This document shows, one piece after another, positions 1 through 64,000 of a DNA stretch of 64,000 bases. This DNA comes from Sanguibacter sp. HDW7 (GTDB lineage Bacteria; Actinomycetota; Actinomycetes; Actinomycetales; Cellulomonadaceae). The stretch spans positions 124,001 to 188,000 of the forward strand of contig NZ_CP049862.1 of the NCBI RefSeq assembly GCF_011300875.1, in the 5' to 3' direction. The translations under genes were made by a program, and so were the position numbers. Each line of letters opens with the position of its first letter. The stretch's first letter is position 1. The notes under the pieces are model-generated. The model saw only the letters and a program-made list of their open reading frames with translations. It made no database searches and was not told where the DNA came from.

Positions 1-474
1 TGCGAGCGACCCGACGCCGCCTGCGCCCCCGTGCACGAGCACGGTCGACCCCGGTGTGAGGCGACCGACATCGACCAGCGACGACCATGCCGTGCAGAGG
101 CCTTCGGGCAGCGCCGCGGCGTGCGCGTCATCGAGACCCGCCGGGACGATCAACGCATGACCTGCAGGAACGACGACCTCCTCGGCGTACCCGCCGCCGG
201 GCAGGAGCGCAGCCACGCGGTCACCCGTCCGGAGGCCCACCACCCCGCCGCCGACCTCGACCACCGTGCCCGCGACCTCAAGGCCGGGCCACTCAGGCGC
301 GCCCGGCGGGCGTGGGTACAGACCGCGCACCTGGAGCGCGTCCGCCGGGTTCACCCCGGCCGCTCCGACGCGCACACGCACGTCACCTGCACGGACGTCG
401 GGCACGGGCGCCGTGGCGTCCGCCAGTCGGGCAGGGGCTGTCCCGTCGCCGGGATCGATGGCGATAATGCGCAC
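1..474 (-). CDS. NADPH:quinone reductase / zinc-type alcohol dehydrogenase family protein (3' end cut by window edge)
   Basis: Reading the minus strand from a GTG at 474 gives about 158 codons that run off the window at base 1. The product starts VRIIAIDPGDGTAPARLAD. It then has the medium-chain reductase core: VRVGAAGVNPADALQVRG, a GroES-like stretch (WPGLEVAGTVVEVG, GDRVAALLPGGGYAEE), LPEGLCTAWSSL, and the start of the nucleotide-binding fold at GSTVLVHGGAGGVGSLA. This architecture is typical of QOR-type NADPH:quinone oxidoreductases that lack catalytic zinc; no zinc-binding cysteine cluster is seen in the part present. It is divergent from the cvn operon. The true C-terminus and substrate cannot be judged. 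Confidence 0.85.
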   Translation of the reverse strand, partial: MRIIAIDPGDGTAPARLADATAPVPDVRAGDVRVRVGAAGVNPADALQVRGLYPRPPGAPEWPGLEVAGTVVEVGGGVVGLRTGDRVAALLPGGGYAEEVVVPAGHALIVPAGLDDAHAAALPEGLCTAWSSLVDVGRLTPGSTVLVHGGAGGVGSLA

Positions 475-656
475 GGCGTCGACTCTACTGTCGTCACAGC
501 CGTCGCAGAACGGTCTTGCTCTTCTCCGTTAAGGTAGGCGGGCTGGATGCCGATGCCATCTAGCACGAAGACCTGTGGTGGTCATGCCGACACACGCAGC
601 TCCCGAAGGCCGATACACCGACGGCACTCGGACTTGGACGAACGAGAGAGGCACCG

Positions 657-3600
657 ATGCTCCGCAGACTTGGGGTGCGCGGGAAGATCCTGGCAACGCT
701 CGGCGTGCCGGTCCTCGTGCTCATCGTCGCGTTCGGCCTCCTGTCGCTGCGTGCGATCAACACCTACAACCAGGCAGACCTCCAGAGCCGCTTCACCTCG
801 CTCGTCGCGGGCCAGGAACGCTTCATCGCCGCAGTGCAGAACGAGCGCGACACCGCGATGCGCCTCGCCTACGCGGGCTCCGCGTCGTCCACGGAGCTCA
901 AGGCCTCTCTGGAGGAGGCGAAGGTGCTCACCGACACCGCCCGCGCCGCCTTCAACAGCGCCATGCAGGGTGCCGAGCTCGACACTGACAGCGAGGACAC
1001 TCGCGCAGCCCTCGCGGCGTCGATCGACGCCCGGAGCGACTCGAAGATGGGCAACGCCCGCGCGGCCCTCGCCGCGACCCCGCTCCACGCGCCGACGATC
1101 CAGGCGCGGTACACCCTGATGATCGAGCCGCAGCTCGACCTCGTCGACGTTCTCGCGAACGTGCTCGACGACCGCAAGCTCGCGTCCTACGTCGCCGCGT
1201 ACGGCGCGCTCAACCGACTCCACGACGCCGTGCAGCTCGAGTCGGTCCTCGGCAGCAACCAGATCGCGCTCGACGCGGTCGACGAGCTCACTGAGGGACA
1301 GAAGCGCAGCGTCGCGCTCTTCGCGAGCAACGTCGGCGCCATCCAGAACCAGGCCGACGCGCTGCTCGCGCAGATCACCGGAGAGGCGTCGGGCCTCAAG
1401 GTTCCGACCGAGGCGTTCTACTACACGCAGGTCCACAACGCGCTCCGTGACGGAAACATCGCGTCCGCCGGCCAGTCGGCCATCGCTGTCTGGGCCGAGT
1501 CCTCCGCCGAGCAGATCAAGGCGATCGACGAGGTCCGGCAGACGGTCTCCACTGCCATGTCCGGCGTGGCGGCCGATGCCGAGAACGCAGCGCTCCGCGA
1601 GCTCGTCATCACGCTCGTCGCGATCCTCGTTGCACTTGCCGTCACCCTCGTCATCGCCTTCCTCGTCGCCCGGACGATCGCCGACCCGCTCCGTGCGCTC
1701 CGTGACGCCGCCGGCAAGATCCGTGACGAGCTGCCGCGCATCGTCGACCAGGTCGCCGAGCCCGGTAAGGGCCCCGACGTCGTCGTCGACCCCATCAAGG
1801 TCACCTCGCGCGACGAGATCGGACAGCTCGCGACCGCGTTCAACGAGGTCAATGAGGTGACGCTCCGCGTCGCACGAGAGCAGGCGCTCCTCCGTGGCTC
1901 CATCGCGGAGATGTTCATCAACGTCGCCCGTCGCGACCAGGTGCTCCTCAACCGCCAGCTCGTCTTCCTCGATGAGCTCGAGCGGTCCGAGGAAGACCCG
2001 AACACTCTCTCCAACCTCTTCCGGCTCGACCACCTCGCCACGCGAATGCGTCGTAACGCGGAGTCCCTCCTCGTCCTCGCCGGCATCGACTCCGGCCGTC
2101 GTGTGCGCCAGCCGATGCCCCTCTCGGACGTCGTCCGTACCGCATCCTCGGAGATCGAGCAGTACGACCGCGTCCAGCTCGACCTCGGCACCGACCCGCT
2201 CATGCTCGGTCACAACGCGCTCCCCGCGGCGCACCTGCTCGCCGAGCTCCTCGAGAACGCGACCGTCTTCTCCGAGCCCGGAACCCCCATCGTCGTCTCC
2301 GTGAACGAAGACACCCGCTGGGTGAACGTCGTCATCGAGGACCAGGGCCTCGGCATGTCCGCCGAGGAGATCGACGAGGCCAACGAGAAGGCCGCGACCT
2401 ATGCCGCGAGCGAGATCGTCGGTGCGCAGCGCCTCGGCCTCTACGTCGTCGGCCGTCTGGCGTACAAGCTCGGCGCGACGGTCCGCTTCGTGGCGGCCAG
2501 CGACGGCACCGGCACGGTCGTGCGTGTCGCGTTCGCGCGTGCGCTCTTCCTCGCCGAGTCCGAGGTCCCGCTCGACGCCCCCGTCGACCCGCTGAGCAAG
2601 TCGACGCAGGAGGCCACGGAGGCGTGGGTCGGACCCGAGGTCGCGGCGGGCAGCACCCCGCTGGCCCCGCGGCGCGGCACGCTGCCCGAGCCTGAGGCTC
2701 CCGTCGCCGTGCCCGTCGACCTCGACGCCCTCACCGACGGTGCCACCTCGATGGGCATGCCGCGTCGACGCACACGCGTCGACGCCGACTCCGCGGCGCC
2801 GAGCGTCACCCTCTCGGGTGGTCTCGACGAGTCCGCGATCGTCCTCCCGGAGACCGTCGCACCTGCGCTGCCCGCCGAGTTCGCGGCGTCCGCGGAGAGC
2901 TGGATGCCGCCGCAGGCGGACATCACGCCCGGCGTGCTGCCGTCGCGCGGCGGCGCAGGCCTGCCCACTCGCTCGCGCAGCGAGAGCCCGGCTGCGCTCG
3001 AGTCGCCGGCCCCGCTGCCGGCTACCGACCCGGTCAGCGATGCCGTGCCCGCGCGTGCCGCAGTCTTCTCGAGCTTCCGTACACGTCGTTCGATCGAGTT
3101 CATGGAGCAGGCGCACGCCGCGGGCGGCGCCGCACCCGTGGGCGACGTCGCGGCCGAGGCCGTGGCCGCGCAGGAGCCCGAGCTCGTCGTCCCCGAGCTC
3201 GTCCTCGACGACGAGATCCCCGGGTTCGACGGCGGCTCGCCCGCTGGCCACGAGGCCTGGACGCCGACGATGCCCGCAGGTGCGCTCGACCTCGGGACGG
3301 CAGAGCCCTGGGCCCCGTCCGCGCCGTCTGCGCACGCTGTCGAGCAGCAGGCCGCTCCCGCCGAGCAGTGGGTGGCACCTGTCGCTGAGCAGTGGGCCGC
3401 TCCCGTCGCTGAGCAGTGGGCCGCGCCTTCTGCCGAGCAGTGGGACGCGCCCGTCGCCGAGCAGTGGGCCGCTCCCGAGCCCGCGGCTCCCGTCGGGCAC
3501 GACGACGAGCTGCTCCAGCGTCTGCGTTCGCTCGGTGCGCACGTCGGCTCGATCGCCTCGGCTGCCGAGCTCCCCGAGGACGACGCCCCCGTCCGCCGTG

Positions 3601-4718
3601 GGCGCTATGCGCGCTACGTCGACGAGGCTCCTGTCGCCCCGGCCTGGGGTGTTGCCACCCCGCACGAGGTTGTCGAGCCTGTCGCCTACGAGGAGCCTGT
3701 CGCGTACGTCGAGCCCGAGGTCTACGTCGAGCCCGAGATCCCGGGCCTCATCGACGAGGTTCCCGCGGTCCACGACGGCTACGTGCCCGAGCTCGCGGCT
3801 CCGGAGCTCACCGCCGGGACCGATGCCTACGTGTCGGTCGAGGCCGAGCCGGAGCAGTATGAGGCTGCTCCCGACGGCTACGCCCCCGCTCCCGACGGCT
3901 ACGCACCCGACGGCTACGCCCCCGCTCCCGCTGACGAGCCCGCGACGCCTGCCTGGGGTGCGACGAGCGACCAGGGTGCCGGTGCGTTCGCGCCCTACGC
4001 GGTGACGCCCGGTGGCACCGAGCTCCCGAGCTTCTCCGACGTTCTCGGCCAGCCGGCCGCCGCCTCGCAGCCGGCCGTCGAGGAGCGCAAGGGTCTCTTC
4101 GGTCGTCTGTTCAAGCGGAAGAACGCCCCGGAGTCGGCGGCCCCCGCCGCCCCCGAGGCCAGCCCCGCCTGGGGCGCTCCCGCGCAGGAGGCGTGGGGCG
4201 CGCCCGAGGCTCCCGCGGCCAGCCAGCCTGCCGAGTCCCCGTCGTCGGGCTTCTCGTACCGTGCCCCGCAGATCCAGCACAGCTTCCCCGCCGGCGACGC
4301 GTTCCCCGTGTCCGACGCACCGGCTGCGCAGGCTGCTCCCGAGCAGTTCGCCGCACCGGCGGAGGAGGCCTGGGGCGGACCGACGCTCGCGTTCGACGCG
4401 GATCTCACAGCGCGACTCGCGCTGCAGGCCGGGATCCAGGAGCAGGCGCTCTCCGAGCTCAGCCAGCTCTCGTCCTACCGGCCCAACCAGGACCTCTCGG
4501 CCAAGGGCCCGAGCCTCACCAAGCGCGTCCGCGCCGAGGCTCCGGCCGATGCCGAGCAGGACAAGCCCGAAGAGACGAAGATCAGCCGCGACGCGGTCGA
4601 GCTTCGCTCCCGGCTCTCGTCCTTCATGAGCGCGACCACCCGTGGTCGCCAGGACGGTGCGGGCGACGAGCCCGAACCGACCACCACCGTTCCCGACCAC
4701 GCACCGCAGTCGTACTGA
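657..4718 (+). CDS. cvnA: CvnA-type sensor histidine kinase with nitrate/nitrite-sensing (NIT) domain, HAMP and HATPase; long disordered tail
   Basis: A 1353-aa protein with ATG at 657 behind GAGAGG. Order seen: TM helix ~10-33; an all-helical extracellular sensor region ~45-300 resembling NIT domains; second TM ~312-341; HAMP (DPLRALRDAAGKI) to ~410; an H-box-like RLDHLATRMRRN with His459; a GHKL ATPase with N-box around Asn534 (LLAELLENATVFSEP) and G1 EDQGLGM; then about 700 residues of Ala/Pro/Glu-rich tail. In Streptomyces conservons the matching protein forms a membrane complex with a roadblock protein, a DUF742 protein and a small GTPase, and those three genes follow here. The tail is far longer than the catalytic part and contains short tandem repeats. 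The ligand is unknown. Confidence 0.9.
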   Translation: MLRRLGVRGKILATLGVPVLVLIVAFGLLSLRAINTYNQADLQSRFTSLVAGQERFIAAVQNERDTAMRLAYAGSASSTELKASLEEAKVLTDTARAAFNSAMQGAELDTDSEDTRAALAASIDARSDSKMGNARAALAATPLHAPTIQARYTLMIEPQLDLVDVLANVLDDRKLASYVAAYGALNRLHDAVQLESVLGSNQIALDAVDELTEGQKRSVALFASNVGAIQNQADALLAQITGEASGLKVPTEAFYYTQVHNALRDGNIASAGQSAIAVWAESSAEQIKAIDEVRQTVSTAMSGVAADAENAALRELVITLVAILVALAVTLVIAFLVARTIADPLRALRDAAGKIRDELPRIVDQVAEPGKGPDVVVDPIKVTSRDEIGQLATAFNEVNEVTLRVAREQALLRGSIAEMFINVARRDQVLLNRQLVFLDELERSEEDPNTLSNLFRLDHLATRMRRNAESLLVLAGIDSGRRVRQPMPLSDVVRTASSEIEQYDRVQLDLGTDPLMLGHNALPAAHLLAELLENATVFSEPGTPIVVSVNEDTRWVNVVIEDQGLGMSAEEIDEANEKAATYAASEIVGAQRLGLYVVGRLAYKLGATVRFVAASDGTGTVVRVAFARALFLAESEVPLDAPVDPLSKSTQEATEAWVGPEVAAGSTPLAPRRGTLPEPEAPVAVPVDLDALTDGATSMGMPRRRTRVDADSAAPSVTLSGGLDESAIVLPETVAPALPAEFAASAESWMPPQADITPGVLPSRGGAGLPTRSRSESPAALESPAPLPATDPVSDAVPARAAVFSSFRTRRSIEFMEQAHAAGGAAPVGDVAAEAVAAQEPELVVPELVLDDEIPGFDGGSPAGHEAWTPTMPAGALDLGTAEPWAPSAPSAHAVEQQAAPAEQWVAPVAEQWAAPVAEQWAAPSAEQWDAPVAEQWAAPEPAAPVGHDDELLQRLRSLGAHVGSIASAAELPEDDAPVRRGRYARYVDEAPVAPAWGVATPHEVVEPVAYEEPVAYVEPEVYVEPEIPGLIDEVPAVHDGYVPELAAPELTAGTDAYVSVEAEPEQYEAAPDGYAPAPDGYAPDGYAPAPADEPATPAWGATSDQGAGAFAPYAVTPGGTELPSFSDVLGQPAAASQPAVEERKGLFGRLFKRKNAPESAAPAAPEASPAWGAPAQEAWGAPEAPAASQPAESPSSGFSYRAPQIQHSFPAGDAFPVSDAPAAQAAPEQFAAPAEEAWGGPTLAFDADLTARLALQAGIQEQALSELSQLSSYRPNQDLSAKGPSLTKRVRAEAPADAEQDKPEETKISRDAVELRSRLSSFMSATTRGRQDGAGDEPEPTTTVPDHAPQSY
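3340..3480 (+). repeat. Tandem in-frame repeat coding for (V/S)AEQWxAP units in the CvnA tail
   Basis: The DNA repeats a unit containing gagcagtgg with a period of 24-27 bases. It encodes successive AEQWVAP, AEQWAAP, AEQWAAP, AEQWDAP and AEQWAAP units. A second, shorter repeat (APDGYAP) is encoded at about 3868-3925. Both lie in the low-complexity tail after the ATPase domain. Such repeats are prone to copy-number change. Confidence 0.8.
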
Positions 4719-4738
4719 CGCCGGCACAAGGAGATTCC

Positions 4739-5182
4739 GTGACCATCAGCTCCGAGGCAACCAACTTCGGCTGGCTGCTCGACAACTTCGTCAAGACCGT
4801 CGCCGGCGTCCGCCACACGCTTGTCGTCTCCGCCGACGGCCTGCTCATGGCGATGTCCGAGGACCTTGACCGCACGTCGGGCGACCAGCTCGCGGCGATC
4901 GTGTCGGGCATGTCGAGCCTCACGCGCGGTGCCGCGCGCCAGCTCAACTCGGGTAACGTCCGCCAGTCGATCATCGAGATGGATGACGCCTTCATGTTCC
5001 TCATGAACGTCTCCAACGGGTCCGTCCTCGGAGCCGTCGCCGACGCGACGTGCGACGTCGGCCTCATCGGCTACGAGATGGCCCTGCTCGTCTCGCGGAC
5101 CGAGGCGACGCTCACCCCGCAGCTCATCTCCGAGATGCGCGGTAACCTGCCCGTCAACGGCGCTACCCTGCCCCAGAGCTGA
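4739..5182 (+). CDS. cvnB: Roadblock/LC7 domain protein CvnB
   Basis: 147 aa from a GTG at 4739, about 20 bases after the cvnA stop and preceded by AAGGAGA. The protein (FGWLLDNFVKTVAGVRHTLV, SADGLLMAMSEDLDR, LAAIVSGMSSLTRGAARQL, IGYEMALLVSRTEATLTPQL) has the alternating helix/strand pattern of roadblock/LC7 (MglB-like) proteins. In conservons and in MglA/MglB systems this protein binds the small GTPase and can regulate nucleotide turnover. Its place between the kinase and the DUF742/GTPase pair supports the same role. Confidence 0.92.
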   Translation: MTISSEATNFGWLLDNFVKTVAGVRHTLVVSADGLLMAMSEDLDRTSGDQLAAIVSGMSSLTRGAARQLNSGNVRQSIIEMDDAFMFLMNVSNGSVLGAVADATCDVGLIGYEMALLVSRTEATLTPQLISEMRGNLPVNGATLPQS

Positions 5183-5197
5183 TGAGGTGATGACGCC

Positions 5198-5596
5198 ATG
5201 AGCAGTTTCGACAACGAGGTGGAGCACTCCACCGTCCGGCCCTACGCCGTGACCGGTGGACGTGTGAGGTCGGCGACGTCCGACCTCCCCCTCGAGGCGC
5301 TCGTCGAGGCGACGCCTGCGTCCGTCAACGGTCGCGGGCTCACCCCCGAGAAGCGCGAGATCCTCAAGCACGCGGCGACGAACTACGTCTCCGTCGCTGA
5401 GCTCTCCGCCCTCGTGCGTCTCCCCATCGGCGTGGTCCGCATCGTCATCTCGGACCTGGCCGACGACGGTTTTCTCACCGTGCACACGTCCGCACCCGTC
5501 AACGTCCACACGGGGCACGGTCAGCCTGGCTACCAGAACCCTGCCCTGTCCCTGAGTGTCCTGGAGAGTGTTCTCAATGGCATTTCCTCCCTCTGA
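5198..5596 (+). CDS. cvnC: DUF742 family protein CvnC
   Basis: 132 aa, ATG at 5198, 15 bases after cvnB with GAGGTGATG upstream. The N-terminal VRPYAVTGGRVRS motif and the following winged-helix-like region (LTPEKREILKHAATNYVSVA, LVRLPIGVVRIVISDLADDG) are diagnostic of DUF742, the third component of actinobacterial conservons. Its last 20 bases overlap the start of the GTPase gene, so the two are probably translationally coupled. The biochemical role is unknown; a DNA- or protein-binding winged helix is an inference from the fold pattern. Confidence 0.92.
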   Translation: MSSFDNEVEHSTVRPYAVTGGRVRSATSDLPLEALVEATPASVNGRGLTPEKREILKHAATNYVSVAELSALVRLPIGVVRIVISDLADDGFLTVHTSAPVNVHTGHGQPGYQNPALSLSVLESVLNGISSL

Positions 5597-6170
5597 GTCC
5601 GGCGCACCGGCGCACCAGGCTCCTACGGCTGTGAAGATCGTCGTCGCGGGTGGCTTCGCCGTCGGCAAGACGACCTTCATCGGGTCGATCTCCGACATCG
5701 AGCCGCTCAACACCGAGGCCGCGATGACCGAGCACTCGGTGGGTGTCGACGACGCGGGTGGCGTGTCCGACCGCAAGACGACGACGACCGTCGCCATGGA
5801 CTTCGGTCGCATCGAGCTCTCGAGCTCGCTGTGGCTGTACCTCTTCGGCACGCCGGGTCAGGACCGCTTCCTCTTCATGTGGGACGACCTGGTTCGCGGC
5901 GCGATCGGTGCCGTCGTCCTCGTCGACACGGACCGTCTCGAGCAGTGCTTCCCGGCCGTCGACTACTTCGAGTCGCGGGGCATCCCGTTCGTCGTCGGCG
6001 TCAACTGCTTCGACGGCGTCGCCAAGCACCGCCTCGAGGACGTCCGCGAGGCGCTCCAGGTGCCGGCCCACGTGCCGATGCTCTACACGGACGCCCGCTC
6101 GCGCGCGGCGACCAAGCAGACGCTCATCGCGCTCGTGCAGCTTGCGATGGCCCGCCTGCGCGCTGCCTGA
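5577..6170 (+). CDS. cvnD: Ras-like ATP/GTP-binding protein CvnD
   Basis: 197 aa from ATG 5577, inside the end of cvnC, with a GGAGAG ribosome site. P-loop GGFAVGKTT is at residues 25-33. A G3-like FGTPGQDRFLFMWDDL follows, and GVNCFDG stands where the guanine-specificity loop is expected. This matches the small GTPases of conservons, relatives of MglA. With the kinase, roadblock and DUF742 proteins it would form a membrane-proximal signalling complex. The gene is last in the operon and is followed by a strong hairpin at 6187. Confidence 0.93.
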   Translation: MAFPPSESGAPAHQAPTAVKIVVAGGFAVGKTTFIGSISDIEPLNTEAAMTEHSVGVDDAGGVSDRKTTTTVAMDFGRIELSSSLWLYLFGTPGQDRFLFMWDDLVRGAIGAVVLVDTDRLEQCFPAVDYFESRGIPFVVGVNCFDGVAKHRLEDVREALQVPAHVPMLYTDARSRAATKQTLIALVQLAMARLRAA

Positions 6171-6186
6171 GCGGCTCGTCGTCCGG

Positions 6187-6224
6187 AGGCCCGCCCACCC
6201 TTCTCCGAGGGGTCGGCGGGCCTT
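6187..6224 (+). terminator. Hairpin terminator after the cvn operon
   Basis: AGGCCCGCC pairs with GGCGGGCCT across an 18-base loop, starting 17 bases after the cvnD stop. A short T-containing stretch (TTCGTCGT) follows. It is typical of high-GC intrinsic terminators. Confidence 0.7.
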
Positions 6225-6357
6225 CGTCGTCGTAGGTCTCCGTGGGCCGCGCGCAGCACGAGCGGCACCCGCGGCGCACGTGCTGCCGCACCGTGCGCGG
6301 GACGGTAGATTGTGCTCGGTCGCGCGGAGTCGCGCGCCTCGTGGGGAGGTGTGGGTC

Positions 6358-6801
6358 GTGTACTACGCGGACGGGTCCGCGCTCCGGCTGTCGGTCGTGG
6401 GCTCTGACTACCCGTTCCTCCCCGGCGAGGACCCCGGTCCCGCCGAGCACGCCGAGGCCTGGCGGGCGTGGCTCTCCGAGCACGCCGGCGAGGTCGCCGT
6501 CACGGAGATGGGCCTGAGCGCCGCCAAGAGCGCCGCGATCCCCCTCGGGTGGGAGGCTCGTGACTCCGTCCGGCTGCTCGGCGACCGGCTGACGGTCCTG
6601 CGCATCCCGGACCAGGCCTTCCCCGTCGCTGCGATGGTCGGTGGCGTCGTTCCGTCGGTCGACGCCGTGCACCTGGGCGTCGCCGTCGCAGACCCCGAGA
6701 TCGACACGATCGTCACGTACGAGAAGCAGACCGCGCAGCTCGCGCGCATGTACGGCCTCGCCGTGCTCGCGCCCGGGCTCCCCGACCACTGGTGGGCCTG
6801 A
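6358..6801 (+). CDS. PIN-like domain protein with incomplete acidic site (VapC-related fold)
   Basis: 147 aa. GTG 6358 is preferred over GTG 6349 because GGGGAGG ends 9 bases upstream of it. The start YYADGSALRLSV matches the first strand of VapC-type PIN domains (usual form YxDTSAL). The end VDAVHLGVAVA...IDTIVTYEKQTAQLARMYGL matches the PIN C-terminal half, where LDALHLA and TxDxxL are usual. The first Asp is kept; the last acidic position reads TYEKQ. No antitoxin gene precedes it, so an orphan or inactive PIN protein is likelier than a working toxin. Fold assignment is by motif recognition only. Confidence 0.6.
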   Translation: MYYADGSALRLSVVGSDYPFLPGEDPGPAEHAEAWRAWLSEHAGEVAVTEMGLSAAKSAAIPLGWEARDSVRLLGDRLTVLRIPDQAFPVAAMVGGVVPSVDAVHLGVAVADPEIDTIVTYEKQTAQLARMYGLAVLAPGLPDHWWA

Positions 6802-6838
6802 CGTGCCGCCCTCGCGGACGTGCCAGAATGGGGCGTCG

Positions 6839-6923
6839 GGAGGGCTGACAGAGCGGCCTAATGTGACGGTCTTGAAAACCGTTGTCCGCAAGGACCGGGG
6901 GTTCGAATCCCTCGCCCTCCGCC
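6839..6923 (+). tRNA. tRNA-Ser (anticodon TGA)
   Basis: The acceptor stem GGAGGGC pairs with GCCCTCC. The anticodon arm cggtcTTGAaaaccg carries anticodon TGA. A long variable arm marks a class II tRNA, and GGTTCGAATCC forms the T-arm. CCA is not encoded (GCC follows the stem). Confidence 0.95.
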
Positions 6924-7099
6924 GATCGACGGGGTCGTGCCCAGCCGGGCGCGGCCCCGTCGTCGTCGGGCAGGTCCGTCGTCCCACGCGACATGGCAAC
7001 TGGCGTGGCACGATCGTGCGGGGCGCCGCTGCTCGGACGCCCTGACGCGCCGAGCCGCCCGCACGGCACCCTGGTCCCGGTCGACGTGGAGGAGGGGTC

Positions 7100-8368
7100 G
7101 TGCACGGTACGACGCAGGAGAACGAGCTCGAGCCCGTCGGGCTCATCCGGCAGTCCGGGGCGATCCTCGCCCTCGGCCGGCTGAGCCTGTCGGGAGGGAC
7201 CGGGAGCTACCGGGTCAAGGCGACGATGGCGCGCGCTGCCAAGGCGCTCGGCATGGATCGGCACGAGGCCCACGTGACGCTCACCGAGATCACCGCGACG
7301 TCCCATCGCGGCCCCATCTTCAGGACCGAGGTCACCGAGATGCGCAAGGTCGGCGTCAACGCCGACCGGCTCATGGAGATCGAACGCTTCGTCTCCGCGC
7401 TTCCGGCGGGTGCGAGCGTCGAGCAGCTCGAGGAGGGCGTCGCGCGCATCCGCGCGAAGGCGCCGCTCTACGGGCCGTGGCTCAACGCCCTCTTCGCGGC
7501 CGTCGCGTGCGCCGCGTTCGCGTTCCTCAACAACGGTGGGCCCATCGAGTGCGCCGGAGTCTTCGTCGCAGCAGGGCTCGGCCAGCTGCTGCGACGAGCG
7601 CTGCTGCACCGGGGCATGAACCAGTTCGCGGTGACGATGGTCGCGGCCGCGCTCGCGTCCGCCCTCTACCTCGGCCTCATGACCGTGCTGCTCGCGACGG
7701 GGGCGACGGCAGTCAACCACGAGGCGGCCTACGTGTCCGCGGTGCTCTTCCTCGTCCCGGGCTTCCCGCTCGTCACCGGCGCGCTCGACCTCGCGCGGCT
7801 CGACTTCTCTGCAGGGGTCGCGCGCCTCGTCTATGCGCTCATGATCCTCATGTCCGCGGCCCTCGCGGTCTGGGGCATCTCCGCGCTCGTCGGTGTCGCT
7901 CCCGACCCGGCGGTCGCACCGGAGCTCTCGTTCGTCCTCCTCACGATCCTGAGGCTCGTCGCGAGCTTCCTCGGCGTGCTCGGCTTCGCGCTGATGTTCA
8001 ACAGCCCGTGGCGCATGGCGCTCACGGCGGCCGTCGTCGGCATGGTCGCGAACGTCGTGCGCCTCACGCTCGTCGGTGAGGGGCTCGCGCCGCAGGCGGG
8101 TGCCGCGATCGCCGCGCTTCTCGTCGGTGTCGTCGCGGCGTGGGCCGCTCCGCGGATCGACGTCCCGCGTGTCACCGTCTACGTGCCGGCCGTCGTCATC
8201 ATGGTGCCGGGCGCGGCCGCCTACCGGGCGGTCTACCACCTCAACAACGGGGCGACGGTCCAGGCGATGGCGTACGCGGTGGATGCGGGGCTCGTCGTCG
8301 TGGCGCTCGCGATCGGGCTCGCGGTGGGCAGGATGCTCACGGACCGCTCGTGGCTCGTCGAACGCTGA
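7100..8368 (+). CDS. Threonine/serine exporter, ThrE family
   Basis: 422 aa from GTG 7100 with GGAGGAGG just upstream. The N-terminal ~130 residues are a soluble ThrE domain (DUF1212): SLSGGTGSYRVKATMARAAK, RTEVTEMRKVGVNADRLMEI. About ten hydrophobic segments follow from residue ~135 (WLNALFAAVACAAFAFL, VSAVLFLVPGFPLVTGALDL, VYVPAVVIMVPGAAAYRAVY). This one-piece layout is typical of actinobacterial ThrE, which exports threonine and serine using the proton gradient. It is a single gene between two tRNA-Ser genes and has no operon partner. Confidence 0.88.
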   Translation: MHGTTQENELEPVGLIRQSGAILALGRLSLSGGTGSYRVKATMARAAKALGMDRHEAHVTLTEITATSHRGPIFRTEVTEMRKVGVNADRLMEIERFVSALPAGASVEQLEEGVARIRAKAPLYGPWLNALFAAVACAAFAFLNNGGPIECAGVFVAAGLGQLLRRALLHRGMNQFAVTMVAAALASALYLGLMTVLLATGATAVNHEAAYVSAVLFLVPGFPLVTGALDLARLDFSAGVARLVYALMILMSAALAVWGISALVGVAPDPAVAPELSFVLLTILRLVASFLGVLGFALMFNSPWRMALTAAVVGMVANVVRLTLVGEGLAPQAGAAIAALLVGVVAAWAAPRIDVPRVTVYVPAVVIMVPGAAAYRAVYHLNNGATVQAMAYAVDAGLVVVALAIGLAVGRMLTDRSWLVER

Positions 8369-8454
8369 CCCTCCAGGAGCGCTACGGGTCGTTCGTGATG
8401 GGGGACCGTTTCGGTTTGGAGGGTGCGAAGGGCTCCGATAGAGTGTCCTGGCCT

Positions 8455-8544
8455 GGAGACGTCGCATAGTCAGGTCTAGTGCGCCACCCTGCTAAGGTGG
8501 TAACGGGGTAACTCGTTCGAGGGTTCAAATCCCTCCGTCTCCGC
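8455..8544 (+). tRNA. tRNA-Ser (anticodon GCT)
   Basis: Acceptor stem GGAGACG/CGTCTCC, anticodon loop cacccTGCTAaggtgg giving GCT, long variable arm (class II), T-arm GGTTCAAATCC. CCA is not encoded. It is followed at once by a terminator hairpin. Confidence 0.95.
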
Positions 8545-8547
8545 TTC

Positions 8548-8580
8548 CGAAGGACCCCGGTCGATGACCGGGGTCCTTCG
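8548..8580 (+). terminator. Terminator after tRNA-Ser(GCT)
   Basis: A perfect 15-bp stem (CGAAGGACCCCGGTC with GACCGGGGTCCTTCG) around a GAT loop starts 4 bases after the tRNA. Confidence 0.85.
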
Positions 8581-8639
8581 ACGTTCCCGTGTGGCACGTG
8601 CCACGCCCACAGGATTTCGCGTCGCGGCCACCCAGCGGC

Positions 8640-8645
8640 TATGCT
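8640..8645 (+). promoter_or_regulatory. Putative -10 box (TATGCT) of tRNA-Arg copy 1
   Basis: TATGCTC starts 34 bases before the mature tRNA. The same TATGCTC..CGAGG pattern occurs at exactly the same distance before the second copy (20642), so the promoter was duplicated with the tRNA. Confidence 0.6.
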
Positions 8646-8673
8646 CGACGAGGCCGCTTGCGAGAGCAGCCAT

Positions 8674-8749
8674 GCGCCCGTAGCTCAACGGATAGAGCAT
8701 CTGACTACGGATCAGAAGGTTGGGGGTTCGAATCCCTCCGGGCGCACCA
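8674..8749 (+). tRNA. tRNA-Arg (anticodon ACG), copy 1
   Basis: 76 bases with acceptor stem GCGCCCG/CGGGCGC, anticodon loop ctgactACGgatcag, T-arm GGTTCGAATCC and an encoded CCA. It is identical over its full length to the tRNA at 20676. The two copies flank the ~12 kb accessory block. Confidence 0.97.
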
Positions 8750-8752
8750 GAC

Positions 8753-8780
8753 CGAGAGCCACCCTGCGGGGTGGCTCTCG
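8753..8780 (+). terminator. Terminator of tRNA-Arg copy 1
   Basis: CGAGAGCCACCC and GGGTGGCTCTCG form a 12-bp stem with loop TGCG, followed by TCGTCTC. The same 35-base block, extended to a 14-bp stem, follows copy 2. It also lies between the convergent tRNA and ku genes. Confidence 0.85.
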
Positions 8781-8823
8781 TCGTCTCTGCGGCAGGGCGC
8801 CGCGGACCCAGGGTGACCGGGAC

Positions 8824-9624
8824 TCAGCTGGCCTTGCGCTTCGAACGGGCCGCCTCGACGCTGCGCCGCAGCGCCTCCATGAGCGGCACGACGTCCGCCG
8901 ACTCGCCGTCCTCGGTCTCACCGAACGTCTCGGCGGTGTCGAGCGTCTCCCCCTTGGAGAGCTTGGCCTCTACGAGCTTGCGTAGCTCGACCTGGTAGTC
9001 GTCGGTCACCGCGTCCGGGTCGAAGTCCTCGGCGTACGACTCGACGAGCGACTTCGCCATCTCGAGCTCCTTCGCCGAGACGCGCGCGCCCTTGCGGCCC
9101 TCGAGCTCGCCCGGGTCACGCACCTCGTCCGGCCACAGGAGCGTCTGGACCGTGAGCATGTCACCGCGGGCCCGCAGCGCTGCCAGGCGCGTGCGCTGCC
9201 ACAGGGCGAACCGCGCGACGGCGGTGCGGTCCGTCGACTCGAGGGCCTTGAGCAGGAGGGCGTACGGCTTGCGGGACGCAGGGTCCGCCTCGAGGAAGTA
9301 CGTGCGGTCGAGGAGGATGGGGTCGATCTGCTCCGAGGGCACGAAGCTCAGCACATCGATCTCACGGCTGCGCTCGGACGGCAATGAACCGAGCTCGTCG
9401 CGCGTGAGGACGACGGTGCGCTCGCCGTCGTCGTAGTCCTTGTCGATGTGGTCGTAGTCGACTACCTCGCCGCACACCTCACAGCGACGCTGGTAGCGGA
9501 TGCGGCCGCCGTCGGCGTCGTGCACCTGGTGGAGCGGCACGTTGTGCTCCTCGGTCGCGCTGAAGACGCGCACGGGCACGCTCACGAACCCGAACGCGAT
9601 GGTGCCCTTCCAGATCGCCCTCAT
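8824..9624 (-). CDS. ku: Ku protein, DNA double-strand-break end binding
   Basis: 266 aa. The N-terminus MRAIWKGTIAFGFVSVPVR is the hallmark of bacterial Ku. It continues with RRCEVCGEVV, PSEQIDPILLDRTYFLEAD and KPYALLLKALE, then a short Lys/Arg tail (AARSKRKAS). Bacterial Ku homodimers thread onto broken ends and recruit LigD, which is encoded divergently 44 bases away. The length is normal for actinobacterial Ku. Start at ATG 9624. The short shared intergenic space suggests overlapping divergent promoters. Confidence 0.96.
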   Translation of the reverse strand: MRAIWKGTIAFGFVSVPVRVFSATEEHNVPLHQVHDADGGRIRYQRRCEVCGEVVDYDHIDKDYDDGERTVVLTRDELGSLPSERSREIDVLSFVPSEQIDPILLDRTYFLEADPASRKPYALLLKALESTDRTAVARFALWQRTRLAALRARGDMLTVQTLLWPDEVRDPGELEGRKGARVSAKELEMAKSLVESYAEDFDPDAVTDDYQVELRKLVEAKLSKGETLDTAETFGETEDGESADVVPLMEALRRSVEAARSKRKAS

Positions 9625-9668
9625 CCCTCCAGTGTGCGCCAGATCACACCAGGGCGCAGCATGGGTGG

Positions 9669-11384
9669 ATGGCAGGCACGCAGACGAAGGTCGGCCGGCC
9701 CGCCCTCCGGCTCACCAACCTCGACAAGGTCCTCTACCCCGTGATGGGCACGACGAAGCGCGACGTCGTCGACTACCTCGTCGCCGTCGCCCCCGTGCTG
9801 CTCCCGCACGCCGTCGACCGGCCCGTGACGCTCAAGCGCTGGGTGCACGGCGTCGGCACGGCCGACGAGCCGGGCGAGGTGTTCTTTCAGAAGAACTTCC
9901 CCGACGGCACGCCCGAGTGGGTGCCCACGCACGACCTCGTCCACCGGAGCCGCACGACGACGTACCCCGTCCTCGACGCCGCGGACGGTCCCGCGATGCT
10001 CGCATGGTTCGGCCAGCTCGCCGCGCTCGAGCTCCACGTCCCGCAGTGGCGCGTCGCGCTCGACGAGGGCGAGGGCCGCGACGTCGTCCACCACCCCGAC
10101 CGGCTCGTCCTCGACCTCGACCCCGGCCCGGGCGCCGGCCTGCCCGAGTGCGTCGTCGTCGCGCGCGCATGCCGGGAGATCGTCGAGGGCATGGGGCTGA
10201 CGATCCTGCCCGTGACGAGCGGCTCCAAGGGTATCCACCTGTATGCGGGGCTCGACGGCACCGCCTCGTCGGACCAGGTCTCGCAGATCGCGCACGAGCT
10301 CGCGCGCACGCTCGAGCAGGAGATGCCGAAGCTCGTCGTGAGCACGCAGAGCACGGCGGAGCGCGCGGGCAAGGTGCTCCTCGACTGGAGCCAGAACAGC
10401 GGCGCGAAGACGACGGTCACCCCGTACTCGTTGCGCGGTCGCGCACGGCCCACGGTCGCGGCGCCGCGCGCGTGGGACGAGCTCGACGACGACCTCGCGC
10501 ACCTCACGCCTGCGGACGTGCTCCGGCGCGTCGAGGAGATGGGTGACCTGCTCGCGCCGCTCGCGCCGCGTGCCGCGGCGCGCTCTTCCCGCTCGCGCGG
10601 GGGCGAGGGCGGGACGTCCCGCGCGGAGGGCGCGGACGACGACTCGCCCGCGGACGTGGAACCGCCGTCGGGGACTTCGGACCGCCTCGCGACGTACCGG
10701 GCCAAGCGCGACCCCGCGCGCACGCCCGAGCCCTACCCGGACGCGTCCGCAGACCCGACCGCGACGGCCGACGCGCGCCCGACGTTCGTCATCCAGGACC
10801 ATCGGGCGCGCCGCCACCACCACGACTTCCGCCTCGAGCACGACGGCGTGCTGCTCAGCTGGGCGCTGCCCCGCCTCACGCCGGCCGACCCGGCGCGCAA
10901 CCACCTTGCCGTGCGGACCGAGGACCACCCGCTCGACTACGGCTCGTTCGAGGGCACGATCCCGCGCGGGGAGTACGGCGCGGGCCAGGTGCGCATCTGG
11001 GACGCGGGAACGTACGTCGCCGAGAAGCTGCGCGACGACGAGGTCATCGTCGAGCTCTCGGGCCGGTCGGGCGGCGGGCTCGCCACGGACGGGGGCCGCA
11101 GCCGCCCGTCGTCGCGCTCATCCGCACTGACGGCGACACGTGGCTCGCTCACCGCATCGACCCCGCCCGTCGCCGTCGCGGTGCCCGCCGCCGGCCCGCC
11201 GCCACGGCCAGCGCGCCTGCCACCGCGGCCAACGCAGCCGCGGCCAGCGCCGCACCCGCCCACGCCGGCCCCGGTCCGTCGCTCGCCGACCTGCGCCCCA
11301 TGCTCGCGAGCCCGACGACGCAGGCCGAGCAGCGCCGCCTCGCGCACGAGGTCGTGCCCGGCGGCCCGTGGGCCGTCGAGATGA
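9669..11384 (+). CDS. ligD: LigD polymerase and 3'-phosphoesterase domains (out of frame with the ligase domain)
   Basis: The reading frame from ATG 9669 encodes the LigD polymerase/primase domain (residues ~5-295: VGRPALRLTNLDKVLYPVMG, DLDPGPG, TSGSKGIHLYAGL, KVLLDWSQNSGAKTTVTPYS). A linker follows, then the phosphoesterase domain (residues ~375-475: FVIQDHRARRHHHDFRLEHD, DHPLDYGSFEGTIPRGEYGAG). After about residue 475 the sequence becomes meaningless Arg/Pro-rich text, while family-like sequence (VVALIRTDGDTWLAHR) resumes one frame away and runs into the ligase. So one frameshift separates this part from the rest of a ~858-codon Pol-PE-Lig protein. Whether this is mutation, base-calling error or programmed slippage cannot be told here. 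Confidence 0.85.
   Translation: MAGTQTKVGRPALRLTNLDKVLYPVMGTTKRDVVDYLVAVAPVLLPHAVDRPVTLKRWVHGVGTADEPGEVFFQKNFPDGTPEWVPTHDLVHRSRTTTYPVLDAADGPAMLAWFGQLAALELHVPQWRVALDEGEGRDVVHHPDRLVLDLDPGPGAGLPECVVVARACREIVEGMGLTILPVTSGSKGIHLYAGLDGTASSDQVSQIAHELARTLEQEMPKLVVSTQSTAERAGKVLLDWSQNSGAKTTVTPYSLRGRARPTVAAPRAWDELDDDLAHLTPADVLRRVEEMGDLLAPLAPRAAARSSRSRGGEGGTSRAEGADDDSPADVEPPSGTSDRLATYRAKRDPARTPEPYPDASADPTATADARPTFVIQDHRARRHHHDFRLEHDGVLLSWALPRLTPADPARNHLAVRTEDHPLDYGSFEGTIPRGEYGAGQVRIWDAGTYVAEKLRDDEVIVELSGRSGGGLATDGGRSRPSSRSSALTATRGSLTASTPPVAVAVPAAGPPPRPARLPPRPTQPRPAPHPPTPAPVRRSPTCAPCSRARRRRPSSAASRTRSCPAARGPSR
11085..11104 (+). other. Frameshift site in ligD at a G5 run
   Basis: The run GACGGGGGCC (11088-11097) is where the conserved reading must change frame. 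One more G would join GLATDGG to PQPPVVALIRTDGD and restore a single Pol-PE-Lig frame through 12244. This is visible by comparing the two frames across 11041-11160. Confidence 0.7.
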
Positions 11385-12244
11385 AGTGGGACGGTATGCG
11401 CGTCCTGTGCGCCACGGATCCGGACGCGGACCGGATCGAGGTCCGCACCCGGTCCGGCGCGGACGTCACCGCGTCGTTGCCCGAGCTGCGCGCGCTCCTC
11501 GAGGCCGTTCCCGTCCCCGCGGTCCTCGACGGCGAGGCCGTCGCGCTCGGCCCCACGGGCGCCCCCGACTTCGGGCTGCTCCAGAGCCGCCTCGGGCTTG
11601 ACGACGCACCCCCGCCCGGCTCCGTGCCGGTCGGGCTCCTCGTCTTCGACGTGCTCGAGGCGTCGGGCAGCGACCTCACGAGCCTCCCGTACGACGCGCG
11701 GCGGGAGGCGCTCGCGACCGTGCTCACGCCGACCGGTGGGATCGCGATCTCCGACGTCGTCGACCTGCCGTGGGACGAGGCCCTCGCGACGTCGCGCGAG
11801 CTCGGCCTCGAGGGGCTCGTGCTCAAGCGCCGCACCTCGACCTACCAGGCAGGACGGCGCTCGCGGGACTGGCGGAAGGTCAAGCTCGTCGAGCACGCCG
11901 ACGTGCTCGTCGTCGGCTGGTCCCCCGGCGAGGGCGACCGCGCCTCGACGCTCGGCTCGCTGCTGCTCGCCGAGCGTGACGGCGCCGAGCGCGACGGCGA
12001 CGGTCTGCGGTACGTCGGTCGCGTCGGCACGGGCTTCCGTGACGCGGCGCTCGCGCGCCTCGCCTCGACGCTCAGGTCCGGCGAGGCGAGCGCGCCGCTG
12101 CTCGGCGACGTGCCGTCCGACGTCGCCCGCGACGCGCGGTGGGTCAGCCATCCGTTCTCGGCCGAGGTCGAGCATGCTGGGCGCACCCGCACGGGCAGCC
12201 TGCGCCACCCGGTGTGGCGGGGTCTGCGCACCGATCTCGGCTGA
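11300..12244 (+). CDS. ligD: LigD ATP-dependent DNA ligase domain (3' part of frameshifted ligD)
   Basis: 314 codons from an internal ATG (MLASPTTQAEQ). The same frame is open upstream to about 11093 and there encodes the end of the phosphoesterase domain. The nucleotidyltransferase motif EMKWDGMRV supplies the lysine that is adenylated, followed by VPAVLDGEAVAL, FDVLEASGSDL, GLEGLVLKRRTSTYQAG and RDWRKVKL. An OB-fold end follows (DVLVVGWSPGEGDR, RYVGRVGTGF). This module seals nonhomologous ends with Ku. If translated separately it would be a small ATP-dependent ligase; I favour a broken or slipped ligD. Confidence 0.85.
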   Translation: MLASPTTQAEQRRLAHEVVPGGPWAVEMKWDGMRVLCATDPDADRIEVRTRSGADVTASLPELRALLEAVPVPAVLDGEAVALGPTGAPDFGLLQSRLGLDDAPPPGSVPVGLLVFDVLEASGSDLTSLPYDARREALATVLTPTGGIAISDVVDLPWDEALATSRELGLEGLVLKRRTSTYQAGRRSRDWRKVKLVEHADVLVVGWSPGEGDRASTLGSLLLAERDGAERDGDGLRYVGRVGTGFRDAALARLASTLRSGEASAPLLGDVPSDVARDARWVSHPFSAEVEHAGRTRTGSLRHPVWRGLRTDLG

Positions 12245-12268
12245 CGTCGGTGCGCAGGCCGCACGCGA

Positions 12269-12412
12269 TCAGCGGTCCGTCGCCGTCTCGTCGTCGGCGC
12301 CCTCCGCCTGGTCGGGCTGCTGGGGCCGGCGGTGCGAGCTGAGCTGCTCAGGGTCAGAGTCCGGGTCCGTCGCAGGGTCGTACGCGCCGTTCTCGTGGGG
12401 TGTCGTGGTCAT
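12269..12412 (-). CDS. Small acidic protein of unknown function
   Basis: A 47-codon frame starting MTTTPHENGAYDPATDPDSD with GAAAGAGAG upstream. It is last in the minus-strand gene series, about 50 bases after the epimerase gene. It is rich in Asp, Glu, Gln and Pro and probably unstructured. I do not recognise it; coding status rests on ribosome site, position and composition. Confidence 0.45.
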   Translation of the reverse strand: MTTTPHENGAYDPATDPDSDPEQLSSHRRPQQPDQAEGADDETATDR

Positions 12413-12462
12413 GATCGTGGCTCTCTTTCGGTGGGAACTGCGAGGGAACTCGGGGACAGGGG

Positions 12463-13527
12463 TCAGTCCCCATCGTCGTGGTGGTGCTCGGCGGTGCGCA
12501 TGGGGCCCCGGTCGCCGAGCCCCTCGCCCGCGCGCATGCCTGCGACGACCTCGGCGATCGTGTCCCGCGCGCTCCACGTCGGCTCCCAGCCGAGCTCGGA
12601 TCGGGCGCGCTCGGTCGACATGAGTGGCACGCCCGCGCCCATGTCGAACCAGCCCGGGTCCGTCGCGACGAGCCGCGCCCGCCACGCGAGCGCGACCGCG
12701 GGCCGCGCGAGCCCGCGCGGGACGGTACACACCGCGATCGCTCCGAGGACGTCCGCGATCGCCCGCCCGTCGAGGACGTCGGGCGCCGCGACGTTGAACG
12801 GACCGTGGGCGCGTGTGCGCAGTGCCGCTACGTACGCCTGCGCGACGTCGTCGGCGTGCACGGCCTGGAGCCGGAACCCGCGTGGCCACGGAAGCACCGG
12901 GACAGTGTGCGGCGCGAGTGCCGCCCGAAGCACGTCGTGGCCGAGGAAGTACCGGACGATCTCCGCACCCGCAGGCCGCTGGAAGATGAGCGCGGGCCGC
13001 AGCCACGACGTGGTGATGCCTGGGTGGGTAGCGACGAACGACCGTAGGAGTGCCTCCTGTGCGGACTTGTCGACCGCGTAGTGCGAGGTTCGCGTGCCGC
13101 CCGTCGCGTGCGACTCATCGTGCAGGACGTCGTCGGCGACCGGCGAGTACGCGCCGACGGACGACGCGACGACGACCTGGCCGACGCCCGCGCGCGCCGC
13201 CGCCGCCAGGACGCGGTGTGTCCCCTCGACATTCGTCGCACGGAGCCGATCGCGGTCGCGGTTCGGCTGGATCTGCCATGCGAGGTGCACGACGGCGTCG
13301 CTGCCGGTGAGTGCCTTCGTGAGCTGCGCGTGGACCATCCGGTCGCCAACCCACGTGCCGCGTGCGCCGACGTCGAGCGTCTGCCACGTCGTCGCGAGCC
13401 GCCTCACCTCCTCCGACGGCACCCGCCGCGCCACGCCGTGGACGTGCGTCACCCACGGCTCCTGCACGAGAGCCCGCAGGAGCGCGCTGCCGGCGTTGCC
13501 GCTCGCCCCGACGACCGTGACCCTCAT
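12463..13527 (-). CDS. NAD-dependent epimerase/dehydratase (extended SDR)
   Basis: 354 aa from ATG 13527, which overlaps the ADH stop (ATGA). It starts with the Rossmann glycine motif MRVTVVGASGNAGSALLRAL. It has ASSVGAYSP and an SHYAVDKSAQE active-site YxxxK, plus WLRPALIF as in nucleotide-sugar epimerase relatives. The C-terminus carries a His/Asp run (EHHHDDGD). The substrate is unknown. Coupling to the zinc ADH gene suggests joint expression within the stress-type operon. Confidence 0.88.
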   Translation of the reverse strand: MRVTVVGASGNAGSALLRALVQEPWVTHVHGVARRVPSEEVRRLATTWQTLDVGARGTWVGDRMVHAQLTKALTGSDAVVHLAWQIQPNRDRDRLRATNVEGTHRVLAAAARAGVGQVVVASSVGAYSPVADDVLHDESHATGGTRTSHYAVDKSAQEALLRSFVATHPGITTSWLRPALIFQRPAGAEIVRYFLGHDVLRAALAPHTVPVLPWPRGFRLQAVHADDVAQAYVAALRTRAHGPFNVAAPDVLDGRAIADVLGAIAVCTVPRGLARPAVALAWRARLVATDPGWFDMGAGVPLMSTERARSELGWEPTWSARDTIAEVVAGMRAGEGLGDRGPMRTAEHHHDDGD

Positions 13528-14243
13528 GCGGCCACCGCCGCCGGGTCGAGGATGACCTTGATGCACCCGTCGTCCTTGTCGCGGAACACCGCGAGCCGCT
13601 CCGGCACCGGGTCGGTGTCGACGACACGCGTCGTGCCCAGGTGCAGCGCGACCCGTGCCGCAAACTGGCCAACGGGCCCCAGCCCGAGGACGACGACCGT
13701 CGCGCCGCCAACGTCCCCGCACCGGCGGACGGCTGGCCACGCCGTCGGCAGGTTGCCGGAGAGGGAGAGGTAGCGATCGTCGGGCGAGCCGCCGTCCGGT
13801 ACCGGGACGAGCCCGTAGTCGGCGCGCGGAACCCGCAGCAGCTCGGCCTGTCCGCCAGGCACCGCGCCGTGGAGGAGCGCGTACCAGAGGAGTGCGGCAC
13901 CCCGCCCCTCCGAACGCACCTGCGTGGTCTCGCACTGCGACCGCAGGCCGCGCTGGCACATCCAGCAACGGCCACGAGGGATTTTGGACGGCACGACGAC
14001 GCGGTCACCCGGACCGACGTGCGCGACATCGCGGCCGGCCTCCTCGACGACGCCCATGGCCTCGTGACCCAGCAGGTCACCCCGCATGCAGAACCGCGTG
14101 AGTGGGCCGTGAAGATGCAGGTCGGAGCCGCAGATCGCCGTCGACGTGATGCGGACGACCGCGTCGGTCGGTTCGACGATCGTTGGGTCCGGAACCGTCT
14201 CTACCGCGACGTGCCCTGCGCCCTGCCAGGTGACTGCACGCAT
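13524..14243 (-). CDS. Zinc-dependent alcohol dehydrogenase with large internal deletion (probably inactive)
   Basis: 239 aa from ATG 14243 (RBS GGAGG). The N-terminal ~215 residues are a clear formaldehyde-dehydrogenase-like zinc ADH: MRAVTWQGAGHVAVETVPDP, STAICGSDLHL, GDLLGHEAMGVVEEAG, QCETTQVRSEG, VVVLGLGPVGQFAARVA. Just after the first half of the NAD fold (DPVPERLA) it jumps to VFRDKDDGCIKVILDP, the normal extreme C-terminus of the family. Compared with the ~390 aa usual for the family, about 150 residues are missing in frame. The structural-zinc cluster is also damaged: the first Cys position reads Arg in PRGRCWMC. The ORF is open, but activity is doubtful. Confidence 0.85.
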   Translation of the reverse strand: MRAVTWQGAGHVAVETVPDPTIVEPTDAVVRITSTAICGSDLHLHGPLTRFCMRGDLLGHEAMGVVEEAGRDVAHVGPGDRVVVPSKIPRGRCWMCQRGLRSQCETTQVRSEGRGAALLWYALLHGAVPGGQAELLRVPRADYGLVPVPDGGSPDDRYLSLSGNLPTAWPAVRRCGDVGGATVVVLGLGPVGQFAARVALHLGTTRVVDTDPVPERLAVFRDKDDGCIKVILDPAAVAA

Positions 14244-14249
14244 GATGAC

Positions 14250-14690
14250 CTCCAGGTGCGGGTGGGTGGTTCCCGGCTCGTGCGTCCCGTGGTGGCGGCG
14301 CTGCGGACGAAGTGCCGCTGGCCGACGACGAAGACGATGAGCATGGGCAGCGCCGTGATGACGTTCGCGCTGACGACGGCCTCCCACCGCGACTCGCCCC
14401 CGGGGCCGAGTGATCGATGTGTGCCTTGAGGCCGTGCGGCACCGTGAACGTCGCGGAGTCCTGCAGCTAGACGGTCGGCTCGGGTAGGTCCGTGTTCGCC
14501 ATGACGACCTGCGAGTCGAACTTGCTGCCCGCGCAGAGACCCATGACGCTAAGCGTCGTGCGAGCGTCGCGGCCGGTGTCAACGGCGTTGTGGCGTCCGT
14601 CGTGCCGCCCGCGCCACGGGCGCAGGCGGCGAGCAGCGTCAGCCTGGAGCAGAGGGCGAGGGCCCCGGCGATTTGTCGAGAGAGTCGCAT
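14250..14690 (-). pseudogene. Collapsed sugar ABC transporter operon: binding-protein start fused to permease end
   Basis: From ATG 14690 (good GGAGG site) the strand encodes a lipoprotein signal with lipobox (MRLSRQIAGALALCSR, LLAACARGAGG). A frame change then gives TTLSVMGLCAGSKFDSQ, like the mature start of an extracellular sugar-binding protein. After a TAG, LQDSATFTVPHGL leads, via another shift, into VSANVITALPMLIVFVVGQR and HFV, the last membrane helix of a MalG-type permease. The mature binding protein, the first permease and most of the second are absent. This reads as the two ends of one transport operon joined by a large deletion, followed by decay. Confidence 0.75.
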
Positions 14691-14950
14691 GGTTCCTCCG
14701 ATGCGCAGATCCCTCCGCACCCGCCCTCCCGGGCGGACGGGGGCGTGGGGTCGTCGGACGTGAACCCGTTGACCTTGTGGGTGCCGTCGCAGAACGGCTT
14801 GATCGCCGAGCCACCGCAGCGGCACAGAGCGATGGTGGGGCGGTTGCGGGCGACGGCCCGGCCGTCGCCCGTGACGATGCGCGCAGCGCCGCGCACGAGG
14901 ATGGGCCCGTCAGGGCACAAGGTCATCTCGACGACGTCGCGCCCCCTCAC
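14639..14950 (-). CDS. CDGSH iron-sulfur domain protein
   Basis: 103 aa from GTG 14950, which overlaps the stop of the upstream gene (GTGA); ATG 14926 is an alternative. The motif CRCGGSAIKPFCDGTH provides the three Cys and one His that hold the 2Fe-2S cluster in MitoNEET-like CDGSH proteins. Partnering with the haem-oxygenase-like iron protein just upstream fits a redox role. The last ~17 residues are encoded by DNA belonging to the decayed ABC gene, so the natural C-terminus was probably altered when that deletion formed. Confidence 0.88.
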   Translation of the reverse strand: MRGRDVVEMTLCPDGPILVRGAARIVTGDGRAVARNRPTIALCRCGGSAIKPFCDGTHKVNGFTSDDPTPPSAREGGCGGICASEEPCDSLDKSPGPSPSAPG

Positions 14951-15996
14951 GCAGCCACCTCCCGCAGCGAGGACGTGCCCGCGTCGAACGCGGCGAGGTG
15001 GCGAGCGGCGGCAAGGTCGTCGAGGAGCAGGCACGCACCGGCGCCGAACAGGACGTCACCCAGGAGGTGCGGCTCCGCCTCGACGAGCCCGCCCGCGAGG
15101 TCGCGGCCCGCGATCTGCTCGTGCACGGCGTCCGCCTCGACGTGCTCGTCGAAGTATCCGGTCGCGTCCTCGCCGAGACCCAGGCGCCGCATGCCGTCGG
15201 CGTACTGCCGGCTCGGGATCGACGACGTCATCTCGAAAGCGGCGAGGTGCCCCGTGATCGCACCGCGCAGGCGCCGGTTGAGACCCGCGAGCGACATGAA
15301 CGTCGACGTCGCGAGCGTCACCGCGGGCACGGCGACGACATGGGCGCCGTAGTGGTCGTCGAGGTCGAGTGCGCGCAGCGTCCTGCGGAAGAGCTCGGAG
15401 TGCATCGATGCGAGGTGCCCACCGCCGTACTCGTCCGCCTGGATCTCGACCGCCGCCGCCTTGGCCCGGCCCGTGAGTCGCGGGATCGCCCACGTGTGAG
15501 GGTCCGCCTCCTTGAGCTGGTAGATCGACTTGTGGACGAGCACCTCCCGGAGCTGGGCGAGCGAAGCCTTGCGTGCGACGAAGCGGGAGACGCTCGGCCC
15601 GCCGTCGCTCGACGTCATCTCGAAGAGGATCTGCGCGACGCCGTCGGCCGTCGTCGCCGCGACGTCCGGCACGGTGACGCGCCCGCGCAGGTGCGCCTCG
15701 AACGCATCCTCGAGGTTGCGGCGCAGCGCGATCGCGGACGGGTCCCACTCCCATGCGTCGTCGACGCCCTCGATACCGCGGTAGTGCAGCTCCTGCAGGC
15801 AGAAGAGCGTGAGCTGGAGGTCGTCGTCGTCGGCGAGGTCGTCGTCGGACACCGGATGCGCCGCTGGCAGCGCCCGGGCACCGGGCACGCCGGACGTGAG
15901 GATGCCGAGCACCTCCGCGCTCAGCTGCCCCCGCGGGCGTGGCAGCGGCAGACGGATGCTCGTCGCGGCGGACTTCAGCGTGATTGGGGGCATCAT
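14947..15996 (-). CDS. Iron-containing redox enzyme family protein (haem-oxygenase-like fold)
   Basis: 349 aa, first of two ATGs at 15996, overlapping the glycosyltransferase stop. Helical sequence with conserved Glu/His elements: FCLQELHYRG, VHKSIYQLKEADPHTWAIPR, EIQADEYGGGHLASMHSELF, FDEHVEADAVHEQIAGRDLA. This spacing of E, H and D ligands matches the actinobacterial iron-containing redox (HDO-like) family, which binds non-haem iron. The reaction is unknown. The gene is coupled to the CDGSH gene downstream by a 4-base overlap. Confidence 0.82.
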   Translation of the reverse strand: MMPPITLKSAATSIRLPLPRPRGQLSAEVLGILTSGVPGARALPAAHPVSDDDLADDDDLQLTLFCLQELHYRGIEGVDDAWEWDPSAIALRRNLEDAFEAHLRGRVTVPDVAATTADGVAQILFEMTSSDGGPSVSRFVARKASLAQLREVLVHKSIYQLKEADPHTWAIPRLTGRAKAAAVEIQADEYGGGHLASMHSELFRRTLRALDLDDHYGAHVVAVPAVTLATSTFMSLAGLNRRLRGAITGHLAAFEMTSSIPSRQYADGMRRLGLGEDATGYFDEHVEADAVHEQIAGRDLAGGLVEAEPHLLGDVLFGAGACLLLDDLAAARHLAAFDAGTSSLREVAA

Positions 15997-16988
15997 GCGC
16001 TCCGTTTCGTCGGGGTGAGGTTGCGGGTCGGCGCGAGCGCCCGGCGCAGGGACCGCGTGCTGTCGGCCGCCGCCCGAACGCGGCGGCCGGCGTAGGGACA
16101 GCCCCCGGTGACGCGCAGCGCGAGAGCGAGCCACGAGGTCATGGCTCGTTCGACGAGCCACAGGGGCGCGAGCGCGGTCGCCGTCGCGGGTAGCACCGCG
16201 GCGCCCCCTGCGCGACGACGTCCGATCTCCGCGAGAGTCATGGCGAGGAGCCACGAGCCGAGGAACCGACGGCGGTCGCGCAGGACGGTGAGCGCGAGGG
16301 GCACGAGGCTGAGCTCCGCCACGAGGCGCCATGGCTGTGCCTGGCTGTCGTAGGCCTGTCTGACGCGCTGCCGCAGGAAGTGCCGGGCGCTGCACGGGCG
16401 GCGCGCGACGTAGAGGTCGTCGGCGCGGTGCTCCGTCCCGCCGAGAGCCTTGACCATCCTGATCGTCTGGAGGTTCTCGAAGAGGACGTCAGGACGGAGA
16501 ACGTGGCCGTGGAACGCCTCCCGCCGGACGACGAGCGTCCCCGGGTAGTCCGACCCGATCACGCGGTTGACGAGAGTGCGGCCCGTGTCCCACAGCGCGT
16601 GCCACGGGAGCGGGTCGAAGTAGTTCTGCGGCCGCACGACGTCTGCGGTGCCCACGAGCCTGACGGCGGCGGCCAGCTCCTCGATGCCGTAGCGGACGTC
16701 GGCGTCCGCCACGACGATGACGGGGCGGGTCGTCAGCGCCACGGCATGGTTGACGGCGACGACCTTGCCGTTCGCCCCCGGCGGCGGCGTGGGCGCGTGG
16801 AGCATGCGGACGGTGCGCGGCCACCTGTTCCGGTGCGCGCGGAAGACGCGGGCCGGAGAGCCGTCGACGACGACCAGCTCGACGTGGCGCGTGAGCCCGC
16901 GCAGGTATGCCTCGAGGTCGGGGTCGACCTCCGCCGCCGTGTGCAGCGGAAGGATGTAGACAGCGTCGGACAGCCGCGGGTCAGTCAT
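15993..16988 (-). CDS. Family 2 glycosyltransferase
   Basis: 331 aa. GT-A elements: VYILPLHTAAEVDPD..LEAYL, VELVVVDGSP, GANGKVVAVNHAVAL, then the metal/donor-binding VVADADVRYG and GSDYPGTLVVRREAF. One or two C-terminal hydrophobic segments (residues ~225-280) suggest membrane association. The acceptor is unknown. Start ATG 16988 overlaps the end of the DUF2231 gene; the end overlaps the next gene by 4 bases. Confidence 0.85.
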   Translation of the reverse strand: MTDPRLSDAVYILPLHTAAEVDPDLEAYLRGLTRHVELVVVDGSPARVFRAHRNRWPRTVRMLHAPTPPPGANGKVVAVNHAVALTTRPVIVVADADVRYGIEELAAAVRLVGTADVVRPQNYFDPLPWHALWDTGRTLVNRVIGSDYPGTLVVRREAFHGHVLRPDVLFENLQTIRMVKALGGTEHRADDLYVARRPCSARHFLRQRVRQAYDSQAQPWRLVAELSLVPLALTVLRDRRRFLGSWLLAMTLAEIGRRRAGGAAVLPATATALAPLWLVERAMTSWLALALRVTGGCPYAGRRVRAAADSTRSLRRALAPTRNLTPTKRSA

Positions 16989-17565
16989 CGTCGTCGTCCT
17001 GCGCGCTCACGAGCCGGCCGAGCGGCCGCTCCTCGGCGGCGCCCGCACCCCGCGGGGGCGGCGGCGCGCCGATGCGCGCGGAGAGGTGACCGCCGAGGAA
17101 CCCGCCGGCCATGAGCACTGCGAACCCCCCGAGCGACGCGACCCGGCCCGGGTGCTGCCCGGGCGACGTGCGTGCGAGCGCCGCCGCGCCGAGCGTCGAC
17201 GCCACGAGGTTGCACGCGACGTGCACGACCGCCACGCGCCGACGGCGCGCGTCGAGGCGCCGCGCGTCGGCAAGACCCGTCACGGCGACGACGGGCGTCG
17301 CAAGGACCGCGGTACGCAGGAGCCGCCGGGCGCCCGCACCGTGGCGCGGGCCCGCGAGCAGGACGCTCGACGCCCACGCCCCCACGGGCAGCATGGCGAG
17401 CGCAGCGTGCATGGGATGCCCGAGGTGCGAGCCCTGGAGCAGCTCGCGCACCCGGACGTCGCTCGTGACGGCCTCGCTCGCCCGCCGCAGCGCGTCCGCG
17501 ACCGGCGCGAGCATGCGCGAGGTCTCCAGCCGGTCGAGGGAAGCGAGCACAGGATGCGCGGTCAT
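16981..17565 (-). CDS. DUF2231 family membrane protein
   Basis: 194 aa with about four hydrophobic segments. The conserved motif GSHLGHPMHAALAMLPVGAW (residues ~45-65) is characteristic of DUF2231 proteins, whose His-rich membrane core suggests metal or haem contact in some relatives. The C-terminus ends in an Asp run (QDDDDD). It is part of the tightly packed minus-strand series. No function is established. Confidence 0.8.
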   Translation of the reverse strand: MTAHPVLASLDRLETSRMLAPVADALRRASEAVTSDVRVRELLQGSHLGHPMHAALAMLPVGAWASSVLLAGPRHGAGARRLLRTAVLATPVVAVTGLADARRLDARRRRVAVVHVACNLVASTLGAAALARTSPGQHPGRVASLGGFAVLMAGGFLGGHLSARIGAPPPPRGAGAAEERPLGRLVSAQDDDDD

Positions 17566-17588
17566 GAGATCTCCAGGGGGGTGAGTGG

Positions 17589-18068
17589 TCAGCCGGCGTC
17601 GGTGCCGTCGGGTGCGCCCGAGGCGGGGGACTCGCCGGCGAAGAACGAGACCTTGCCGTTGGGCTCGAGCACGGCGAGCCGCACGCTCCTGAGGTCCTCG
17701 ATGCCCTGCTGGCGGGCGGCGCCGAGCAGGTCGTCGTAGGCGAGACGTTCACGGCGGAGCGTGTCATGGTCCGCCGCGCCGTCGCTGACGACGACGACTG
17801 GCCTGCCCGTGACGACCGCGTGGAGCTTCCTCGAGCGCGCGTTGAACCACGCGAGGATGATCGTGAGCGCCGCCATCGTGCCGACGGCGAGAACAGCCCC
17901 GGTGACGGAGGAGTCCTGGCCGGTCACAGCCTGCTGGACGAGGTCGCCCATCGTCACGAAGACGATGAGTTCGAACGAGCTCAGCTCGCCGAGCGTCGAC
18001 CTGCCGACGACGCGCGTGATGGCCCACAACGCGAGGAACACGACAGCCGCGCGGATGACGGTCTCCAC
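17589..18068 (-). CDS. DUF421 (YetF-like) membrane protein
   Basis: 159 aa with two or three N-terminal helices (VIRAAVVFLALWAITRVVGR, LSSFELIVFVTMGDLVQQAV, AVLAVGTMAALTIILAW). The conserved cytoplasmic part follows: RSRKLHAVVTGRPVVVVSDG, RRERLAYDDLLGAARQQGI, VRLAVLEPNGKVSFF. Very typical of DUF421. YetF-like proteins in Bacillus are associated with spore or stress membranes; the role here is unknown. Confidence 0.85.
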   Translation of the reverse strand: METVIRAAVVFLALWAITRVVGRSTLGELSSFELIVFVTMGDLVQQAVTGQDSSVTGAVLAVGTMAALTIILAWFNARSRKLHAVVTGRPVVVVSDGAADHDTLRRERLAYDDLLGAARQQGIEDLRSVRLAVLEPNGKVSFFAGESPASGAPDGTDAG

Positions 18069-18097
18069 CGGGGACTCCCTTCGGTCAGGGCACTCGC

Positions 18098-18610
18098 TCA
18101 GGGAACGATGCGGGTGTGGATGTCGACGGGTGCTACGTGGAGCCCGTCGGAGTCGATGACGGCGACGCGGCCCGAGGCGCTGCGGTCGTGCAACGCCCGG
18201 ACGTAAGCCTCGATGTCGAACCTGAGGACCTCGCCCTCAGGAGCGGTGAACGTCAGGTACGTCCAGGCGCCGTCGCGCGTCTGTTCCGCCGGCTCGGGGT
18301 CGACGCTCTGCTGGTCGAGGAGCCGCAGGTAGTCCGAAGAGATGGCGACCGTGACGTCACCGTCGAAGCCGCCCGCCCGTTCGACCGTGACCGTGAGCGG
18401 GATGTCGAGTCCCGCGCGTGCGGCGGACGCGAATCGCACGTGCGTCGTCCACACGCTCTCGGTCACGCTGCGCTCCGCCATGCGCGTGCCGAGCAGACCC
18501 AGGAGTGCCGCCGCGAGCACAGCGAAGAGCGCGACCGTTGCTGCGGCGCGCACACGCTGGGGCGTTCGAGAGCCTTGGCTCTCGACGTCCGCGATCGTGC
18601 TCGCCGTCAT
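18098..18610 (-). CDS. Single-pass membrane protein of unknown function
   Basis: 170 aa. One TM helix (residues ~23-43, VALFAVLAAALLGLLGTRMA) is followed by a soluble beta-rich region (LDIPLTVTVERAGGFDGDVT, WTYLTFTAPEGEVLRFDIEA) ending DIHTRIVP, probably extracytoplasmic. It resembles an Ig-like or FixG C-terminal-like domain. Encoded directly after the FHA-like gene (4-base gap), so probably co-translated. Confidence 0.7.
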   Translation of the reverse strand: MTASTIADVESQGSRTPQRVRAAATVALFAVLAAALLGLLGTRMAERSVTESVWTTHVRFASAARAGLDIPLTVTVERAGGFDGDVTVAISSDYLRLLDQQSVDPEPAEQTRDGAWTYLTFTAPEGEVLRFDIEAYVRALHDRSASGRVAVIDSDGLHVAPVDIHTRIVP

Positions 18611-18614
18611 CGCG

Positions 18615-19136
18615 CTACTCCTCCTTGACGCCGCCTGCGTCGTCGACGACCTCTGTGCCCGGCGGGACGCTCGGGACGAGGCCCGCCTCGATGTCAGCGG
18701 GTCGGGGCGGCTGCGTGCGGCCCTCGGAGAACTCCCCGCCCTGGCGTCCGCCGTACGGGCGACCGTGGTCGGCGCGCTCCTCCCGCCAGAACGTCAGCAC
18801 CCAGCCGCCGACCTCGAGGCGTGCGCCCGTGCGCAGCGCCCGGTCGGCAGGCTCCGAGGCGGAGCCGCCTCCGACAGGCGCGTGCGCCTCGACGCGGTAC
18901 TCGTCGCGCTCGTCGTGGACGATCGTGAGGTGCAGGGGCTCCGCGCCAGACAGCTCGAGGTCCACCCCCGAGCCCGAGCCGATCGTGAACTCGTCGTCCA
19001 CGATCGAAACCTTGCGCGGTGCCGTCCCGTCGTCCACCGCCGTCGAGACAAAGAGCGCCGGGTGGCCTGCGCCGTGCTCGGCGTGGGTCGTGGTCGGGTG
19101 TGTGCCGTGGTCGTCGCCCGGGCTGTACTCAGACAT
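18615..19136 (-). CDS. FHA-like domain protein
   Basis: 173 aa from ATG 19136, which shares one base with the SDR stop. The centre, VSIVDDEFTIGSGSGVDLEL then PLHLTIVHDERDEYRVEAHA and GARLEVGGWVLTFWREE, has the strand order and GS/H positions of a forkhead-associated domain. In most FHA domains a conserved Arg binds phosphothreonine; here that position looks replaced (TIGSGSG), so phosphopeptide binding is uncertain. Flanks are Pro/Gly/His-rich and probably disordered. Confidence 0.65.
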   Translation of the reverse strand: MSEYSPGDDHGTHPTTTHAEHGAGHPALFVSTAVDDGTAPRKVSIVDDEFTIGSGSGVDLELSGAEPLHLTIVHDERDEYRVEAHAPVGGGSASEPADRALRTGARLEVGGWVLTFWREERADHGRPYGGRQGGEFSEGRTQPPRPADIEAGLVPSVPPGTEVVDDAGGVKEE

Positions 19137-20014
19137 CAGAAGACCGCCTTGCCACCAGTGACGCCGAGGACGGAGCCGCTGATGAAGGAAGCCTCTTCAG
19201 AAGCGAGGAAGACGAACGCATCCGCGACCTCGACAGGTTGCCCTGGGCGCCCCAGGGGGGTGTCCTTGCCGAACCGTGCGACGTGTTCTGCGGGGAATGT
19301 TGCCGGGATGAGCGGAGTCCAGATAGGACCGGGGGCTACTGCGTTGACACGAATACCTTGGGAGCCGAGGTCGCCGGCGAGATTCACTGTCAGGTTGTTG
19401 AGCGCGGCTTTGGTCGAGGCGTAGTCAACAAGATGCGGCGAAGGTTGATATGCCTGAATAGATGTCGTCAGCAAGATGCACGCGCCCGCGGTTAGGTACC
19501 TCAAGGATTCCTGGACCAGCCATATCGCACCGAAGACGTTTGTCGCGTAGGTCCGCTCGAGCTGCTCTGAGGTCAAGTCCAGAAGGCCGGACGTGAGGGA
19601 CATCTGGTAGCCAGCGTTGGCGACGACGAGATCTAGCCCCCCAAGCTCGGTCGCCGCGGCCGAGACGACCGTGGACACTGAGTCGTGATCGCGGAGGTCT
19701 GCGGAGACGGCGAACACTCGCGTGCCGGTGCGCCGGGCTAGCTCGAGGGTCTCGACCGCGTCGTCCTCCTCCTGCGGGAGGTAGGTGAACGCCACATCGG
19801 CCCCTTCCTGTGCGAAGCGAAGGACGATCGCACGACCGATTCCCGAGTCGCCGCCTGTGACTAGCGCGCGACGGCCGGTGAGCCGCGACTTTCCCTCCCG
19901 TGCCTCCCCGTGGTCGGGCTGTGGGGTCATGTCGCTGGTGGTTCCAGGCCAGTCCTGCTCCTGCGAGCCTGGCGCCTCGGTGCCTCCGTTGGATGACAGG
20001 TTGTTGTGGCTCAT
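19136..20014 (-). CDS. SDR family oxidoreductase (YhdF/YdaD general-stress type)
   Basis: 292 aa, ATG 20014 chosen because GAGGAG lies 6-7 bases upstream. A hydrophilic N-terminal tail (QEQDWPGTTSDMTPQPDHGE) precedes the fold, as in the Bacillus general-stress SDRs. Then come the NAD(P) motif ALVTGGDSGIGRAIVLRFAQ, the structural NAG in LVVANAGYQ, and the catalytic YASTKAALNNL. The family usually has SSI..Y; here TTSIQAYQPSPHLVDYAS. First gene of the minus-strand polycistron; its promoter should lie in 20015-20200. Confidence 0.9.
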   Translation of the reverse strand: MSHNNLSSNGGTEAPGSQEQDWPGTTSDMTPQPDHGEAREGKSRLTGRRALVTGGDSGIGRAIVLRFAQEGADVAFTYLPQEEDDAVETLELARRTGTRVFAVSADLRDHDSVSTVVSAAATELGGLDLVVANAGYQMSLTSGLLDLTSEQLERTYATNVFGAIWLVQESLRYLTAGACILLTTSIQAYQPSPHLVDYASTKAALNNLTVNLAGDLGSQGIRVNAVAPGPIWTPLIPATFPAEHVARFGKDTPLGRPGQPVEVADAFVFLASEEASFISGSVLGVTGGKAVF

Positions 20015-20350
20015 CTGATGCTCCTCGTCTCCAGTCCGGCTCGACCAGGCTCGCACAATGTGGCAAAGATCACAGCGTGACTCGGGTGAAAACTCCGTCG
20101 GGCACTTGACTCGAGCATGCGCTTCGTGTGCTGGCCACGCAACATCTGGGGCCGTCGGGATCTCTGTTCCGGGCCCGGGAGCCTGGGCGGGGGCGTTTCC
20201 CAGATGCTGTTCGCATCGCTGTTGTCCGGACTCGGCAACGCCAGAGCGCCTGCTGGGCTGGCCGGACAGGGCAGAGGTGCAGGGGCGGCTGAAGGTGTCG
20301 GCGCCCGTCGCGACCGAGTCCGGACATCAGAGCTACCTCAGATGGTCGGC
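20015..20350. other. Non-coding gap, contains the promoter side of the stress polycistron
   Basis: No frame here looks like protein by composition or homology. It separates the divergent SDR gene from the acetyltransferase remnant. It is GC-rich with scattered short inverted repeats; I see no clear promoter hexamers. It may hold decayed N-terminal sequence of the acetyltransferase, but none is recognisable. Confidence 0.4.
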
Positions 20351-20611
20351 CTGCTGGGCTCGCGACGTCTACGCCAACTTCAGCCTCACGCTCGTCGACT
20401 ACACCGAGATCCGCATCGGCAACCGCGTGATGTTCGGTCCGAACGTCACCATCTCGACCGCCGGACACCCGATCGACCGGACGCAGCGCGCCCGTGCCGC
20501 GTCATCCGCGAGATCGGCGAGCACGACCGTGAGTTCTACTGGCGAGACCGCCGGGTGGACGTCGACGAGAACCTCGTGCCGATCCCGCCCGCCGACGGCG
20601 AGCCGGCCTGA
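20350..20611 (+). pseudogene. Sugar (maltose/galactoside) O-acetyltransferase remnant with internal deletion
   Basis: One frame encodes ARDVYANFSLTLVDYTEIRI then GNRVMFGPNVTISTAGHPID, unmistakably the left-handed beta-helix region of maltose O-acetyltransferases. Soon after, another frame encodes CRVIREIGEHDREFYWRDRR, which resembles the family's C-terminus. The hexapeptide coils normally between them, with the catalytic region's remainder, are missing, and the N-terminus is not recognisable. It lies just left of the second tRNA-Arg. Confidence 0.75.
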
Positions 20612-20641
20612 GAGGCGTCGCACGCTGCCCGTCGGAGCGGG

Positions 20642-20647
20642 TATGCT
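20642..20647 (+). promoter_or_regulatory. Putative -10 box (TATGCT) of tRNA-Arg copy 2
   Basis: TATGCTC followed by CGAGG, 34 bases before the tRNA, exactly as at copy 1 (8640). The surrounding bases have diverged while the hexamer and spacing are kept. Confidence 0.6.
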
Positions 20648-20675
20648 CTTCGAGGTCCTCCGCGAGGTCGACCAC

Positions 20676-20751
20676 GCGCCCGTAGCTCAACGGATAGAGC
20701 ATCTGACTACGGATCAGAAGGTTGGGGGTTCGAATCCCTCCGGGCGCACCA
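20676..20751 (+). tRNA. tRNA-Arg (anticodon ACG), copy 2
   Basis: Identical in all 76 bases, including the encoded CCA, to the copy at 8674. Followed by the same terminator block. Confidence 0.97.
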
Positions 20752-20754
20752 CCT

Positions 20755-20786
20755 GACGAGAGCCACCCTGCGGGGTGGCTCTCGTC
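20755..20786 (+). terminator. Terminator of tRNA-Arg copy 2 (also faces the TusA-like gene)
   Basis: GACGAGAGCCACCC and GGGTGGCTCTCGTC form a 14-bp stem with loop TGCG. It lies between the convergent tRNA and TusA-like genes and probably serves both. Confidence 0.85.
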
Positions 20787-20789
20787 GTC

Positions 20790-21098
20790 TCACGCCCTGT
20801 GCCAGGGCCTGTCCGGGGCCGTCGGCGCGGGCGCGGACGCGACCTCGATCGCGTAGGTCGGGCGTCCGGGCTGCTCGACGGGGCCCCGGTAGACGTGGCC
20901 CGTGAGGCGGCACCACGCGGGCAGGTCGATCGGTGCGACGGGGTCGGTCGACGTGAGGTGGACGACGGTTCCCGCCTCGAGGGTCATGACGTGCCGGCGC
21001 AGGTGGATGAGCAGGCGTGCGCAGCCGAGGTCGCCGCCGTCGACGCGCCAGATGCCGTCGTCGCCGAGCTCCGCGTCGACCGTCGGGGGCAGCGTCAC
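20790..21098 (-). CDS. TusA/SirA-like sulfurtransferase family protein
   Basis: 102 aa from GTG 21098, overlapping the preceding gene's stop (GTGA). The sequence WRVDGGDLGCARLLIHLRRH followed by LEAGTVVHLTSTDPVAPIDL and PAWCRLTGHVYRG matches the small TusA fold. The active-site CPxP of TusA is CARL here, so the Cys is kept but the Pro is lost. Likely a TusA-like protein with altered chemistry. Confidence 0.75.
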   Translation of the reverse strand: MTLPPTVDAELGDDGIWRVDGGDLGCARLLIHLRRHVMTLEAGTVVHLTSTDPVAPIDLPAWCRLTGHVYRGPVEQPGRPTYAIEVASAPAPTAPDRPWHRA

Positions 21099-21559
21099 GC
21101 GACCGTCGTGCCCGTGGCGGGCTCGACGCCGCGCAGCGGCGCCCAGGCCCACGGCAGGAGGCGCGCGACGACGCCGAGGACGACGGCGATGCTCAGCGCG
21201 CCCAGCCCGAGAGCGAACGGTGGCCACTCTCCGCCGCGGACGAACATCACGAGGGCGAGGATGAGCGCGGCCGGGAGCGACGCGACGGTGGCGATCTCGC
21301 CGCGGGTGGGGCGGCCCGTGCGCGCGCGGGCGAGCCCGCGGACGACAGGCGCGAGGACGAGGCCGACGGCGGCGCCCGCCGCGACGCCAGCCAGCGTGCC
21401 GAAGATCGCAGTGAGCGGCCCGTACTCGAGCGCGTCCCACGAGGCGGCGATGCCCATGAGCAGGCCGGTGATCGTGCCGGCGACGAGGCCGAGCGCGACC
21501 GAGCGCGCGACGATGCTCCCGTGCGGGCCGTCGTAGCCGGGGCGGCTCGTGTCGCTCAT
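21095..21559 (-). CDS. Four-helix membrane protein of unknown function
   Basis: 154 aa. Four hydrophobic segments: SVALGLVAGTITGLLMGIAA, AIFGTLAGVAAGAAVGLVLA, ASLPAALILALVMFV, LGALSIAVVLGVVARLLPWA. A short basic cytoplasmic loop (RARTGRPTRGE) lies between the second and third. Coupled to the TusA-like gene by a 4-base overlap. No family recognised. Confidence 0.75.
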   Translation of the reverse strand: MSDTSRPGYDGPHGSIVARSVALGLVAGTITGLLMGIAASWDALEYGPLTAIFGTLAGVAAGAAVGLVLAPVVRGLARARTGRPTRGEIATVASLPAALILALVMFVRGGEWPPFALGLGALSIAVVLGVVARLLPWAWAPLRGVEPATGTTVA

Positions 21560-21639
21560 GGCCCGACCCTACCGGCGGGCGCGCAGCGGAGCGACGGGTG
21601 CGGCCGGGTTCGCAGGCACGTGGGATCCGTGGCAGGATA

Positions 21640-21653
21640 TGGAAGCGTTCCCA
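21640..21653 (+). promoter_or_regulatory. LacI-family (CelR-like) operator upstream of the beta-glucosidase gene
   Basis: TGGAAGCGTTCCCA differs at two positions from TGGGAGCGCTCCCA, the CelR operator known from cellulolytic actinobacteria. It lies 20 bases before the GH1 start codon, so a LacI-type repressor bound here would block the gene. Cellobiose would be the expected inducer; that is inference. Confidence 0.65.
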
Positions 21654-21672
21654 CGACGGCGAAGGAGCCCCC

Positions 21673-23055
21673 ATGCGCGTGCCCGACGGCTTCGCCCTCG
21701 GAGCGGCCACAGCCGCCTACCAGATCGAGGGCGCTGCGGCCGAGGACGGACGCGGCCCGTCGATCTGGGACACCTTCAGCCACGTCCCGGGGACCATCCT
21801 CGGCGACGACACCGGCGACACGGCCGTCGACCACTATCGCCGCGTCGAGACCGACCTCGACCTCATGGCGCACCTCGGTCTCGACGCCTACCGCTTCTCG
21901 ATCTCCTGGCCGCGCGTCCTCCCCCGGGGCCGCGGTCAGGTCAACCGTGCCGGGCTCGACTTCTACTCCCGGCTCGTCGACGGGCTGCTCGAACGTGGCA
22001 TCACGCCCGTCGCGACGCTCTACCACTGGGACCTGCCGCAGGCGCTGCAGGACACCGGCGGCTGGCTCGACCGCAGCACCGCCCACGCGTTCGCCGACTA
22101 CGCGCACGTCGTCGGCACCGCCCTGGGCGACCGCGTCGACACGTGGACGACGCTCAACGAGCCCTGGTGCTCCGCCTACCTCGGGTACGGCTCCGGCGGG
22201 CACGCGCCCGGCCTCACCGGGCGCGAGGAACCGCTCGTCGCAGCCCACCACCTGAGCCTCGCGCACGGCTCCGCGATCGCCGCGCTGCGCCCCGTCGTGA
22301 AGCCGGACGCCAAGTTCTCCGTCACCCTGAACTTCCACGTCTTCACGCCCGACGGCCCCACCGGCCCCGCCGCCGTCGAGAAGGTCGACGCCCTCGCCAA
22401 CGACACGTTCCTCGTCCCCATGGTCGAGGGGCGGCTCTCCGAGCGGCTCGTGCGCGTCACCGAGGACGTCACCGACTGGTCGTTCGTCCGCGACGGCGAC
22501 CTCGCGACGATCGCACAGCCGCTCAGCAACCTCGGCGTCAACTACTACTCATCGAACGCCGTGCGGATGTGGGACGGGAGCGGCGAGCGCGAGCTCGCCG
22601 ACGGCCACCGGCGCGGCGCGACGTCCGCCTGGCCCGGCGCCGAGGACGTCGACTTCCTCGCCATGCCCGGCCCGCACACGGCGATGGGCTGGAACATCGA
22701 CCCCGACGCGCTCGGCCGGCTGCTGCGCGGCCTGTCAGCCCGCTACCCGGAGCTGCCGCTCGTCATCACCGAGAACGGCGCGGCCTTCGACGACGAGGTC
22801 GCGCCCGACGGCGCGATCCACGACGCCGACCGCACCGACTACGTCCGACGCCACCTCGCCGCCGCGCTCGACGCGCGCGCCGACGGCGTCGACCTGCGCG
22901 GCTACTTCGTGTGGTCGCTCCTCGACAACTTCGAGTGGCGCTACGGCTACGCCCGCCGCTTCGGCATCGTCCGCGTCGACTACGACACCCTCGAGCGCAC
23001 CCCGAAGGATTCGGCGCACTGGTACCGCGGCGTCCTAGCGACCCGCACGCTCTGA
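21673..23055 (+). CDS. Beta-glucosidase, glycoside hydrolase family 1
   Basis: 460 aa from ATG 21673 with GAAGGAG upstream. GH1 signatures: N-terminal FALGAATAAYQIEGA, acid/base Glu163 in TLNEPW, nucleophile Glu367 in VITENGAA, and WSLLDNFEWRYGYARRFGIV near the end. No signal peptide, so it acts in the cytoplasm on imported cellobiose or other beta-glucosides, releasing glucose. Length is normal. It is monocistronic, with the operator at 21640 and a 72-bp palindromic element 14 bases past its stop codon. Confidence 0.95.
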   Translation: MRVPDGFALGAATAAYQIEGAAAEDGRGPSIWDTFSHVPGTILGDDTGDTAVDHYRRVETDLDLMAHLGLDAYRFSISWPRVLPRGRGQVNRAGLDFYSRLVDGLLERGITPVATLYHWDLPQALQDTGGWLDRSTAHAFADYAHVVGTALGDRVDTWTTLNEPWCSAYLGYGSGGHAPGLTGREEPLVAAHHLSLAHGSAIAALRPVVKPDAKFSVTLNFHVFTPDGPTGPAAVEKVDALANDTFLVPMVEGRLSERLVRVTEDVTDWSFVRDGDLATIAQPLSNLGVNYYSSNAVRMWDGSGERELADGHRRGATSAWPGAEDVDFLAMPGPHTAMGWNIDPDALGRLLRGLSARYPELPLVITENGAAFDDEVAPDGAIHDADRTDYVRRHLAAALDARADGVDLRGYFVWSLLDNFEWRYGYARRFGIVRVDYDTLERTPKDSAHWYRGVLATRTL

Positions 23056-23068
23056 CGCCCACCTTGAT

Positions 23069-23140
23069 CGCGAGATAGGGGTGTGCCGTCGAGATAGGGG
23101 TCTGTAGGCCCCTATCTCGGCGCGCGACCCCTATCTCGCG
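23069..23140. repeat. 72-bp four-armed palindromic element, family A, copy 1
   Basis: Four arms share the core CGAGATAGGGG: plus at 23072 and 23090, minus at 23109 and 23130. The outer pair (CGCGAGATAGGGGT, 23069-23082, with 23127-23140) and the inner pair (23090-23100 with 23109-23119) are perfect and can form one long rod. It starts 14 bases after the GH1 stop. Three more 72-bp copies lie at 27472, 44806 and 45393. Confidence 0.9.
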
Positions 23141-23215
23141 ACGGGTGGCGCGACTCTAGAGCTCGCCGCCGCTCAAAGCCGTCGACGGCGACCGCTCGGT
23201 ACGGGATCATGCGGC

Positions 23216-23821
23216 ATGGCCATCTTTCCTCCCGTCCCGCGTCTGCTCGACGCTGCCCTCCGCGACGGAACCGTCGTGCGGGTCGAGCGCGTCGACGGGG
23301 ACAGCTGCGACGGTCGTGTCCTCGCGCTCGGGCGTCGCTGGGTGATCCTCGCTCAGCTGGCCGATCTCGGGCACCCGGACGGGCTCACGGTGCGCAGGCT
23401 CCGCGACGTCGACCACGTCACCCCGGCGCCTCTCAGCCAGCGCGCGTCCGCTCACCTCGTCGACTGGCCACCCACCGCGCCTGACGTCGACCTCGACAGC
23501 ACCCGCGCGATGCTCGCGTCATTGCTCACCGCCGACACGCTCGTCGGCATCGAGTGCATCGACGAGCCGGACCAGCGCTGGTACGGGCTCCCGCACGCGC
23601 TGCGCCGACGGGACCTCGACCTCTGGGAGCTCTCGCCCCAGTGCACGTGGCATGCGACCGAGTCCAGCTGGAGGCTGGGCAGCCTCACCGAGGTCGTCAT
23701 CGGCGACCGCTACGGGACGACGCTCGGCTCCCTCGCGCCTACGCCCCCGATCGCCCCGGAGGACAGCAGGTGGGCCCACGAGATCGACCGGCCACGCGAG
23801 GATGGTGTCCGTGCGCGTTGA
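23216..23821 (+). CDS. Hypothetical protein preceding the paralogue locus
   Basis: 201 aa from ATG 23216. The N-terminal ~70 residues (LLDAALRDGTVVRVERVDGD then RVLALGRRWVILAQLADLGH) look like a small beta-barrel, reminiscent of Sm/SH3-like domains. The rest (WYGLPHALRRRDLDLWELSP) is not recognised. Its last 20 bases overlap the next gene, so the two are co-translated. Function unknown. Confidence 0.7.
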   Translation: MAIFPPVPRLLDAALRDGTVVRVERVDGDSCDGRVLALGRRWVILAQLADLGHPDGLTVRRLRDVDHVTPAPLSQRASAHLVDWPPTAPDVDLDSTRAMLASLLTADTLVGIECIDEPDQRWYGLPHALRRRDLDLWELSPQCTWHATESSWRLGSLTEVVIGDRYGTTLGSLAPTPPIAPEDSRWAHEIDRPREDGVRAR

Positions 23822-25022
23822 CGTCACGGACGAGCTGCCGCTCCCGGTCGTCGTCGGGCTCGGGCAGCGCGTCGTCGTCGGCACCGCGACCCTTCCGGAG
23901 GGAACGGTCCTCCTCCTCGAGCTACGGATCGACGTCTGGGGCGACACTCGACGGCCCCGGGCCGATATGCGGCTCACGGCGGCCCTCGACATCGTCGCCG
24001 TCCTCGACCCGACCCCGTGGCGCCACGCCGGCGAGGCCTGGGCCGCCGCGACAGGGGACTGGTTCTTCTACGAGCCGTATGCGCCGGACGAGCTGCACGG
24101 CGCCGTCATCGACTGGCACGAGGACCCGGCCGACTTCGTGACCCTGCTGCGCGACCGCGACCATGACGACCTCGCTCGGGAGCTCGAGGCCGAGGCGCAC
24201 GGGAAGCTCGCCGTCGAGGAGATCGTTTCCATCGGCTCCGACGGCGTGCACGAGGTCGTGGAGATCACCTTGCGGGACATCGACCCACGGCTCGACCCCG
24301 ACATCGGGGGGCGAGGCAGGTTCGTCCAACGACGCTTCTCCCTCGAGATCTGCCCAGGGTGCGGAGCGCCCGACGAGCACATCGGTCGGCACATCGTCGG
24401 GCGGACCACGGACGAGATCCGCACCAAGGTCGCCGCACTCCTCCATGAGCTGGACGGCGCGCCTCGTCGCCTGTGGGACGACGAGCTGCGGGCGCGGTTC
24501 GACGTCGTCGCGCACGACCGGTGGTCGACGCTCGGATGGTACGGACCGGCGCGCCGGTCGGACCGGCACGTATACGTCGATGCGGTGCGGCACGACGAGC
24601 CGACCTTCGGTCCGGTCACCGTGGGTGCCGGCACCGCAGAACCCGGGGACGTCATGCTCCAGGGTGGTCTCGTCCTCCGGACGGACCCCGCGACGGGCGT
24701 CGTCCGCGGTGCCTGGTTGCCCCGACGTCCGTGGCGCAGGTACCGCGCTGAGTCCTTGAGCGGCCTCGAGACGGAGGGGTGGACGGCGTTCGTCAGGCAG
24801 GCTGCTGCCGGTCGCGCCCAGAGGCGCGAGCCTGCCGCTCGCTGGCGCGACAGCTGGGTGGCCGGACGTCCCCACAACGGCAGATCCGTCCGCATCGGGG
24901 AGGACCTCGTCCTCGCCGTCGGGATGTCGGGCGCCGTGGCAGGCTGGATGATCGACCGTGACGACGACGCCCGCCGTCGCGTGGTGCGAGGGCGGGCGTC
25001 GGGTGGGGCGTCGGGCCGGTAG
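23802..25022 (+). CDS. Unknown protein, paralogue of the 25921 gene, with Cys/His cluster
   Basis: 406 aa from ATG 23802. The middle and C-terminal parts match the 511-aa protein encoded at 25921 segment by segment: CPGCGAPDEHIGRH (Cys184 on), then LLHELDGAPRRLWDDELRAR then FDVV, LGWYGPARRSDRHVYV, LVLRTDPATGVVRGAWLPRR, VAGRPHNG..RIGEDLVLAV, MSGAVAGWM. The C..C..H..H set could bind metal. No signal peptide or TM helix. No known family recognised. Convergent with the PadR gene, 13 bases apart. Confidence 0.7.
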   Translation: MVSVRVDVTDELPLPVVVGLGQRVVVGTATLPEGTVLLLELRIDVWGDTRRPRADMRLTAALDIVAVLDPTPWRHAGEAWAAATGDWFFYEPYAPDELHGAVIDWHEDPADFVTLLRDRDHDDLARELEAEAHGKLAVEEIVSIGSDGVHEVVEITLRDIDPRLDPDIGGRGRFVQRRFSLEICPGCGAPDEHIGRHIVGRTTDEIRTKVAALLHELDGAPRRLWDDELRARFDVVAHDRWSTLGWYGPARRSDRHVYVDAVRHDEPTFGPVTVGAGTAEPGDVMLQGGLVLRTDPATGVVRGAWLPRRPWRRYRAESLSGLETEGWTAFVRQAAAGRAQRREPAARWRDSWVAGRPHNGRSVRIGEDLVLAVGMSGAVAGWMIDRDDDARRRVVRGRASGGASGR

Positions 25023-25035
25023 GCCCGGCCCGGTG

Positions 25036-25659
25036 TCACTCCGCGAGGAGCAGGTAGAGGGCGCGACGCGCCTCGTCGAGCTTCTCGGCGGCGGCCGTCT
25101 TCTGGTCGTCGGTGCCGCTGTGGCGGAGCTGCTGGATCGCGCCACGGAGCTTCATGGCCGACTCGTGGAAGGTCGCGTCGGCGGCGGAGAGGCCGGGGGT
25201 CGACGCCCAGGTGGCGGCGATCGCATCGGCGTTGTCGGTGACGTAGGTGCGACCCTCGTCCGTGAGCGAGTGCTCCGTGGAGCGGCCCTCGCCGGTCGTC
25301 GTGACGAGGCCCTCGTCGACGAGCTGCTGGAGCGTGGGGTAGACGGAGCCGGGGCTCGGGCGCCAGGCGTCGCCGGTCTTCTCGGCGATGGCCTTGATGA
25401 GGCCGTAGCCGTTCGACGGGGCGTCGGCGAGCAGCGAGAGCACGGCGAGGCGGACGTCGCCCCGTCCGGCGCGGCGCCCGCGTCCGCCGCGGGGGCCGAA
25501 GCCGGGTCCGCCTGGGCCGAAGCCGGGGCCGCCGGGTCCGAATCCGCTGCGTCCGCCACGGTGGCCGCGCGGGCCGCCGTCGCGACCGAAGCCGTCGTGG
25601 CGGTTGTGCTCGCGTCGCGGTCCGCGGCGCTCGAAGCTGGAGTTCATGGGGTTCCTCAT
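25036..25659 (-). CDS. PadR family transcriptional regulator with Gly/Pro-rich N-terminal extension
   Basis: 207 aa from ATG 25659, with AGGAGGA just upstream. Residues 1-65 are Arg/Gly/Pro-rich with three GFGPGGP-type repeats. Then follows a PadR winged helix (VRLAVLSLLADAPSNGYGLI, WRPSPGSVYPTLQQLVDEGL, STEHSLTDEGRTYV) and a C-terminal helical dimerisation region. Probably autoregulated through AT-rich palindromes immediately upstream (25700-25732). Its targets could include the two flanking paralogous genes; that is inference from position. Confidence 0.9.
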   Translation of the reverse strand: MRNPMNSSFERRGPRREHNRHDGFGRDGGPRGHRGGRSGFGPGGPGFGPGGPGFGPRGGRGRRAGRGDVRLAVLSLLADAPSNGYGLIKAIAEKTGDAWRPSPGSVYPTLQQLVDEGLVTTTGEGRSTEHSLTDEGRTYVTDNADAIAATWASTPGLSAADATFHESAMKLRGAIQQLRHSGTDDQKTAAAEKLDEARRALYLLLAE

Positions 25660-25699
25660 GGAAGTCCTCCTGGTGTTGTGGAGGGAGGATCTCTCCCTC

Positions 25700-25732
25700 G
25701 CGATACTTCACGATATATCGCTTACATATCGC
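25700..25732. promoter_or_regulatory. AT-rich palindromic operator/promoter between PadR and the divergent gene
   Basis: A strikingly AT-rich island in GC-rich DNA. It contains the perfect palindrome CGATATATCG (25711-25720), flanked by GCGATACTT and TACATATCGC, i.e. three GCGATAt-like half sites. PadR regulators usually bind such inverted repeats over their own promoter. Its position 41-73 bases before the padR start fits. Confidence 0.65.
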
Positions 25733-25920
25733 CCGTCAATGCCCTCTCTCCTGTCCGCGCCCGCCTTCCTCCCGGCGGACGGCGGGAGAGGGGATCGACG
25801 CCGGCCCGTGGGGTGCGGGAGCATGTGCCATGGCAACCTCTCGCTCGGTCCTGCGGTGGCACGCCGCCGCGCCCGCTGACACTCGCTGGGGCGACGAGAT
25901 GCGACGGGACACGAGCAGCG

Positions 25921-27456
25921 ATGCACCCTGACGACCGAGCGCGTACCCGGGGCCTGCTCGAGTTCCGTCGCGCGTTCCATCTCCGCTTCGCGAGCGTTCC
26001 CGACGACGAGGGCGGCTTCTACGACGCCGTCGACCGGCTCCCCGACGTCGCGTATCTCGCCCTGCGCCAGGGCGCGTCGCCTGCGCAAGCGGCACGACGC
26101 CTCAACGACGAGTGGGACGCGCTCGCCGAGTCGGGCGGGTACGCGAGCGACGACGAGCTCGCCGACTGGCTTGCCGAGCACGGCCCCGCGGCGCGTGACG
26201 GGGCGATCGCATGGGCGGATGACGCTGCCGACGACGCCCCGCCGAGCGAGGCCGAGCCGCAGCTGCGCGTGGTCCGTACACCGCCGGACGCGGGGCGTCC
26301 CGTCCTGCCCGCGTTCCTCGACCTCTGGCCCGGGTTCCTCTACGGCGTCGTCCGGCTCCCGGGCGGGACGGTGCTCGTCACCGAGGTGTGGGCGCAGTGG
26401 TCTCGGGGCCCGAGCCGCGACCTCGGTGACGACGAGAGCACCCTCGAGATGTACGTCGAACACGTCGAGATGCTCGACCCGGCACCCTGGCCCACCGACG
26501 CCGACGCGTGGGACCAGGTCGGACTCGACTGGGCGTTCTACGCGGAGGACAGGTGGGTCGACGTGCTCGGCGGGGCGACCTTCGACTGGTACGTCGAGGC
26601 CGATGACATCGAGACGCTCCTGCGGCCACACCTCAGGGCGGCCGACCTGCGCCGTGCCGTGGCCGCGGCCCGGGGTCGTCTCGAGGTCGACGAGCTCGTA
26701 CCCGCAGGATCGCGTGGGAGGCACGGCCTCGTCGAGATCGTGGCGCGCACAGGTGAACCGCCTGACGCTCCGGGCTTCGACCCGGAGAACTACCGTCTCC
26801 TCAAGCGTCGGCTGTTCCTCGAGACGTGCCCGCACCCCGCAGGGACGTGTGACCACACCGGGCGGCGTGTCGTCGTCGCGCGGACCGACGACGAGGTGCG
26901 CACCCGCGTCGACGAGCTCCTGCGCGAGGTGGGTGCCACCCCGCGGTCGCGGTGGGTCGACGAGCTCGCCGCACGCTTCGACGTCGTCGTGCCGGGCGTG
27001 CCGCTGCGTATCGGCTGGTACGGACCCGAGCGGCCGTCGGACCGGTTCACGTACGCCTCTGCCGCGCCGACGGACAGGCCGGAGTGCGGGCCCGTCGACG
27101 TCGGCGGTGGGCAGCCCAAGCCGGGCGACGTCCTCGTGCCCGGTGGCCTCGTCCTGCGGACCGACCCGGCGACAGGGGGTGTCCGAGGAGCGTGGCTCCG
27201 ACGGCGCCCGTGGCGCCGCCGCGCACGGCGATGGCTGCCGCGGCTGACGGACGCCGCGTGGAGCATCACCTTCGACAGCGTGGCCGCCGATGCGCCGGGC
27301 AGGGCGGCCGCGCGCCGAGGCGACGTCTGGGCCGGCGGACGCGTCGACGACGTCCCTCTCTACCGGGTCGGCGACGACCTGTGGCTCGCGATCGGCTCGT
27401 CGGGCGCCATCGCTGGATGGGTGGTCCGGCGAGGACGTCGGCGCCTGCCGACCTGA
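25921..27456 (+). CDS. Unknown protein, longer paralogue of the 23802 gene
   Basis: 511 aa from ATG 25921. About 120 extra N-terminal residues (HPDDRARTRGLLEFRRAFHL, DDELADWLAEHGPAARDG) precede the region shared with the 23802 protein. Shared parts include CPHPAGTCDHTGRR (from Cys303), LLREVGATPRSRWVDELAAR then FDVV, IGWYGPERPSDRFTY, LVLRTDPATGGVRGAWLRRR, VYRVGDDLWLAIG-like and GAIAGWVV. Acidic overall with no TM segment. The two paralogues flank the PadR gene, and copies of the 72-bp element bracket the whole locus. Function unknown. Confidence 0.7.
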   Translation: MHPDDRARTRGLLEFRRAFHLRFASVPDDEGGFYDAVDRLPDVAYLALRQGASPAQAARRLNDEWDALAESGGYASDDELADWLAEHGPAARDGAIAWADDAADDAPPSEAEPQLRVVRTPPDAGRPVLPAFLDLWPGFLYGVVRLPGGTVLVTEVWAQWSRGPSRDLGDDESTLEMYVEHVEMLDPAPWPTDADAWDQVGLDWAFYAEDRWVDVLGGATFDWYVEADDIETLLRPHLRAADLRRAVAAARGRLEVDELVPAGSRGRHGLVEIVARTGEPPDAPGFDPENYRLLKRRLFLETCPHPAGTCDHTGRRVVVARTDDEVRTRVDELLREVGATPRSRWVDELAARFDVVVPGVPLRIGWYGPERPSDRFTYASAAPTDRPECGPVDVGGGQPKPGDVLVPGGLVLRTDPATGGVRGAWLRRRPWRRRARRWLPRLTDAAWSITFDSVAADAPGRAAARRGDVWAGGRVDDVPLYRVGDDLWLAIGSSGAIAGWVVRRGRRRLPT

Positions 27457-27471
27457 ACGCCCGCCGTACCC

Positions 27472-27543
27472 CGCGAGCTAGGGGCCTGCCGCCGAGGTAG
27501 GGGGCTACAGGCCGCTACCTCGACGGCAGACCCCTATCTCGCG
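27472..27543. repeat. 72-bp four-armed palindromic element, family A, copy 2
   Basis: Outer arms CGCGAGCTAGGGG (27472-27484) and CCCCTATCTCGCG (27531-27543) pair with one mismatch. Inner arms CGAGGTAG (27493-27500) and CTACCTCG (27515-27522) pair. TGCCG/CGGCA extends the rod between them. Length and layout equal copy 1. Starts 16 bases after a stop codon. Confidence 0.85.
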
Positions 27544-27589
27544 AAAGTGGGCACTGTCTGGTGAGGGTGGCGGTCGGTAGGGTCGGGGC

Positions 27590-29299
27590 ATGAGTGCGCC
27601 TCGGTGGGTCGTTGCAGGTGGTCGCGCGGTTCGGGGCTGGGCATCCGGCCTCTCGACCACGGGGCTGTGGGTCGCGCTCCTCTTCTTCTGCGCGTCGCTC
27701 ACGCCCTCGCTCATCCCGCGCGTCTGGTTCTACCAGGCGATCGTCTCGGGCTTCTCGCTCGCCGTCGGCTACGGCGTCGGCCGCGCGTGCCTCGGCCTCG
27801 TCCGGATGCTCGGCTTCCGGCGGCCGCCGTCGGCGGCCGCCCAGCGGCGCTGGCTCCTTGCGCTCGGCGTCGTCGCCCTCGTGGCCGTCCCGACGATGAT
27901 GATCCTCGGCGCCCGCTGGCAGGACCGCATCCGGGGCCTCATGGGCGCCGAGCCAGGCCCCGCCTGGAACGCCCCGACGCAGGCCGTTGTCGCGGTCCTC
28001 CTCGCCGTCGCCCTGCTCCAGGCCGTGCGCGGACTGCGCTGGTGCGTGCGCCGCGTCGCACGCCTCGTCGGTCGATGGGTGCCCGCGCCGACCGCGCGCC
28101 TCGTCGGGTTCGTCGTCGTCGCCGTCCTCGCGGTGCTCGTCGTCGACGGCACCGTCGTCCGCGGCGCGCTCTCCGCGCTCAACTCGATCTACGCGAACGT
28201 CGACGACGGCACCCGCGAGGGTGTCGTCGCCCCGACGAGCCCGCTGCGATCGGGCTCGCCCGACTCCACGCAGGACTGGGACACGCTCGGCATCCAGGGC
28301 CGCACGTTCGTCGCCGGCGGGTTCGACGACGCGACGATCGCTGACGTCGCCGCACGTCGCGGAATCCCCGCCGACGACGTCCGCAGCCCCGTGCGCACGT
28401 ACGCGGGCATGTCGTCGGGCGAGACCCTCGACGACGTCGCCGCGAACGTCATCGCCGAGCTCGACCGCACCGACGCGTGGTCGCGCAGCGTGCTCGCCGT
28501 CGTCACGACGACGGGCACCGGCTGGGTCGACCCCTCGTTCTCCGACGCGTTCGAGCTCATGCACTCGGGTGACACTGCGATCGCCGCCATGCAGTACTCC
28601 TACCTGCCGAGCTGGGTGTCGTTCGTCGGTGACCGCTCGACGCCGCCCGCCGCGGGCCGCGCCCTCTTCGAGGCCGTCTACGAGGCCTGGTCCGCGCGCC
28701 CTGAGGGTGAGCGGCCACGGCTCGTCGCGTACGGCCTCTCGCTCGGCAGCTACGGCGGACAGGGCGCGTTCAGCGGCCTCCAGGACATGGCCGCCCGCAC
28801 CGACGGCGCCCTGTGGGTCGGCACGCCGGGCTTCACCGACCTCTGGAACGACCTCGCCCAGCACCGCGACGCCGGCTCCCCGCAGATCCAGCCCGTGCTC
28901 GACGGCGGCCACACCGTCCGCTGGAGCGCGACCCCCGGCGACGCGTCGAACCTCTTCGACCTTCCCGGCGAGTGGCCCGACCCGCGCATCGTCTACCTGC
29001 AGCACCCGTCGGACGGCGTCACCTGGTGGAACCCCGACCTCGTCCTCGGCAAGCCCGACTGGCTGCGCGAGAAGCGCGGCGCGGCCGTCCTGCCCGAGAT
29101 GGAATGGATCCCGTTCGTGACGTTTCTGCAGGTCACCGGCGACCTCATGGTGGCCGGCGACGTCCCGCCCGGCTATGGGCACTCCTATCACCTCGAGTAC
29201 GTCGACGGCATCGCCGCCGTCACCGCCCCCGAGCGGTGGACCGAGGCCGACCGCACGATCATCCGTGACCTCATGGCGGAGCAGCCCGTCGAGTCCTGA
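27590..29299 (+). CDS. Membrane-anchored alpha/beta-hydrolase family protein
   Basis: 569 aa from ATG 27590. Four to five TM helices occupy residues ~1-200 (LWVALLFFCASLTPSLIPRV, LLALGVVALVAVPTMMIL, LVGFVVVAVLAVLVVDGTVV). The C-terminal ~350 residues form an alpha/beta-hydrolase domain: GRTFVAGGFD, nucleophile elbow LVAYGLSLGSYGGQ, WNPDLVLGKPDWL, late PGYGHSYHLEYVDGIAAV. This matches the actinobacterial family with an N-terminal membrane bundle and a serine-hydrolase domain. The substrate is unknown. Confidence 0.85.
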   Translation: MSAPRWVVAGGRAVRGWASGLSTTGLWVALLFFCASLTPSLIPRVWFYQAIVSGFSLAVGYGVGRACLGLVRMLGFRRPPSAAAQRRWLLALGVVALVAVPTMMILGARWQDRIRGLMGAEPGPAWNAPTQAVVAVLLAVALLQAVRGLRWCVRRVARLVGRWVPAPTARLVGFVVVAVLAVLVVDGTVVRGALSALNSIYANVDDGTREGVVAPTSPLRSGSPDSTQDWDTLGIQGRTFVAGGFDDATIADVAARRGIPADDVRSPVRTYAGMSSGETLDDVAANVIAELDRTDAWSRSVLAVVTTTGTGWVDPSFSDAFELMHSGDTAIAAMQYSYLPSWVSFVGDRSTPPAAGRALFEAVYEAWSARPEGERPRLVAYGLSLGSYGGQGAFSGLQDMAARTDGALWVGTPGFTDLWNDLAQHRDAGSPQIQPVLDGGHTVRWSATPGDASNLFDLPGEWPDPRIVYLQHPSDGVTWWNPDLVLGKPDWLREKRGAAVLPEMEWIPFVTFLQVTGDLMVAGDVPPGYGHSYHLEYVDGIAAVTAPERWTEADRTIIRDLMAEQPVES

Positions 29300-29300
29300 G

Positions 29301-29385
29301 GGGCGTGCGCGTGCCCGCCGGCCTGCGCGTACGTGCGCGTCGGCGCGCGCGTGCGTCGGCGTGCGTGCGTGGGACGGCGGGGTGC
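29301..29385. repeat. Alternating GC/GT simple-sequence tract, possible Z-DNA former
   Basis: Just after the hydrolase stop, the sequence is dominated by (CG/GT)n: GTGCGCGTG, TGCGCGTACGTGCGCG, GGCGCGCGCGTGCG, GCGTGCGTGCG. Alternating purine-pyrimidine runs of this kind favour left-handed DNA and length variation. It carries no gene; the trpF promoter would lie just downstream. Confidence 0.6.
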
Positions 29386-29466
29386 GTCCGGGGGGGTGCG
29401 GCGTAGGCTCGGGCGTCATCCGCGCGGCCGGTTCGACGTCCTGCGCACGAGTCCTCGGAGGCGCAC

Positions 29467-30081
29467 ATGCTCGTGAAGATCTGTGGTCTGTCGACCGCCA
29501 CCACGGCGCGCGTCGCCGTCGAGGCGGGAGCTGGCGCGATCGGCGTCGTCATGAGCCCGCGCAGCCCCCGGCACGTCGACCGCACACAGGCGGTCGCGGT
29601 CGTGGAGGCTGCGCGCGCCGCGAGCTCCGAGGTGCTCACGGTGCTCGTCACGGCCGAGCTCTCCGCCGCCGACGCCGTGCGCGAGGCGCTCGCCGTCGGC
29701 GTCGACGCAGTCCAGCTTCACGGTCCGCGCTACGACCGCGTCGACCTTGCCGCCGTCGCCGCCGCGGGCCTCGTGCCGTGGCGCGCGGTGTCGCTCGCCG
29801 ACGACCCCGCGCCCGTCGTCGGCGCGCTCGGCGAGGACGTCCTTCTGCTCGACGCCCCCGTGCCCGGCTCGGGTGAGGCGTGGGACCTCGCGCTGCTCGG
29901 CGACCGCCGGCTCGAGGGTCGCTGGATGCTCGCGGGCGGCCTCACCCCGCTCAACGTCACGGACGCCCTGCGGGCGGTGCGCCCGTGGGGCGTCGACGTG
30001 TCCTCGGGCGTCGAGCGGACGCGTGGAGTCAAGGACGACGGGCTCGTGCGGGCCTTCGTCGAGGCGGCGCTCGGGGCCTGA
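29467..30081 (+). CDS. trpF: Phosphoribosylanthranilate isomerase
   Basis: 204 aa from ATG 29467. A TIM-barrel with the TrpF signatures VKICGL at the start (catalytic Cys), GAIGVVMSPRSPRHVD, AVQLHG, and GVDVSSGVERTRGVKD near the end, which binds the phosphate. It converts phosphoribosylanthranilate in tryptophan synthesis. No other trp gene is nearby. Its stop is 5 bases from that of the convergent GntR gene. Confidence 0.93.
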   Translation: MLVKICGLSTATTARVAVEAGAGAIGVVMSPRSPRHVDRTQAVAVVEAARAASSEVLTVLVTAELSAADAVREALAVGVDAVQLHGPRYDRVDLAAVAAAGLVPWRAVSLADDPAPVVGALGEDVLLLDAPVPGSGEAWDLALLGDRRLEGRWMLAGGLTPLNVTDALRAVRPWGVDVSSGVERTRGVKDDGLVRAFVEAALGA

Positions 30082-30086
30082 GGCCC

Positions 30087-30770
30087 CTACTGGTTGCGGG
30101 ACCCCGGCGCGATCGAGTCCGCCTGGTGCAGCCGCAGCGCTCGCGAGAACTCGGCCGGGTCGTCACGCAGCTGGACGACGAGCTCCCGGTGCTCCGCGAC
30201 GATCTGCTCCCAGCGGTCGAGCATCGCCGCACCGTGGAGATGGAGGACGTGCCGGTGCCGGTCCGCGAGGCGCGACTCGAGCTCGAGCACGAGCGCGTTG
30301 CCGCCGACCTCGACGAACGACCGGTGGAAGGTGACCGTCAGGTCGATGAACGCGTCGAGGTCCTGGGCGCGCAGGACCTGCTCCTGGTGGTCGATCTCTG
30401 CGCCGAGCCGGTCGGCGAGCGCCGCGCGAGCAGCCGGGGTCGCGCGTGCGACCATCGACGACTCGAGCATGTGCCGGGCGTCGGCAAGATCGAGGACGTC
30501 GCGATCGTCGAGACCGCGCACGAGCGCGCCCCGCTTGGGGAAGACGGTGATCCAGCCCTCGTCCTGCAGCCGCGCGAGCGCTGTGCGCACGGGCGTGCGG
30601 CTCACGCCCAGCCCCTCGGCGAGCGCATTCTCCGCGAGCATCGTGCCGGGTGCGAGCGTGCCCCGGACGATCGCGTCGCGGACGCTCTCGAAGGCACGCT
30701 CGGCGGCGGAGAGGGTGGTCACGCCGACCATCGTCGGTGCAGGCGCGGCTGCGGGTCGAGGGGTGCTCAC
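30087..30770 (-). CDS. GntR family regulator with FCD domain
   Basis: 227 aa from GTG 30770, whose GTGA overlaps the ccdA-like stop; ATG 30731 is an alternative. Winged helix at residues ~20-85 (AFESVRDAIVRGTLAPGTML, GLGVSRTPVRTALARLQDEG). An all-helical FCD ligand domain follows (ADARHMLESSMVARATPAAR, FHRSFVEVGGN, LHQADSIAPG), where D/H/H/H residues usually hold a metal for organic-acid sensing. Coupling to thiol-redox genes is unusual for this family. Confidence 0.88.
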   Translation of the reverse strand: MSTPRPAAAPAPTMVGVTTLSAAERAFESVRDAIVRGTLAPGTMLAENALAEGLGVSRTPVRTALARLQDEGWITVFPKRGALVRGLDDRDVLDLADARHMLESSMVARATPAARAALADRLGAEIDHQEQVLRAQDLDAFIDLTVTFHRSFVEVGGNALVLELESRLADRHRHVLHLHGAAMLDRWEQIVAEHRELVVQLRDDPAEFSRALRLHQADSIAPGSRNQ

Positions 30771-31666
30771 GCGTCGGACCTGAGGGCGTCCGGGGCGGGC
30801 GCTGCCGTGCGTCGCGCGCGGACGCTGTGCACGACCCACGCGGCCACGAGCGCGACGACTGCAAGTCCGACGAGTGCGAGGTCGGGTACCGAGGCGGCCG
30901 TGCGCAGAGCGCGCGACTCGAGCTCTGCCTGGTCCGCGGCGCCGAGGATGCCCGTGAGCGAGGCCGTCCCCTGCGTGGCGATGAGCAGGGCGCCGACACC
31001 GATGCCGAGCAGTCCGCCGACGAGCTGCGTCCACGTCGTCGTCACGGGGCCGAGGCGCAGCGTGCGCGGGCGCACCAGCGAGCGCACCCAGGGAGCCCGT
31101 GACCACAGTGCCGCGAGCACGAGCAGCGGCGCGACCATGCCTGCCGCGAAGAACGCGAGGGTGATGCCGCCGAGCAGGGGGTCCCCGCCCGTCGCGGCGA
31201 GGACGAGCACCGAGCCGAGCACGGGGCCCGCGCACACCCCGGCGAGGCCGTAGACCGTGCCGAGCAGGTAGACGGACAGCGACGTCGTGCGTTCGGATGC
31301 GTCCGAGCGGGCTGCCTGCGCCCCGACCGCTGGGGCGCCGACACCGACCTGCGTACGTGAGCGCGTGCCCGGCAGCCCGAGCGGGATGCCGAGCACCTGG
31401 ACGATGCCGAGGACGATGACGAGGCCCGCGGCGACAGTGACGAGCGTCGTGCGGTGCTGAGCGACGGCCGCACCGAGGCTCCCGGCGAGGACGCCGAGCG
31501 GCACGAGCGTCGTGAGCAACCCGAGGTAGAAGACCCCCGTGCGGGCGAGCATGCGGCCGGGGGACGTGAACGCGTACGCGAAGAACGCCGGCAGGAGCAT
31601 GACCGAGCACGGGCTCAGCAGCGTGAGCAGCCCCCCGACGAGCGCCCCGGTGAGGCCGATCGTCAT
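30767..31666 (-). CDS. CcdA/DsbD-type thiol electron transporter
   Basis: 299 aa, about seven TM helices. The first conserved Cys is in LLTLLSPCSVMLLPAFFAYA and the second in YGLAGVCAGPVLGSVLV, the pair that carries electrons across the membrane in CcdA/DsbD proteins. It would pass cytoplasmic reducing power to an extracytoplasmic thioredoxin-like partner, plausibly the DsbA-like protein encoded upstream and overlapping it by 4 bases (ATGA). Confidence 0.9.
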   Translation of the reverse strand: MTIGLTGALVGGLLTLLSPCSVMLLPAFFAYAFTSPGRMLARTGVFYLGLLTTLVPLGVLAGSLGAAVAQHRTTLVTVAAGLVIVLGIVQVLGIPLGLPGTRSRTQVGVGAPAVGAQAARSDASERTTSLSVYLLGTVYGLAGVCAGPVLGSVLVLAATGGDPLLGGITLAFFAAGMVAPLLVLAALWSRAPWVRSLVRPRTLRLGPVTTTWTQLVGGLLGIGVGALLIATQGTASLTGILGAADQAELESRALRTAASVPDLALVGLAVVALVAAWVVHSVRARRTAAPAPDALRSDA

Positions 31667-32400
31667 GCGCCTGCGGCGGCGAGAGCCTCGTCGAGGACCT
31701 GGGTGAACGTCTCGAGGGGCTGGGCGCCGGCGAACGCGGTGCCGTTGACGACGAAGAACGGGACCGAGCTCACCCCGAGCTGCTGGGCCGTCGTCGTGGA
31801 GGCCGCGACAGCGGCATGGAGGTCCTCGCGCGCGAGGTCGGACTCGAACCTCGCGAGATCGGGAACGCCCGCCGTGCCCGCGAGCTCGACGAGGCGCGTG
31901 CGCGGGAGGTCGGCGTGGCCCTTGTCGGGGGCAGCCGCGAAGACCGTCTCGAGGAACTCACGGAAACGGCCCTGCTCGGACGCGGCGCGGAGCGCGACGG
32001 CGGCGTCGGTCGACTGCTCGCCGAAGAACGACACGTCGCGGAACTCGATGCGGACCTTGCCCGTGTCGACGTACTTCTCGATGACGTCAGGAAGGGTCTG
32101 CGTCGCGACGAGCGCGCAGTACGGGCAGCGCATGTCCGCCCACTCGACGAGGACGACGGGCGCGTCGACGGCGCCGATCGCCATGAGGTCGTTCGGGTCG
32201 CGGCGCTCGACGACGGGCGGCTGGCCCGCGCCCGGCTGCTCGGTGGCCGGGGCGGTCGCCGTCGGGGCCTGAGTCGGAGTGGCCGCGGGGGCGTCGGGCT
32301 GGGTGCGCAGCATCGAGGCGATGACGGCAGCCAGCACGAGGACGATGGCGAGGGTCGCGACGATGAGGACGCGCCGCTGGCGCACGAGGGAGGAGGTCAC
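31663..32400 (-). CDS. Membrane-anchored DsbA-like thiol-disulfide oxidoreductase
   Basis: 245 aa from GTG 32400. N-terminal TM anchor (LIVATLAIVLVLAAVIASML), Pro/Ala/Thr linker, then a DsbA-type thioredoxin fold with active site WADMRCPYCALVATQTLPDV and cis-Pro segment GVSSVPFFVVNGTAFAG. It would oxidise or reduce exported protein thiols. A TATCCT -10-like box ends 6 bases before the GTG and no ribosome site is seen, so the mRNA may be leaderless. First gene of a coupled dsbA-like/ccdA-like/gntR operon. Confidence 0.9.
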   Translation of the reverse strand: MTSSLVRQRRVLIVATLAIVLVLAAVIASMLRTQPDAPAATPTQAPTATAPATEQPGAGQPPVVERRDPNDLMAIGAVDAPVVLVEWADMRCPYCALVATQTLPDVIEKYVDTGKVRIEFRDVSFFGEQSTDAAVALRAASEQGRFREFLETVFAAAPDKGHADLPRTRLVELAGTAGVPDLARFESDLAREDLHAAVAASTTTAQQLGVSSVPFFVVNGTAFAGAQPLETFTQVLDEALAAAGA

Positions 32401-32425
32401 CGAACTAGGATACAAGTTGTACCCC
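32401..32425 (-). promoter_or_regulatory. Putative promoter of the DsbA-like/CcdA operon
   Basis: On the minus strand the near-palindrome TACAACTTGTA runs into TATCCT. This leaves 6 bases to the GTG start codon, consistent with a leaderless transcript. The AT-rich character stands out from its surroundings. Confidence 0.5.
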
Positions 32426-32506
32426 AGACCGCATCCCGAGGGGTGGGCTGGAGCGGAGCGCATCCGGAGGCGTGACCGCATCGTGACCCAGGGCTGTCGC
32501 GCCTTC

Positions 32507-32530
32507 ATTTGACATGAGTTAATCTTAGTC
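32507..32530 (+). promoter_or_regulatory. AT-rich promoter/operator before the ROK regulator gene
   Basis: ATTTGACATGAGTTAATCTTAG contains TTGACA (32509) and TAATCT (32520). They are too close together to form one promoter, but TAATCT could be the -10 for a start near 32532. ROK regulators often bind AT-rich sites over their own promoter. Confidence 0.5.
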
Positions 32531-32548
32531 GTGTCGAAAGGAGGCGAC

Positions 32549-33739
32549 GTGGCCACCACCACCAAGGAGCTCAGGCTCCAGAACCGGGCAACCGTGCTCC
32601 GTGAGATCGTGCTGCGGGGGACCGTGACCCGCGGCGAGCTCGCGGTCGTCACGCGACTCTCTGCCGCAACCATCGCCAACGTCGTCGCGGGCCTCCTCGA
32701 GGAAGGGCTCGTCAGAGAGGACGGGACGCAGCCGTCGCGCGGAGGGCGACCTTCGACGGTCCTGGCGGTCAGGGCCGACGGCGCGGCGATGCTCGGCGTC
32801 GACGTCGGCGAGCGTGGCGTCGCCGTCGAGCTCTTCGACCTCGCCATGCGACGTCTCGACCGCGAGTTCTCCGAGGTGCCCGAGCGCGAGGCGACCCCGG
32901 ACCAGATCCGCGGCGTGCTCGACTCCGCCGTGACGAAGATCCTCGACCGCAACCCGGCTGCCGCCGAGCGTGTGATCGGCATCGGTCTCGGCCTGCCAGG
33001 GATCGTCGAGGACGCCGGGCACGGACCTGGTGCCCTCCTGTACGCGCAGTCGCTCGGGTGGGACAAGGTTCGAGTGGGCGACCTTGTCGACGCTCGAGGA
33101 CTCCCCGTGAGTGCCGACAACGGCGCCAAGACGCTCGCGACCGCCGAGCGCTGGTTCGGTGCGCTACGCGGCGTCGACGATGCGCTCGTCGCCCTGCTCG
33201 GACGAGGGGTCGGACTCGCGATCCTCTCCGACGGCAGGCTCGCGCGCGGCAGCCGGTCGAGCGCCGGCGAGTGGGGCCACACGCGAGTCGCCATGGACGG
33301 ACCGCCCTGTCGCTGCGGCGCACGTGGGTGTCTCGAGGCCTACGTCGGCGCCCACGCGATCCTCGAGCGCTGGCGTGACCGTGGCGCCGTGGTCGAGGGC
33401 GAGGGGTGGCGGGCGCTCTCGTCCCTCTTCGACGCAGCCCGCGACGGCGACGCTGCCGCGCGACAGACCGTGGACGAGACGCTCGAGATCCTCGGGGTCG
33501 CGCTCGCGAACCTCGTCAACCTCACCAATCCGGCGACGGTGCTCGTCGGCGGGTGGGTCGGGCTGCTCGTCATGGCGTCTGAGGCGGAGCGCCTCGAGCA
33601 GCACATCCGGAAGGCGGCGCTCCGTCGCCCCGGCTCTCAGTTCGACCTCGGCCTGTGCAGGTTCGAGGGCGACTCCGTCTCGATGGGTGCCGCGCTGCTG
33701 CCTCTGCAGCAGCTCATCCTGCGCCCTCGGGACGACTAG
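32549..33739 (+). CDS. ROK family transcriptional regulator
   Basis: 396 aa. GTG 32549 is chosen over GTG 32531 because AAAGGAGG (32537-32544) sits just before it. N-terminal winged helix (RLQNRATVLREIVLRGTVTR, SAATIANVVAGLLEEGLVRE, RGGRPS), then the ROK sugar-kinase-like fold with MLGVDVGERG and IGIGLGLPGIV. The zinc cluster reads CRCGARGCLEAYVG. Most likely a sugar-responsive repressor of the ABC/GH5 operon directly downstream. A terminator separates them, so they are transcribed separately. Confidence 0.92.
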   Translation: MATTTKELRLQNRATVLREIVLRGTVTRGELAVVTRLSAATIANVVAGLLEEGLVREDGTQPSRGGRPSTVLAVRADGAAMLGVDVGERGVAVELFDLAMRRLDREFSEVPEREATPDQIRGVLDSAVTKILDRNPAAAERVIGIGLGLPGIVEDAGHGPGALLYAQSLGWDKVRVGDLVDARGLPVSADNGAKTLATAERWFGALRGVDDALVALLGRGVGLAILSDGRLARGSRSSAGEWGHTRVAMDGPPCRCGARGCLEAYVGAHAILERWRDRGAVVEGEGWRALSSLFDAARDGDAAARQTVDETLEILGVALANLVNLTNPATVLVGGWVGLLVMASEAERLEQHIRKAALRRPGSQFDLGLCRFEGDSVSMGAALLPLQQLILRPRDD

Positions 33740-33749
33740 GAAGCACGAC

Positions 33750-33780
33750 GCCGTTGCGCCGGACGAACCGGCGCAACGGC
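33750..33780 (+). terminator. Terminator after the ROK gene
   Basis: A perfect 13-bp stem (GCCGTTGCGCCGG with CCGGCGCAACGGC), loop ACGAA, 11 bases after the stop codon. Confidence 0.85.
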
Positions 33781-33857
33781 GAGGGTGACGGTGGCCGGCC
33801 AGGGCCTCCGCCGCCTTGAACCGCAACACCTCCACAAGGAAGCGAAGGAGCAGCTCG

Positions 33858-35120
33858 ATGAAGAGACTACATTCCGCAGCGGTCGCAACGGCCACCATGG
33901 CGGGGCTCGTGCTGGGGCTCACCGCGTGCAGCGGGAACGACGCCGGACCAGCCGCAGGCGGTGACGGGAGCGGCGCGCCGACCGAGCTGCGGGTCTGGGT
34001 CATGGGCGACGCAGGCAAGACGCTCAGCGACGTCACCAAGGACTTCACCACCGAGACCGGCATCAAGCTGAAGATCGACGGGATCCCGTGGGAGAACGTC
34101 AACGACCGGCTCACGACGGCCGTCGCGTCCGGCAGCGGGCCCGATGTCGTCCAGGTGGGGCTCTCCCTCCTTCCGACGTTCGCCGACGCAGGTGTGCTCG
34201 AAGACATCAGCGCCCAGGTCAAGGCCTACCCGGAGCTCGACCCGTCGAACTTCCCCGACGCCGTCTCGCCGAAGGCGCTCACCGGCACCGACGCCGTGAC
34301 ATCCGTTCCCTGGGTCTCCGACACCCGGGTCCTCTTCTACCGGACCGACATCCTCACCGAGGCGGGCATCGCCGCGCCGCCCGCAACCTGGGACGAGATG
34401 AGGTCCACCGCGAAGACGCTCGCGGCGCGCGGCGACGGCCAGTACGGGTACTACATCCCGCTCTGGGACAACACGCTCCCGGTCCAGTACACATGGCAGG
34501 CCGGCGGCGAGGTCCTCGCGGCCGACGGCAGCATCGACCTCGCCACCCCGGAGTTCATCGAGGCCGTCGACCACTGGACGGGCTTCTTCACGGACGGCTC
34601 CGCTCCCTCCGCCTCCGACTGGGACCAGACGCAGGGCTTCATCTCGGGCGCGACACCCATGGTCGTCTCCGGCCCCTACCTCGCACGAGCGATCCAGGAG
34701 GCTGCCCCCGAGCTGGACGGCAAGTGGGACGTCGCGACACTCCCCACCAAGGCCACGGGGACGTCGCTCTTCGCCGGCTCGAACCTTGCCGTGTGGAAGG
34801 GCTCGAAGAACGCGGACGCCGCGGTCAAGCTCCTCGCGTACCTCGCCAAGCCTGAGGTCCAGGTTGCGTGGTACGAGGCGATGAGCGAGCTGCCGACGAC
34901 GGCAGAGGCGCTGGACAAGATCGCGACGACGGACCCGAAGATCAAGGTCTACGCCGATCAGCTCAAGGACGCGCGCACCGTCCCCATGGTCCCGGGCTGG
35001 GACCTCGCCGCCAACGAGATGGCGACCGCGCTGACCGACATCGCCACGAACGGAGCCGACCGCGACGCGCGTCTCGCCCAGCTCCGCGACAAGGTCGCGG
35101 AGATCGAGAAGAACTACTGA
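33858..35120 (+). CDS. Sugar ABC transporter substrate-binding lipoprotein
   Basis: 420 aa from ATG 33858 (GAAGGAG upstream). Lipoprotein signal MKRLHSAAVATATMAGLVLG with lipobox LTAC, then family-1 binding-protein features: LRVWVMGDAGKTLSDVTKDF, ASGSGPDVVQVGLSLLPTF, VLFYRTDILTEAGIAAPPAT, LFAGSNLAVWKGSKNADAAV. It captures an oligosaccharide outside the cell for the two permeases encoded downstream. A beta-glucan oligosaccharide is suggested by the GH5 gene ending the operon. No ATPase gene is present, so a shared MsiK-type ATPase elsewhere is likely. Confidence 0.93.
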   Translation: MKRLHSAAVATATMAGLVLGLTACSGNDAGPAAGGDGSGAPTELRVWVMGDAGKTLSDVTKDFTTETGIKLKIDGIPWENVNDRLTTAVASGSGPDVVQVGLSLLPTFADAGVLEDISAQVKAYPELDPSNFPDAVSPKALTGTDAVTSVPWVSDTRVLFYRTDILTEAGIAAPPATWDEMRSTAKTLAARGDGQYGYYIPLWDNTLPVQYTWQAGGEVLAADGSIDLATPEFIEAVDHWTGFFTDGSAPSASDWDQTQGFISGATPMVVSGPYLARAIQEAAPELDGKWDVATLPTKATGTSLFAGSNLAVWKGSKNADAAVKLLAYLAKPEVQVAWYEAMSELPTTAEALDKIATTDPKIKVYADQLKDARTVPMVPGWDLAANEMATALTDIATNGADRDARLAQLRDKVAEIEKNY

Positions 35121-35137
35121 CGCCCACGTCCGACCTC

Positions 35138-35170
35138 GGGTGCCCGGCAGGTCCAGCCTGCCGGGCACCC
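35138..35170 (+). promoter_or_regulatory. Hairpin between binding-protein and permease genes
   Basis: GGGTGCCCGGCAGG pairs perfectly with CCTGCCGGGCACCC (loop TCCAG) in the 67-base gap between the lipoprotein and first permease genes. No T-run follows. Such hairpins commonly stabilise the upstream mRNA or partly attenuate reading, so that binding protein exceeds permease. Confidence 0.75.
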
Positions 35171-35187
35171 CGGAACGAAGGACTGAC

Positions 35188-36105
35188 ATGTCCACAACAA
35201 CCGCGCGTCGGGCGGCGCGCGCCTCGTCGCGCTCCGCCGGCGCCGCTCCCTACCTCCTCGTCGGCCCCGCAGTCCTCGCCCTTGCGCTCTTCGGGATCCT
35301 GCCGATCCTCGTCGCCGCAGGCGTCTCGCTCACCGACCTCAACATCCGTGGCCTCGGCGACCCGTCGAGCGTCGAGTTCGTCGGCCTCGCCAACTACGAA
35401 CGCCTCGTCGCCGACGGCGACTTCTGGAACGCGCTGCGCGTCACCGGGATCCTGGCGGTCGTCGGCGTGCCGACCGTCGTCCTCGTCTCCCTGACGACCG
35501 CGCTCCTGCTCCACACGAGCGGGGGGCGGCTTGCGCGGATCCTCAGGTCGTTCTACTTCCTTCCGGCGATCACCGCGATCGTCGCGGTCGCGCTCGTCTG
35601 GGGGTATCTCTTCAACTCCCAGTTCGGCCTGCTCAACCACCTCCTGGGCACCGTCGGTCTCGACCCCGTCCCGTGGCTCTCCGACCCGACGTGGGCCAAG
35701 GTGTCCGTCGGCATCGTCGCGGTGTGGCGTGCGAGCGGCCTCAACACGATCATCCTTCTCGCCGGTCTTCAGGGGATCCCGCACGAGTACGACGAAGCAG
35801 CGCAGCTCGACGGCGCGAACCGCTGGACGCGCACGTGGCGCATCCAGGTGCCTCTGCTGAGGTTCGCGCTCTTCTTCGTCACCGTGACGACGGTCATCTC
35901 GTGGCTGCAGTTCTTCGACGAGCCGTACGTGCTCACGGAGGGCGGCCCGAACAAGGCGACGACGTCCATCTCGCTCTACATCTTCCAGCAGGGCTTCCGT
36001 TACAACCAGTTCGGCTTCGCCTCGGCAGGCTCGCTCGTCCTCCTGGTGATCATCGCGGTCGTCACGCTCGTCCAGCTCCGAGGGAGGCGCAACGATGTCG
36101 ACTGA
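35188..36105 (+). CDS. Sugar ABC transporter permease (MalF type)
   Basis: 305 aa from ATG 35188. Six TM helices (first APYLLVGPAVLALALFGILP). The EAA loop that contacts the ATPase reads YDEAAQLDGANRWTRTWRIQ. ABC-importer family MalF/UgpA type. Its end overlaps the next permease by 11 bases. Confidence 0.93.
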   Translation: MSTTTARRAARASSRSAGAAPYLLVGPAVLALALFGILPILVAAGVSLTDLNIRGLGDPSSVEFVGLANYERLVADGDFWNALRVTGILAVVGVPTVVLVSLTTALLLHTSGGRLARILRSFYFLPAITAIVAVALVWGYLFNSQFGLLNHLLGTVGLDPVPWLSDPTWAKVSVGIVAVWRASGLNTIILLAGLQGIPHEYDEAAQLDGANRWTRTWRIQVPLLRFALFFVTVTTVISWLQFFDEPYVLTEGGPNKATTSISLYIFQQGFRYNQFGFASAGSLVLLVIIAVVTLVQLRGRRNDVD

Positions 36106-36973
36106 CACGCTCCGACGAACGGCTGCCCCAGGCCGGCCCGCGACACGTGCACGTCGTGCGCGGCGGGGTCCCGGACGCAACCTCGTCGACCTCCTGCTCA
36201 TCCTGGGCGCTGCGGCAACCTCCCTGCCGTTCTTCTGGATGATCTTCGCCGCCCTCAAGCCGCGCAGCGAGGCGACCGCGGTCCCGCCGCACCTTCTCCC
36301 TCAGGAACCGACGTGGGAGTTCGTCCGCACGCTCTTCGTCGACCTCGACTTCGGGCGCTACCTCGCCAACACGATCATCGTCGTCGCCATCGGGTTCGTC
36401 GGTCTGTTCTTCATGGCGATGGCCGGGTACGGCTTCGCGAAGTTCGAGTTTCGCGGGAAGTCGATCATGTTCGCCGCCGTGCTCGCGACGATGATGATCC
36501 CTGTCCAGGTGACCATGATCCCGACCTACCTCATCCTCAATGCGGTCGGGCTCACCGGGACGCTCGTGGGCATCGCGCTGCCGACGCTCGTGTCGGCGTT
36601 CGGGATCTTCCTCTTCCGTCAGTTCATGTCGACGATCCCCGACGAGCTGCTCGAGGCGGCGCGCCTCGACGGTGCGGGGCACGGCAGGACTTTCGTGTCG
36701 ATCGTGCTGCCGATGTCCGGTCCGATCCTCGCTGTGCAGGCCGTGCTCACGTTCATCGCGGGCTGGAACAGCTTCCTCTGGCCGCTCATCCTCGCGGGGG
36801 AGCAGAGCAAGTACACGCTCTCCGTCGGCCTCGCGCTGCTCAACCAGCAGGTCGCGACGAACCCCTCCCTCCAGATGGCCGGCGCCGCCGTCATGGTCGT
36901 GCCGATCGTCGTCGTCTTCATCTTCTTCCAGCGGTACATCGTCCAGGGCTTCACGATGTCCGGTCTCAAGTGA
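36095..36973 (+). CDS. Sugar ABC transporter permease (MalG type)
   Basis: 292 aa from ATG 36095. Six TM helices, EAA loop LLEAARLDGAGHGRTFVSIV then LP, and the typical end IVVVFIFFQRYIVQGFTMSG then LK. Pairs with the MalF-type permease. Its C-terminal helix resembles the fragment left in the collapsed ABC operon at 14250, which confirms that remnant's identity. Confidence 0.93.
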   Translation: MSTDTLRRTAAPGRPATRARRARRGPGRNLVDLLLILGAAATSLPFFWMIFAALKPRSEATAVPPHLLPQEPTWEFVRTLFVDLDFGRYLANTIIVVAIGFVGLFFMAMAGYGFAKFEFRGKSIMFAAVLATMMIPVQVTMIPTYLILNAVGLTGTLVGIALPTLVSAFGIFLFRQFMSTIPDELLEAARLDGAGHGRTFVSIVLPMSGPILAVQAVLTFIAGWNSFLWPLILAGEQSKYTLSVGLALLNQQVATNPSLQMAGAAVMVVPIVVVFIFFQRYIVQGFTMSGLK

Positions 36974-36986
36974 TCCAGGAGTTCCC

Positions 36987-38588
36987 ATGACCACCCACCT
37001 CTCCCGCGGAACCGTTCGCGGGCCCGCTACCTACGACGACGTCGTTCGCGTCGACGGGCGACGCCTCGTCGCGCCCGACGGCTCGACCCTCGTGCTCCGG
37101 GGTGTCGGCCTCGGCTCGTGGATGCTCCCTGAGGGCTACATGTTCCGCACCGGAACCGGCCCGCAGTCCCCGCGTGCGATCGAGGCGCTCGTCACGGACC
37201 TCGTCGGTCCCGAGCGCGGTGCGGCCTTCTGGCGCGCGTTCCACGACACGTTCGTCACGGAGGGTGACATCGCCGCGATCGCAGCGGCCGGGTTCGACCA
37301 CGTGCGCCTCCCGATCAACGCACGGCTCGTGCACGACGGACAACGGCTCCTGCCCGACGGCGTCGAGCTCATCGACCGGACGATCGCCTGGTGTCGCGCG
37401 CACGGGCTGTGGGTGCTCCTCGACCTCCATGGGGCGCATGGCGGCCAGACCGGCACGAACATCGACGACTCGCCGAACGAGCGCCCCGAGCTCTTCGAGG
37501 ACGACACGTACCGCAGGCAGACCGTGCACCTGTGGCGACAGCTCGCCGAACGATACGCCGACGAGAACGCGGTCCTCGGCTACGACCTGCTCAACGAGCC
37601 CCTCCCGAACGAGTGGCAGCATCGGTATGCGGACAAGCTCGTCGATCTCTACAAGGAGCTGACCGCCACGATCCGGGAGGTCGATCAGAAGCACCTCATC
37701 ATGTACGAGGGCACGCACTGGTCGACCAACTTCGACATCTTCTCGGAGATCTGGGACAAGGCGTCGGTGCTCCAGTTCCACAAGTACTGGTCCGCTCCGG
37801 ATCGCCCCTCGATCGAGCGGTTCATCGAGACAGCGTCGCGCCTCGACCTCCCCCTCTACATGGGTGAGGGAGGGGAGAACAATCCGCGATGGCTCGCGGC
37901 GGCCTTCGGGATGTACGAGGACCTCGGCATCGGCTGGAACTTCTGGACCTGGAAGAAGCTCGGGACGCTCACCTCGCCACTCTCGGTCGAGCCGCCGGCA
38001 GGCTGGGCCGAGATCGTCGCCTACGGTGAGGGCCGCGGTGCGAGGCCCGGCTCTGATGCGGCGTGGGAGACCCTTGAGGATCTTGTCGAGGCGATGCGTG
38101 TCGAGGCCTGTACCCCGCGGCCGGAGATCGTCGCAGGACTGCTGCGCCTGGCCCCGCTCACTCTCCCGGCGATCGCCTACGGGCACCTGGGCGTGGGGCG
38201 CTCCTACGGCGGGTCGTCGGGCGCTGCTGTCGGGCCGCTGCGCGGGGACGACCCGGTGCGAGTGACCTACCTCGGTGACGGTGAGCCTGACTTCGACCTC
38301 GTCGACGGCTTGCCGGGCGAGGTCGAGCGGGATCTCGTCGTCGAGCTCGACGAAGGCGAGTGGGTCGCCTACGCCTGCACAGCGCCCGCGGACGGAGTGC
38401 GAGAGTTCGTTCTCGAGACGCGCGACGGACAGCCTGAGCTCGTGGTCGACGGCGACGTAGTTCCTCTCGGTGCGGCGCCCGGCGAGGGAGGCTGGACGCG
38501 CTGGACGGGCAACGCCGTGCGGCCGGTCGGGCCGGTGCGGATCGTCGTCCGCGGGGCCTCGACGCTGAGGTCTGTCACCATCCGATGA
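36987..38588 (+). CDS. Cytoplasmic GH5-family glycoside hydrolase (beta-glucanase/glucosidase)
   Basis: 533 aa from ATG 36987, 13 bases after the permease. GH5 TIM-barrel: VLRGVGLGSWMLPEGYMF, GFDHVRLPINARL, acid/base Glu204 in LLNEPLPNEW, QFHKYWS, nucleophile Glu294 in LYMGEGGENN, WNFWTWKKLG. Residues ~400-533 form an extra beta-rich domain of unknown type (VTYLGDGEPDFDLVDGLPGE). No signal peptide, so it should cut oligosaccharides after import by the linked transporter. Exact specificity is unknown. Confidence 0.9.
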   Translation: MTTHLSRGTVRGPATYDDVVRVDGRRLVAPDGSTLVLRGVGLGSWMLPEGYMFRTGTGPQSPRAIEALVTDLVGPERGAAFWRAFHDTFVTEGDIAAIAAAGFDHVRLPINARLVHDGQRLLPDGVELIDRTIAWCRAHGLWVLLDLHGAHGGQTGTNIDDSPNERPELFEDDTYRRQTVHLWRQLAERYADENAVLGYDLLNEPLPNEWQHRYADKLVDLYKELTATIREVDQKHLIMYEGTHWSTNFDIFSEIWDKASVLQFHKYWSAPDRPSIERFIETASRLDLPLYMGEGGENNPRWLAAAFGMYEDLGIGWNFWTWKKLGTLTSPLSVEPPAGWAEIVAYGEGRGARPGSDAAWETLEDLVEAMRVEACTPRPEIVAGLLRLAPLTLPAIAYGHLGVGRSYGGSSGAAVGPLRGDDPVRVTYLGDGEPDFDLVDGLPGEVERDLVVELDEGEWVAYACTAPADGVREFVLETRDGQPELVVDGDVVPLGAAPGEGGWTRWTGNAVRPVGPVRIVVRGASTLRSVTIR

Positions 38589-38598
38589 GCGAAGGCGC

Positions 38599-38641
38599 GG
38601 TCGGGGCGGTCACGCAGCGACGCTGCGGGGCCGCCCCGACC
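38599..38641. terminator. Bidirectional terminator between GH5 and TetR genes
   Basis: GGTCGGGGCGG pairs with CCGCCCCGACC. An inner GCAGC/GCTGC hairpin lies inside. Placed between convergent genes, 11 bases past the GH5 stop. Confidence 0.8.
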
Positions 38642-38654
38642 CTCTGACCGGTGT

Positions 38655-39374
38655 TCAGGCGTCGTGGGGCGTCGTAGCGGGCTGCGTGAGCCGCGACGTC
38701 ACGACCGTCATCCACTCCGAGGCGAGCTCGGTCGCCGACGGGGAGTCGGGCCCGGACCGCTCGACGCTCTCGAGGTCGTGCTGGAAGCCCGCCCACAGGA
38801 GCCGCACGAACATCCGTACGGGGATGAGGAGCTCTTGGCCCGTCGCCTCGATGAGCCGCGTGAGCTCCTCGCCGATCGCCCCGAGCAGCAGCTCCTCGCG
38901 GGCCCGGTACGACTCGGCGAGCGCTTGGTCGCGGATCGCCAGGACGCGCATCTCGCTGTTGACGATGGCCCGACGGCGGTCGAACGTCAGGGAGTTGAGC
39001 AGTGTCGACGCGATCTCGCCGATCGCGTTGACGTCGTTCTCGTCGTCGCGCGTGCACGGGCCGGCGACGGCTGTGATCGCGGCGCGGAGCTGGGCGATCA
39101 CCTCGTCCTGCTCGCGCGTCGCGAGAGTGTCGAGCAGCTCGGCCTTGTCGGCGAAGTTCGAGTAGAAGGCGCCGCGCGTGAAGCCGGCGCGCTCGCAGAT
39201 CGCCTCGATCGACGTCGTGGCGATACCGGCCTCCGCGAAGAGCGAGAGCGCGGCGTCGAGGAGCTTCTCGCGGGTGCGGGCGCGCCGCGGCGAAGTCGCG
39301 ATGGCCTCGGTGAGCGCGGCCTCGACAGGGCTGGGTGCGCCTGTCTGCTCGTCCACGAGCCCTCCCGTCGTCAT
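38655..39374 (-). CDS. TetR family transcriptional regulator
   Basis: 239 aa. Helix-turn-helix RTREKLLDAALSLFAEAGIA then TTSIEAICERAGFTRGAFYSNF, the textbook TetR N-terminus, with a helical ligand domain after it. Divergent from the MMPL/YhgE pair, with a cluster of GTATCCGAT repeats between. Most probably it represses the exporter operon and itself. Confidence 0.92.
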   Translation of the reverse strand: MTTGGLVDEQTGAPSPVEAALTEAIATSPRRARTREKLLDAALSLFAEAGIATTSIEAICERAGFTRGAFYSNFADKAELLDTLATREQDEVIAQLRAAITAVAGPCTRDDENDVNAIGEIASTLLNSLTFDRRRAIVNSEMRVLAIRDQALAESYRAREELLLGAIGEELTRLIEATGQELLIPVRMFVRLLWAGFQHDLESVERSGPDSPSATELASEWMTVVTSRLTQPATTPHDA

Positions 39375-39392
39375 CCCCGAAGGGTACCTGTC

Positions 39393-39465
39393 GATACACG
39401 AGTGTATCCGATACAGATCTGCATCGGATACAGTGGCGTATCGGATGCAGCCATGTATCCATATC
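39393..39465. promoter_or_regulatory. TetR operator cluster upstream of the MMPL gene
   Basis: Overlapping inverted repeats: GATACACGAGTGTATC (39393-39408) and a 28-base near-perfect palindrome from GTATCCGATACAG to CTGCATCGGATAC (39404-39431). Then come CGTATCGGATGCAG and ATGTATCC. At least four GTATC/GATAC half sites, with AT-rich DNA in a GC-rich setting. Suits cooperative TetR binding between divergent genes. Confidence 0.75.
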
Positions 39466-39483
39466 GACCTCCCAGGAGCAGAC

Positions 39484-42309
39484 GTGTCCTCCTTCCTCTA
39501 CCGGCTCGGTCGGCGCATGGTGCGGCACCGGCGTGCCGTCGTCGCCGTCGTGCTCGCCCTGCTCGTCGCGCTCGGCGCGGCCGCGGGCCTCCTGCAGAAG
39601 GGCATGGACAACTCCGTCTCCATCCCCGGCACCGAGTCGCAGGCCGCGCTCGACCGCCTGGCCGCGACGTTCCCCGAGGTCTCTGGCGCGAGCGCACAGA
39701 TCCTCGTCGTCTCGCCCGCGGGCACGTCAGTCCGTGACGAGAAGGTCGCGGACGAGGTGCGTGCCACGACCGACGCCCTCGCCGCACGCAGCGATGTCCG
39801 CGGTGTCCAGTCGCCCTTCACCGACACGCTCACGGGCGATCCCGTGAGCGCCGCGGACGCGACAGGGCTCTCCGACGACGGCCGCGCCGCGCTCGTCACC
39901 GTCATGATGGACGGCGCCGGCACCGAGATCCCTACTGAGGTCAAGGACGAGATCGTCGACATCGTCGGGGATCTCGACGCGCAGCTGCCCGAAGGCTGGT
40001 CCGCGACGGTCGGCGGCGAGCTCTTCTCCTCGGAGTTCCCCACGATCACCGTGACCGAGGCCCTCGGCGTCGGTATCGCGCTCGTCGTCCTCGTCCTCAC
40101 CCTCGGCTCGCTCGTCGCCGCGGGCCTGCCGCTGCTCAACGCGATCGTCGGCGTCGTCATCGCCATGGCGCTCGTCCTGCTCGCGACCGCCGTGACACCC
40201 GTCAACTCCTCGACGCCCATGCTCGCGCTCATGCTCGGCCTCGCCGTCGGCATCGACTACGCGCTCTTCATCGTCTCGAGGCACCGCGACCAGCTCCGCG
40301 ACGGCCTCGACGTCGAGGAGTCGATCGCCCGCGCGACCGCGACCTCCGGCTCCGCAGTCCTCTTCGCGGGACTCACCGTGATGATCGCGCTCGTCGGGCT
40401 CGGCGTCGCAGGCATCCCGTTCCTCACGACGATGGGTGTCGCCGGTGCCGTCGCGGTCGCCGTCGCAGTCGTCGTCTCCGTGACGCTCACGCCTGCGCTG
40501 CTCGGGTTCGCGGGCGAACGCGTCCGGCCCCGCGCGCCGCGTCGGGCACGGCGCGCGGAGGCGCGCGCCGCCGCGGCCCACACCGCGTCGACGGCTCCGG
40601 ACGGTGCCGCTCCCGCCGGACCCGCTCCCGAGGACGCCCCGTCCCGGGGCGCGCACACCGAGGCGCCCCGCACCCGCGCCGACAGGTTCTTCGCCGGGTG
40701 GGTCCACGCTGTCACCCGACGCCCCATCCTCACGATCGTCGCGGTCCTCGGGGTCGGGACCTTCCTCGCGCTGCCCGCGCTCGACCTCCGCCTCGCCCTC
40801 CCCAACGCGGGCGTCCTCCCGGAGTCCAGCCAGGCACGCCAGACGTACGACCGCGTCACCGAGCACTACGGCCCGGGTGCCAACGGCCCGCTCATCGTCA
40901 CGGGATCGATCCTCACGAGCGACGACCCGCTCGGCCTCGCCGAGAAGATCGCCGACGAGATGCGCGCGCTGCCCGGCGTCGCCGCCGTGCCGCTCTCGAC
41001 CCCCAACGCGTCGGCCGACACGCTCATCGTCCAGGTCGTCCCCACGACCGGCCCGACCGACGAGGCCACGGCCGAGCTCGTCCAGACGATCCGTGACCAG
41101 CGCGAACGTCTCGAGCGCGAGTACGACGTCGACATCGCCGTCACCGGGTTCACCGCCGTCGGCATCGACGTCTCCGCAAAGCTCGGATCCGCACTGCTGC
41201 CGTTCGGCATCTTCGTCGTCGGCCTCTCGCTCATCCTCCTCACGATGGTCTTCCGCTCTGTCGCCGTCCCGCTCAAGGCGACGTTCGGCTACCTGCTCTC
41301 CGTCGTCGCCGCCTTCGGCGTCGTCGCCGCCGTCTTCGAGAACGGCGTCGCCGCCGACCTTCTCCACGTCGCGAAGCTCGGGCCCGTCATCTCGTTCATG
41401 CCGATCGTCCTCATGGGCGTGCTCTTCGGCCTCGCCATGGACTACGAGGTCTTCCTCGTCTCCCGCATCCGCGAGGAGTACGTCCACGGTGGCGACGCCC
41501 GCGCAGCGATCCGCTCCGGGTTCCGGGGCTCGGCCCAGGTCGTCACAGCCGCCGCGGTCATCATGTTCTCCGTCTTCTTCTTCTTCGTCCCCGAGGGCGA
41601 CGTCAACATCAAGCCCATCGCGCTCGGCCTCGCCGTCGGTGTGTTCGTCGACGCGTTCCTCGTCCGCATGACCCTCGTCCCCGCGGTGCTCGAGCTCCTC
41701 GGCGACAAGGCGTGGTGGATGCCCCGCTGGCTCGACCGGGTGCTGCCGTCGTTCGACGTCGAGGGCGAGGGGCTCCATGCCGAGCTCGCCCTCGAGGGCT
41801 GGCCCGCGACCGGGACTGCCATCGCCGCACGCGGCCTGCGCGTCGACGAGCGTGCCGGCCTCGCTGCGGACGTCGACGTCGAGGTCCCTGAGGGTGGCGT
41901 GCTCGTCGTCGACGGGCCCGCCCGCGAGGTCACCGGCCTGCTGCTCACCCTCGCTGGGCGCGTCCCGCCCCTCGCGGGTGACCTCAAGGTCGACGGGCTC
42001 TCCCTTCCGCACCGTGCGGGTGCCGTCCGTCGACGCGTCGGCTGGATCGACTCGCGCCACGCCGACGCGCGCGCCGTCGAGGCCGCGCTCCGCGAGGACC
42101 CGCGCGTCCTCGTCGTCGACGCGGCCCACCACCTCCACGGCTCGACCCGCACCGGAGACGCGCTCCTGGCCGCCCAGGAGGCGGGCACGACGCTCGTGCT
42201 CGGCACGTCCGGCGCCGACGTCCTGCCGCCAGGGATCGTCCCGACGCACCGCCTCACCCTCACGTCCGCCCCCGCAGGCGCTCCCGTCGCCGTCGGAGCG
42301 ATGCGATGA
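39484..42309 (+). CDS. MMPL/RND-family membrane transporter with ABC-ATPase-like C-terminal domain
   Basis: 941 aa from GTG 39484 (CAGGAG upstream). Two MMPL repeats, each with one TM, a large extracytoplasmic loop and five TMs. The first block includes LALMLGLAVGIDYALFIVSR, the second VLMGVLFGLAMDYEVFLVSR. Asp in GxDY/MDYE is the usual proton-relay region. Residues ~760-941 resemble an ABC ATPase core (LTLAGRVPPLAGDLKVDGLS, DPRVLVVDAAHH as Walker B), but the Walker A lysine motif is absent (VDGPAREVTGLLL). So the domain probably does not hydrolyse ATP. Lipid or drug export is likely. Coupled to the next gene by ATGA. Confidence 0.9.
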   Translation: MSSFLYRLGRRMVRHRRAVVAVVLALLVALGAAAGLLQKGMDNSVSIPGTESQAALDRLAATFPEVSGASAQILVVSPAGTSVRDEKVADEVRATTDALAARSDVRGVQSPFTDTLTGDPVSAADATGLSDDGRAALVTVMMDGAGTEIPTEVKDEIVDIVGDLDAQLPEGWSATVGGELFSSEFPTITVTEALGVGIALVVLVLTLGSLVAAGLPLLNAIVGVVIAMALVLLATAVTPVNSSTPMLALMLGLAVGIDYALFIVSRHRDQLRDGLDVEESIARATATSGSAVLFAGLTVMIALVGLGVAGIPFLTTMGVAGAVAVAVAVVVSVTLTPALLGFAGERVRPRAPRRARRAEARAAAAHTASTAPDGAAPAGPAPEDAPSRGAHTEAPRTRADRFFAGWVHAVTRRPILTIVAVLGVGTFLALPALDLRLALPNAGVLPESSQARQTYDRVTEHYGPGANGPLIVTGSILTSDDPLGLAEKIADEMRALPGVAAVPLSTPNASADTLIVQVVPTTGPTDEATAELVQTIRDQRERLEREYDVDIAVTGFTAVGIDVSAKLGSALLPFGIFVVGLSLILLTMVFRSVAVPLKATFGYLLSVVAAFGVVAAVFENGVAADLLHVAKLGPVISFMPIVLMGVLFGLAMDYEVFLVSRIREEYVHGGDARAAIRSGFRGSAQVVTAAAVIMFSVFFFFVPEGDVNIKPIALGLAVGVFVDAFLVRMTLVPAVLELLGDKAWWMPRWLDRVLPSFDVEGEGLHAELALEGWPATGTAIAARGLRVDERAGLAADVDVEVPEGGVLVVDGPAREVTGLLLTLAGRVPPLAGDLKVDGLSLPHRAGAVRRRVGWIDSRHADARAVEAALREDPRVLVVDAAHHLHGSTRTGDALLAAQEAGTTLVLGTSGADVLPPGIVPTHRLTLTSAPAGAPVAVGAMR

Positions 42310-44789
42310 CCGCCCCCGTCAGGAAGGACCCCGTCATGACCCGGTCCACGCAGCGCAGGTGGCTCCTCGCCCTCGTCGCGCTCCTCGTGCCCGTCGCGCT
42401 CGTCGCGACGATGCTCGCCTCGCAGTGGGACCCCGCCTCCCGCGCGTCCGACATCACCGCAGCCGTCGTCAACCACGACGAGCCCGTGACGATCGACGGT
42501 CAGCTCACGCCGCTCGGCCGCCAGCTCGCGGCCGAGCTCGTCAAGGGTTCGCGCTCGCGCGGCGGCTGGACCTGGGTCGTCACCGACGCCGACGACGCCT
42601 CGACGGGGCTCGAGGCCGGCACCTACGCCGCCGTCGTCACCATCCCTGAGACGTTCTCCGCCGACGCCACGTCGTTCGCGGACGGCGACGGCGCACGCCA
42701 GGCACGCATCGACGTCGCGTCCGCACAGGGCTCGACCGCGACCCGCGACCTCGTGACCACGGCGCTCGCCGACGCAGCAACCGTCGGCCTGGGCCGCCAG
42801 CTCACCCGGTCGTTCGTCGAGCAGGTCCTCGTCGGCTTCTCGACGACCGGCGACCAGCTCGGCCAGGCCGCCGACGGCGCCCACCAGCTCGCCGACGGTG
42901 CGGGCAAGCTCGCGGACGGGCAGCAGCAGCTCGCCGACGGCGCCGACACCCTCGCGTCCGGCACCGGGACCCTCGCCGACGGGCTCGGCACCCTCGCGAC
43001 CGGGGCCGGAAGCGCCGCAACCGGAGCCACGACCCTCGCCACCGGCGCCGGGACCCTCGCGACCGGCGCGAAGGACCTCGCCTCCGGCGCGCGCGACCTG
43101 GCCGCAGGCACCAAGCCGCTCGCGACCGGTGCGACACAGTCCTCCGACGGCGCCAAGGACCTCGCGAAGGGCGCGAAGGACCTCGCCGGCGGGGCCAAGG
43201 CTCTCGCGACCGGCACGACCGGGATCGCCGAGGGCGCCACAGCGCTCGCGGACGGCGCGAAGCCGCTCGCTGAGGGGGCCGACGCCGTCGCCGACGGCGT
43301 CGAGAGCGTGCTCGCCGGGGTGCGCGCAATGCAGCCGGGGGTCGCGAAGCTGCCCGGGAGCGTTGCCGCGCTCAGGGCGGCGCTCGACCAGCTCGACGAC
43401 GTGACCTCGCAGCTCACCACGGTGCGCGCCCAGATGGGTGCGGCGGGGTGCGCGGCGGACCGCTCGGCGCCCGGCTGCCCCGAGCTCCTCGGGGCAGAGC
43501 TGGAGCTCGAGGCAGCGTACGGGCAGCTCCTTGACGGGCTCGAGGGAGGGCTCGCCGCGCTGGAGGGTGACCCGACGGCCGACCCGAAGGACGCCTCCGC
43601 AGGCCTCCACGGCCTCGTCGCCGGGCTCGGCGCCCTCGTCGGCGACCCGAAGGCCGACCCGACGGACCCCACCGCCGGCCTCCACGGCCTCGCAGCAGGC
43701 GCCCGCGGTGTCGCCGACGGCGCCGACGCGCTCTCCTCCGGTGCCACGGCGCTCGCGACCGGCGCGAACGATCTCGCCACCGGGGCGAGCGCGCTCGCGG
43801 ACGGCACCTCGTCCCTCTCGTCGGGTGCGACGAGCCTTTCCGGCGGACTCTCCAAGCTCGCCGCAGGGACGACGACCCTCTCGCAGGGCGCGGGCACGCT
43901 CGCCTCCGGCGCCGGAAAGCTCTCCTCCGGGACCGCCGGCCTCGCGGGCGGGGCGAAGGACCTTGCCAGCGGCGTCGGCCAGCTCTCCGAGGGCGCGCGC
44001 GGCGCGTCCGACGGGGCCGTCGCGCTGCGCGACGGCGCCTCGACGCTCGCCGACGGGCTCGGACAGACCCTGCCCGGCACCACGCAGCTCACCTCCGGCG
44101 CGCGCGACCTGGCAAGCGGCCTCGGCACGGCCGTCGACGAGCTCGCGAAGCAGAAGGTCGCCGACCCGACCTCGCTCGCGGACGTCGTCGTGCAGCCCGT
44201 CGCCTCGCCCGCGGCACGTGAACTCGGCCCGATCGGCGCGGTGGGCGTGACGATGGCCGTCGCCCTGTGGCTCGGCACGCTCGTCCTCACGATGCGGCCG
44301 CGGATCTCGGGTGCCGCGACCCTCGGCACGACCCGTTCGTCGTTCCAGGTCACTGCCCGGGGGATCGGCGTGACGTCGGCAGTCGCCGCCGTGCAGGGTG
44401 CGCTCGCGGGCGTCGTCGTCGCGCTCGTCACCGAGGCGCCGTGGGTCGTCGTGCCGGCTGCGGCGCTCGTCGCCGTCGTCCTGCTGTGGTTCCTCCACGC
44501 GGTCGTCGCGTGGGCGGGCAACGTGGGGCGGGCCTTCGCGCTCGTCGTCGGCGTCGCCGTCCTCGTCGCGTCGGCGTCGCCGTCGGCGCCCGCGTGGGTC
44601 GGCAGCCTCGGGCAGCTGGGACCGCTGGATGCGGCTTCACGCTTCCTCGGCGGGCTCTCCCACGAGGGTGCTGCAGGCGGCGCGCTCGTCGTCCTCCTCG
44701 TGTGGGCAGGCGTCTCCGCGGCAGCCGCGGTCGGTGCCACGACGTGGCACCGCCGCCAGGCAGGCCAAGCCCTCCTAGCAACGACGTAG
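42306..44789 (+). CDS. YhgE/Pip-family membrane protein with heptad repeats
   Basis: 827 aa, ATG 42306 (overlaps the MMPL stop); ATG 42336 is possible. One N-terminal TM (residues ~18-38) is followed by an extracytoplasmic domain. From ~185 to ~615 many seven-residue units of type xLAdGAxxLAxGA occur in two blocks, around a segment with two Cys (GAAGCAADRSAPGCPELLGA). Five to six TMs end the protein. This is the YhgE/Pip architecture found next to MMPL genes in actinobacteria; Lactococcus Pip is a phage receptor. Role in export with the MMPL protein is inferred. Confidence 0.9.
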   Translation: MTAPVRKDPVMTRSTQRRWLLALVALLVPVALVATMLASQWDPASRASDITAAVVNHDEPVTIDGQLTPLGRQLAAELVKGSRSRGGWTWVVTDADDASTGLEAGTYAAVVTIPETFSADATSFADGDGARQARIDVASAQGSTATRDLVTTALADAATVGLGRQLTRSFVEQVLVGFSTTGDQLGQAADGAHQLADGAGKLADGQQQLADGADTLASGTGTLADGLGTLATGAGSAATGATTLATGAGTLATGAKDLASGARDLAAGTKPLATGATQSSDGAKDLAKGAKDLAGGAKALATGTTGIAEGATALADGAKPLAEGADAVADGVESVLAGVRAMQPGVAKLPGSVAALRAALDQLDDVTSQLTTVRAQMGAAGCAADRSAPGCPELLGAELELEAAYGQLLDGLEGGLAALEGDPTADPKDASAGLHGLVAGLGALVGDPKADPTDPTAGLHGLAAGARGVADGADALSSGATALATGANDLATGASALADGTSSLSSGATSLSGGLSKLAAGTTTLSQGAGTLASGAGKLSSGTAGLAGGAKDLASGVGQLSEGARGASDGAVALRDGASTLADGLGQTLPGTTQLTSGARDLASGLGTAVDELAKQKVADPTSLADVVVQPVASPAARELGPIGAVGVTMAVALWLGTLVLTMRPRISGAATLGTTRSSFQVTARGIGVTSAVAAVQGALAGVVVALVTEAPWVVVPAAALVAVVLLWFLHAVVAWAGNVGRAFALVVGVAVLVASASPSAPAWVGSLGQLGPLDAASRFLGGLSHEGAAGGALVVLLVWAGVSAAAAVGATTWHRRQAGQALLATT

Positions 44790-44805
44790 CCCTGCACCGA
44801 CGTCT

Positions 44806-44877
44806 CGCGAGATAGGGGTCTCCATGCGAGATAGCGGCCTACCGACCGCTATCTCGCGTGGCTGCCCCTATCTCGCG
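44806..44877. repeat. 72-bp four-armed palindromic element, family A, copy 3
   Basis: Outer arms CGCGAGATAGGGG (44806-44818) and CCCCTATCTCGCG (44865-44877) pair perfectly. Inner arms GCGAGATAGCGG (44826-44837) and CCGCTATCTCGC (44846-44857) also pair perfectly. The inner core has a compensatory G-to-C change (TAGCGG with CCGCTA), so pairing is kept although sequence changed. Lies between the convergent Pip and VOC genes. Confidence 0.9.
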
Positions 44878-44904
44878 TTCCCGCCACCGCCCAGTGCGGG
44901 GCGG

Positions 44905-45318
44905 TCAGCGGTCGCGGGAGGAGAGCACGCAGAACTCGTTGCCCTCCGGGTCGCGCAGGACGGTCCAAAAAACGTCGCCCTGCCCGACGTCCGCGGGGGT
45001 CGCGCCCCGCGCGAGGAGCGAGGCGATCTCCGCGTCGCGATCGTCGTCGACGTGCGGTGCGAGATCGATGTGCAGGCGGTTCTTCACCTGCTTGTCCTCG
45101 GGCACCTTGACGAAGACGAGGCCCTGCGGCAGCCCGGTCCAGCGCTCGTGCGGCACGGGCGACATGGGGTCGAGGTCCGCAGGCCAGTGCCGGGGGATGA
45201 GCACGAGCTCGTCGTCGGCCTCGTAGATGATCTGCCAGTCGAGCGTCTCCGCCCACCAATGACCCTGGGCGGCGACGTCGTGCGAGTCGATGACCGTCGT
45301 GTAGAAGCGAAGCGCCAT
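44905..45318 (-). CDS. VOC (glyoxalase-like) family protein
   Basis: 137 aa from ATG 45318. MALRFYTTVIDSHDVAAQGH, WWAETLDWQIIYEADDELVL, NRLHIDLAP and DPEGNEFCVLSS form the paired beta-alpha-beta-beta-beta modules of the vicinal-oxygen-chelate fold. His in RLHIDL and Glu in GNEFCV are possible metal ligands. The substrate is unknown. Single gene, bracketed by family A elements 3 and 4. Confidence 0.85.
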   Translation of the reverse strand: MALRFYTTVIDSHDVAAQGHWWAETLDWQIIYEADDELVLIPRHWPADLDPMSPVPHERWTGLPQGLVFVKVPEDKQVKNRLHIDLAPHVDDDRDAEIASLLARGATPADVGQGDVFWTVLRDPEGNEFCVLSSRDR

Positions 45319-45392
45319 GAGAGTCCTCCATCCGGGGACCCCGTCGTCCCCACCTGCCCGACGCTACCCCCTGCCCCCGCGGTAGCAACTCA

Positions 45393-45464
45393 CGCGAGAT
45401 GGGGGTGCAGCGCCCAGATAGGGGCCTGCGGGCCCCTATCTGGCGTCCTGACCCCTAGCTCGCG
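45393..45464. repeat. 72-bp four-armed palindromic element, family A, copy 4
   Basis: Outer arms CGCGAGATGGGGGT (45393-45406) and ACCCCTAGCTCGCG (45451-45464) pair imperfectly. Inner arms CGCCCAGATAGGGGCC (45411-45426) and GGCCCCTATCTGGCG (45431-45445) pair almost fully. Located 26 bases past the pirin stop. Confidence 0.85.
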
Positions 45465-45489
45465 GCGCGCGGGCGCCTGGGGGCGCGGG

Positions 45490-46503
45490 TCAGCGTTCGC
45501 GGGGGCGGAGGCGGACGTTCGGGAGCTCAGGTGCCGGCAGCGACGGGCCCGGGTAGCCCGCGACCTTGCCGAAGCGCGCCTCGCCCTCGGCGCCGCCCGC
45601 CACCGCGTCCTGCCACAGCCGGCGCGCCTCGACGACTTCGTCGTGCGAGCGCCCGACGAAGTTCCACCACATGAGGATCTGCTCGGCGAACGGCTCCCCG
45701 CCCACGAGCACCGCCCGCACCGGCTCGTCACCCGCCCGCAGCTCGAGCACCCGCCGACCTGGCGCGACGTACCCGAGCCACGCGACGTCGACGCGCGTGC
45801 CCTCGAGCGTGAGGTCGCCGGAGTCGACGAGCACGCCATGCTCGAACGACTCGTCGACGTCGAGCCGCACGAGGGCCCCCGGCTCGAGGTCCACCTGCAC
45901 CGCGACGAGCGGCGAGAAAGCCCTCGCGGGCGACGCGACCCCACCGAGCGCGCCCATGACGACCCGCACGACGCCCGCCGGCCCACCGTCCTCCGCGTCG
46001 AGCACGGTAAATGTCGGAAGGTCCGCGACATGCTCGAACAGCCGCTCGCCGTCGCGCGACCCGGACGGCAGCGCCGTCCACAGCTGCACCCCGTGGAGCC
46101 GCCCGTCGTCCGGGAACAGCCCCGGCGTGGCCTGCTCGGAGTGGCAGATGCCCGCGCCCGCGGTCATGAGATTGAGCTGTCCGGGCGCGATCTCCTGGAG
46201 CGACCCGAGGGCGTCGCGGTGCAGGACACGCCCTTCGAACAGCCACGTCACCGTCTGCAGTCCCGTGTGCGGGTGCGGCGCGACGTCCATGCCGCCCGTC
46301 GCCGCGACGTCGTCGGGCCCGTAGTGGTCGATGAAACAGAACGCGCCGATCATCGAGCGGGCCTTCGACGGCAGCGTCCGCCGGACCGTCATGCCGCGCG
46401 GGCCGCCGAGCGGCACGTCACGCGGCTCGACGAGCTCGATGCCCGCGCACGCCGGGCCCGCCTCGCACGAGCTCTCGGCCGGGTGCGCGTCGAGATTCGT
46501 CAT
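45490..46503 (-). CDS. Pirin family protein
   Basis: 337 aa from ATG 46503, overlapping the GNAT stop (ATGA). Pirin bicupin: RTLPSKARSMIGAFCFIDHY, metal site MDVAPHPHTGLQTVTWLFEG then RVLHRDALGS, AGAGICHSEQATP, RLHGVQLWTALP. Three His and one Glu bind Fe in this family. Some bacterial pirins are quercetin dioxygenases; others are redox sensors. The function here is undetermined. Confidence 0.93.
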   Translation of the reverse strand: MTNLDAHPAESSCEAGPACAGIELVEPRDVPLGGPRGMTVRRTLPSKARSMIGAFCFIDHYGPDDVAATGGMDVAPHPHTGLQTVTWLFEGRVLHRDALGSLQEIAPGQLNLMTAGAGICHSEQATPGLFPDDGRLHGVQLWTALPSGSRDGERLFEHVADLPTFTVLDAEDGGPAGVVRVVMGALGGVASPARAFSPLVAVQVDLEPGALVRLDVDESFEHGVLVDSGDLTLEGTRVDVAWLGYVAPGRRVLELRAGDEPVRAVLVGGEPFAEQILMWWNFVGRSHDEVVEARRLWQDAVAGGAEGEARFGKVAGYPGPSLPAPELPNVRLRPRER

Positions 46504-46820
46504 CGCTGGTCCGCCAGACCCAGCCGCTCGCGTGCGTCGGCCGGAACGAGGTCGAGCCACGTGCCCGGGTTGCGTGCGATGACGGAGCGGACGTACGGGC
46601 AGAACGGCAGAACGTCGAGGCCGCGGGCGCGCGCGTCGCCGAGCGCGAAGTCGACGAGCGTCCGCGCAAGGCCCTGACCTGCGAACTCGGGAAGGGTCTC
46701 GGTGTGGGTGAAGGCGATGATGCCGCCCTCGAGGCGGTACTCCGCGAAGCCCGCGAGCGTGCCGCCGACGACGACCTCGTAGCGGGACGCGTCAGGGGCG
46801 TCGATGACGGTGACGTTCAT
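46500..46820 (-). CDS. GNAT-like N-acetyltransferase (NATD1/YidJ type)
   Basis: 106 aa from ATG 46820. Short GNAT fold: YEVVVGGTLAGFAEYRLEGG, FTHTETLPEFAGQGLARTLV with the acetyl-CoA loop GQGLA, and DVLPFCPYVRSVIARNP. This compact class lacks the usual N-terminal strands and has no assigned substrate. Co-translated with pirin by a 4-base overlap. Confidence 0.88.
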   Translation of the reverse strand: MNVTVIDAPDASRYEVVVGGTLAGFAEYRLEGGIIAFTHTETLPEFAGQGLARTLVDFALGDARARGLDVLPFCPYVRSVIARNPGTWLDLVPADARERLGLADQR

Positions 46821-47068
46821 GGCTGCTCCTCGGGCAGGGTGCGCGTGAGCACCATCCTGCCCGTCCAACCCCGCGCGCACCCGGGCGCATTCCCGCGGGC
46901 CGCCCGGCCCGCCCGCGGCGGCCAGGTCCGGCCGGCTCGCGGCGCCAGGCCCGCTTGCGCACGTCGGTCAGGTCCCGCCGGTCCGCGGTGGTCAGGTTCG
47001 CCCCGCGGTGCCGGGCCCGCCGGCCCGCGGCGTCAGCCCCGCCCGTCCGTCGCGGCCGGGTCCGCCCG

Positions 47069-47128
47069 CACGCGGTTTTCAGTCGAGCACGCGGGTTCAA
47101 ACCCGCGTGCTCGACTGATAACCGCGTG
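47069..47128. repeat. 60-bp four-armed palindromic element, family D1
   Basis: Outer arms CACGCGGTT (47069-47077) and AACCGCGTG (47120-47128), separated by two unpaired bases from the inner 18-bp arms CAGTCGAGCACGCGGGTT (47080-47097) and AACCCGCGTGCTCGACTG (47100-47117). The inner arm contains the outer arm's core (CACGCGG.TT). It lies in the 463-base gap upstream of the GNAT gene. Confidence 0.9.
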
Positions 47129-47183
47129 TAGGCCGCAAGGCGCTCCCCGGAACCGTCGCTGATGGCCGCCTGATCTCGGCCTG

Positions 47184-47243
47184 CCCGCAAGTTTGTGCGC
47201 TACCCGCAAGTTCAGACTTGCGGGTAGCGCACAAACTTGCGGG
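47184..47243. repeat. 60-bp four-armed palindromic element, family D2
   Basis: A perfect 28-bp stem with loop TCAG. Each strand carries two copies of CCCGCAAGT (47184 and 47203; reversed at 47216 and 47235) separated by the same spacer. Same length as D1 but a different core. It begins 41 bases past the P-type ATPase stop and is probably its terminator. Nothing else is seen in the gap 46821-47283. Confidence 0.92.
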
Positions 47244-47283
47244 TAGCCGGTCACGCGGACGCGTGTGCGGCGGCTCGGCTCGG

Positions 47284-49374
47284 TCAGACCGGGACCGGGG
47301 TCTTGGCCGACGGGGACGGCACCCGCGGGCGGGGCGGGAACCGCGGTTCGCCCCGGCCGGGCGTCAGGGCCCGCAGGGCGCCGAGGATCGCGACGAGGTC
47401 GACGACCTCCTGCATCGCGGCACCTGCGAGGGCGGGCAGCAGCCCGAACGCGGCGACGAGCATGAGGACGACGGACAGTCCGATGCCCGCCCAGATGCTC
47501 TCGAGGGCGACCCGCACCGTGCGGCGCGAGATGCCGATGAGGCGTACGAGCGCGCCGAGATTGTCGACGAGCAGGACGGCGTCGGCCGACTCGCTCGCGG
47601 CGGTCGCGCCGGTCGCGCCCATCGCGACGCCGACGTCGGCGACCGCGAGGACGGGCGCGTCGTTGACGCCGTCGCCGACCATGAGCACGGGCCGGTCGGG
47701 GAGTGCCGCGACGGCGGCGACCTTCTCCTGGGGGAGGAGCGCGGCGCGGACCTCGTCGACGCCGACCTCGGCCGCGACGTGCAGGGCGGTCGCCTCCCGG
47801 TCGCCCGTGAGCATGACGACGTGCTCGACCCCGACGCCGCGCAGCGCCGCGAGGACGGCTGCCGACTCGTCGCGGACGGTGTCCTTGAGCTCGACGCGTC
47901 CGACGCGCCGCCCGTCGATGGCGACGTGGACGACGACGGTCCCGGGCGGGACGTCGTCGGGCTCCGCGGCACGCGGCCCGGACGGCACAGGCGTGCGTAC
48001 GTCGGCGGTCGCCGCAGCGCCCGACCCGGACAGCGAAGCTGTGCGTGCGCCGTCGGGCCACACAGCACCCGGCGAGGGCGTGCATGCGTCGTCGGGCTCC
48101 GCGGCGCCCGACGCGGGCGCGTCGGCGCCGGCCGACGCCGTGCCCGCAGCCGGGGGAGCGCCCGTGCCGAAGGAGAGGGCCGACGCCCCCAGGACCCACG
48201 TCCACCTGCCGACGGCCACGCGCCGCCCGGAGATGGTCGCGGCGACCCCGTGCGCGGTCTCCTCGACGACGTCGGCGGCGGGCCCGGGCGCCATGCCGCG
48301 TGCGCGAGCGCCCGCGACCAGGGCGGTTGCGAGGGGGTGGGCGGAGTACTGCTCGGTGGCTGCGGCGAGCGCGAGGACGTCGTCCTCGCTGATCCCGTCG
48401 GTCGCCACGACGCGGGAAATGTGGGGGCGGCCGTGCGTGAGCGTGCCGGTCTTGTCGAGCGCGACGGTTCGCACGCGGGAGAGCTGTTCGAGGACGCCGC
48501 CGCCCTTGACGACGACGCCGGCGCGGGCGGAGCGCGACATGCCGGCGACGAACGCGACGGGTGCGGCGATGAGCAGGGGGCAGGGGGTGGCGACGACGAG
48601 GACCTCGGCGAGGCGCCGCGGGTCGCCGCTCACCCACCAGGCGAGGAGCGCGATGGCGACGGCGACGATCGTGAACGGCACGGCGTAGCGGTCGGCGAGG
48701 CGCACCATGGGGGCGCGGGAGCTCTGGGCCTCGGCGACGAGCGCGACGATCTGCTGGTACTGGGAGTCGGCGGCGCGGGCGGTCGCGCGGACGTGGACGG
48801 CGCGGTCGCCGTTGAGGGCGCCGGAGACGATGCGGTCGCCGCGGACGTGCTCGACGGGCAGGGACTCGCCGGTGACGGAGGACTCGTCGAGGACGGCGGC
48901 GTCGGACGCGAGCTCGCCGTCGACGGGGACGACCTCTGCGGGCTTGAGGAGGAGGGTGTCGCCGACGGCGACGTCCTCGACGGGCACGTCGGCGACCGTG
49001 CCGGTGGCGTCGACGAGGTGGGCGACGCGGGGTGCGCGGTCGAGGAGGGCGGTGAGCTCGCGCTGGGCGCGACGCTCGGCGTAGTCCTCGAGGGCCTCGC
49101 CCCCGGTGAGCATGACGACGACGACGAGGGCGGCCCAGTGCTCGCCGACAGCGACGGCGGCGGAGATCGCGAGGACGGCGAGGATGTCGAGGCCGACGTC
49201 ACCGGCGCGCAGCGAGCGGACCATGCCCCAGGCCTGGGTGGCGGCGACGAGGACGACCCAGGCGACGACGACCCAGCGGGAGGCGTCGTCGTCACCGGCT
49301 GCGAGCAGCCCGAGGCCGACGGCGCCGACGACGAGCGTGGCGACGACCCAGGGATAGGCACGGAGACGTTCCAT
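47284..49374 (-). CDS. P1B-type heavy-metal translocating ATPase
   Basis: 696 aa from ATG 49374. No N-terminal metal-binding domain. TMs, actuator loop (LDESSVTGESLPVEH), metal-site helix VVATPCPLLIAAPVAF, phosphorylation site ALDKTGTLTHG (Asp307), nucleotide domain SAHPLATAL, hinge MVGDGVNDAPVLAVADVGVA. TPCP in place of CPC/CPH makes the metal uncertain (not a classical copper pump). An Ala/Pro-rich insert of about 70 residues, with internal repeats, interrupts the nucleotide-binding domain. Confidence 0.9.
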   Translation of the reverse strand: MERLRAYPWVVATLVVGAVGLGLLAAGDDDASRWVVVAWVVLVAATQAWGMVRSLRAGDVGLDILAVLAISAAVAVGEHWAALVVVVMLTGGEALEDYAERRAQRELTALLDRAPRVAHLVDATGTVADVPVEDVAVGDTLLLKPAEVVPVDGELASDAAVLDESSVTGESLPVEHVRGDRIVSGALNGDRAVHVRATARAADSQYQQIVALVAEAQSSRAPMVRLADRYAVPFTIVAVAIALLAWWVSGDPRRLAEVLVVATPCPLLIAAPVAFVAGMSRSARAGVVVKGGGVLEQLSRVRTVALDKTGTLTHGRPHISRVVATDGISEDDVLALAAATEQYSAHPLATALVAGARARGMAPGPAADVVEETAHGVAATISGRRVAVGRWTWVLGASALSFGTGAPPAAGTASAGADAPASGAAEPDDACTPSPGAVWPDGARTASLSGSGAAATADVRTPVPSGPRAAEPDDVPPGTVVVHVAIDGRRVGRVELKDTVRDESAAVLAALRGVGVEHVVMLTGDREATALHVAAEVGVDEVRAALLPQEKVAAVAALPDRPVLMVGDGVNDAPVLAVADVGVAMGATGATAASESADAVLLVDNLGALVRLIGISRRTVRVALESIWAGIGLSVVLMLVAAFGLLPALAGAAMQEVVDLVAILGALRALTPGRGEPRFPPRPRVPSPSAKTPVPV

Positions 49375-49509
49375 GCCTCCAGTCCTACGCCGTATCGAGA
49401 ATCGTTTCCAGCAAGCACAGGCTGGCCTCACCTCCTCGGGCGGAGAGTCAGCGGGCTACGCCGACCTCGTCGACATGACGGAGCTCGTGCTCCGCGTGCG
49501 CTGACGGCA

Positions 49510-49537
49510 CGTGTCCCGCCGGAGCCGGCGGGACACG
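49510..49537 (-). terminator. Terminator of the chemoreceptor gene
   Basis: CGTGTCCCGCCGG and CCGGCGGGACACG form a 13-bp stem with a tiny loop, 36 bases beyond the chemoreceptor stop. The short gap 49375-49509 beside it holds no convincing gene. Confidence 0.75.
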
Positions 49538-49572
49538 CGCGTGCGGGGGCTGCGACCGCCGTCCCCGCACGC

Positions 49573-51279
49573 TCAGTAGTTGAAGGTCGCGACGCGGCCG
49601 TCGAGCTCGGCGGCCATGCGTGCGAGCTCGGCGACCGCCTCGCCCATCTGCTCGACGGTCCGCGACGACTGCGCCGCGGACTCCGCGACGCCCGTGATGT
49701 TGTGCGCGATCTGCGTCGAGCCGGTCGCGGCCTCGGCCACCGATCGCGACATCTCCGTCGTCGTCGCCGTCTGCTCCTCGACCGCCGAGGCGATCGTCAT
49801 CTGGTAGTCGTTGATCTGCCCGACGATGTGCGTGATCTCGCCGATCGCGGTGACGGCGCCGTCGGTGTCGGCCTGGATGGCCTCGACCCGACGAGCGATG
49901 TCCTCGGTGGCGCGCGCCGTCTCCTGGGCGAGCTCCTTGACCTCGCCGGCGACGACGGCGAAGCCCTTGCCTGCTTCGCCGGCGCGGGCGGCCTCGATGG
50001 TTGCGTTAAGCGCGAGGAGGTTGGTCTGCTCGGCGATCGAGGTGATAGCGCGGACGACCGCGCCGATCTCCTGCGAGGACGCGCCCAGACGTGCGACCGT
50101 CACGCTCGTCGTCCCCGCGACGTCCGTCGCCCGGGCCGCGATCTCAGCCGCGCGCGCCGCGTTCTGGGCGATCTCACGGATAGAGGCGCCCATCTGCTCG
50201 GCGCCCGCGGCAACCGTCTGGACGTTGCGGGAGACCTGCTCCGCCGCCGCCGCGACGATGCCCGCCTGCGCCGACGTGTCCTCCGTGCCCCGCGTCACCT
50301 CGCCCGCGGCCGCGCCCAGCTCCTCCGCCGCGGCAGCGACCGTCGCCGATGTCTCACCAACCTGGGACAACGTCCCGGCAAGCTTCCCGCGGGCAGAGTT
50401 GAGGCGTTCGGAGGTGAGGCCGAGCTCGTCCCGGGTGACGATCGGTGCGTCCACCGTGAGGTCTCCGCGCGCCATCGCCTCGATCGACGTCTCGAGGCTC
50501 GTCACCGAGCTGCCCACGGAGCGTACGACGCCGCGCGCAAGGACGAGGAGCGCGGCCCCCACGGCGAGGATGACGCCGACCACGACCACTGTCGACGTCT
50601 GAGCGCTCGCCCGCGAGCGTTCGGCGATGCCGTCCATGTACGCCTGGATCTCGGCGGCCGCGTCGTCGAGCGCCGCCACGTACTCGTCGATCGCGGGTTG
50701 CACGTACATCTGCTGGACACGCGCAAACGTCTGGGCATGGTCGGGGACCTCGAAGACCGGCACCAGCCGGGTCTCGCGCACGGCGAGGAAGCCGTCGTAC
50801 GCCTCGAGGAAGCGCGTCCAGCTCGTCGATACGTCGCCGAGAGTGGCGCTGAGCGCCGCGATGTTCGTCTCGAGCGTCGCATCGTTCTCCTCGAGCTTCG
50901 CCGCCCACTCGTCGACGGTCGCGGTGTCGGCCGCGGCTGCCATCTGGGCGATGATCATGCGCCCCTTGAGCTGGTCCTGGTGGACAAGGTTGAGCTGGCG
51001 GCCGAGCGTCGCGTTGACGTTCGCGATCTCGTCGGACGACGCGGCCAGGGTGTTGAGCAGGAAGATCGAGAGCGCGCCGATGAGCGCGACGCCGCCCATG
51101 CCGAACCCCGCAAGGAGCGCGAGCCGACGGCGGACCGATGTCCGTCGTCGGGCGGGTGGCGCGGCGTCCGGGCGGGCCTCGCCCGCAGGGAGATCATGGG
51201 GGTCGCTGCCCGACGTGGATGACAGGGCAGAGTTGCTGGGTGAAGGCGCCGGGTACTTCGCCGTCATGGTGAGCGTCAT
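49573..51279 (-). CDS. Methyl-accepting chemotaxis protein
   Basis: 568 aa from ATG 51279 (AAGGA upstream). A Pro/Ala-rich N-tail, TM1 (~53-75), a helical four-helix-bundle-type sensor (NVNATLGRQLNLVHQDQLKG), TM2 (~200-222, TVVVVGVILAVGAALLVLAR), HAMP (LETSIEAMARGDLTVDAPIV), and a long coiled-coil MCP domain with hairpin tip TNLLALNATIEAARAGEAGK then GFAVVAGEVKELAQETARAT. It signals through CheA/CheW, not encoded here. This implies a motile or chemotactic host. Confidence 0.93.
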   Translation of the reverse strand: MTLTMTAKYPAPSPSNSALSSTSGSDPHDLPAGEARPDAAPPARRRTSVRRRLALLAGFGMGGVALIGALSIFLLNTLAASSDEIANVNATLGRQLNLVHQDQLKGRMIIAQMAAAADTATVDEWAAKLEENDATLETNIAALSATLGDVSTSWTRFLEAYDGFLAVRETRLVPVFEVPDHAQTFARVQQMYVQPAIDEYVAALDDAAAEIQAYMDGIAERSRASAQTSTVVVVGVILAVGAALLVLARGVVRSVGSSVTSLETSIEAMARGDLTVDAPIVTRDELGLTSERLNSARGKLAGTLSQVGETSATVAAAAEELGAAAGEVTRGTEDTSAQAGIVAAAAEQVSRNVQTVAAGAEQMGASIREIAQNAARAAEIAARATDVAGTTSVTVARLGASSQEIGAVVRAITSIAEQTNLLALNATIEAARAGEAGKGFAVVAGEVKELAQETARATEDIARRVEAIQADTDGAVTAIGEITHIVGQINDYQMTIASAVEEQTATTTEMSRSVAEAATGSTQIAHNITGVAESAAQSSRTVEQMGEAVAELARMAAELDGRVATFNY

Positions 51280-51501
51280 CGGTCTGTCCTTGATCTGGAC
51301 CGTGGGTGTCCGCGGCTCGGGCCACCCCCTGTGGCCCTCCCATCGGCTCACTCGGTCCGGAAGTGAGCAGAACCCGTGGCGGAGGTCACCCGGGCTGCGG
51401 TCGGGCCACTAGTCCCACGAGATGTGCGTCACAGAGTGATGAGGTGGTGGTACGGCTGGGACGAGGACGACCCGCCGGCCCACCCCTGCCGAAAGGTCGT
51501 C

Positions 51502-53094
51502 ATGGACGCTGTCCTCTCGCTCCTCGTCGAGCAGCCTGTGCTGCTGCTCGTCCTGCTCGTCGGCATCGGTGCGGCCATCGGCCACATCAGGGTCCGGGGT
51601 GTCGGCCTCGGCGCCGCGGCCGTCCTCTTCTGCGCGCTGCTCCTCGGAGCTCTCGGCGCCTCGCGCGAGATCGATCTCGAGGTCCCGCACGCGTTCGGCA
51701 CGCTCGGCCTCACGCTCTTCACGTTCACCGTCGGCATCGTCTCGGGCGCCGAGTTCTTCGCGTCCCTGCGCCGCAGCCTCAAGGTCATCGGCTGGATGAT
51801 CGTCGTCGTCGCCGCAGGGGCCGGCGTCGCCGTCGGCCTCGGGCGCCTGCTCGACCTCTCGACCGCGACGATCGCCGGCACCTTCGCCGGGGCCCTCACC
51901 AACACGCCCGCGCTCGCCGCTGCACGCGACGCCGCAGGGGACGACGCGGCCCCGACCGTCGGCTACGCCGTCGCCTACGTCTTCGGCGTCGTCGGCGTGC
52001 TCATCGTCGCGCACCTCACCCTGCGGAGCCGCGGCAACGACACCGACGCGCCGCCCGAGCTCGTCGAGCGCGCCGTCCGCGTCGAGTTCGCGAGCGGCCA
52101 GTCCGTGCGCGAGCTCACGGAGCTCTACGGCGAGCGCATCGCGTTCTCCCGCCTGCGCTCCGGCTCCGAGGACGCCGCGCCGCGCACCGCGCTCGACGAC
52201 GACGTGCTCGTCGTCGGCGACGTCGTCACCGTCGTCGGGCCGGAGCGGCTCGTCGAGGAGATCGTCGCGGCGCTCGGACACGTGTCCTCGCACCAGCTGC
52301 GGCAGGACGGGCGCGTCGTCGCGATGCGTCGCATCACCGTCTCGAGCACGAAGGTCGCGGGCCGCACCCTCGAGGAGCTCGAGCTGCACTCGCGCTACGG
52401 GGCCGTCGTCACGCGCCTGCGTCGCGGCGACGTCGACGAGGTCGCGAACTCGCGCACCGTCCTGCGCCTCGGCGACCGCGTGCGGATCGTCGCGCCGCGC
52501 GGCCACATGGGCGCGATCACGACGCTGCTGGGCGACTCGACCCGCGGGTTCTCCGACATCAACCCGGCCGTCCTCGGCCTCGGCATGGCGCTCGGCGTGC
52601 TGCTCGGTCTTGTCGTGCTTCCCATCCCCGGGGTGCACGTGACGATCGGCGCGGCTGCGGGCACCCTCGTCATGGGGCTCGTCCTGGGCCGGCTCGGGCG
52701 CGTCGGGCCGTTCTCGACGTCGATGTCGTTCACCGCCGCGCAGGCGCTCAGCGAGCTCGGTCTGCTCATCTTCCTCGCGCAGGCGGGGCTCGTCGCGGGC
52801 GGTCAGGTCGCGCCTGCGTTCGCGTCGGGCGAGTGGCTGCGGATCCTCGCGCTGGGCGCCGCGGTGACGACGACTGTCGCGGTCGGGCTGTGGTGCGTGC
52901 TGCGGAGGCTGTGCCACGTGGGTGCGACGACGGCGTCGGGCATGATCGCCGGCACGCAGACGCAGCCCGCGGTGCTCGCTTTTGCGAACGTGCGGACGGG
53001 CTTCGACCCGCGGGTCGCGCTCGGGTATGCGCTCGTGTATCCCGCCGCGATGATCGTGAAGATCGTGGCGGGCGGCATCCTCGGCTCGCTCTAG
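51502..53094 (+). CDS. AspT/YidE-type transporter with central TrkA_C (RCK_C) domains
   Basis: 530 aa from ATG 51502 with AAAGG upstream. Two sets of five or so TMs: first LFTFTVGIVSGAEFFASLRR and FAGALTNTPALAAARDAAGD; second FLAQAGLVAGGQVAPAF and ASGMIAGTQTQPAVLAFANV. Between them are two TrkA_C domains (ITVSSTKVAGRTLEELELHS, LRLGDRVRIVAPRGHM). The GxxTNTPAL and GxxTQTPAL-like motifs are signatures of aspartate:alanine exchanger relatives. Substrate unknown, probably an organic anion. Confidence 0.88.
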   Translation: MDAVLSLLVEQPVLLLVLLVGIGAAIGHIRVRGVGLGAAAVLFCALLLGALGASREIDLEVPHAFGTLGLTLFTFTVGIVSGAEFFASLRRSLKVIGWMIVVVAAGAGVAVGLGRLLDLSTATIAGTFAGALTNTPALAAARDAAGDDAAPTVGYAVAYVFGVVGVLIVAHLTLRSRGNDTDAPPELVERAVRVEFASGQSVRELTELYGERIAFSRLRSGSEDAAPRTALDDDVLVVGDVVTVVGPERLVEEIVAALGHVSSHQLRQDGRVVAMRRITVSSTKVAGRTLEELELHSRYGAVVTRLRRGDVDEVANSRTVLRLGDRVRIVAPRGHMGAITTLLGDSTRGFSDINPAVLGLGMALGVLLGLVVLPIPGVHVTIGAAAGTLVMGLVLGRLGRVGPFSTSMSFTAAQALSELGLLIFLAQAGLVAGGQVAPAFASGEWLRILALGAAVTTTVAVGLWCVLRRLCHVGATTASGMIAGTQTQPAVLAFANVRTGFDPRVALGYALVYPAAMIVKIVAGGILGSL

Positions 53095-53103
53095 CCCCAC
53101 CCA

Positions 53104-53218
53104 CGACTCGTAGCCGTTCTGCACGCTCTGGCAGTGTGCGGGGGCGCTACGAGTCGAACCGCTGGAGCGACTCGTAGGTCCGGAGCACCATCGAATGGTG
53201 CTGGAGGCCTACGAGTCG
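53104..53218. repeat. 115-bp four-armed palindromic element, family C
   Basis: Arms share CGACTCGTAG: plus 53104, minus 53146, plus 53168, minus 53208. They form two side-by-side hairpins, or one long rod if arm 1 pairs with arm 4. The second hairpin has an inner stem AGCACCAT/ATGGTGCT (53185-53203). Starts 10 bases after the transporter stop. Confidence 0.88.
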
Positions 53219-53236
53219 TCAGGGCAGGTGTGGGTT

Positions 53237-53284
53237 GTTGCACACTGGGCAACGTTGCACTTTGGGAAACGACGGGTCTAGTGT
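53237..53284 (+). promoter_or_regulatory. Tandem 17-bp operators and promoter of the TetR/RND operon
   Basis: Two adjacent 17-mers, GTTGCACACTGGGCAAC (53237) and GTTGCACTTTGGGAAAC (53254), match at 14 of 17 positions; the first is the inverted repeat GTTGC-N7-GCAAC. The second overlaps a -35-like TTGCAC. TAGTGT at 53279 could be the -10, putting transcription start near the GTG at 53291 (leaderless). Autorepression by the TetR protein is expected. Confidence 0.7.
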
Positions 53285-53290
53285 CGTCGG

Positions 53291-53974
53291 GTGACCACCT
53301 CGCTGCGGGACCTCAAGAAGGCCGCGACCGCCCGCGAGCTCGCCGCGACCGCGTTCGTCCTCGTGCAGGAGCGCGGGTACGACGACGTGACGATCGACCA
53401 GATCGCCGAGCACGCCGGCTACTCCCGCCGCACGTTCGCCAACCACTTCGGCGGCAAGGCCGAGGCGGTCGTCGACGGCTTCCTCCAGCGCTTCGGCCCC
53501 CAGGTGCTCGACAGCAGGACCGCGCCGCGCACCATGTCCGACCTCCTCGACGCGAGCGAGGCCTTCATCGCCTCACTTCTCGAGGGTCCCGCCCTCGACG
53601 ACGTGCGCGCCTTCGCCGCGATCGCGCGCGAGCACCCCGTCGTCGAGTCGATGGCGCACTCGCGACTCCAGGCGTTCCGCGGCTCGGCCAACATCGCGCT
53701 CCTCGTGGAGCGCTTCGGCGAGACCCGCACGATGCTCTACCTCTCGGCGCTCGTCGGACTGCTCGCCGGCAGCCTCCACGTCGTCCTCGACGAGCTCGGC
53801 GCGACGTGCGCCGACGCTGCCCCCGCTGCCCACGGCCGCCCCCAGATGCCCGAGATCCCGGACCTCACCCCCGAGCTCCGCGACCGCCTGCGAGCGCTCG
53901 TCACCGAGGCCTTCGACATCCTGCGTCACGGCTTCCTGGCCGGTGCACGCGAGGACGCGTCGCCCGCCCCCTGA
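53291..53974 (+). CDS. TetR family transcriptional regulator of the RND pump
   Basis: 227 aa from GTG 53291. HTH region ELAATAFVLVQERGYDDVTI then DQIAEHAGYSRRTFANHFGG, followed by KAEAVVDGFLQRF and a helical ligand domain. Same strand as the RND gene 75 bases downstream, so likely one transcript. Tandem operators lie directly upstream. Confidence 0.92.
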   Translation: MTTSLRDLKKAATARELAATAFVLVQERGYDDVTIDQIAEHAGYSRRTFANHFGGKAEAVVDGFLQRFGPQVLDSRTAPRTMSDLLDASEAFIASLLEGPALDDVRAFAAIAREHPVVESMAHSRLQAFRGSANIALLVERFGETRTMLYLSALVGLLAGSLHVVLDELGATCADAAPAAHGRPQMPEIPDLTPELRDRLRALVTEAFDILRHGFLAGAREDASPAP

Positions 53975-54049
53975 CGTCGCAGGGTCGCGCCCGGCGCACC
54001 CTGACCACAGATACCTTCCGCACGCCACACCCACACCGACAGGACTCCC

Positions 54050-57000
54050 GTGCACAAGCTCTCTGCCTTCTCCCTCAAGAACCGGGCGCTCATCGCGCTC
54101 GTCACGGTGGTGGTCGCGACCTTCGGCGCCCTCGCCTTCACGAACCTCAAGCAGGAGCTCATCCCGTCGATCGAGGTGCCGCAGCTCGCGGTGCTCACGG
54201 TCCACCCGGGCGCGTCGGCCGAGGTCGTCGCGAGCGACGTCACGGCGCCCGTCGAGAAGGCGCTGCAGACGGTCCCGGGCCTGCTCGGCACGACGACGAC
54301 CTCGTCGACGGGCGTGTCCGTCGTCATGGCGGAGTTCGAGTTCGGGACGGACACGGCGAAGGTCGAGCAGAAGATGGCGCAGTCCATCAGCCGCATCCGC
54401 TCGTACCTGCCCGAGGGCACGGACCCGTCGGTCATGGCGATCAGCCTCGACGACTTCCCCGTCATCCAGGTCGCGGTGTCGTCGGACAACCCGGAGAAGC
54501 TCGCGGGAACGCTCGCCGAGTCGGTCGTGCCGGCGCTCGAGCGCCTCGACGGCGTCGCGTCGGCGTCGATCATCGGTGCCCCCGGCCCGCGCGTGTCGAT
54601 CACGCCGCGCGCGGAGGACATGGCGCTCAACGGTGTGACGTCGCAGTCGATCGCGACGCTCCTCATGCAGAACGGCGTCATGGTCCCGGCCGGCACGATC
54701 GTCGACGCGGGCAGCGAGATGGCCGTGCAGGTCGGCACGCGCCTCACGTCGGTCGACCAGATCGAGGACCTTCCGCTCGTGCGTTCGCAGGTCCCGGGCA
54801 TGGACGACGACGCGCTCCAGGGCCTCCCGCCCGTGACGCTCGGTGACGTCGCCGACGTCGAGCTGACGACGGACCCGACGACGTCGTACTCGCTCGTCGA
54901 CGGCCGCAAGGCGCTCACCCTCTCGATCACGAAGCTGCCCGACGCCAACACGGTCGACGTCTCCCACGCGGTGCAGGACGCCCTGCCGGAGCTCGAGGCG
55001 AGCGTCGCGGGTTCGAGCTTCGACGTGCTCGTCGACCAGGCGCCGTTCATCGAGGACTCGATCTCGGGCCTTGCGACCGAAGGTCTGCTCGGCCTCGTCA
55101 TGGCGATCATCGTCATCCTCGCGTTCCTGCGCTCGGGGCGCGCGACGCTCGTCACCGCGGTGTCGATCCCGGTGTCGCTGCTCATCGCGTTCGTCGGCAT
55201 GCAGGCCGCGGGCTACACGCTCAACATCCTGTCGCTCGGTGGTCTGACGATCGCGATCGGGCGCATCGTCGACGACTCGATCGTCGTCATCGAGAACGTC
55301 GAACGTCATATGAGGTACGGGAAGTCGCGACGGCGCACGATCGTCGACGCCGTCCGCGAGGTCGGCGGCGCGATCACGGCGTCGACCGTGACGACCGTCG
55401 CGGTGTTCGTGCCGATCGCACTCGTCGGCGGCATGTCGGGCGTGCTGTTCCGTCCGTTCGCGTTCACGGTCGCGATCGCGATGGGTGCGTCGCTGCTCGT
55501 CTCGCTGACGATCGTGCCGGTGCTCGCGTTCTGGTTCCTCAGCTGGAAGGGACACGCGGCCGCGGCTGCGGCCGTTGACGCGGCGGACGACGCGTCCGCC
55601 GACGCCCCCGCCGACGTCCCCGCCCTCGTGGCGGCGGACGCCGAGCAGGCCGACGACGAGCTCACCGAGGAGGCGCAGGGCGGGATCCAGCGCTCCTACG
55701 CCCGGACGCTCGACTGGGCGCTCGGCCACCGCTGGACGACCGTCGGCATCGCGGTCGCGGTGCTCGTCGGGACGCTCGCGCTCGTGCCGCTCATGAAGAC
55801 GAGCTTCCTCGGCGACATGGCGCAGAACTCGCTCGGCATCACGCAGCAGGTGAAGCCGGGGACGAGCCTCGAGAAGCAGCTCGCGACGGCCAGCACGGTC
55901 GACGAGGCGCTGCGCCAGGTCGACGGCGTCGAGCTCGTCGCCGCAACGATCGGCCAGACCGACCAGTCCCTCATGCTTGGCGGCGCCGACACGATCTCGT
56001 ACTCGATCACGACCGACGAGAACGGCGACCAGGCGAAGATCCAGGAGGCCGTCCGCAAGGCCGTCACGGCGGTCGTCGACGCGGACGACGTGACGATCTC
56101 GCCGTTCGCAGGCATGGGCATGTCGAACGACGTGCAGATCAGCGTGACGGGCTCGGACGCCAAGGCCGTCGCCAGCGGCACGGAGGCGATCGCCGAGGCG
56201 ATGCGTCCGCTCGACGGTGTCCGTCAGGTGTCGACGACGCTCACGGACGCGCGCCCGACGGTGTCGGTCGTCATCGACCGCGCGAAGGCTGCGGCCGCGG
56301 GCCTCACGGAGACGCAGCTCTCGCAGGCTGTCGCCGGCATGATCACGCCGCAGCAGATCGGTGCTGTGACGATCGGCGGTTCGTCCGTCAGCGTGTTCCT
56401 CACGCCCGAGGACCCGGCGCGCTCGGTGTCGGGCATCCGCGAGCTGCCGCTCGGCCCGGGCGGTGCGACCGTCGGTGACGTCGCGGAGGTCAAGGTCGTC
56501 GACGGTCCGGTCTCGATCACGACGCAGAACGGCGTGCGCAACCAGGTCGTCGACGTCACGCCGGAGTCCGACGACCTCGGGCAGACGTCGTCCGTCGTCA
56601 CGACCGCGCTCGAGGGCGTGGACCTGCCCGACGGTGTCACCGCCGAGATCGGCGGCGTGACGGCCGAGCAGGACGAGGCGTTCAGCCAGCTGGGCCTCGC
56701 GATGCTCGTGGCGATCCTCATCGTCTACGTCGTCATGGTCGCGACGTTCCGCTCGCTGCTGCACCCGCTGCTGCTGCTCGTGTCGATCCCGTTCGCGGCG
56801 ACCGGCGCGATCCTCCTGCAGGTCGCGACGGGTGTCGCGCTCGGCGTGCCGTCGCTCATCGGTGTGCTCATGCTCATCGGCATCGTCGTGACGAACGCGA
56901 TCGTGCTCGTCGACCTCGTCAAGCAGTACCGCGACCGCGGGGTGCCGATGGCCGACGCGCTGCGGCGCGGTGCGGTGCACCGTGTGCGGCCGATCCTCAT

Positions 57001-57205
57001 GACGGCGGCGGCGACGATCCTCGCGCTCGCGCCCATGGCGATCGGTGTGACGGGGCACGGCGGGTTCATCTCGCAGCCGCTCGCGATCGTCGTCATCGGT
57101 GGTCTGTTCTCGTCGACGCTCATGACGCTCATCGTGCTTCCGGTGCTGTACCACCTGGTGGAGAGCATCGGGAAGCGCGGGGCGACCCGAGTCCTGGAGG
57201 ACTGA
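54050..57205 (+). CDS. RND efflux transporter (SwrC/AcrB type)
   Basis: 1051 aa from GTG 54050. Twelve TMs in the RND layout: KNRALIALVTVVVATFGALA, two large extracytoplasmic loops, and IGRIVDDSIVVIENVERHMR in TM4 with the usual relay/charged residues. The second half has IGVLMLIGIVVTNAIVLVDL and VKQYRDRGVPMADALRRGAV. A ~40-residue Ala/Asp-rich insert follows the first TM block (DAADDASADAPADVPALVAA). Monoderm RND pumps like SwrC export surfactants and drugs without an outer-membrane channel. No adaptor gene is present. Confidence 0.93.
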   Translation: MHKLSAFSLKNRALIALVTVVVATFGALAFTNLKQELIPSIEVPQLAVLTVHPGASAEVVASDVTAPVEKALQTVPGLLGTTTTSSTGVSVVMAEFEFGTDTAKVEQKMAQSISRIRSYLPEGTDPSVMAISLDDFPVIQVAVSSDNPEKLAGTLAESVVPALERLDGVASASIIGAPGPRVSITPRAEDMALNGVTSQSIATLLMQNGVMVPAGTIVDAGSEMAVQVGTRLTSVDQIEDLPLVRSQVPGMDDDALQGLPPVTLGDVADVELTTDPTTSYSLVDGRKALTLSITKLPDANTVDVSHAVQDALPELEASVAGSSFDVLVDQAPFIEDSISGLATEGLLGLVMAIIVILAFLRSGRATLVTAVSIPVSLLIAFVGMQAAGYTLNILSLGGLTIAIGRIVDDSIVVIENVERHMRYGKSRRRTIVDAVREVGGAITASTVTTVAVFVPIALVGGMSGVLFRPFAFTVAIAMGASLLVSLTIVPVLAFWFLSWKGHAAAAAAVDAADDASADAPADVPALVAADAEQADDELTEEAQGGIQRSYARTLDWALGHRWTTVGIAVAVLVGTLALVPLMKTSFLGDMAQNSLGITQQVKPGTSLEKQLATASTVDEALRQVDGVELVAATIGQTDQSLMLGGADTISYSITTDENGDQAKIQEAVRKAVTAVVDADDVTISPFAGMGMSNDVQISVTGSDAKAVASGTEAIAEAMRPLDGVRQVSTTLTDARPTVSVVIDRAKAAAAGLTETQLSQAVAGMITPQQIGAVTIGGSSVSVFLTPEDPARSVSGIRELPLGPGGATVGDVAEVKVVDGPVSITTQNGVRNQVVDVTPESDDLGQTSSVVTTALEGVDLPDGVTAEIGGVTAEQDEAFSQLGLAMLVAILIVYVVMVATFRSLLHPLLLLVSIPFAATGAILLQVATGVALGVPSLIGVLMLIGIVVTNAIVLVDLVKQYRDRGVPMADALRRGAVHRVRPILMTAAATILALAPMAIGVTGHGGFISQPLAIVVIGGLFSSTLMTLIVLPVLYHLVESIGKRGATRVLED

Positions 57206-57264
57206 CCCGCTCTGCCCCACCCCTGTCGCTGCCCCGCCCCTGTCACTGACCCAGCGCTGTAGTG

Positions 57265-57375
57265 GCTCGATAGCCGATCCGACCGCGTGTGACGTCCGGA
57301 TCCGCTATCGAGCGGCAGGGCAGGTTGCTCGATAGCCGATCCGTGCACATGACGTGCACGGATCGGCTATCGAGC
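57265..57375. repeat. 111-bp four-armed palindromic element, family B
   Basis: Arms share GCTCGATAGCCGATCCG: plus 57265, minus 57297 (one mismatch), plus 57327, minus 57359. The second hairpin is a perfect 22-bp stem with loop ATGAC. Layout matches family C (plus, minus, plus, minus) but the core is unrelated. Starts 60 bases after the RND stop. Confidence 0.9.
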
Positions 57376-57511
57376 CAAAGGGGAGGTGGTGAGGGTGTCG
57401 GGTGGTGGGGCGTCGGGGGTTGCGCAGGTGGGCAGCTTCGCCGTCGGCGGCGTGCGTCCGGCAGGATGGGACGACGGCCGCCCCGGCCGCGACGACGCGA
57501 GGAGGTCCGCC

Positions 57512-58243
57512 ATGAAGCCGTTCGTGCTGCTCGCGACGCGGGGCGAGGACGACATCGCCGACGTCGAGCACGCCGCCTACCTCGAGCTCGGCGGTCTCGC
57601 GCCCCACGAGCTCGTGCGCGTTCGCCTCGAGCAGGGGCCCATGCCCGCGTTGGACCTCGACGAGGTCTCGGGCATCATCGTCGCCGGCAGCCCCTTCACG
57701 TCGTCGGACCCTGTCGCGTCCAAGAGCGCGACCCAGCTGCGCGTCGAGGCCGAGATCTCGACGCTGCTCGACGACGTCCTCGCGCGCGGCGTCCCGTACC
57801 TCGGTGCGTGCTACGGGGTGGGGACGCTCGGCACGAAGATCGGGGCTGTGGTCGGCACCGAGTTCGGCGAGGAGGCGGCCGCGATCGACGTGACGCTCAC
57901 CGACGCGGGTCGCGCGGACCCGCTGCTCGCAGGCCTGCCCGACGTCTTCGCGGCGTACGTCGGGCACAAGGAGGCCATCACGACGCTCCCGTCGGGGGCC
58001 GTCGTCCTCGCGACCGGCGCCGCGTGCCCCGTGCAGATGTTCCGCGTCGGCACGAGCGCGTACGCGACGCAGTTCCACCCCGAGCTCACGCGCGACGCCT
58101 ACGTGCAGCGCCTCGAGGCCTACGCCGGCTACGGCTACTACCCGCCCGAGCAGGCAGAGCAGGTCCTCGCGAGGGCGCGCGCGAGCGACGCCCCCGTGCC
58201 GCTGCGCATCCTGCGACGCTTCGTCGAGCTCTTCGCGCGCTGA
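57512..58243 (+). CDS. Class I glutamine amidotransferase domain protein
   Basis: 243 aa from ATG 57512 (AGGAGG upstream). GATase fold: IIVAGSPFTSSDP, nucleophile Cys in VPYLGACYGVGTLG, and the His-Glu pair in ATQFHPELTRDAYVQ. Resembles GMP-synthase-like amidotransferases of the YfeJ group, which act as glutamine or gamma-glutamyl hydrolases with unknown partners. No synthase domain is encoded nearby. Confidence 0.9.
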   Translation: MKPFVLLATRGEDDIADVEHAAYLELGGLAPHELVRVRLEQGPMPALDLDEVSGIIVAGSPFTSSDPVASKSATQLRVEAEISTLLDDVLARGVPYLGACYGVGTLGTKIGAVVGTEFGEEAAAIDVTLTDAGRADPLLAGLPDVFAAYVGHKEAITTLPSGAVVLATGAACPVQMFRVGTSAYATQFHPELTRDAYVQRLEAYAGYGYYPPEQAEQVLARARASDAPVPLRILRRFVELFAR

Positions 58244-58384
58244 GCGCGTTCGACCGACGAGTCTAGCGACGAAGCGGACGCGGTCGTCCCCGAGCTCTTC
58301 CCTCGCAGCACAGAGCCCGAGCAGGAGATGACCGGTCGGGGCTACCCGATGGCACTCCCGCGCCGCACGCGGGACGATCGACCT

Positions 58385-59518
58385 ATGCCAGACGCCCAGC
58401 AACTCGCCCCGCGCCGCTCCCCCCTCGTGGTGGGACGCACTGTCGTGCACGCTTTCCTCGACGACCGCGGGACGGACGTCGCCGCGGCCCTCACCTTCTA
58501 CGCGGTCCTTGCGATCGCGCCGGCGGCGGCCGCGCTGCTGTCGGTCGTCGGGCTGTTCGAGAGTCCCCAGACGGTCGTCGACGAGATCCTCGCGGTGCTG
58601 CGCGAGGTCGCGTCGGAGGACGTGGTCGACGTCGTGGCGGGGATCCTCGGGGACATCGCGACGACCGAGGCGGCGAGCGTCGCGTTCGTCATCAGCCTCC
58701 TCCTCGCGCTGTGGTCGGCGTCAGCGTTCGTCACGGCGTTCTCGCGCGCGATGAACACCGTGCACGGCGTCGAGGAGGGGCGGCCGTTCTGGGTGCTGCG
58801 CCCGCTCATGGCGGTGCTCACGGTCGTGCTCGTGGCGGTCGCGGCGGTCGGCCTCGTGCTGCAGGTCGTCTCGGCAGACCTCGCGCGGGCGCTCGGCGGG
58901 CCGATCGGGCTGAGCGACACGTTCGTCACCGTCTTCACGTGGGGGCGCTGGCCGGTGCTGTTGCTCGCACTCGTGCTGCTCGTGTCGCTGCTCTACCACT
59001 GGACGCCGAACGTCCGGCCCGGCCGCTACCGCGTGCTGTCGCCGGGGGCAGCGGTCGCGATCGGCGTCATCCTCGTCGCGAGCTGGGGCTTCAGCTTTTA
59101 CGTCGCGAACTTCGCGTCGTACGACCGCACGTACGGCACGCTCGCGGGGGTCGTCGTCGCGCTCGTCTGGCTGTGGATCTGCTCGGTGATCCTCGTCCTG
59201 GGGGCGGAGCTCGACCACGAGCTGCTTCGCGGCCGGCAGCTGCGCGCTGGCCTGCCCGCGATCGACGGCGCGCTGCTGCCGTTGCGCTCGACGCAGCGCC
59301 TCGAGAAGGACTCGGTCCGTCGTGTGGAGTGGGCTGAGCGGGACGAGGAGGTGCGTAGGGTGGCGCTCGCGCTCAGGGCGGGGGGTGCGGCGGACGACGA
59401 CGCTGCCGACGACGCCTCTGCGGCACCGGTGCCCACCGCCACCACGAAGGCGGAGCCTGACGGCCCCGCCCAGCCCGGCCGTGGGACGGCCACCGGCCGC
59501 GACCGCGCGGGCGGATAG
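58385..59518 (+). CDS. YihY/BrkB family membrane protein
   Basis: 377 aa from ATG 58385; in-frame ATGs at 58349 and 58328 are possible. The 58328 start has AGGAG directly abutting it, which is too close. Family features: DRGTDVAAALTFYAVLAIAP, SAFVTAFSRAMNTVHGVEEG, LYHWTPNVRPGRYRVLSPGA and YDRTYGTLAGVVVALVWLWI, six TMs. The C-terminal ~90 residues are charged, Ala/Asp-rich and disordered. No transport substrate is established. It precedes the phospholipid-synthesis gene by 42 bases. Confidence 0.9.
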   Translation: MPDAQQLAPRRSPLVVGRTVVHAFLDDRGTDVAAALTFYAVLAIAPAAAALLSVVGLFESPQTVVDEILAVLREVASEDVVDVVAGILGDIATTEAASVAFVISLLLALWSASAFVTAFSRAMNTVHGVEEGRPFWVLRPLMAVLTVVLVAVAAVGLVLQVVSADLARALGGPIGLSDTFVTVFTWGRWPVLLLALVLLVSLLYHWTPNVRPGRYRVLSPGAAVAIGVILVASWGFSFYVANFASYDRTYGTLAGVVVALVWLWICSVILVLGAELDHELLRGRQLRAGLPAIDGALLPLRSTQRLEKDSVRRVEWAERDEEVRRVALALRAGGAADDDAADDASAAPVPTATTKAEPDGPAQPGRGTATGRDRAGG

Positions 59519-59560
59519 GCTTGCGCGGACGACCACGACGCACAACAGGATGGAACGCCG

Positions 59561-60145
59561 GTGACGATCCCCAACATCATCACTCTCGTGCGTCTTGTCG
59601 TCCTGACGCCGCTGTTCGTCGTGCTCGCGGCGACGGGCCAGACGGGTGCGGCGGTCGTGACGCTCATGATCCTCGGCGTGACGGACTGGGCCGACGGCTT
59701 CATCGCGCGTCGCTTCGACATGACGAGCGAGCTCGGCAAGACCCTCGACCCCCTGGCCGACAGGCTCGGGATGCTCGCGGTCGTCATCACGCTCACTCTG
59801 CTCGGCGAGCTGCGCCTGTGGATGCTCGGGCTCGTCGTCGTGCCGGATGCCGTGCTCATCTGCGGAGCCCTGTTCCTCATGGCGACGAAGCGCTGGCCGC
59901 TGCCGGACCTCGAGGTCTCGCTGCTGGGCAAGGCGCGGACCGCCGCGCTCATGACGGGGCTGCCGTTGCTGCTGCTCGCGTCGGGGACGGACGGGGTGCT
60001 GTGGCACGTCGCGTTCGGCCTGACCGTGGCCGGGTGCCTCGGTCATGCGATCGCTGCGACGACGTACGCGGTGCGCGCGTGGCGGCTCGTCTACGGGTCG
60101 GGTCGGCACCGCATCGTGGCCGAAGGTCCCGGTGCGAAGGTCTGA
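59561..60145 (+). CDS. CDP-alcohol phosphatidyltransferase (PgsA-like)
   Basis: 194 aa from GTG 59561. Starts TIPNIITLVRLVVLTPLF, then the CDP-alcohol signature D-G-x2-A-R-x8-G-x3-D-x3-D: DWADGFIARRF...ELGKTLDPLADRL. Five to six TMs. The enzyme joins CDP-diacylglycerol to an alcohol such as glycerol phosphate in phospholipid synthesis. PgsA-type glycerophosphate transfer is most likely, but cardiolipin or inositol relatives cannot be excluded. Confidence 0.9.
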   Translation: MTIPNIITLVRLVVLTPLFVVLAATGQTGAAVVTLMILGVTDWADGFIARRFDMTSELGKTLDPLADRLGMLAVVITLTLLGELRLWMLGLVVVPDAVLICGALFLMATKRWPLPDLEVSLLGKARTAALMTGLPLLLLASGTDGVLWHVAFGLTVAGCLGHAIAATTYAVRAWRLVYGSGRHRIVAEGPGAKV

Positions 60146-60240
60146 TTCGCCGTAGTCTGACGCTGCGTGGGATGCGTGTCGTTTCCGCATCGTTATGAAG
60201 AGGTTCTGGTACCGAGTCGCGTCCTGACGCCTAGCACCCC

Positions 60241-60384
60241 TATGATCAGTGGGTAGTTGCTGTGCTTTGCTCGTCTCGCTGCGATGGAATCATCGCGTTC
60301 CGGCTTCAGGAGTGGACGAAGAACACCGCGACGGAGCGGCCCTCGAAGGACGGGGGTCGTCCGAGCACTCTGAAGGAGTACGGA
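60241..60384 (+). promoter_or_regulatory. Promoter and long leader of the cold-shock gene
   Basis: TATGAT at 60241 is a good -10 candidate. It would give a leader of about 130 bases before the ATG at 60385, with GAAGGAG as ribosome site. Long structured leaders that act as RNA thermosensors are typical of cspA genes. The rest of the gap from 60146 shows no gene. Confidence 0.55.
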
Positions 60385-60588
60385 ATGTCTGTTGGAACCG
60401 TGAAGTGGTTCAACTCGGAGAAGGGCTACGGCTTCATCGCCCCCGAGGACGGTAGCGCCGACGTGTTCGCGCACTACTCGGCCATCCAGTCGAGCGGCTA
60501 CCGCTCGCTCGAGGAGAACCAGCGCGTCGAGTTCGACGTCACGCAGGGCCCGAAGGGCCCGCAGGCGGAGAACATCCGCCCCATCTGA
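60385..60588 (+). CDS. cspA: Cold-shock protein, CspA family
   Basis: 67 aa. [20 protein letters not shown] contains RNP1 (KGYGFI); DVFAHYSAI stands at RNP2 (usual form VFVHFSAI); the end is [11 protein letters not shown] single OB-fold that binds single-stranded RNA or DNA and melts RNA structure. Length is normal. Monocistronic with a long leader and a shared terminator. Confidence 0.96.
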
Positions 60589-60611
60589 TCTCGCACAGCG
60601 CGAAGGTCTCT

Positions 60612-60647
60612 GAGAGCCCCGCTCCCCTCACGGGGGGCGGGGTTCTC
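60612..60647. terminator. Bidirectional terminator between csp and DedA genes
   Basis: GAGAGCCCCGC pairs with GCGGGGTTCTC (with one wobble) around a C/T-rich loop, 23 bases past the csp stop and 13 bases before the DedA stop. Confidence 0.8.
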
Positions 60648-60660
60648 TGCTTCCCCGGGG

Positions 60661-61482
60661 TCAGGCGTGGGGTTCGGCCTGGGGGTCGCGCGAGCTGTCG
60701 GGGCCCGCGGTCTGCGCGGGAGCCTCGGGGTCGCGGGCGAGGTCGCGGTCGGTGACGGCCTCGACGACGGTCTCGACGACGTCCTCGACAGCGTCCTGCG
60801 CGGCGCGGTTCGCGGCGCGGACGCGCTGCAGGCGCAGGAGTCGCGCGGCGACGAACCACAGGACGAGCGCAGCGATGACGACGAGCACGAGGTTCGACAG
60901 GACGCCGCTCCACCGCTCGAGCACGGGCTTGATCGCGGGACCTGCGACGTAGCCCGCGCCGATCCAGATGGCGTTCCACAGGCCCGACCCGGCGAACGTG
61001 TACCAGGTGAACTTGCCGAGCGGCATGCGCTCGATGCCCGCGGGGATCGAGATGAACGAGCGCACGAGCGGCACGCAGCGGCCGACGAACACCGCGGTGC
61101 CGCCCCAGCGCGAGAAGAAGGCCTCGGCGCGGTCGAAGTCCTCGTACTCCATGAGCGGGACCTTGCCGACGATCGCGCGGGTCCGGTTGCGGCCGAACGC
61201 ATAGCCGATGCCGTACCAGGCCCACGCGCCGATGACGGCAGCGAGCGTCGCGAGCGTCCAGGCGAGCCAGACGTTCATGCGGCCCTCGTACGCGAGGAAG
61301 CCGGCGCCGGGCAGGACTGCCTCGGACGGGATCGGGGGCACGAACGTCTCGACGAGCACGGCGATGCCGACGCCGACCTCGCCGATGCTCTCCATGAGGC
61401 CGAGCACCCATCCGATGAAGCCGTCGTAGCCGGCTGAAGGGTCGACGTCGGACGCGAGCTGGACGATGGGGGTGAGGTTCAT
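60661..61482 (-). CDS. DedA family membrane protein
   Basis: 273 aa from ATG 61482. DedA/SNARE-associated fold: VLVETFVPPIPSEAVLPGAG, RWGGTAVFVGRCVPLVRSFI then SIPAGIERMPLGKFTWYT, and GSGLWNAIWIGAGYVAG. The conserved Glu and two Arg are present. DedA proteins act in lipid scrambling/flipping and proton homeostasis. The charged C-terminal tail (~55 residues) is disordered. Confidence 0.92.
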   Translation of the reverse strand: MNLTPIVQLASDVDPSAGYDGFIGWVLGLMESIGEVGVGIAVLVETFVPPIPSEAVLPGAGFLAYEGRMNVWLAWTLATLAAVIGAWAWYGIGYAFGRNRTRAIVGKVPLMEYEDFDRAEAFFSRWGGTAVFVGRCVPLVRSFISIPAGIERMPLGKFTWYTFAGSGLWNAIWIGAGYVAGPAIKPVLERWSGVLSNLVLVVIAALVLWFVAARLLRLQRVRAANRAAQDAVEDVVETVVEAVTDRDLARDPEAPAQTAGPDSSRDPQAEPHA

Positions 61483-61618
61483 GGCTCCGGGCTTGTCGGC
61501 AGGTCGGGCGGGCGGAGTGGCAACCTCTTGAACCTACCGTCCCGCGTCCCCGGTGGACGGTGCCGGATGGGGAGGTGTCGTAGGAATGCGTTCCCGACCC
61601 GCCTCTTCCCCTTCTCCG

Positions 61619-61669
61619 CGACGGACTGACGAGGTCCCCCGTTCGATGGGGGAAGGCGTCGACCCGTCG
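61619..61669. repeat. 51-bp palindromic element, family E, intergenic copy
   Basis: Nested arms CGACGG/CCGTCG, GACG/CGTC and CCCCC/GGGGG around GTTCGAT. Read on the minus strand it aligns with the copy at 62638: GACGC-TTCCCC...ATC..ACGGGGG....CGTCA.TCCGTCG. It lies about 20 bases past the stop of the thioredoxin-domain gene, which itself contains the other copy. Confidence 0.7.
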
Positions 61670-61688
61670 TGGACGCGGAGGCGGGGAC

Positions 61689-63908
61689 CTAGGCGGGGGC
61701 AGTGGCGAGAAGTGCCGCGAGGGCCTCGGGGGTTGTCTGGGGGAGGGAGCAGGTCGTGCCTCGGCAGACGTAGGCCGTCGGGAGCCCGCCGACGAAGCCG
61801 CGGTCCTCGTGCGCCGGTATCGCGACGGCGGCTCCGCGGTCCGGCGCCGGGACGAGGGTGAGGACCGTGCCCGGGGACGTCGCTGCCCACGTCGCGTGGG
61901 CGAGCGGTCCGTCGGGAGCCGCCCCCGCGAGGACGACGCATCGCGGCCCGTCGGCTAGAGCCTCCGCGACAGCGAGACCCCACCCGGCCGAGCGCGGAGC
62001 GCCGTGCGCGAGCGCGCGGTACGGCGCGAGGGCGGCGTGGGCGGCGGCGAGGTGACGGTGCTCGCCGCTCAGCGCGGCGATCCGGACGAGCGCGCCCGCC
62101 GCGGCGGAGCGGCCCGACGGCGACGACCCGTCGGTGGGATCGCCCGGGCGGACGACGAGCGCTGGGCCGTCGTCCGCGGGCGGGGCGTCGTAGAAGGCGT
62201 CGCCCGCGACGAAGCGGTCGAGCAGGCGGTCGACGAGGCGTGCCGCGACGTCGTACCAGCGGGCGTCGCCCGTCGCGGCGTGGAGCTGGAGGAGGCCGTC
62301 GGCGAGGAGCCCGTGATCCTCGAGCGTGGCCTCGGTGGGGCTCACACGCTCGCCGAGGCTCGTGCGACGCAGCACGTCGTCGTCGAGGTGACGCGTGACG
62401 ACGGCGTCCGCGACCTGCGCCGCCAGATCCACGAGGTGCGGGGCGTCGAGCGTGCGGCCGGCCTCGGCGAGCGCGCCGATCGCGAGCCCGTTCCAGCCGG
62501 CGACGACCTTGTCGTCGCGCGCGGGGTGCGTGCGCAGGCCGCGCGCGTCGCGCAGCCGAGCGCGCACCCGGGCCCACCGCGCGCCTTCACCCTCGCCCGG
62601 CGCCACGCCGGACCCCGAGGACTCCCCGCTCCCACCCATTGACGCGTTCCCCTCATCCGACGGGGGGAACGCGTCAATCCGTCGGGAGGTGGGGGACGTC
62701 GGGGCGGTGAGGACGGTGGCATCGAGGCGGAGGACGCTCGTGCCGTGCTCGAAGGTTCCCGCGTCGGTGACGGCGCAGACGTCGGCGGCCCACGACCCGT
62801 CCTCGTCCCCCAGGACTGAACGCAGCTGTGCGGGCGTCCACACGTAGAAGGTGCCCTCGGCGCCGTCGGTGTCGGCGTCGAGCGAGGTCGCGAACCCTGT
62901 GGTCGTGAGCATCGACTCCTCGAGGAAGGCGGCCAGCTGCAGGGCTGTCGTGCGCACCCAGTCCTCGCCCGTCGCGCGCCACAGTCCCGTGAGGACGGCG
63001 AGCAGCTGTGCGTTGTCGGTGAGCATCTTCTCGAAGTGCGGCACCGTCCACGTCGCATCGACGCAGTAGCGGGCGTAGCCGCCACCGAGCTGGTCGTGGA
63101 GCCCGCCCGCCGTCATGGCGAGGACGGTGCGTCGGACGACGCCGAGCGCGCGGGCGTCGCCCGTGCGGCCGTGGTGGCGCAGCAGATGGAGGAGCGTCGC
63201 CGACGGCGGGAACTTGGGCGCGCCCCCGAAGCCGCCGCGGACGCGGTCCTCGGCGGCGAGCAGGTGCTCGACCGCGGCGGTGAGGTCGTCGGGTCCGGGT
63301 GCCACCGCGCGGCGCGCGCCCGGCATCGGCCCGGTCGCGGGGGTCTCGACGGTGGCGGCTGTCGCGTCGTCGTCGGGAGCCTGCCCGACGCGTGACGGGT
63401 CCGCGGCCGACGTGCGCCGCAGGTGCGCGGCGAGCGCGTCCGCCTGACGCTCGACGGCCTCGCGCTGACCGTGCCACGCGGCCTGGACGCCGTCGAGCAG
63501 CTGCCGGAACGACGGCTGGCCGCCGACAGGCTCGGGCGGGTAGTACGTGCCGGCGATGAAGGGGCGGCCGTCGGGCGTGAGGACGGCCGTGAGCGGCCAG
63601 CCACCCTGCCCGGTGAGCGCGAGGAGCGCGGCCATGTGGACGGCGTCGACGTCGGGGCGCTCCTCGCGGTCGACCTTGATGCTCACGAATCCCGCGTCCA
63701 TGAGCGCCCCGACCTCCGGGTCGGAGAACGACTCGCGGGCCATGACGTGGCACCAGTGGCACGCGGCGTAGCCGATCGAGACGAGGACGGGGACGTCGCG
63801 CTCGTGGGCCTCCGCGAAGGCTGCGTCGGACCACTCGTGCCAAGCGACGGGGTTGCCGGCGTGCTGGCGCAGGTAGGGGGAGAGGGAGTGGGCGAGACGG
63901 TTCGGCAC
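61689..63908 (-). CDS. Thioredoxin-domain protein, DUF255 (YyaL/spermatogenesis-associated 20-like)
   Basis: 739 aa from GTG 63908, with GGGAG upstream; an ATG at 63950 is possible. N-terminal thioredoxin fold: PNRLAHSLSPYLRQHAGNPV then AW, IGYAACHWCHVMARESFSD with CHWC, KVDREERPDVD. Then an (alpha/alpha)6 barrel like N-acylglucosamine epimerases (PKFPPSATLLHLL, GGYARYCVDATWTVPHFEKM then LTDNAQLL, AGWNGLAIGALAEAG). It carries an extra low-complexity insert at residues ~400-435 that coincides with a palindromic DNA element. Function in the family is uncertain. Confidence 0.92.
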   Translation of the reverse strand: MPNRLAHSLSPYLRQHAGNPVAWHEWSDAAFAEAHERDVPVLVSIGYAACHWCHVMARESFSDPEVGALMDAGFVSIKVDREERPDVDAVHMAALLALTGQGGWPLTAVLTPDGRPFIAGTYYPPEPVGGQPSFRQLLDGVQAAWHGQREAVERQADALAAHLRRTSAADPSRVGQAPDDDATAATVETPATGPMPGARRAVAPGPDDLTAAVEHLLAAEDRVRGGFGGAPKFPPSATLLHLLRHHGRTGDARALGVVRRTVLAMTAGGLHDQLGGGYARYCVDATWTVPHFEKMLTDNAQLLAVLTGLWRATGEDWVRTTALQLAAFLEESMLTTTGFATSLDADTDGAEGTFYVWTPAQLRSVLGDEDGSWAADVCAVTDAGTFEHGTSVLRLDATVLTAPTSPTSRRIDAFPPSDEGNASMGGSGESSGSGVAPGEGEGARWARVRARLRDARGLRTHPARDDKVVAGWNGLAIGALAEAGRTLDAPHLVDLAAQVADAVVTRHLDDDVLRRTSLGERVSPTEATLEDHGLLADGLLQLHAATGDARWYDVAARLVDRLLDRFVAGDAFYDAPPADDGPALVVRPGDPTDGSSPSGRSAAAGALVRIAALSGEHRHLAAAHAALAPYRALAHGAPRSAGWGLAVAEALADGPRCVVLAGAAPDGPLAHATWAATSPGTVLTLVPAPDRGAAVAIPAHEDRGFVGGLPTAYVCRGTTCSLPQTTPEALAALLATAPA
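62638..62684. repeat. Palindromic element, family E, inside the coding sequence
   Basis: ATTGACGCGTTCCCC (62638-62652) pairs perfectly with GGGGAACGCGTCAAT (62664-62678). CCCACC (62631) and GGTGGG (62689) form a possible outer pair. It is read in frame as part of SRRIDAFPPSDEGNASMGG within the thioredoxin-domain protein. The related copy at 61619 is just beyond that gene's stop. Confidence 0.85.
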
Positions 63909-64000
63909 GGTGGCTCCCGGGTGAGGTGGTCGACGGTGCCAGCCAAGCACGGACCTTGGACGTCGGGGAGGTGGACGACGAACGTCCCATACCCAAGTGT

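Follow-up and report, generated by a model that had tools for sequence, protein, structure and literature searches.

RAYT genes are flanked by REPs, and such a pairing of an enzyme gene with repeats is among the closest described counterparts of the elements considered here. REPs are described as palindromes of 20–40 bp with a GTAG or CGTC tag at one end (PMC3733652), and REPs and REPINs that occur with RAYTs as palindromic extragenic repeats (PMC3733652, PMC2817692, PMC3116915, PMC8266576). The repeats found in the window, which is the whole 64,000-nucleotide stretch of Sanguibacter sp. HDW7 DNA that was analysed, belong to a class that resembles them in being short, palindromic and extragenic, in combining a common tag with an otherwise lineage-specific sequence, and in having an enzyme gene, here one encoding an AbiEi-nuclease, flanked by repeat copies while non-autonomous copies are dispersed. 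However, the arrays described here are 67–72 bp long with four arms at a 19-bp step, they carry no single-sided GTAG tag but have CGAGRTAG inside the stem on every arm, and the enzyme is AbiEi-like with a Vsr/EDxHD nuclease domain and not of the Y1/HUH type. A RAYT-driven REP was rejected, as the Y1 transposase family PF01797 was found in only one of 20 genomes (S. hominis) and not in that of the window.

Two other systems resemble the enzyme rather than the repeat. AbiE type IV toxin-antitoxin systems share with it the N-terminal AbiEi fold and have family members that bind inverted repeats; AbiEi and its relative Rv2827c are described as binding inverted repeats in their own promoters, four of them in the case of Rv2827c (PMC7319586). 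Here, in contrast, a nuclease domain is fused, the array copies are dispersed over the genome, and arrays lie on both sides of the gene. The C-terminal domain has, in one structure model, the fold of the EDxHD homing endonuclease I-Bth0305I and of Vsr, but here two copies of the enzyme's presumed site enclose the gene, and no intron or intein was noticed. Among the titles and abstract openings listed from the open-access literature, none ties AbiEi/Vsr-like genes to palindromic arrays.

The four repeats described in an earlier note on this DNA are all present at the coordinates given there, each of 72 bp and none with an assigned strand, and the reported arrangement also holds, with four 11-bp arms per copy that start at an exact 19-bp step in the order +,+,−,−. 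Copy 1, of the GGGG type (23069..23140; arms 23071–23081(+), 23090–23100(+), 23109–23119(−), and 23128–23138(−)), lies 3′ of a plus-strand gene ending at 23055, and copy 2 (27472..27543; arms 27474–27484(+), 27493–27503(+), 27512–27522(−), and 27531–27541(−)) lies 3′ of one ending at 27456. Copy 3 (44806..44877), with convergent genes on either side, has no element at the orthologous place of a same-genus genome (G004), and the compensatory change noticed in its inner arms (TAGCGG/CCGCTA) is real. The inner arms of copy 4 (45393..45464), which is 3′ of the minus-strand gene 45490–46503, have compensated CCAGATAG/CTATCTGG. With up to two mismatches, the window contains the arm CGAGATAGGGG at 37 places, whereas shuffled sequence averages 22.1 (0/100 shuffles as high), and 16 of these 37 matches are arms of the four copies. 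All four fold far below shuffled sequence on both strands (z −4.2 to −11.2), with 0/200 shuffles matching in seven of the eight folds and 1/200 for the minus strand of copy 4. Long palindromes spanning at least 46 nucleotides number nine in the window and zero in each of five Markov shuffles. Two further palindromes with a 19-bp step lie nearby, one of a second array family with CACGCGG arms (47069..47128) and one of a third with CTACCCGCAAGTT arms (47181..47246). By eye they correspond in type to array pairs around AbiEi-nuclease genes, the first to the pair around C1:3000993–3001967 in the same genome and the second to a pair in G004. The window holds copies of three array types.

In the genome of the window the 72-bp element has 13 strict copies, against none in the reversed control, plus about ten diverged relatives, with a bias toward gene 3′ ends, contrary to the possibility that the four were the only copies and had no such bias. 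The earlier note knew of no named repeat of this kind, and Rfam 15 at gathering score matched only four tRNAs in the window and nothing at the elements. The four-arm plan recurs, around a CGAGRTAG core and with a tail particular to each genome, in Sanguibacter, Flavimobilis, Oerskovia, Cellulosimicrobium, Cellulomonas, Sediminihabitans, and Actinomyces, and 214 non-redundant elements with genome-specific tails were collected from 22 genomes. A three-arm pattern was found in 11/396 genomes of the order, with a reversed control of 0 among the matches listed, and the named genomes among the matches listed in a wider genome scan are all actinobacterial. Both scans required CGAGNTAG, which the element finder also scores, and the common core outside the genus is thus in part a product of the search itself. 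For the genus, copies were taken from model R1 and the finder allows up to three mismatches over four octamers; there, CGAGATAG accounts for 54/88 arms in the genome of the window and 74/84 in F. rhizosphaerae, while CGAGGTAG accounts for 70/100 in G002 and 43/64 in S. hominis. The class to which the four repeats belong consists of actinobacterial DNA palindromes that are dispersed within genomes and patchy in their distribution. Carriage by phage was rejected, the exact four-arm pattern having no match in viral contigs. Separately, of the 26 elements listed in the genome of the window, 22 are at most 600 kb away from contig coordinate 0 (KS p about 1e-6); no dnaA was seen in the first 3 kb of the contig, and a reading as origin-proximal clustering was dropped.

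The claim that the element always stands past a stop codon is correct for the window (4/4) but not genome-wide. Among 24 elements examined in that genome, with gene ends taken from our own gene caller, 17 adjoin the 3′ end of a gene on one side or both, 13 of them at no more than 40 bp, six lie between two 5′ ends, and one is inside a predicted gene. A larger set of 110 elements gave 50 between convergent genes, 37 in tandem gaps, where the median distance from the stop is 27 bp and 33 are closer to the stop than to the start, and 13 in divergent (5′|5′) gaps, the rest being inside predicted genes (8) or at locus edges (2). Sharing of genes that adjoin elements was counted 67 times among genomes of one genus, where about 2 cases would be expected, and 36 times between genera, where about 9 would be, both expectations coming from a rough null. 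A gene for an FAD-binding oxidoreductase recurs beside elements in a conserved locus of Oerskovia, Sediminihabitans, and Cellulosimicrobium.

The 13 strict copies support the rod-like pairing, in which arms 1:4 and 2:3 are nested, with a covariation of 0.096 versus 0.036 that is above all 500 shuffles. The crossed alternative (1:3 and 2:4), which had been put forward as also possible, has little support in the same copies, since 46/500 shuffles are as high on covariation and 12/500 on percent paired. Strong folding and covariation, together with the preference for 3′ ends close to stop codons, are what would be expected of an RNA-level element such as a bidirectional terminator or a 3′-end stabiliser with a long hairpin, a role that the earlier note had implied and that is not supported. 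The arrays do resemble intrinsic terminators in placing a GC-rich hairpin past stop codons; however, they have no U-tract and no wobble preference. On the sense strand there are 24 wobble pairs versus 18 A-C mismatches (p=0.44), and across all 214 elements, where the strand is arbitrary, 194 versus 207, while at least six T in the 10 nt past the element follow 0/92 3′ ends and at least four follow 5/92. In addition, a stem does not require common octamers, 13 of the 110 elements are in 5′|5′ gaps, and such an element would not account for arrays bracketing a single gene family. The terminator reading is weakened by the missing T-run and wobble preference, and RNA-level function in general is distinctly improbable. 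Because G-U is no commoner than A-C and there is no T-run, the pairing constraint looks to be at the level of DNA, and the conserved primary sequence and the link to AbiEi-nuclease genes likewise point to a DNA-level element.

That link is the frequent bracketing of AbiEi-like + Vsr/EDxHD fusion genes by matching arrays whose motifs differ from gene to gene. Among 45 genes fetched by protein similarity alone, counted after repeat views of one gene had been removed, 33 had a flank similarity of at least 40, compared to 0/70 control genes, although this cut-off was set after the controls' maximum of 38 was known; at lower cut-offs the controls are not separated (39/45 versus 38/70 at 25). The comparison with mismatched flanks gave 33/44 genes versus 11/600, and 16/27 versus 4/600 in a phylum panel that omits two of 29 loci because contig ends shift the place of the gene. 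A similarity of 40 was not reached by 12/45 genes and by 11/27 in the panel. Long palindromes on both sides (score at least 16, within 600 bp) flank 5/30 genes versus 0/39 and 0/35 controls, but a palindrome on either side alone (score at least 10) is common among controls as well, accompanying 19/30 genes versus 13/39 and 12/35. In most genomes tested the bracket motif matches the dispersed motif: in 7/11, the bracket arms place the home genome's dispersed copies first. Own copies rank second in S. hominis and O. turbata, fourth in O. enterophila, and tenth in the genome of the window. In this comparison genome G065 is ranked from one dispersed copy, and G124, which has no copies besides the brackets, is left unranked.

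Symmetrical DNA sites beside genes for AbiEi-type proteins might also be operators through which the protein regulates itself and a regulon, with the dispersed copies being regulatory sites that are not moved by the enzyme. This agrees with the binding of inverted repeats by AbiEi and Rv2827c in their own promoters, four in Rv2827c (PMC7319586), with a symmetry that looks DNA-level given the absence of a wobble preference, and with the core octamer common to the model-found copies of four same-genus genomes. It is nonetheless unlikely, as the elements are mostly between convergent genes or, in tandem gaps, nearer the stop, with only 13/110 in divergent gaps, arrays lie on both sides of the gene in 9/12 genomes with CGAGNTAG-type brackets, the whole element and not the site alone is genome-specific, and a nuclease-like domain is fused.

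The bracketing has exceptions. For the GGGG type found in the window, the genome of the window contains no bracketed gene, and the likeness to RAYT genes fails there. The three family members in that genome are associated with TCC-type arrays, with CACGCGG-type arrays, and, in the case of a partial match with a stop, with a short palindrome that differs in type and flanks one side; none of the F. rhizosphaerae genes with examined flanks carries the CGC type of that genome. The gene family is present in 30/30 genomes tested, with or without CGAGRTAG elements, so its presence does not predict them, and in 43/396 across the phylum at E 1e-30. In S. hominis and G002 two elements enclose a gene that is found next to elements again in Sediminihabitans, two Oerskovia, G124, and a MAG; the arrays of S. 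hominis and G002 enclose a NUDIX gene as well. An unrelated transposase could have moved the arrays, the AbiEi-nuclease genes being passengers or insertions beside them, as the unbracketed GGGG type, the patchy distribution, and the other ordinary genes beside or between arrays might suggest. This is very improbable, however, given that gene-specific motifs match on both sides and track the genome and, loosely, the protein clade (the CGAGNTAG label makes 6 changes on the protein tree versus 10.8 shuffled, 1/500 as low, helped by near-copies), that inspection of the loci by eye revealed no other gene flanked by array halves, and that a RAYT-type Y1 transposase was not found in 19/20 genomes.

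The proteins themselves are matched by PADLOC AbiEi models in 10/10 cases (best E 2.4e-15 to 4.5e-4); their matches to Pfam and NCBIfam models are weak and do not reach the cut-off. In a structure model of one of them (pLDDT 84.2), the N-terminal part resembles AbiEi (6y8q; Z 10.6, rmsd 5.6) and the C-terminal part I-Bth0305I (3r3p; Z 11.7, 95 residues, rmsd 2.5) and Vsr (1cw0; Z 9.4). The TCC-bracketed gene in the genome of the window encodes V at the position of an E conserved in the eight aligned proteins, and its product may therefore be a weak or dead nuclease.

Ten of the 24 elements examined in that genome have an element at the orthologous F. rhizosphaerae site with both flanks matching, and there seven carry that genome's own CGC-type arms, two are mixed, and one keeps the TCC type, such that positions are conserved and the sequence has changed. 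MITEs, like these arrays, are non-autonomous, palindromic, and dispersed, but no gene-bearing half-elements or parental insertion sequence with the same ends were recognised by eye in the loci, and the one site compared for an empty site and target duplication kept only TCGCGA and established no clean case. An autonomous transposon with array ends was rejected, as the half-arrays listed are by eye nearly all parts of larger or decayed palindromes.

The bracketing suggests that repeat and enzyme form a self-spreading pair of a new kind. It is probable, by a small measure, that the arrays and the AbiEi-nuclease form a REP/RAYT-like system with an unrelated enzyme, which would spread and homogenise the arrays by binding, cutting, and repair. 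The 72-bp element would then be one non-autonomous copy of such an array, a phased palindrome with two CGAGRTAG sites 19 bp apart per arm and the arms facing each other, and arrays of this kind would be the putative cognate DNA sites of AbiEi-nuclease proteins, the genes of which are often bracketed by two of them. Like AbiEi antitoxins on their inverted repeats, the AbiEi part would bind the inverted, phased sites; the nuclease domain would nick or cut at the array, and host repair or replication would copy the array from one site to another or to new locations, whereby arrays would multiply, become homogenised within a genome, and persist mainly in gaps at gene ends. The chances are evenly balanced that this is a previously undescribed class of selfish module of Actinomycetota, with a bracketed AbiEi/EDxHD-nuclease gene, a motif that diversifies with the protein, enzyme-driven spread and homogenisation of array copies within each genome, and several modules of different motif in one chromosome. 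If true, this would be a second, independently evolved solution to the job done by RAYT and REP, with an enzyme put together from an antitoxin fold and a homing-endonuclease-like domain, and a clear case of concerted evolution among dispersed repeats at conserved positions. It would also give a function to the widespread AbiEi/Vsr-like protein group, and the flanks of the gene would directly predict the DNA site of many of these proteins, so that binding and cutting would be testable at once.

The four 72-bp palindromes of the window (23069-23140, 27472-27543, 44806-44877 and 45393-45464) are real and as the earlier note had described: a direct check of the sequence gives 11-bp arms ordered +,+,-,- with a step of 19 bp, and in folding both strands of the copies form a single rod. 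The genome of Sanguibacter sp. HDW7, a single contig (C1) of 3,351,553 bases in which the window is C1:124001-188000, contains 13 copies of the four-arm pattern (≤3 mismatches) and none of the reversed pattern, and exact two-arm matches are all parts of these copies. The covariance model that had been proposed as a check, built here from these 13 copies (R1), adds about ten more diverged elements in the same genome, most of which have TCC where GGGG stands in the strict copies. The GGGG type, the family of the window copies (13 copies), has a centre of 14 nt and a mean pairwise identity of 78%, and the TCC type (9 copies) a centre of 13 nt and an identity of 73%. Of the 26 listed elements in this genome, 22 are no more than about 600 kb away from contig coordinate 0; dnaA was not seen in the first 3 kb of the contig.

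The strict pattern was not found in 58 relatives. R1 detects the element, with different tails, in three of the five further genomes of the genus, the remaining two giving none at E 0.001. The three-arm CGAGNTAG pattern has matches in 11 of the 396 genomes of the order, several of which carry a single copy, and the reversed control gave none among the matches listed. In a separate scan of a collection of named genomes, the matches listed (at least 120 stretches) come from Sanguibacter hominis, Flavimobilis rhizosphaerae, Sediminihabitans luteus, Actinomyces israelii, one MAG, Oerskovia turbata, O. merdavium, O. enterophila, O. rustica and O. douganii, two Cellulosimicrobium cellulans strains and three Cellulomonas. 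By far the commonest order among the chains found was ++-- (211), and longer arrays (+++--, ++++----, ++++++--) hold a step of 19 or 20 bp. The tail after the core is specific to each genome, and in several the outer and inner arms have distinct consensus sequences, which makes it look as if the element is copied as a whole.

Two ways of pairing had been considered in the earlier note, and it is the nested one that stands: nested pairs covary in the 13 copies (0 of 500 shuffles as high) and crossed pairs hardly do. Among 56 elements from 22 genomes (at most three per genome), the 32-bp rod is paired in 87.6% of cells versus 71.5% when shuffled, with a covariation score of 0.428 versus 0.150 (0 of 500 as high). 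The octamers vary little across elements, partly because they were search targets, and the linkers, which lie outside the search pattern, are variable yet still complementary. Selection on a transcript should favor G-U over A-C mismatches, but G-U is not better tolerated (in 29 tandem elements, read on the sense strand, 24 versus 18, p=0.44; 194 versus 207 in all 214 elements, where strand is arbitrary), and hence the symmetry of the rod is probably kept at the DNA level, through binding sites or copying. A T-rich tract after the rod was not found, with at least six T in 10 nt at 0 of 92 3' ends and at least four at 5 of 92.

With genes called by a codon-usage script, 50 of 110 elements in the examined loci lie in convergent gaps, 37 in tandem gaps and 13 in divergent gaps; the other 10 fall within predicted genes (8) or at the edge of a locus (2). 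Compared with the 50 predicted gaps of the window (7 convergent, 37 tandem, 6 divergent), convergent gaps are over-represented. In tandem gaps, 33 of 37 elements are closer to the stop than to the start (median distances 27 and 96 bp).

Arms turn over at fixed sites. Ten of 24 elements of the Sanguibacter sp. HDW7 genome are matched by an element at the orthologous site in F. rhizosphaerae, where both flanks are ∼77-95% identical; seven of these pairs have CGC-type arms in F. rhizosphaerae versus GGGG or TCC in the window's genome, two have mixed arms there, and one conserves the TCC type. Genes neighboring elements are held in common within genera (67 versus ∼2 expected) and between them (36 versus ∼9), by a rough null (3,300 genes, 60% shared) and with protein identity above 90% between some named genera. 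F. rhizosphaerae has no elements at the sites of copies 3 and 4, and TCGCGA remains at the former. Just both ends of the gene between these copies (glyoxalase-like by eye) are left there (G004:C15:127000-141500, locus L298, versus window 44700-45600). Elements at 2860353 and 2865083 of the window's genome (L013/L010), ∼4.7 kb apart, correspond to one F. rhizosphaerae element (L129), as if the segment between them had been lost or gained by inter-array recombination. An FAD-binding oxidoreductase gene repeatedly adjoins elements at a conserved locus of Oerskovia, Sediminihabitans and Cellulosimicrobium, and we take it as an ordinary neighbor.

Elements also adjoin genes for AbiEi-nuclease, an AbiEi-like protein fused to a Vsr/EDxHD (homing-endonuclease-like) domain. 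In S. hominis and a second genome (G002), one such gene is enclosed by two elements, together with a NUDIX gene. A tblastn search with this gene places relatives close to counted elements (32-211 bp away) in S. hominis, G002, Sediminihabitans, O. turbata, O. rustica and G124; one more relative, in a MAG, is separated by 27 bp from a decayed element, and one in F. rhizosphaerae lies at a distance of 5.7 kb from an element. PADLOC AbiEi models match 10 of 10 proteins examined. Pfam gives weak matches that stay under its cut-off: of eight proteins, three match MTES_1575, described as a Vsr-type REase (PMC3710099), four match AbiEi_4 or AbiEi_1 and one has no match; of five others, one has such a match. 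For the S. hominis protein, AlphaFold2 predicts a structure (pLDDT 84.2) in which residues 9-190 resemble AbiEi 6y8q (Z 10.6, rmsd 5.6) and residues about 193-298 resemble both I-Bth0305I 3r3p (Z 11.7) and Vsr 1cw0 (Z 9.4).

AbiEi-nuclease genes are often bracketed by arrays, and in most of the genomes ranked the bracket motifs match those of dispersed copies. The genes were located in 30 genomes by protein alignment before their flanks were inspected, which avoids the bias of starting from elements. Many of the genes have matching palindromic arrays to the left and right, and the motifs vary from gene to gene (for example, CGAGATCGAC in G062, CGAGTCAGAC in G250, GACTTCGG in G011, CTACCCGCAAGTT in F. 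rhizosphaerae, CGAGGTAGACATTTTCCGC in G181). Long palindromes (score ≥16) flank 5 of 30 genes on both sides, but none of 39 window genes and none of 35 genes taken from other loci; when a palindrome on either side is enough, the difference is smaller (16/30 versus 6/39 and 3/35; at score 10, 19/30 versus 13/39 and 12/35). Left-right flank similarity of at least 40, a cut-off chosen after the controls, is found for 33 of 45 genes versus 0 of 70 controls, and for 33/44 versus 11/600 mismatched flanks (16/27 versus 4/600 in a phylum-wide panel). When bracket arms from the 12 genomes whose brackets are of the CGAGNTAG type (nine of them with both sides seen) were compared with dispersed copies from 21 genomes, a genome's own copies took first place in 7 of the 11 genomes ranked, second place in two, fourth in one, and tenth in the window's genome. 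Mapped onto a 48-protein tree, the CGAGNTAG label requires 6 changes versus 10.8 when shuffled (1 of 500 as low), near-copies contributing. One genome from a different family of the class has an AbiEi-nuclease gene between GAGCAGACG-type palindromes (L386, G565:C1), and partial AbiEi-nuclease matches with an internal stop adjoin palindromes with GTGTGCACA-type cores in F. rhizosphaerae and the window's genome (L355, L356).

Three members of the AbiEi-nuclease family were found in the window's genome. The gene at C1:13128-14012 has TCC-type arrays on both sides, whose arms match dispersed TCC elements at a mean of 9.0-10.75 of 11 positions versus 8.0-9.25 for GGGG; its protein is 46% identical to that of S. 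hominis, with V replacing the conserved second E of AESPGES. The gene at C1:3000993-3001967 has CACGCGG arrays on both sides, and a dispersed array that is by eye of this type, with a 19-bp step, lies at window 47069-47128. Another 19-bp-step array, at window 47181-47246, is by eye of the type that brackets an AbiEi-nuclease gene in F. rhizosphaerae. The third member is a partial match with an internal stop, and on one side it has a short palindrome of a different type. A gene bracketed by GGGG arrays was not found among these members, so the window's GGGG family is at present an orphan, which is where the argument for the four window copies is weakest. The window also has three more long intergenic palindromes (39392-39443, 53168-53218 and 57327-57375) and, inside a long open reading frame, a 21-bp tandem repeat (42843-44058).

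A REP/RAYT-like system driven by an unrelated enzyme is the explanation with the most support. Sequence comparison shows the bracketing and the motif match; from these we infer binding and cutting of the arrays by AbiEi-nuclease, and their copying: the AbiEi fold would bind phased inverted sites, the nuclease domain would open the DNA, and repair would copy the arrays. The AbiEi relative Rv2827c is described as binding four inverted repeats (PMC7319586). The general plan is like that of REP/RAYT, in which palindromic repeats are paired with a RAYT transposase, but the system differs in both enzyme and tag, two features that define REP/RAYT, and it is therefore not classed there. With the reservation that its general plan is REP/RAYT-like, we rate the pair of array and AbiEi-nuclease as categorically new as a system.
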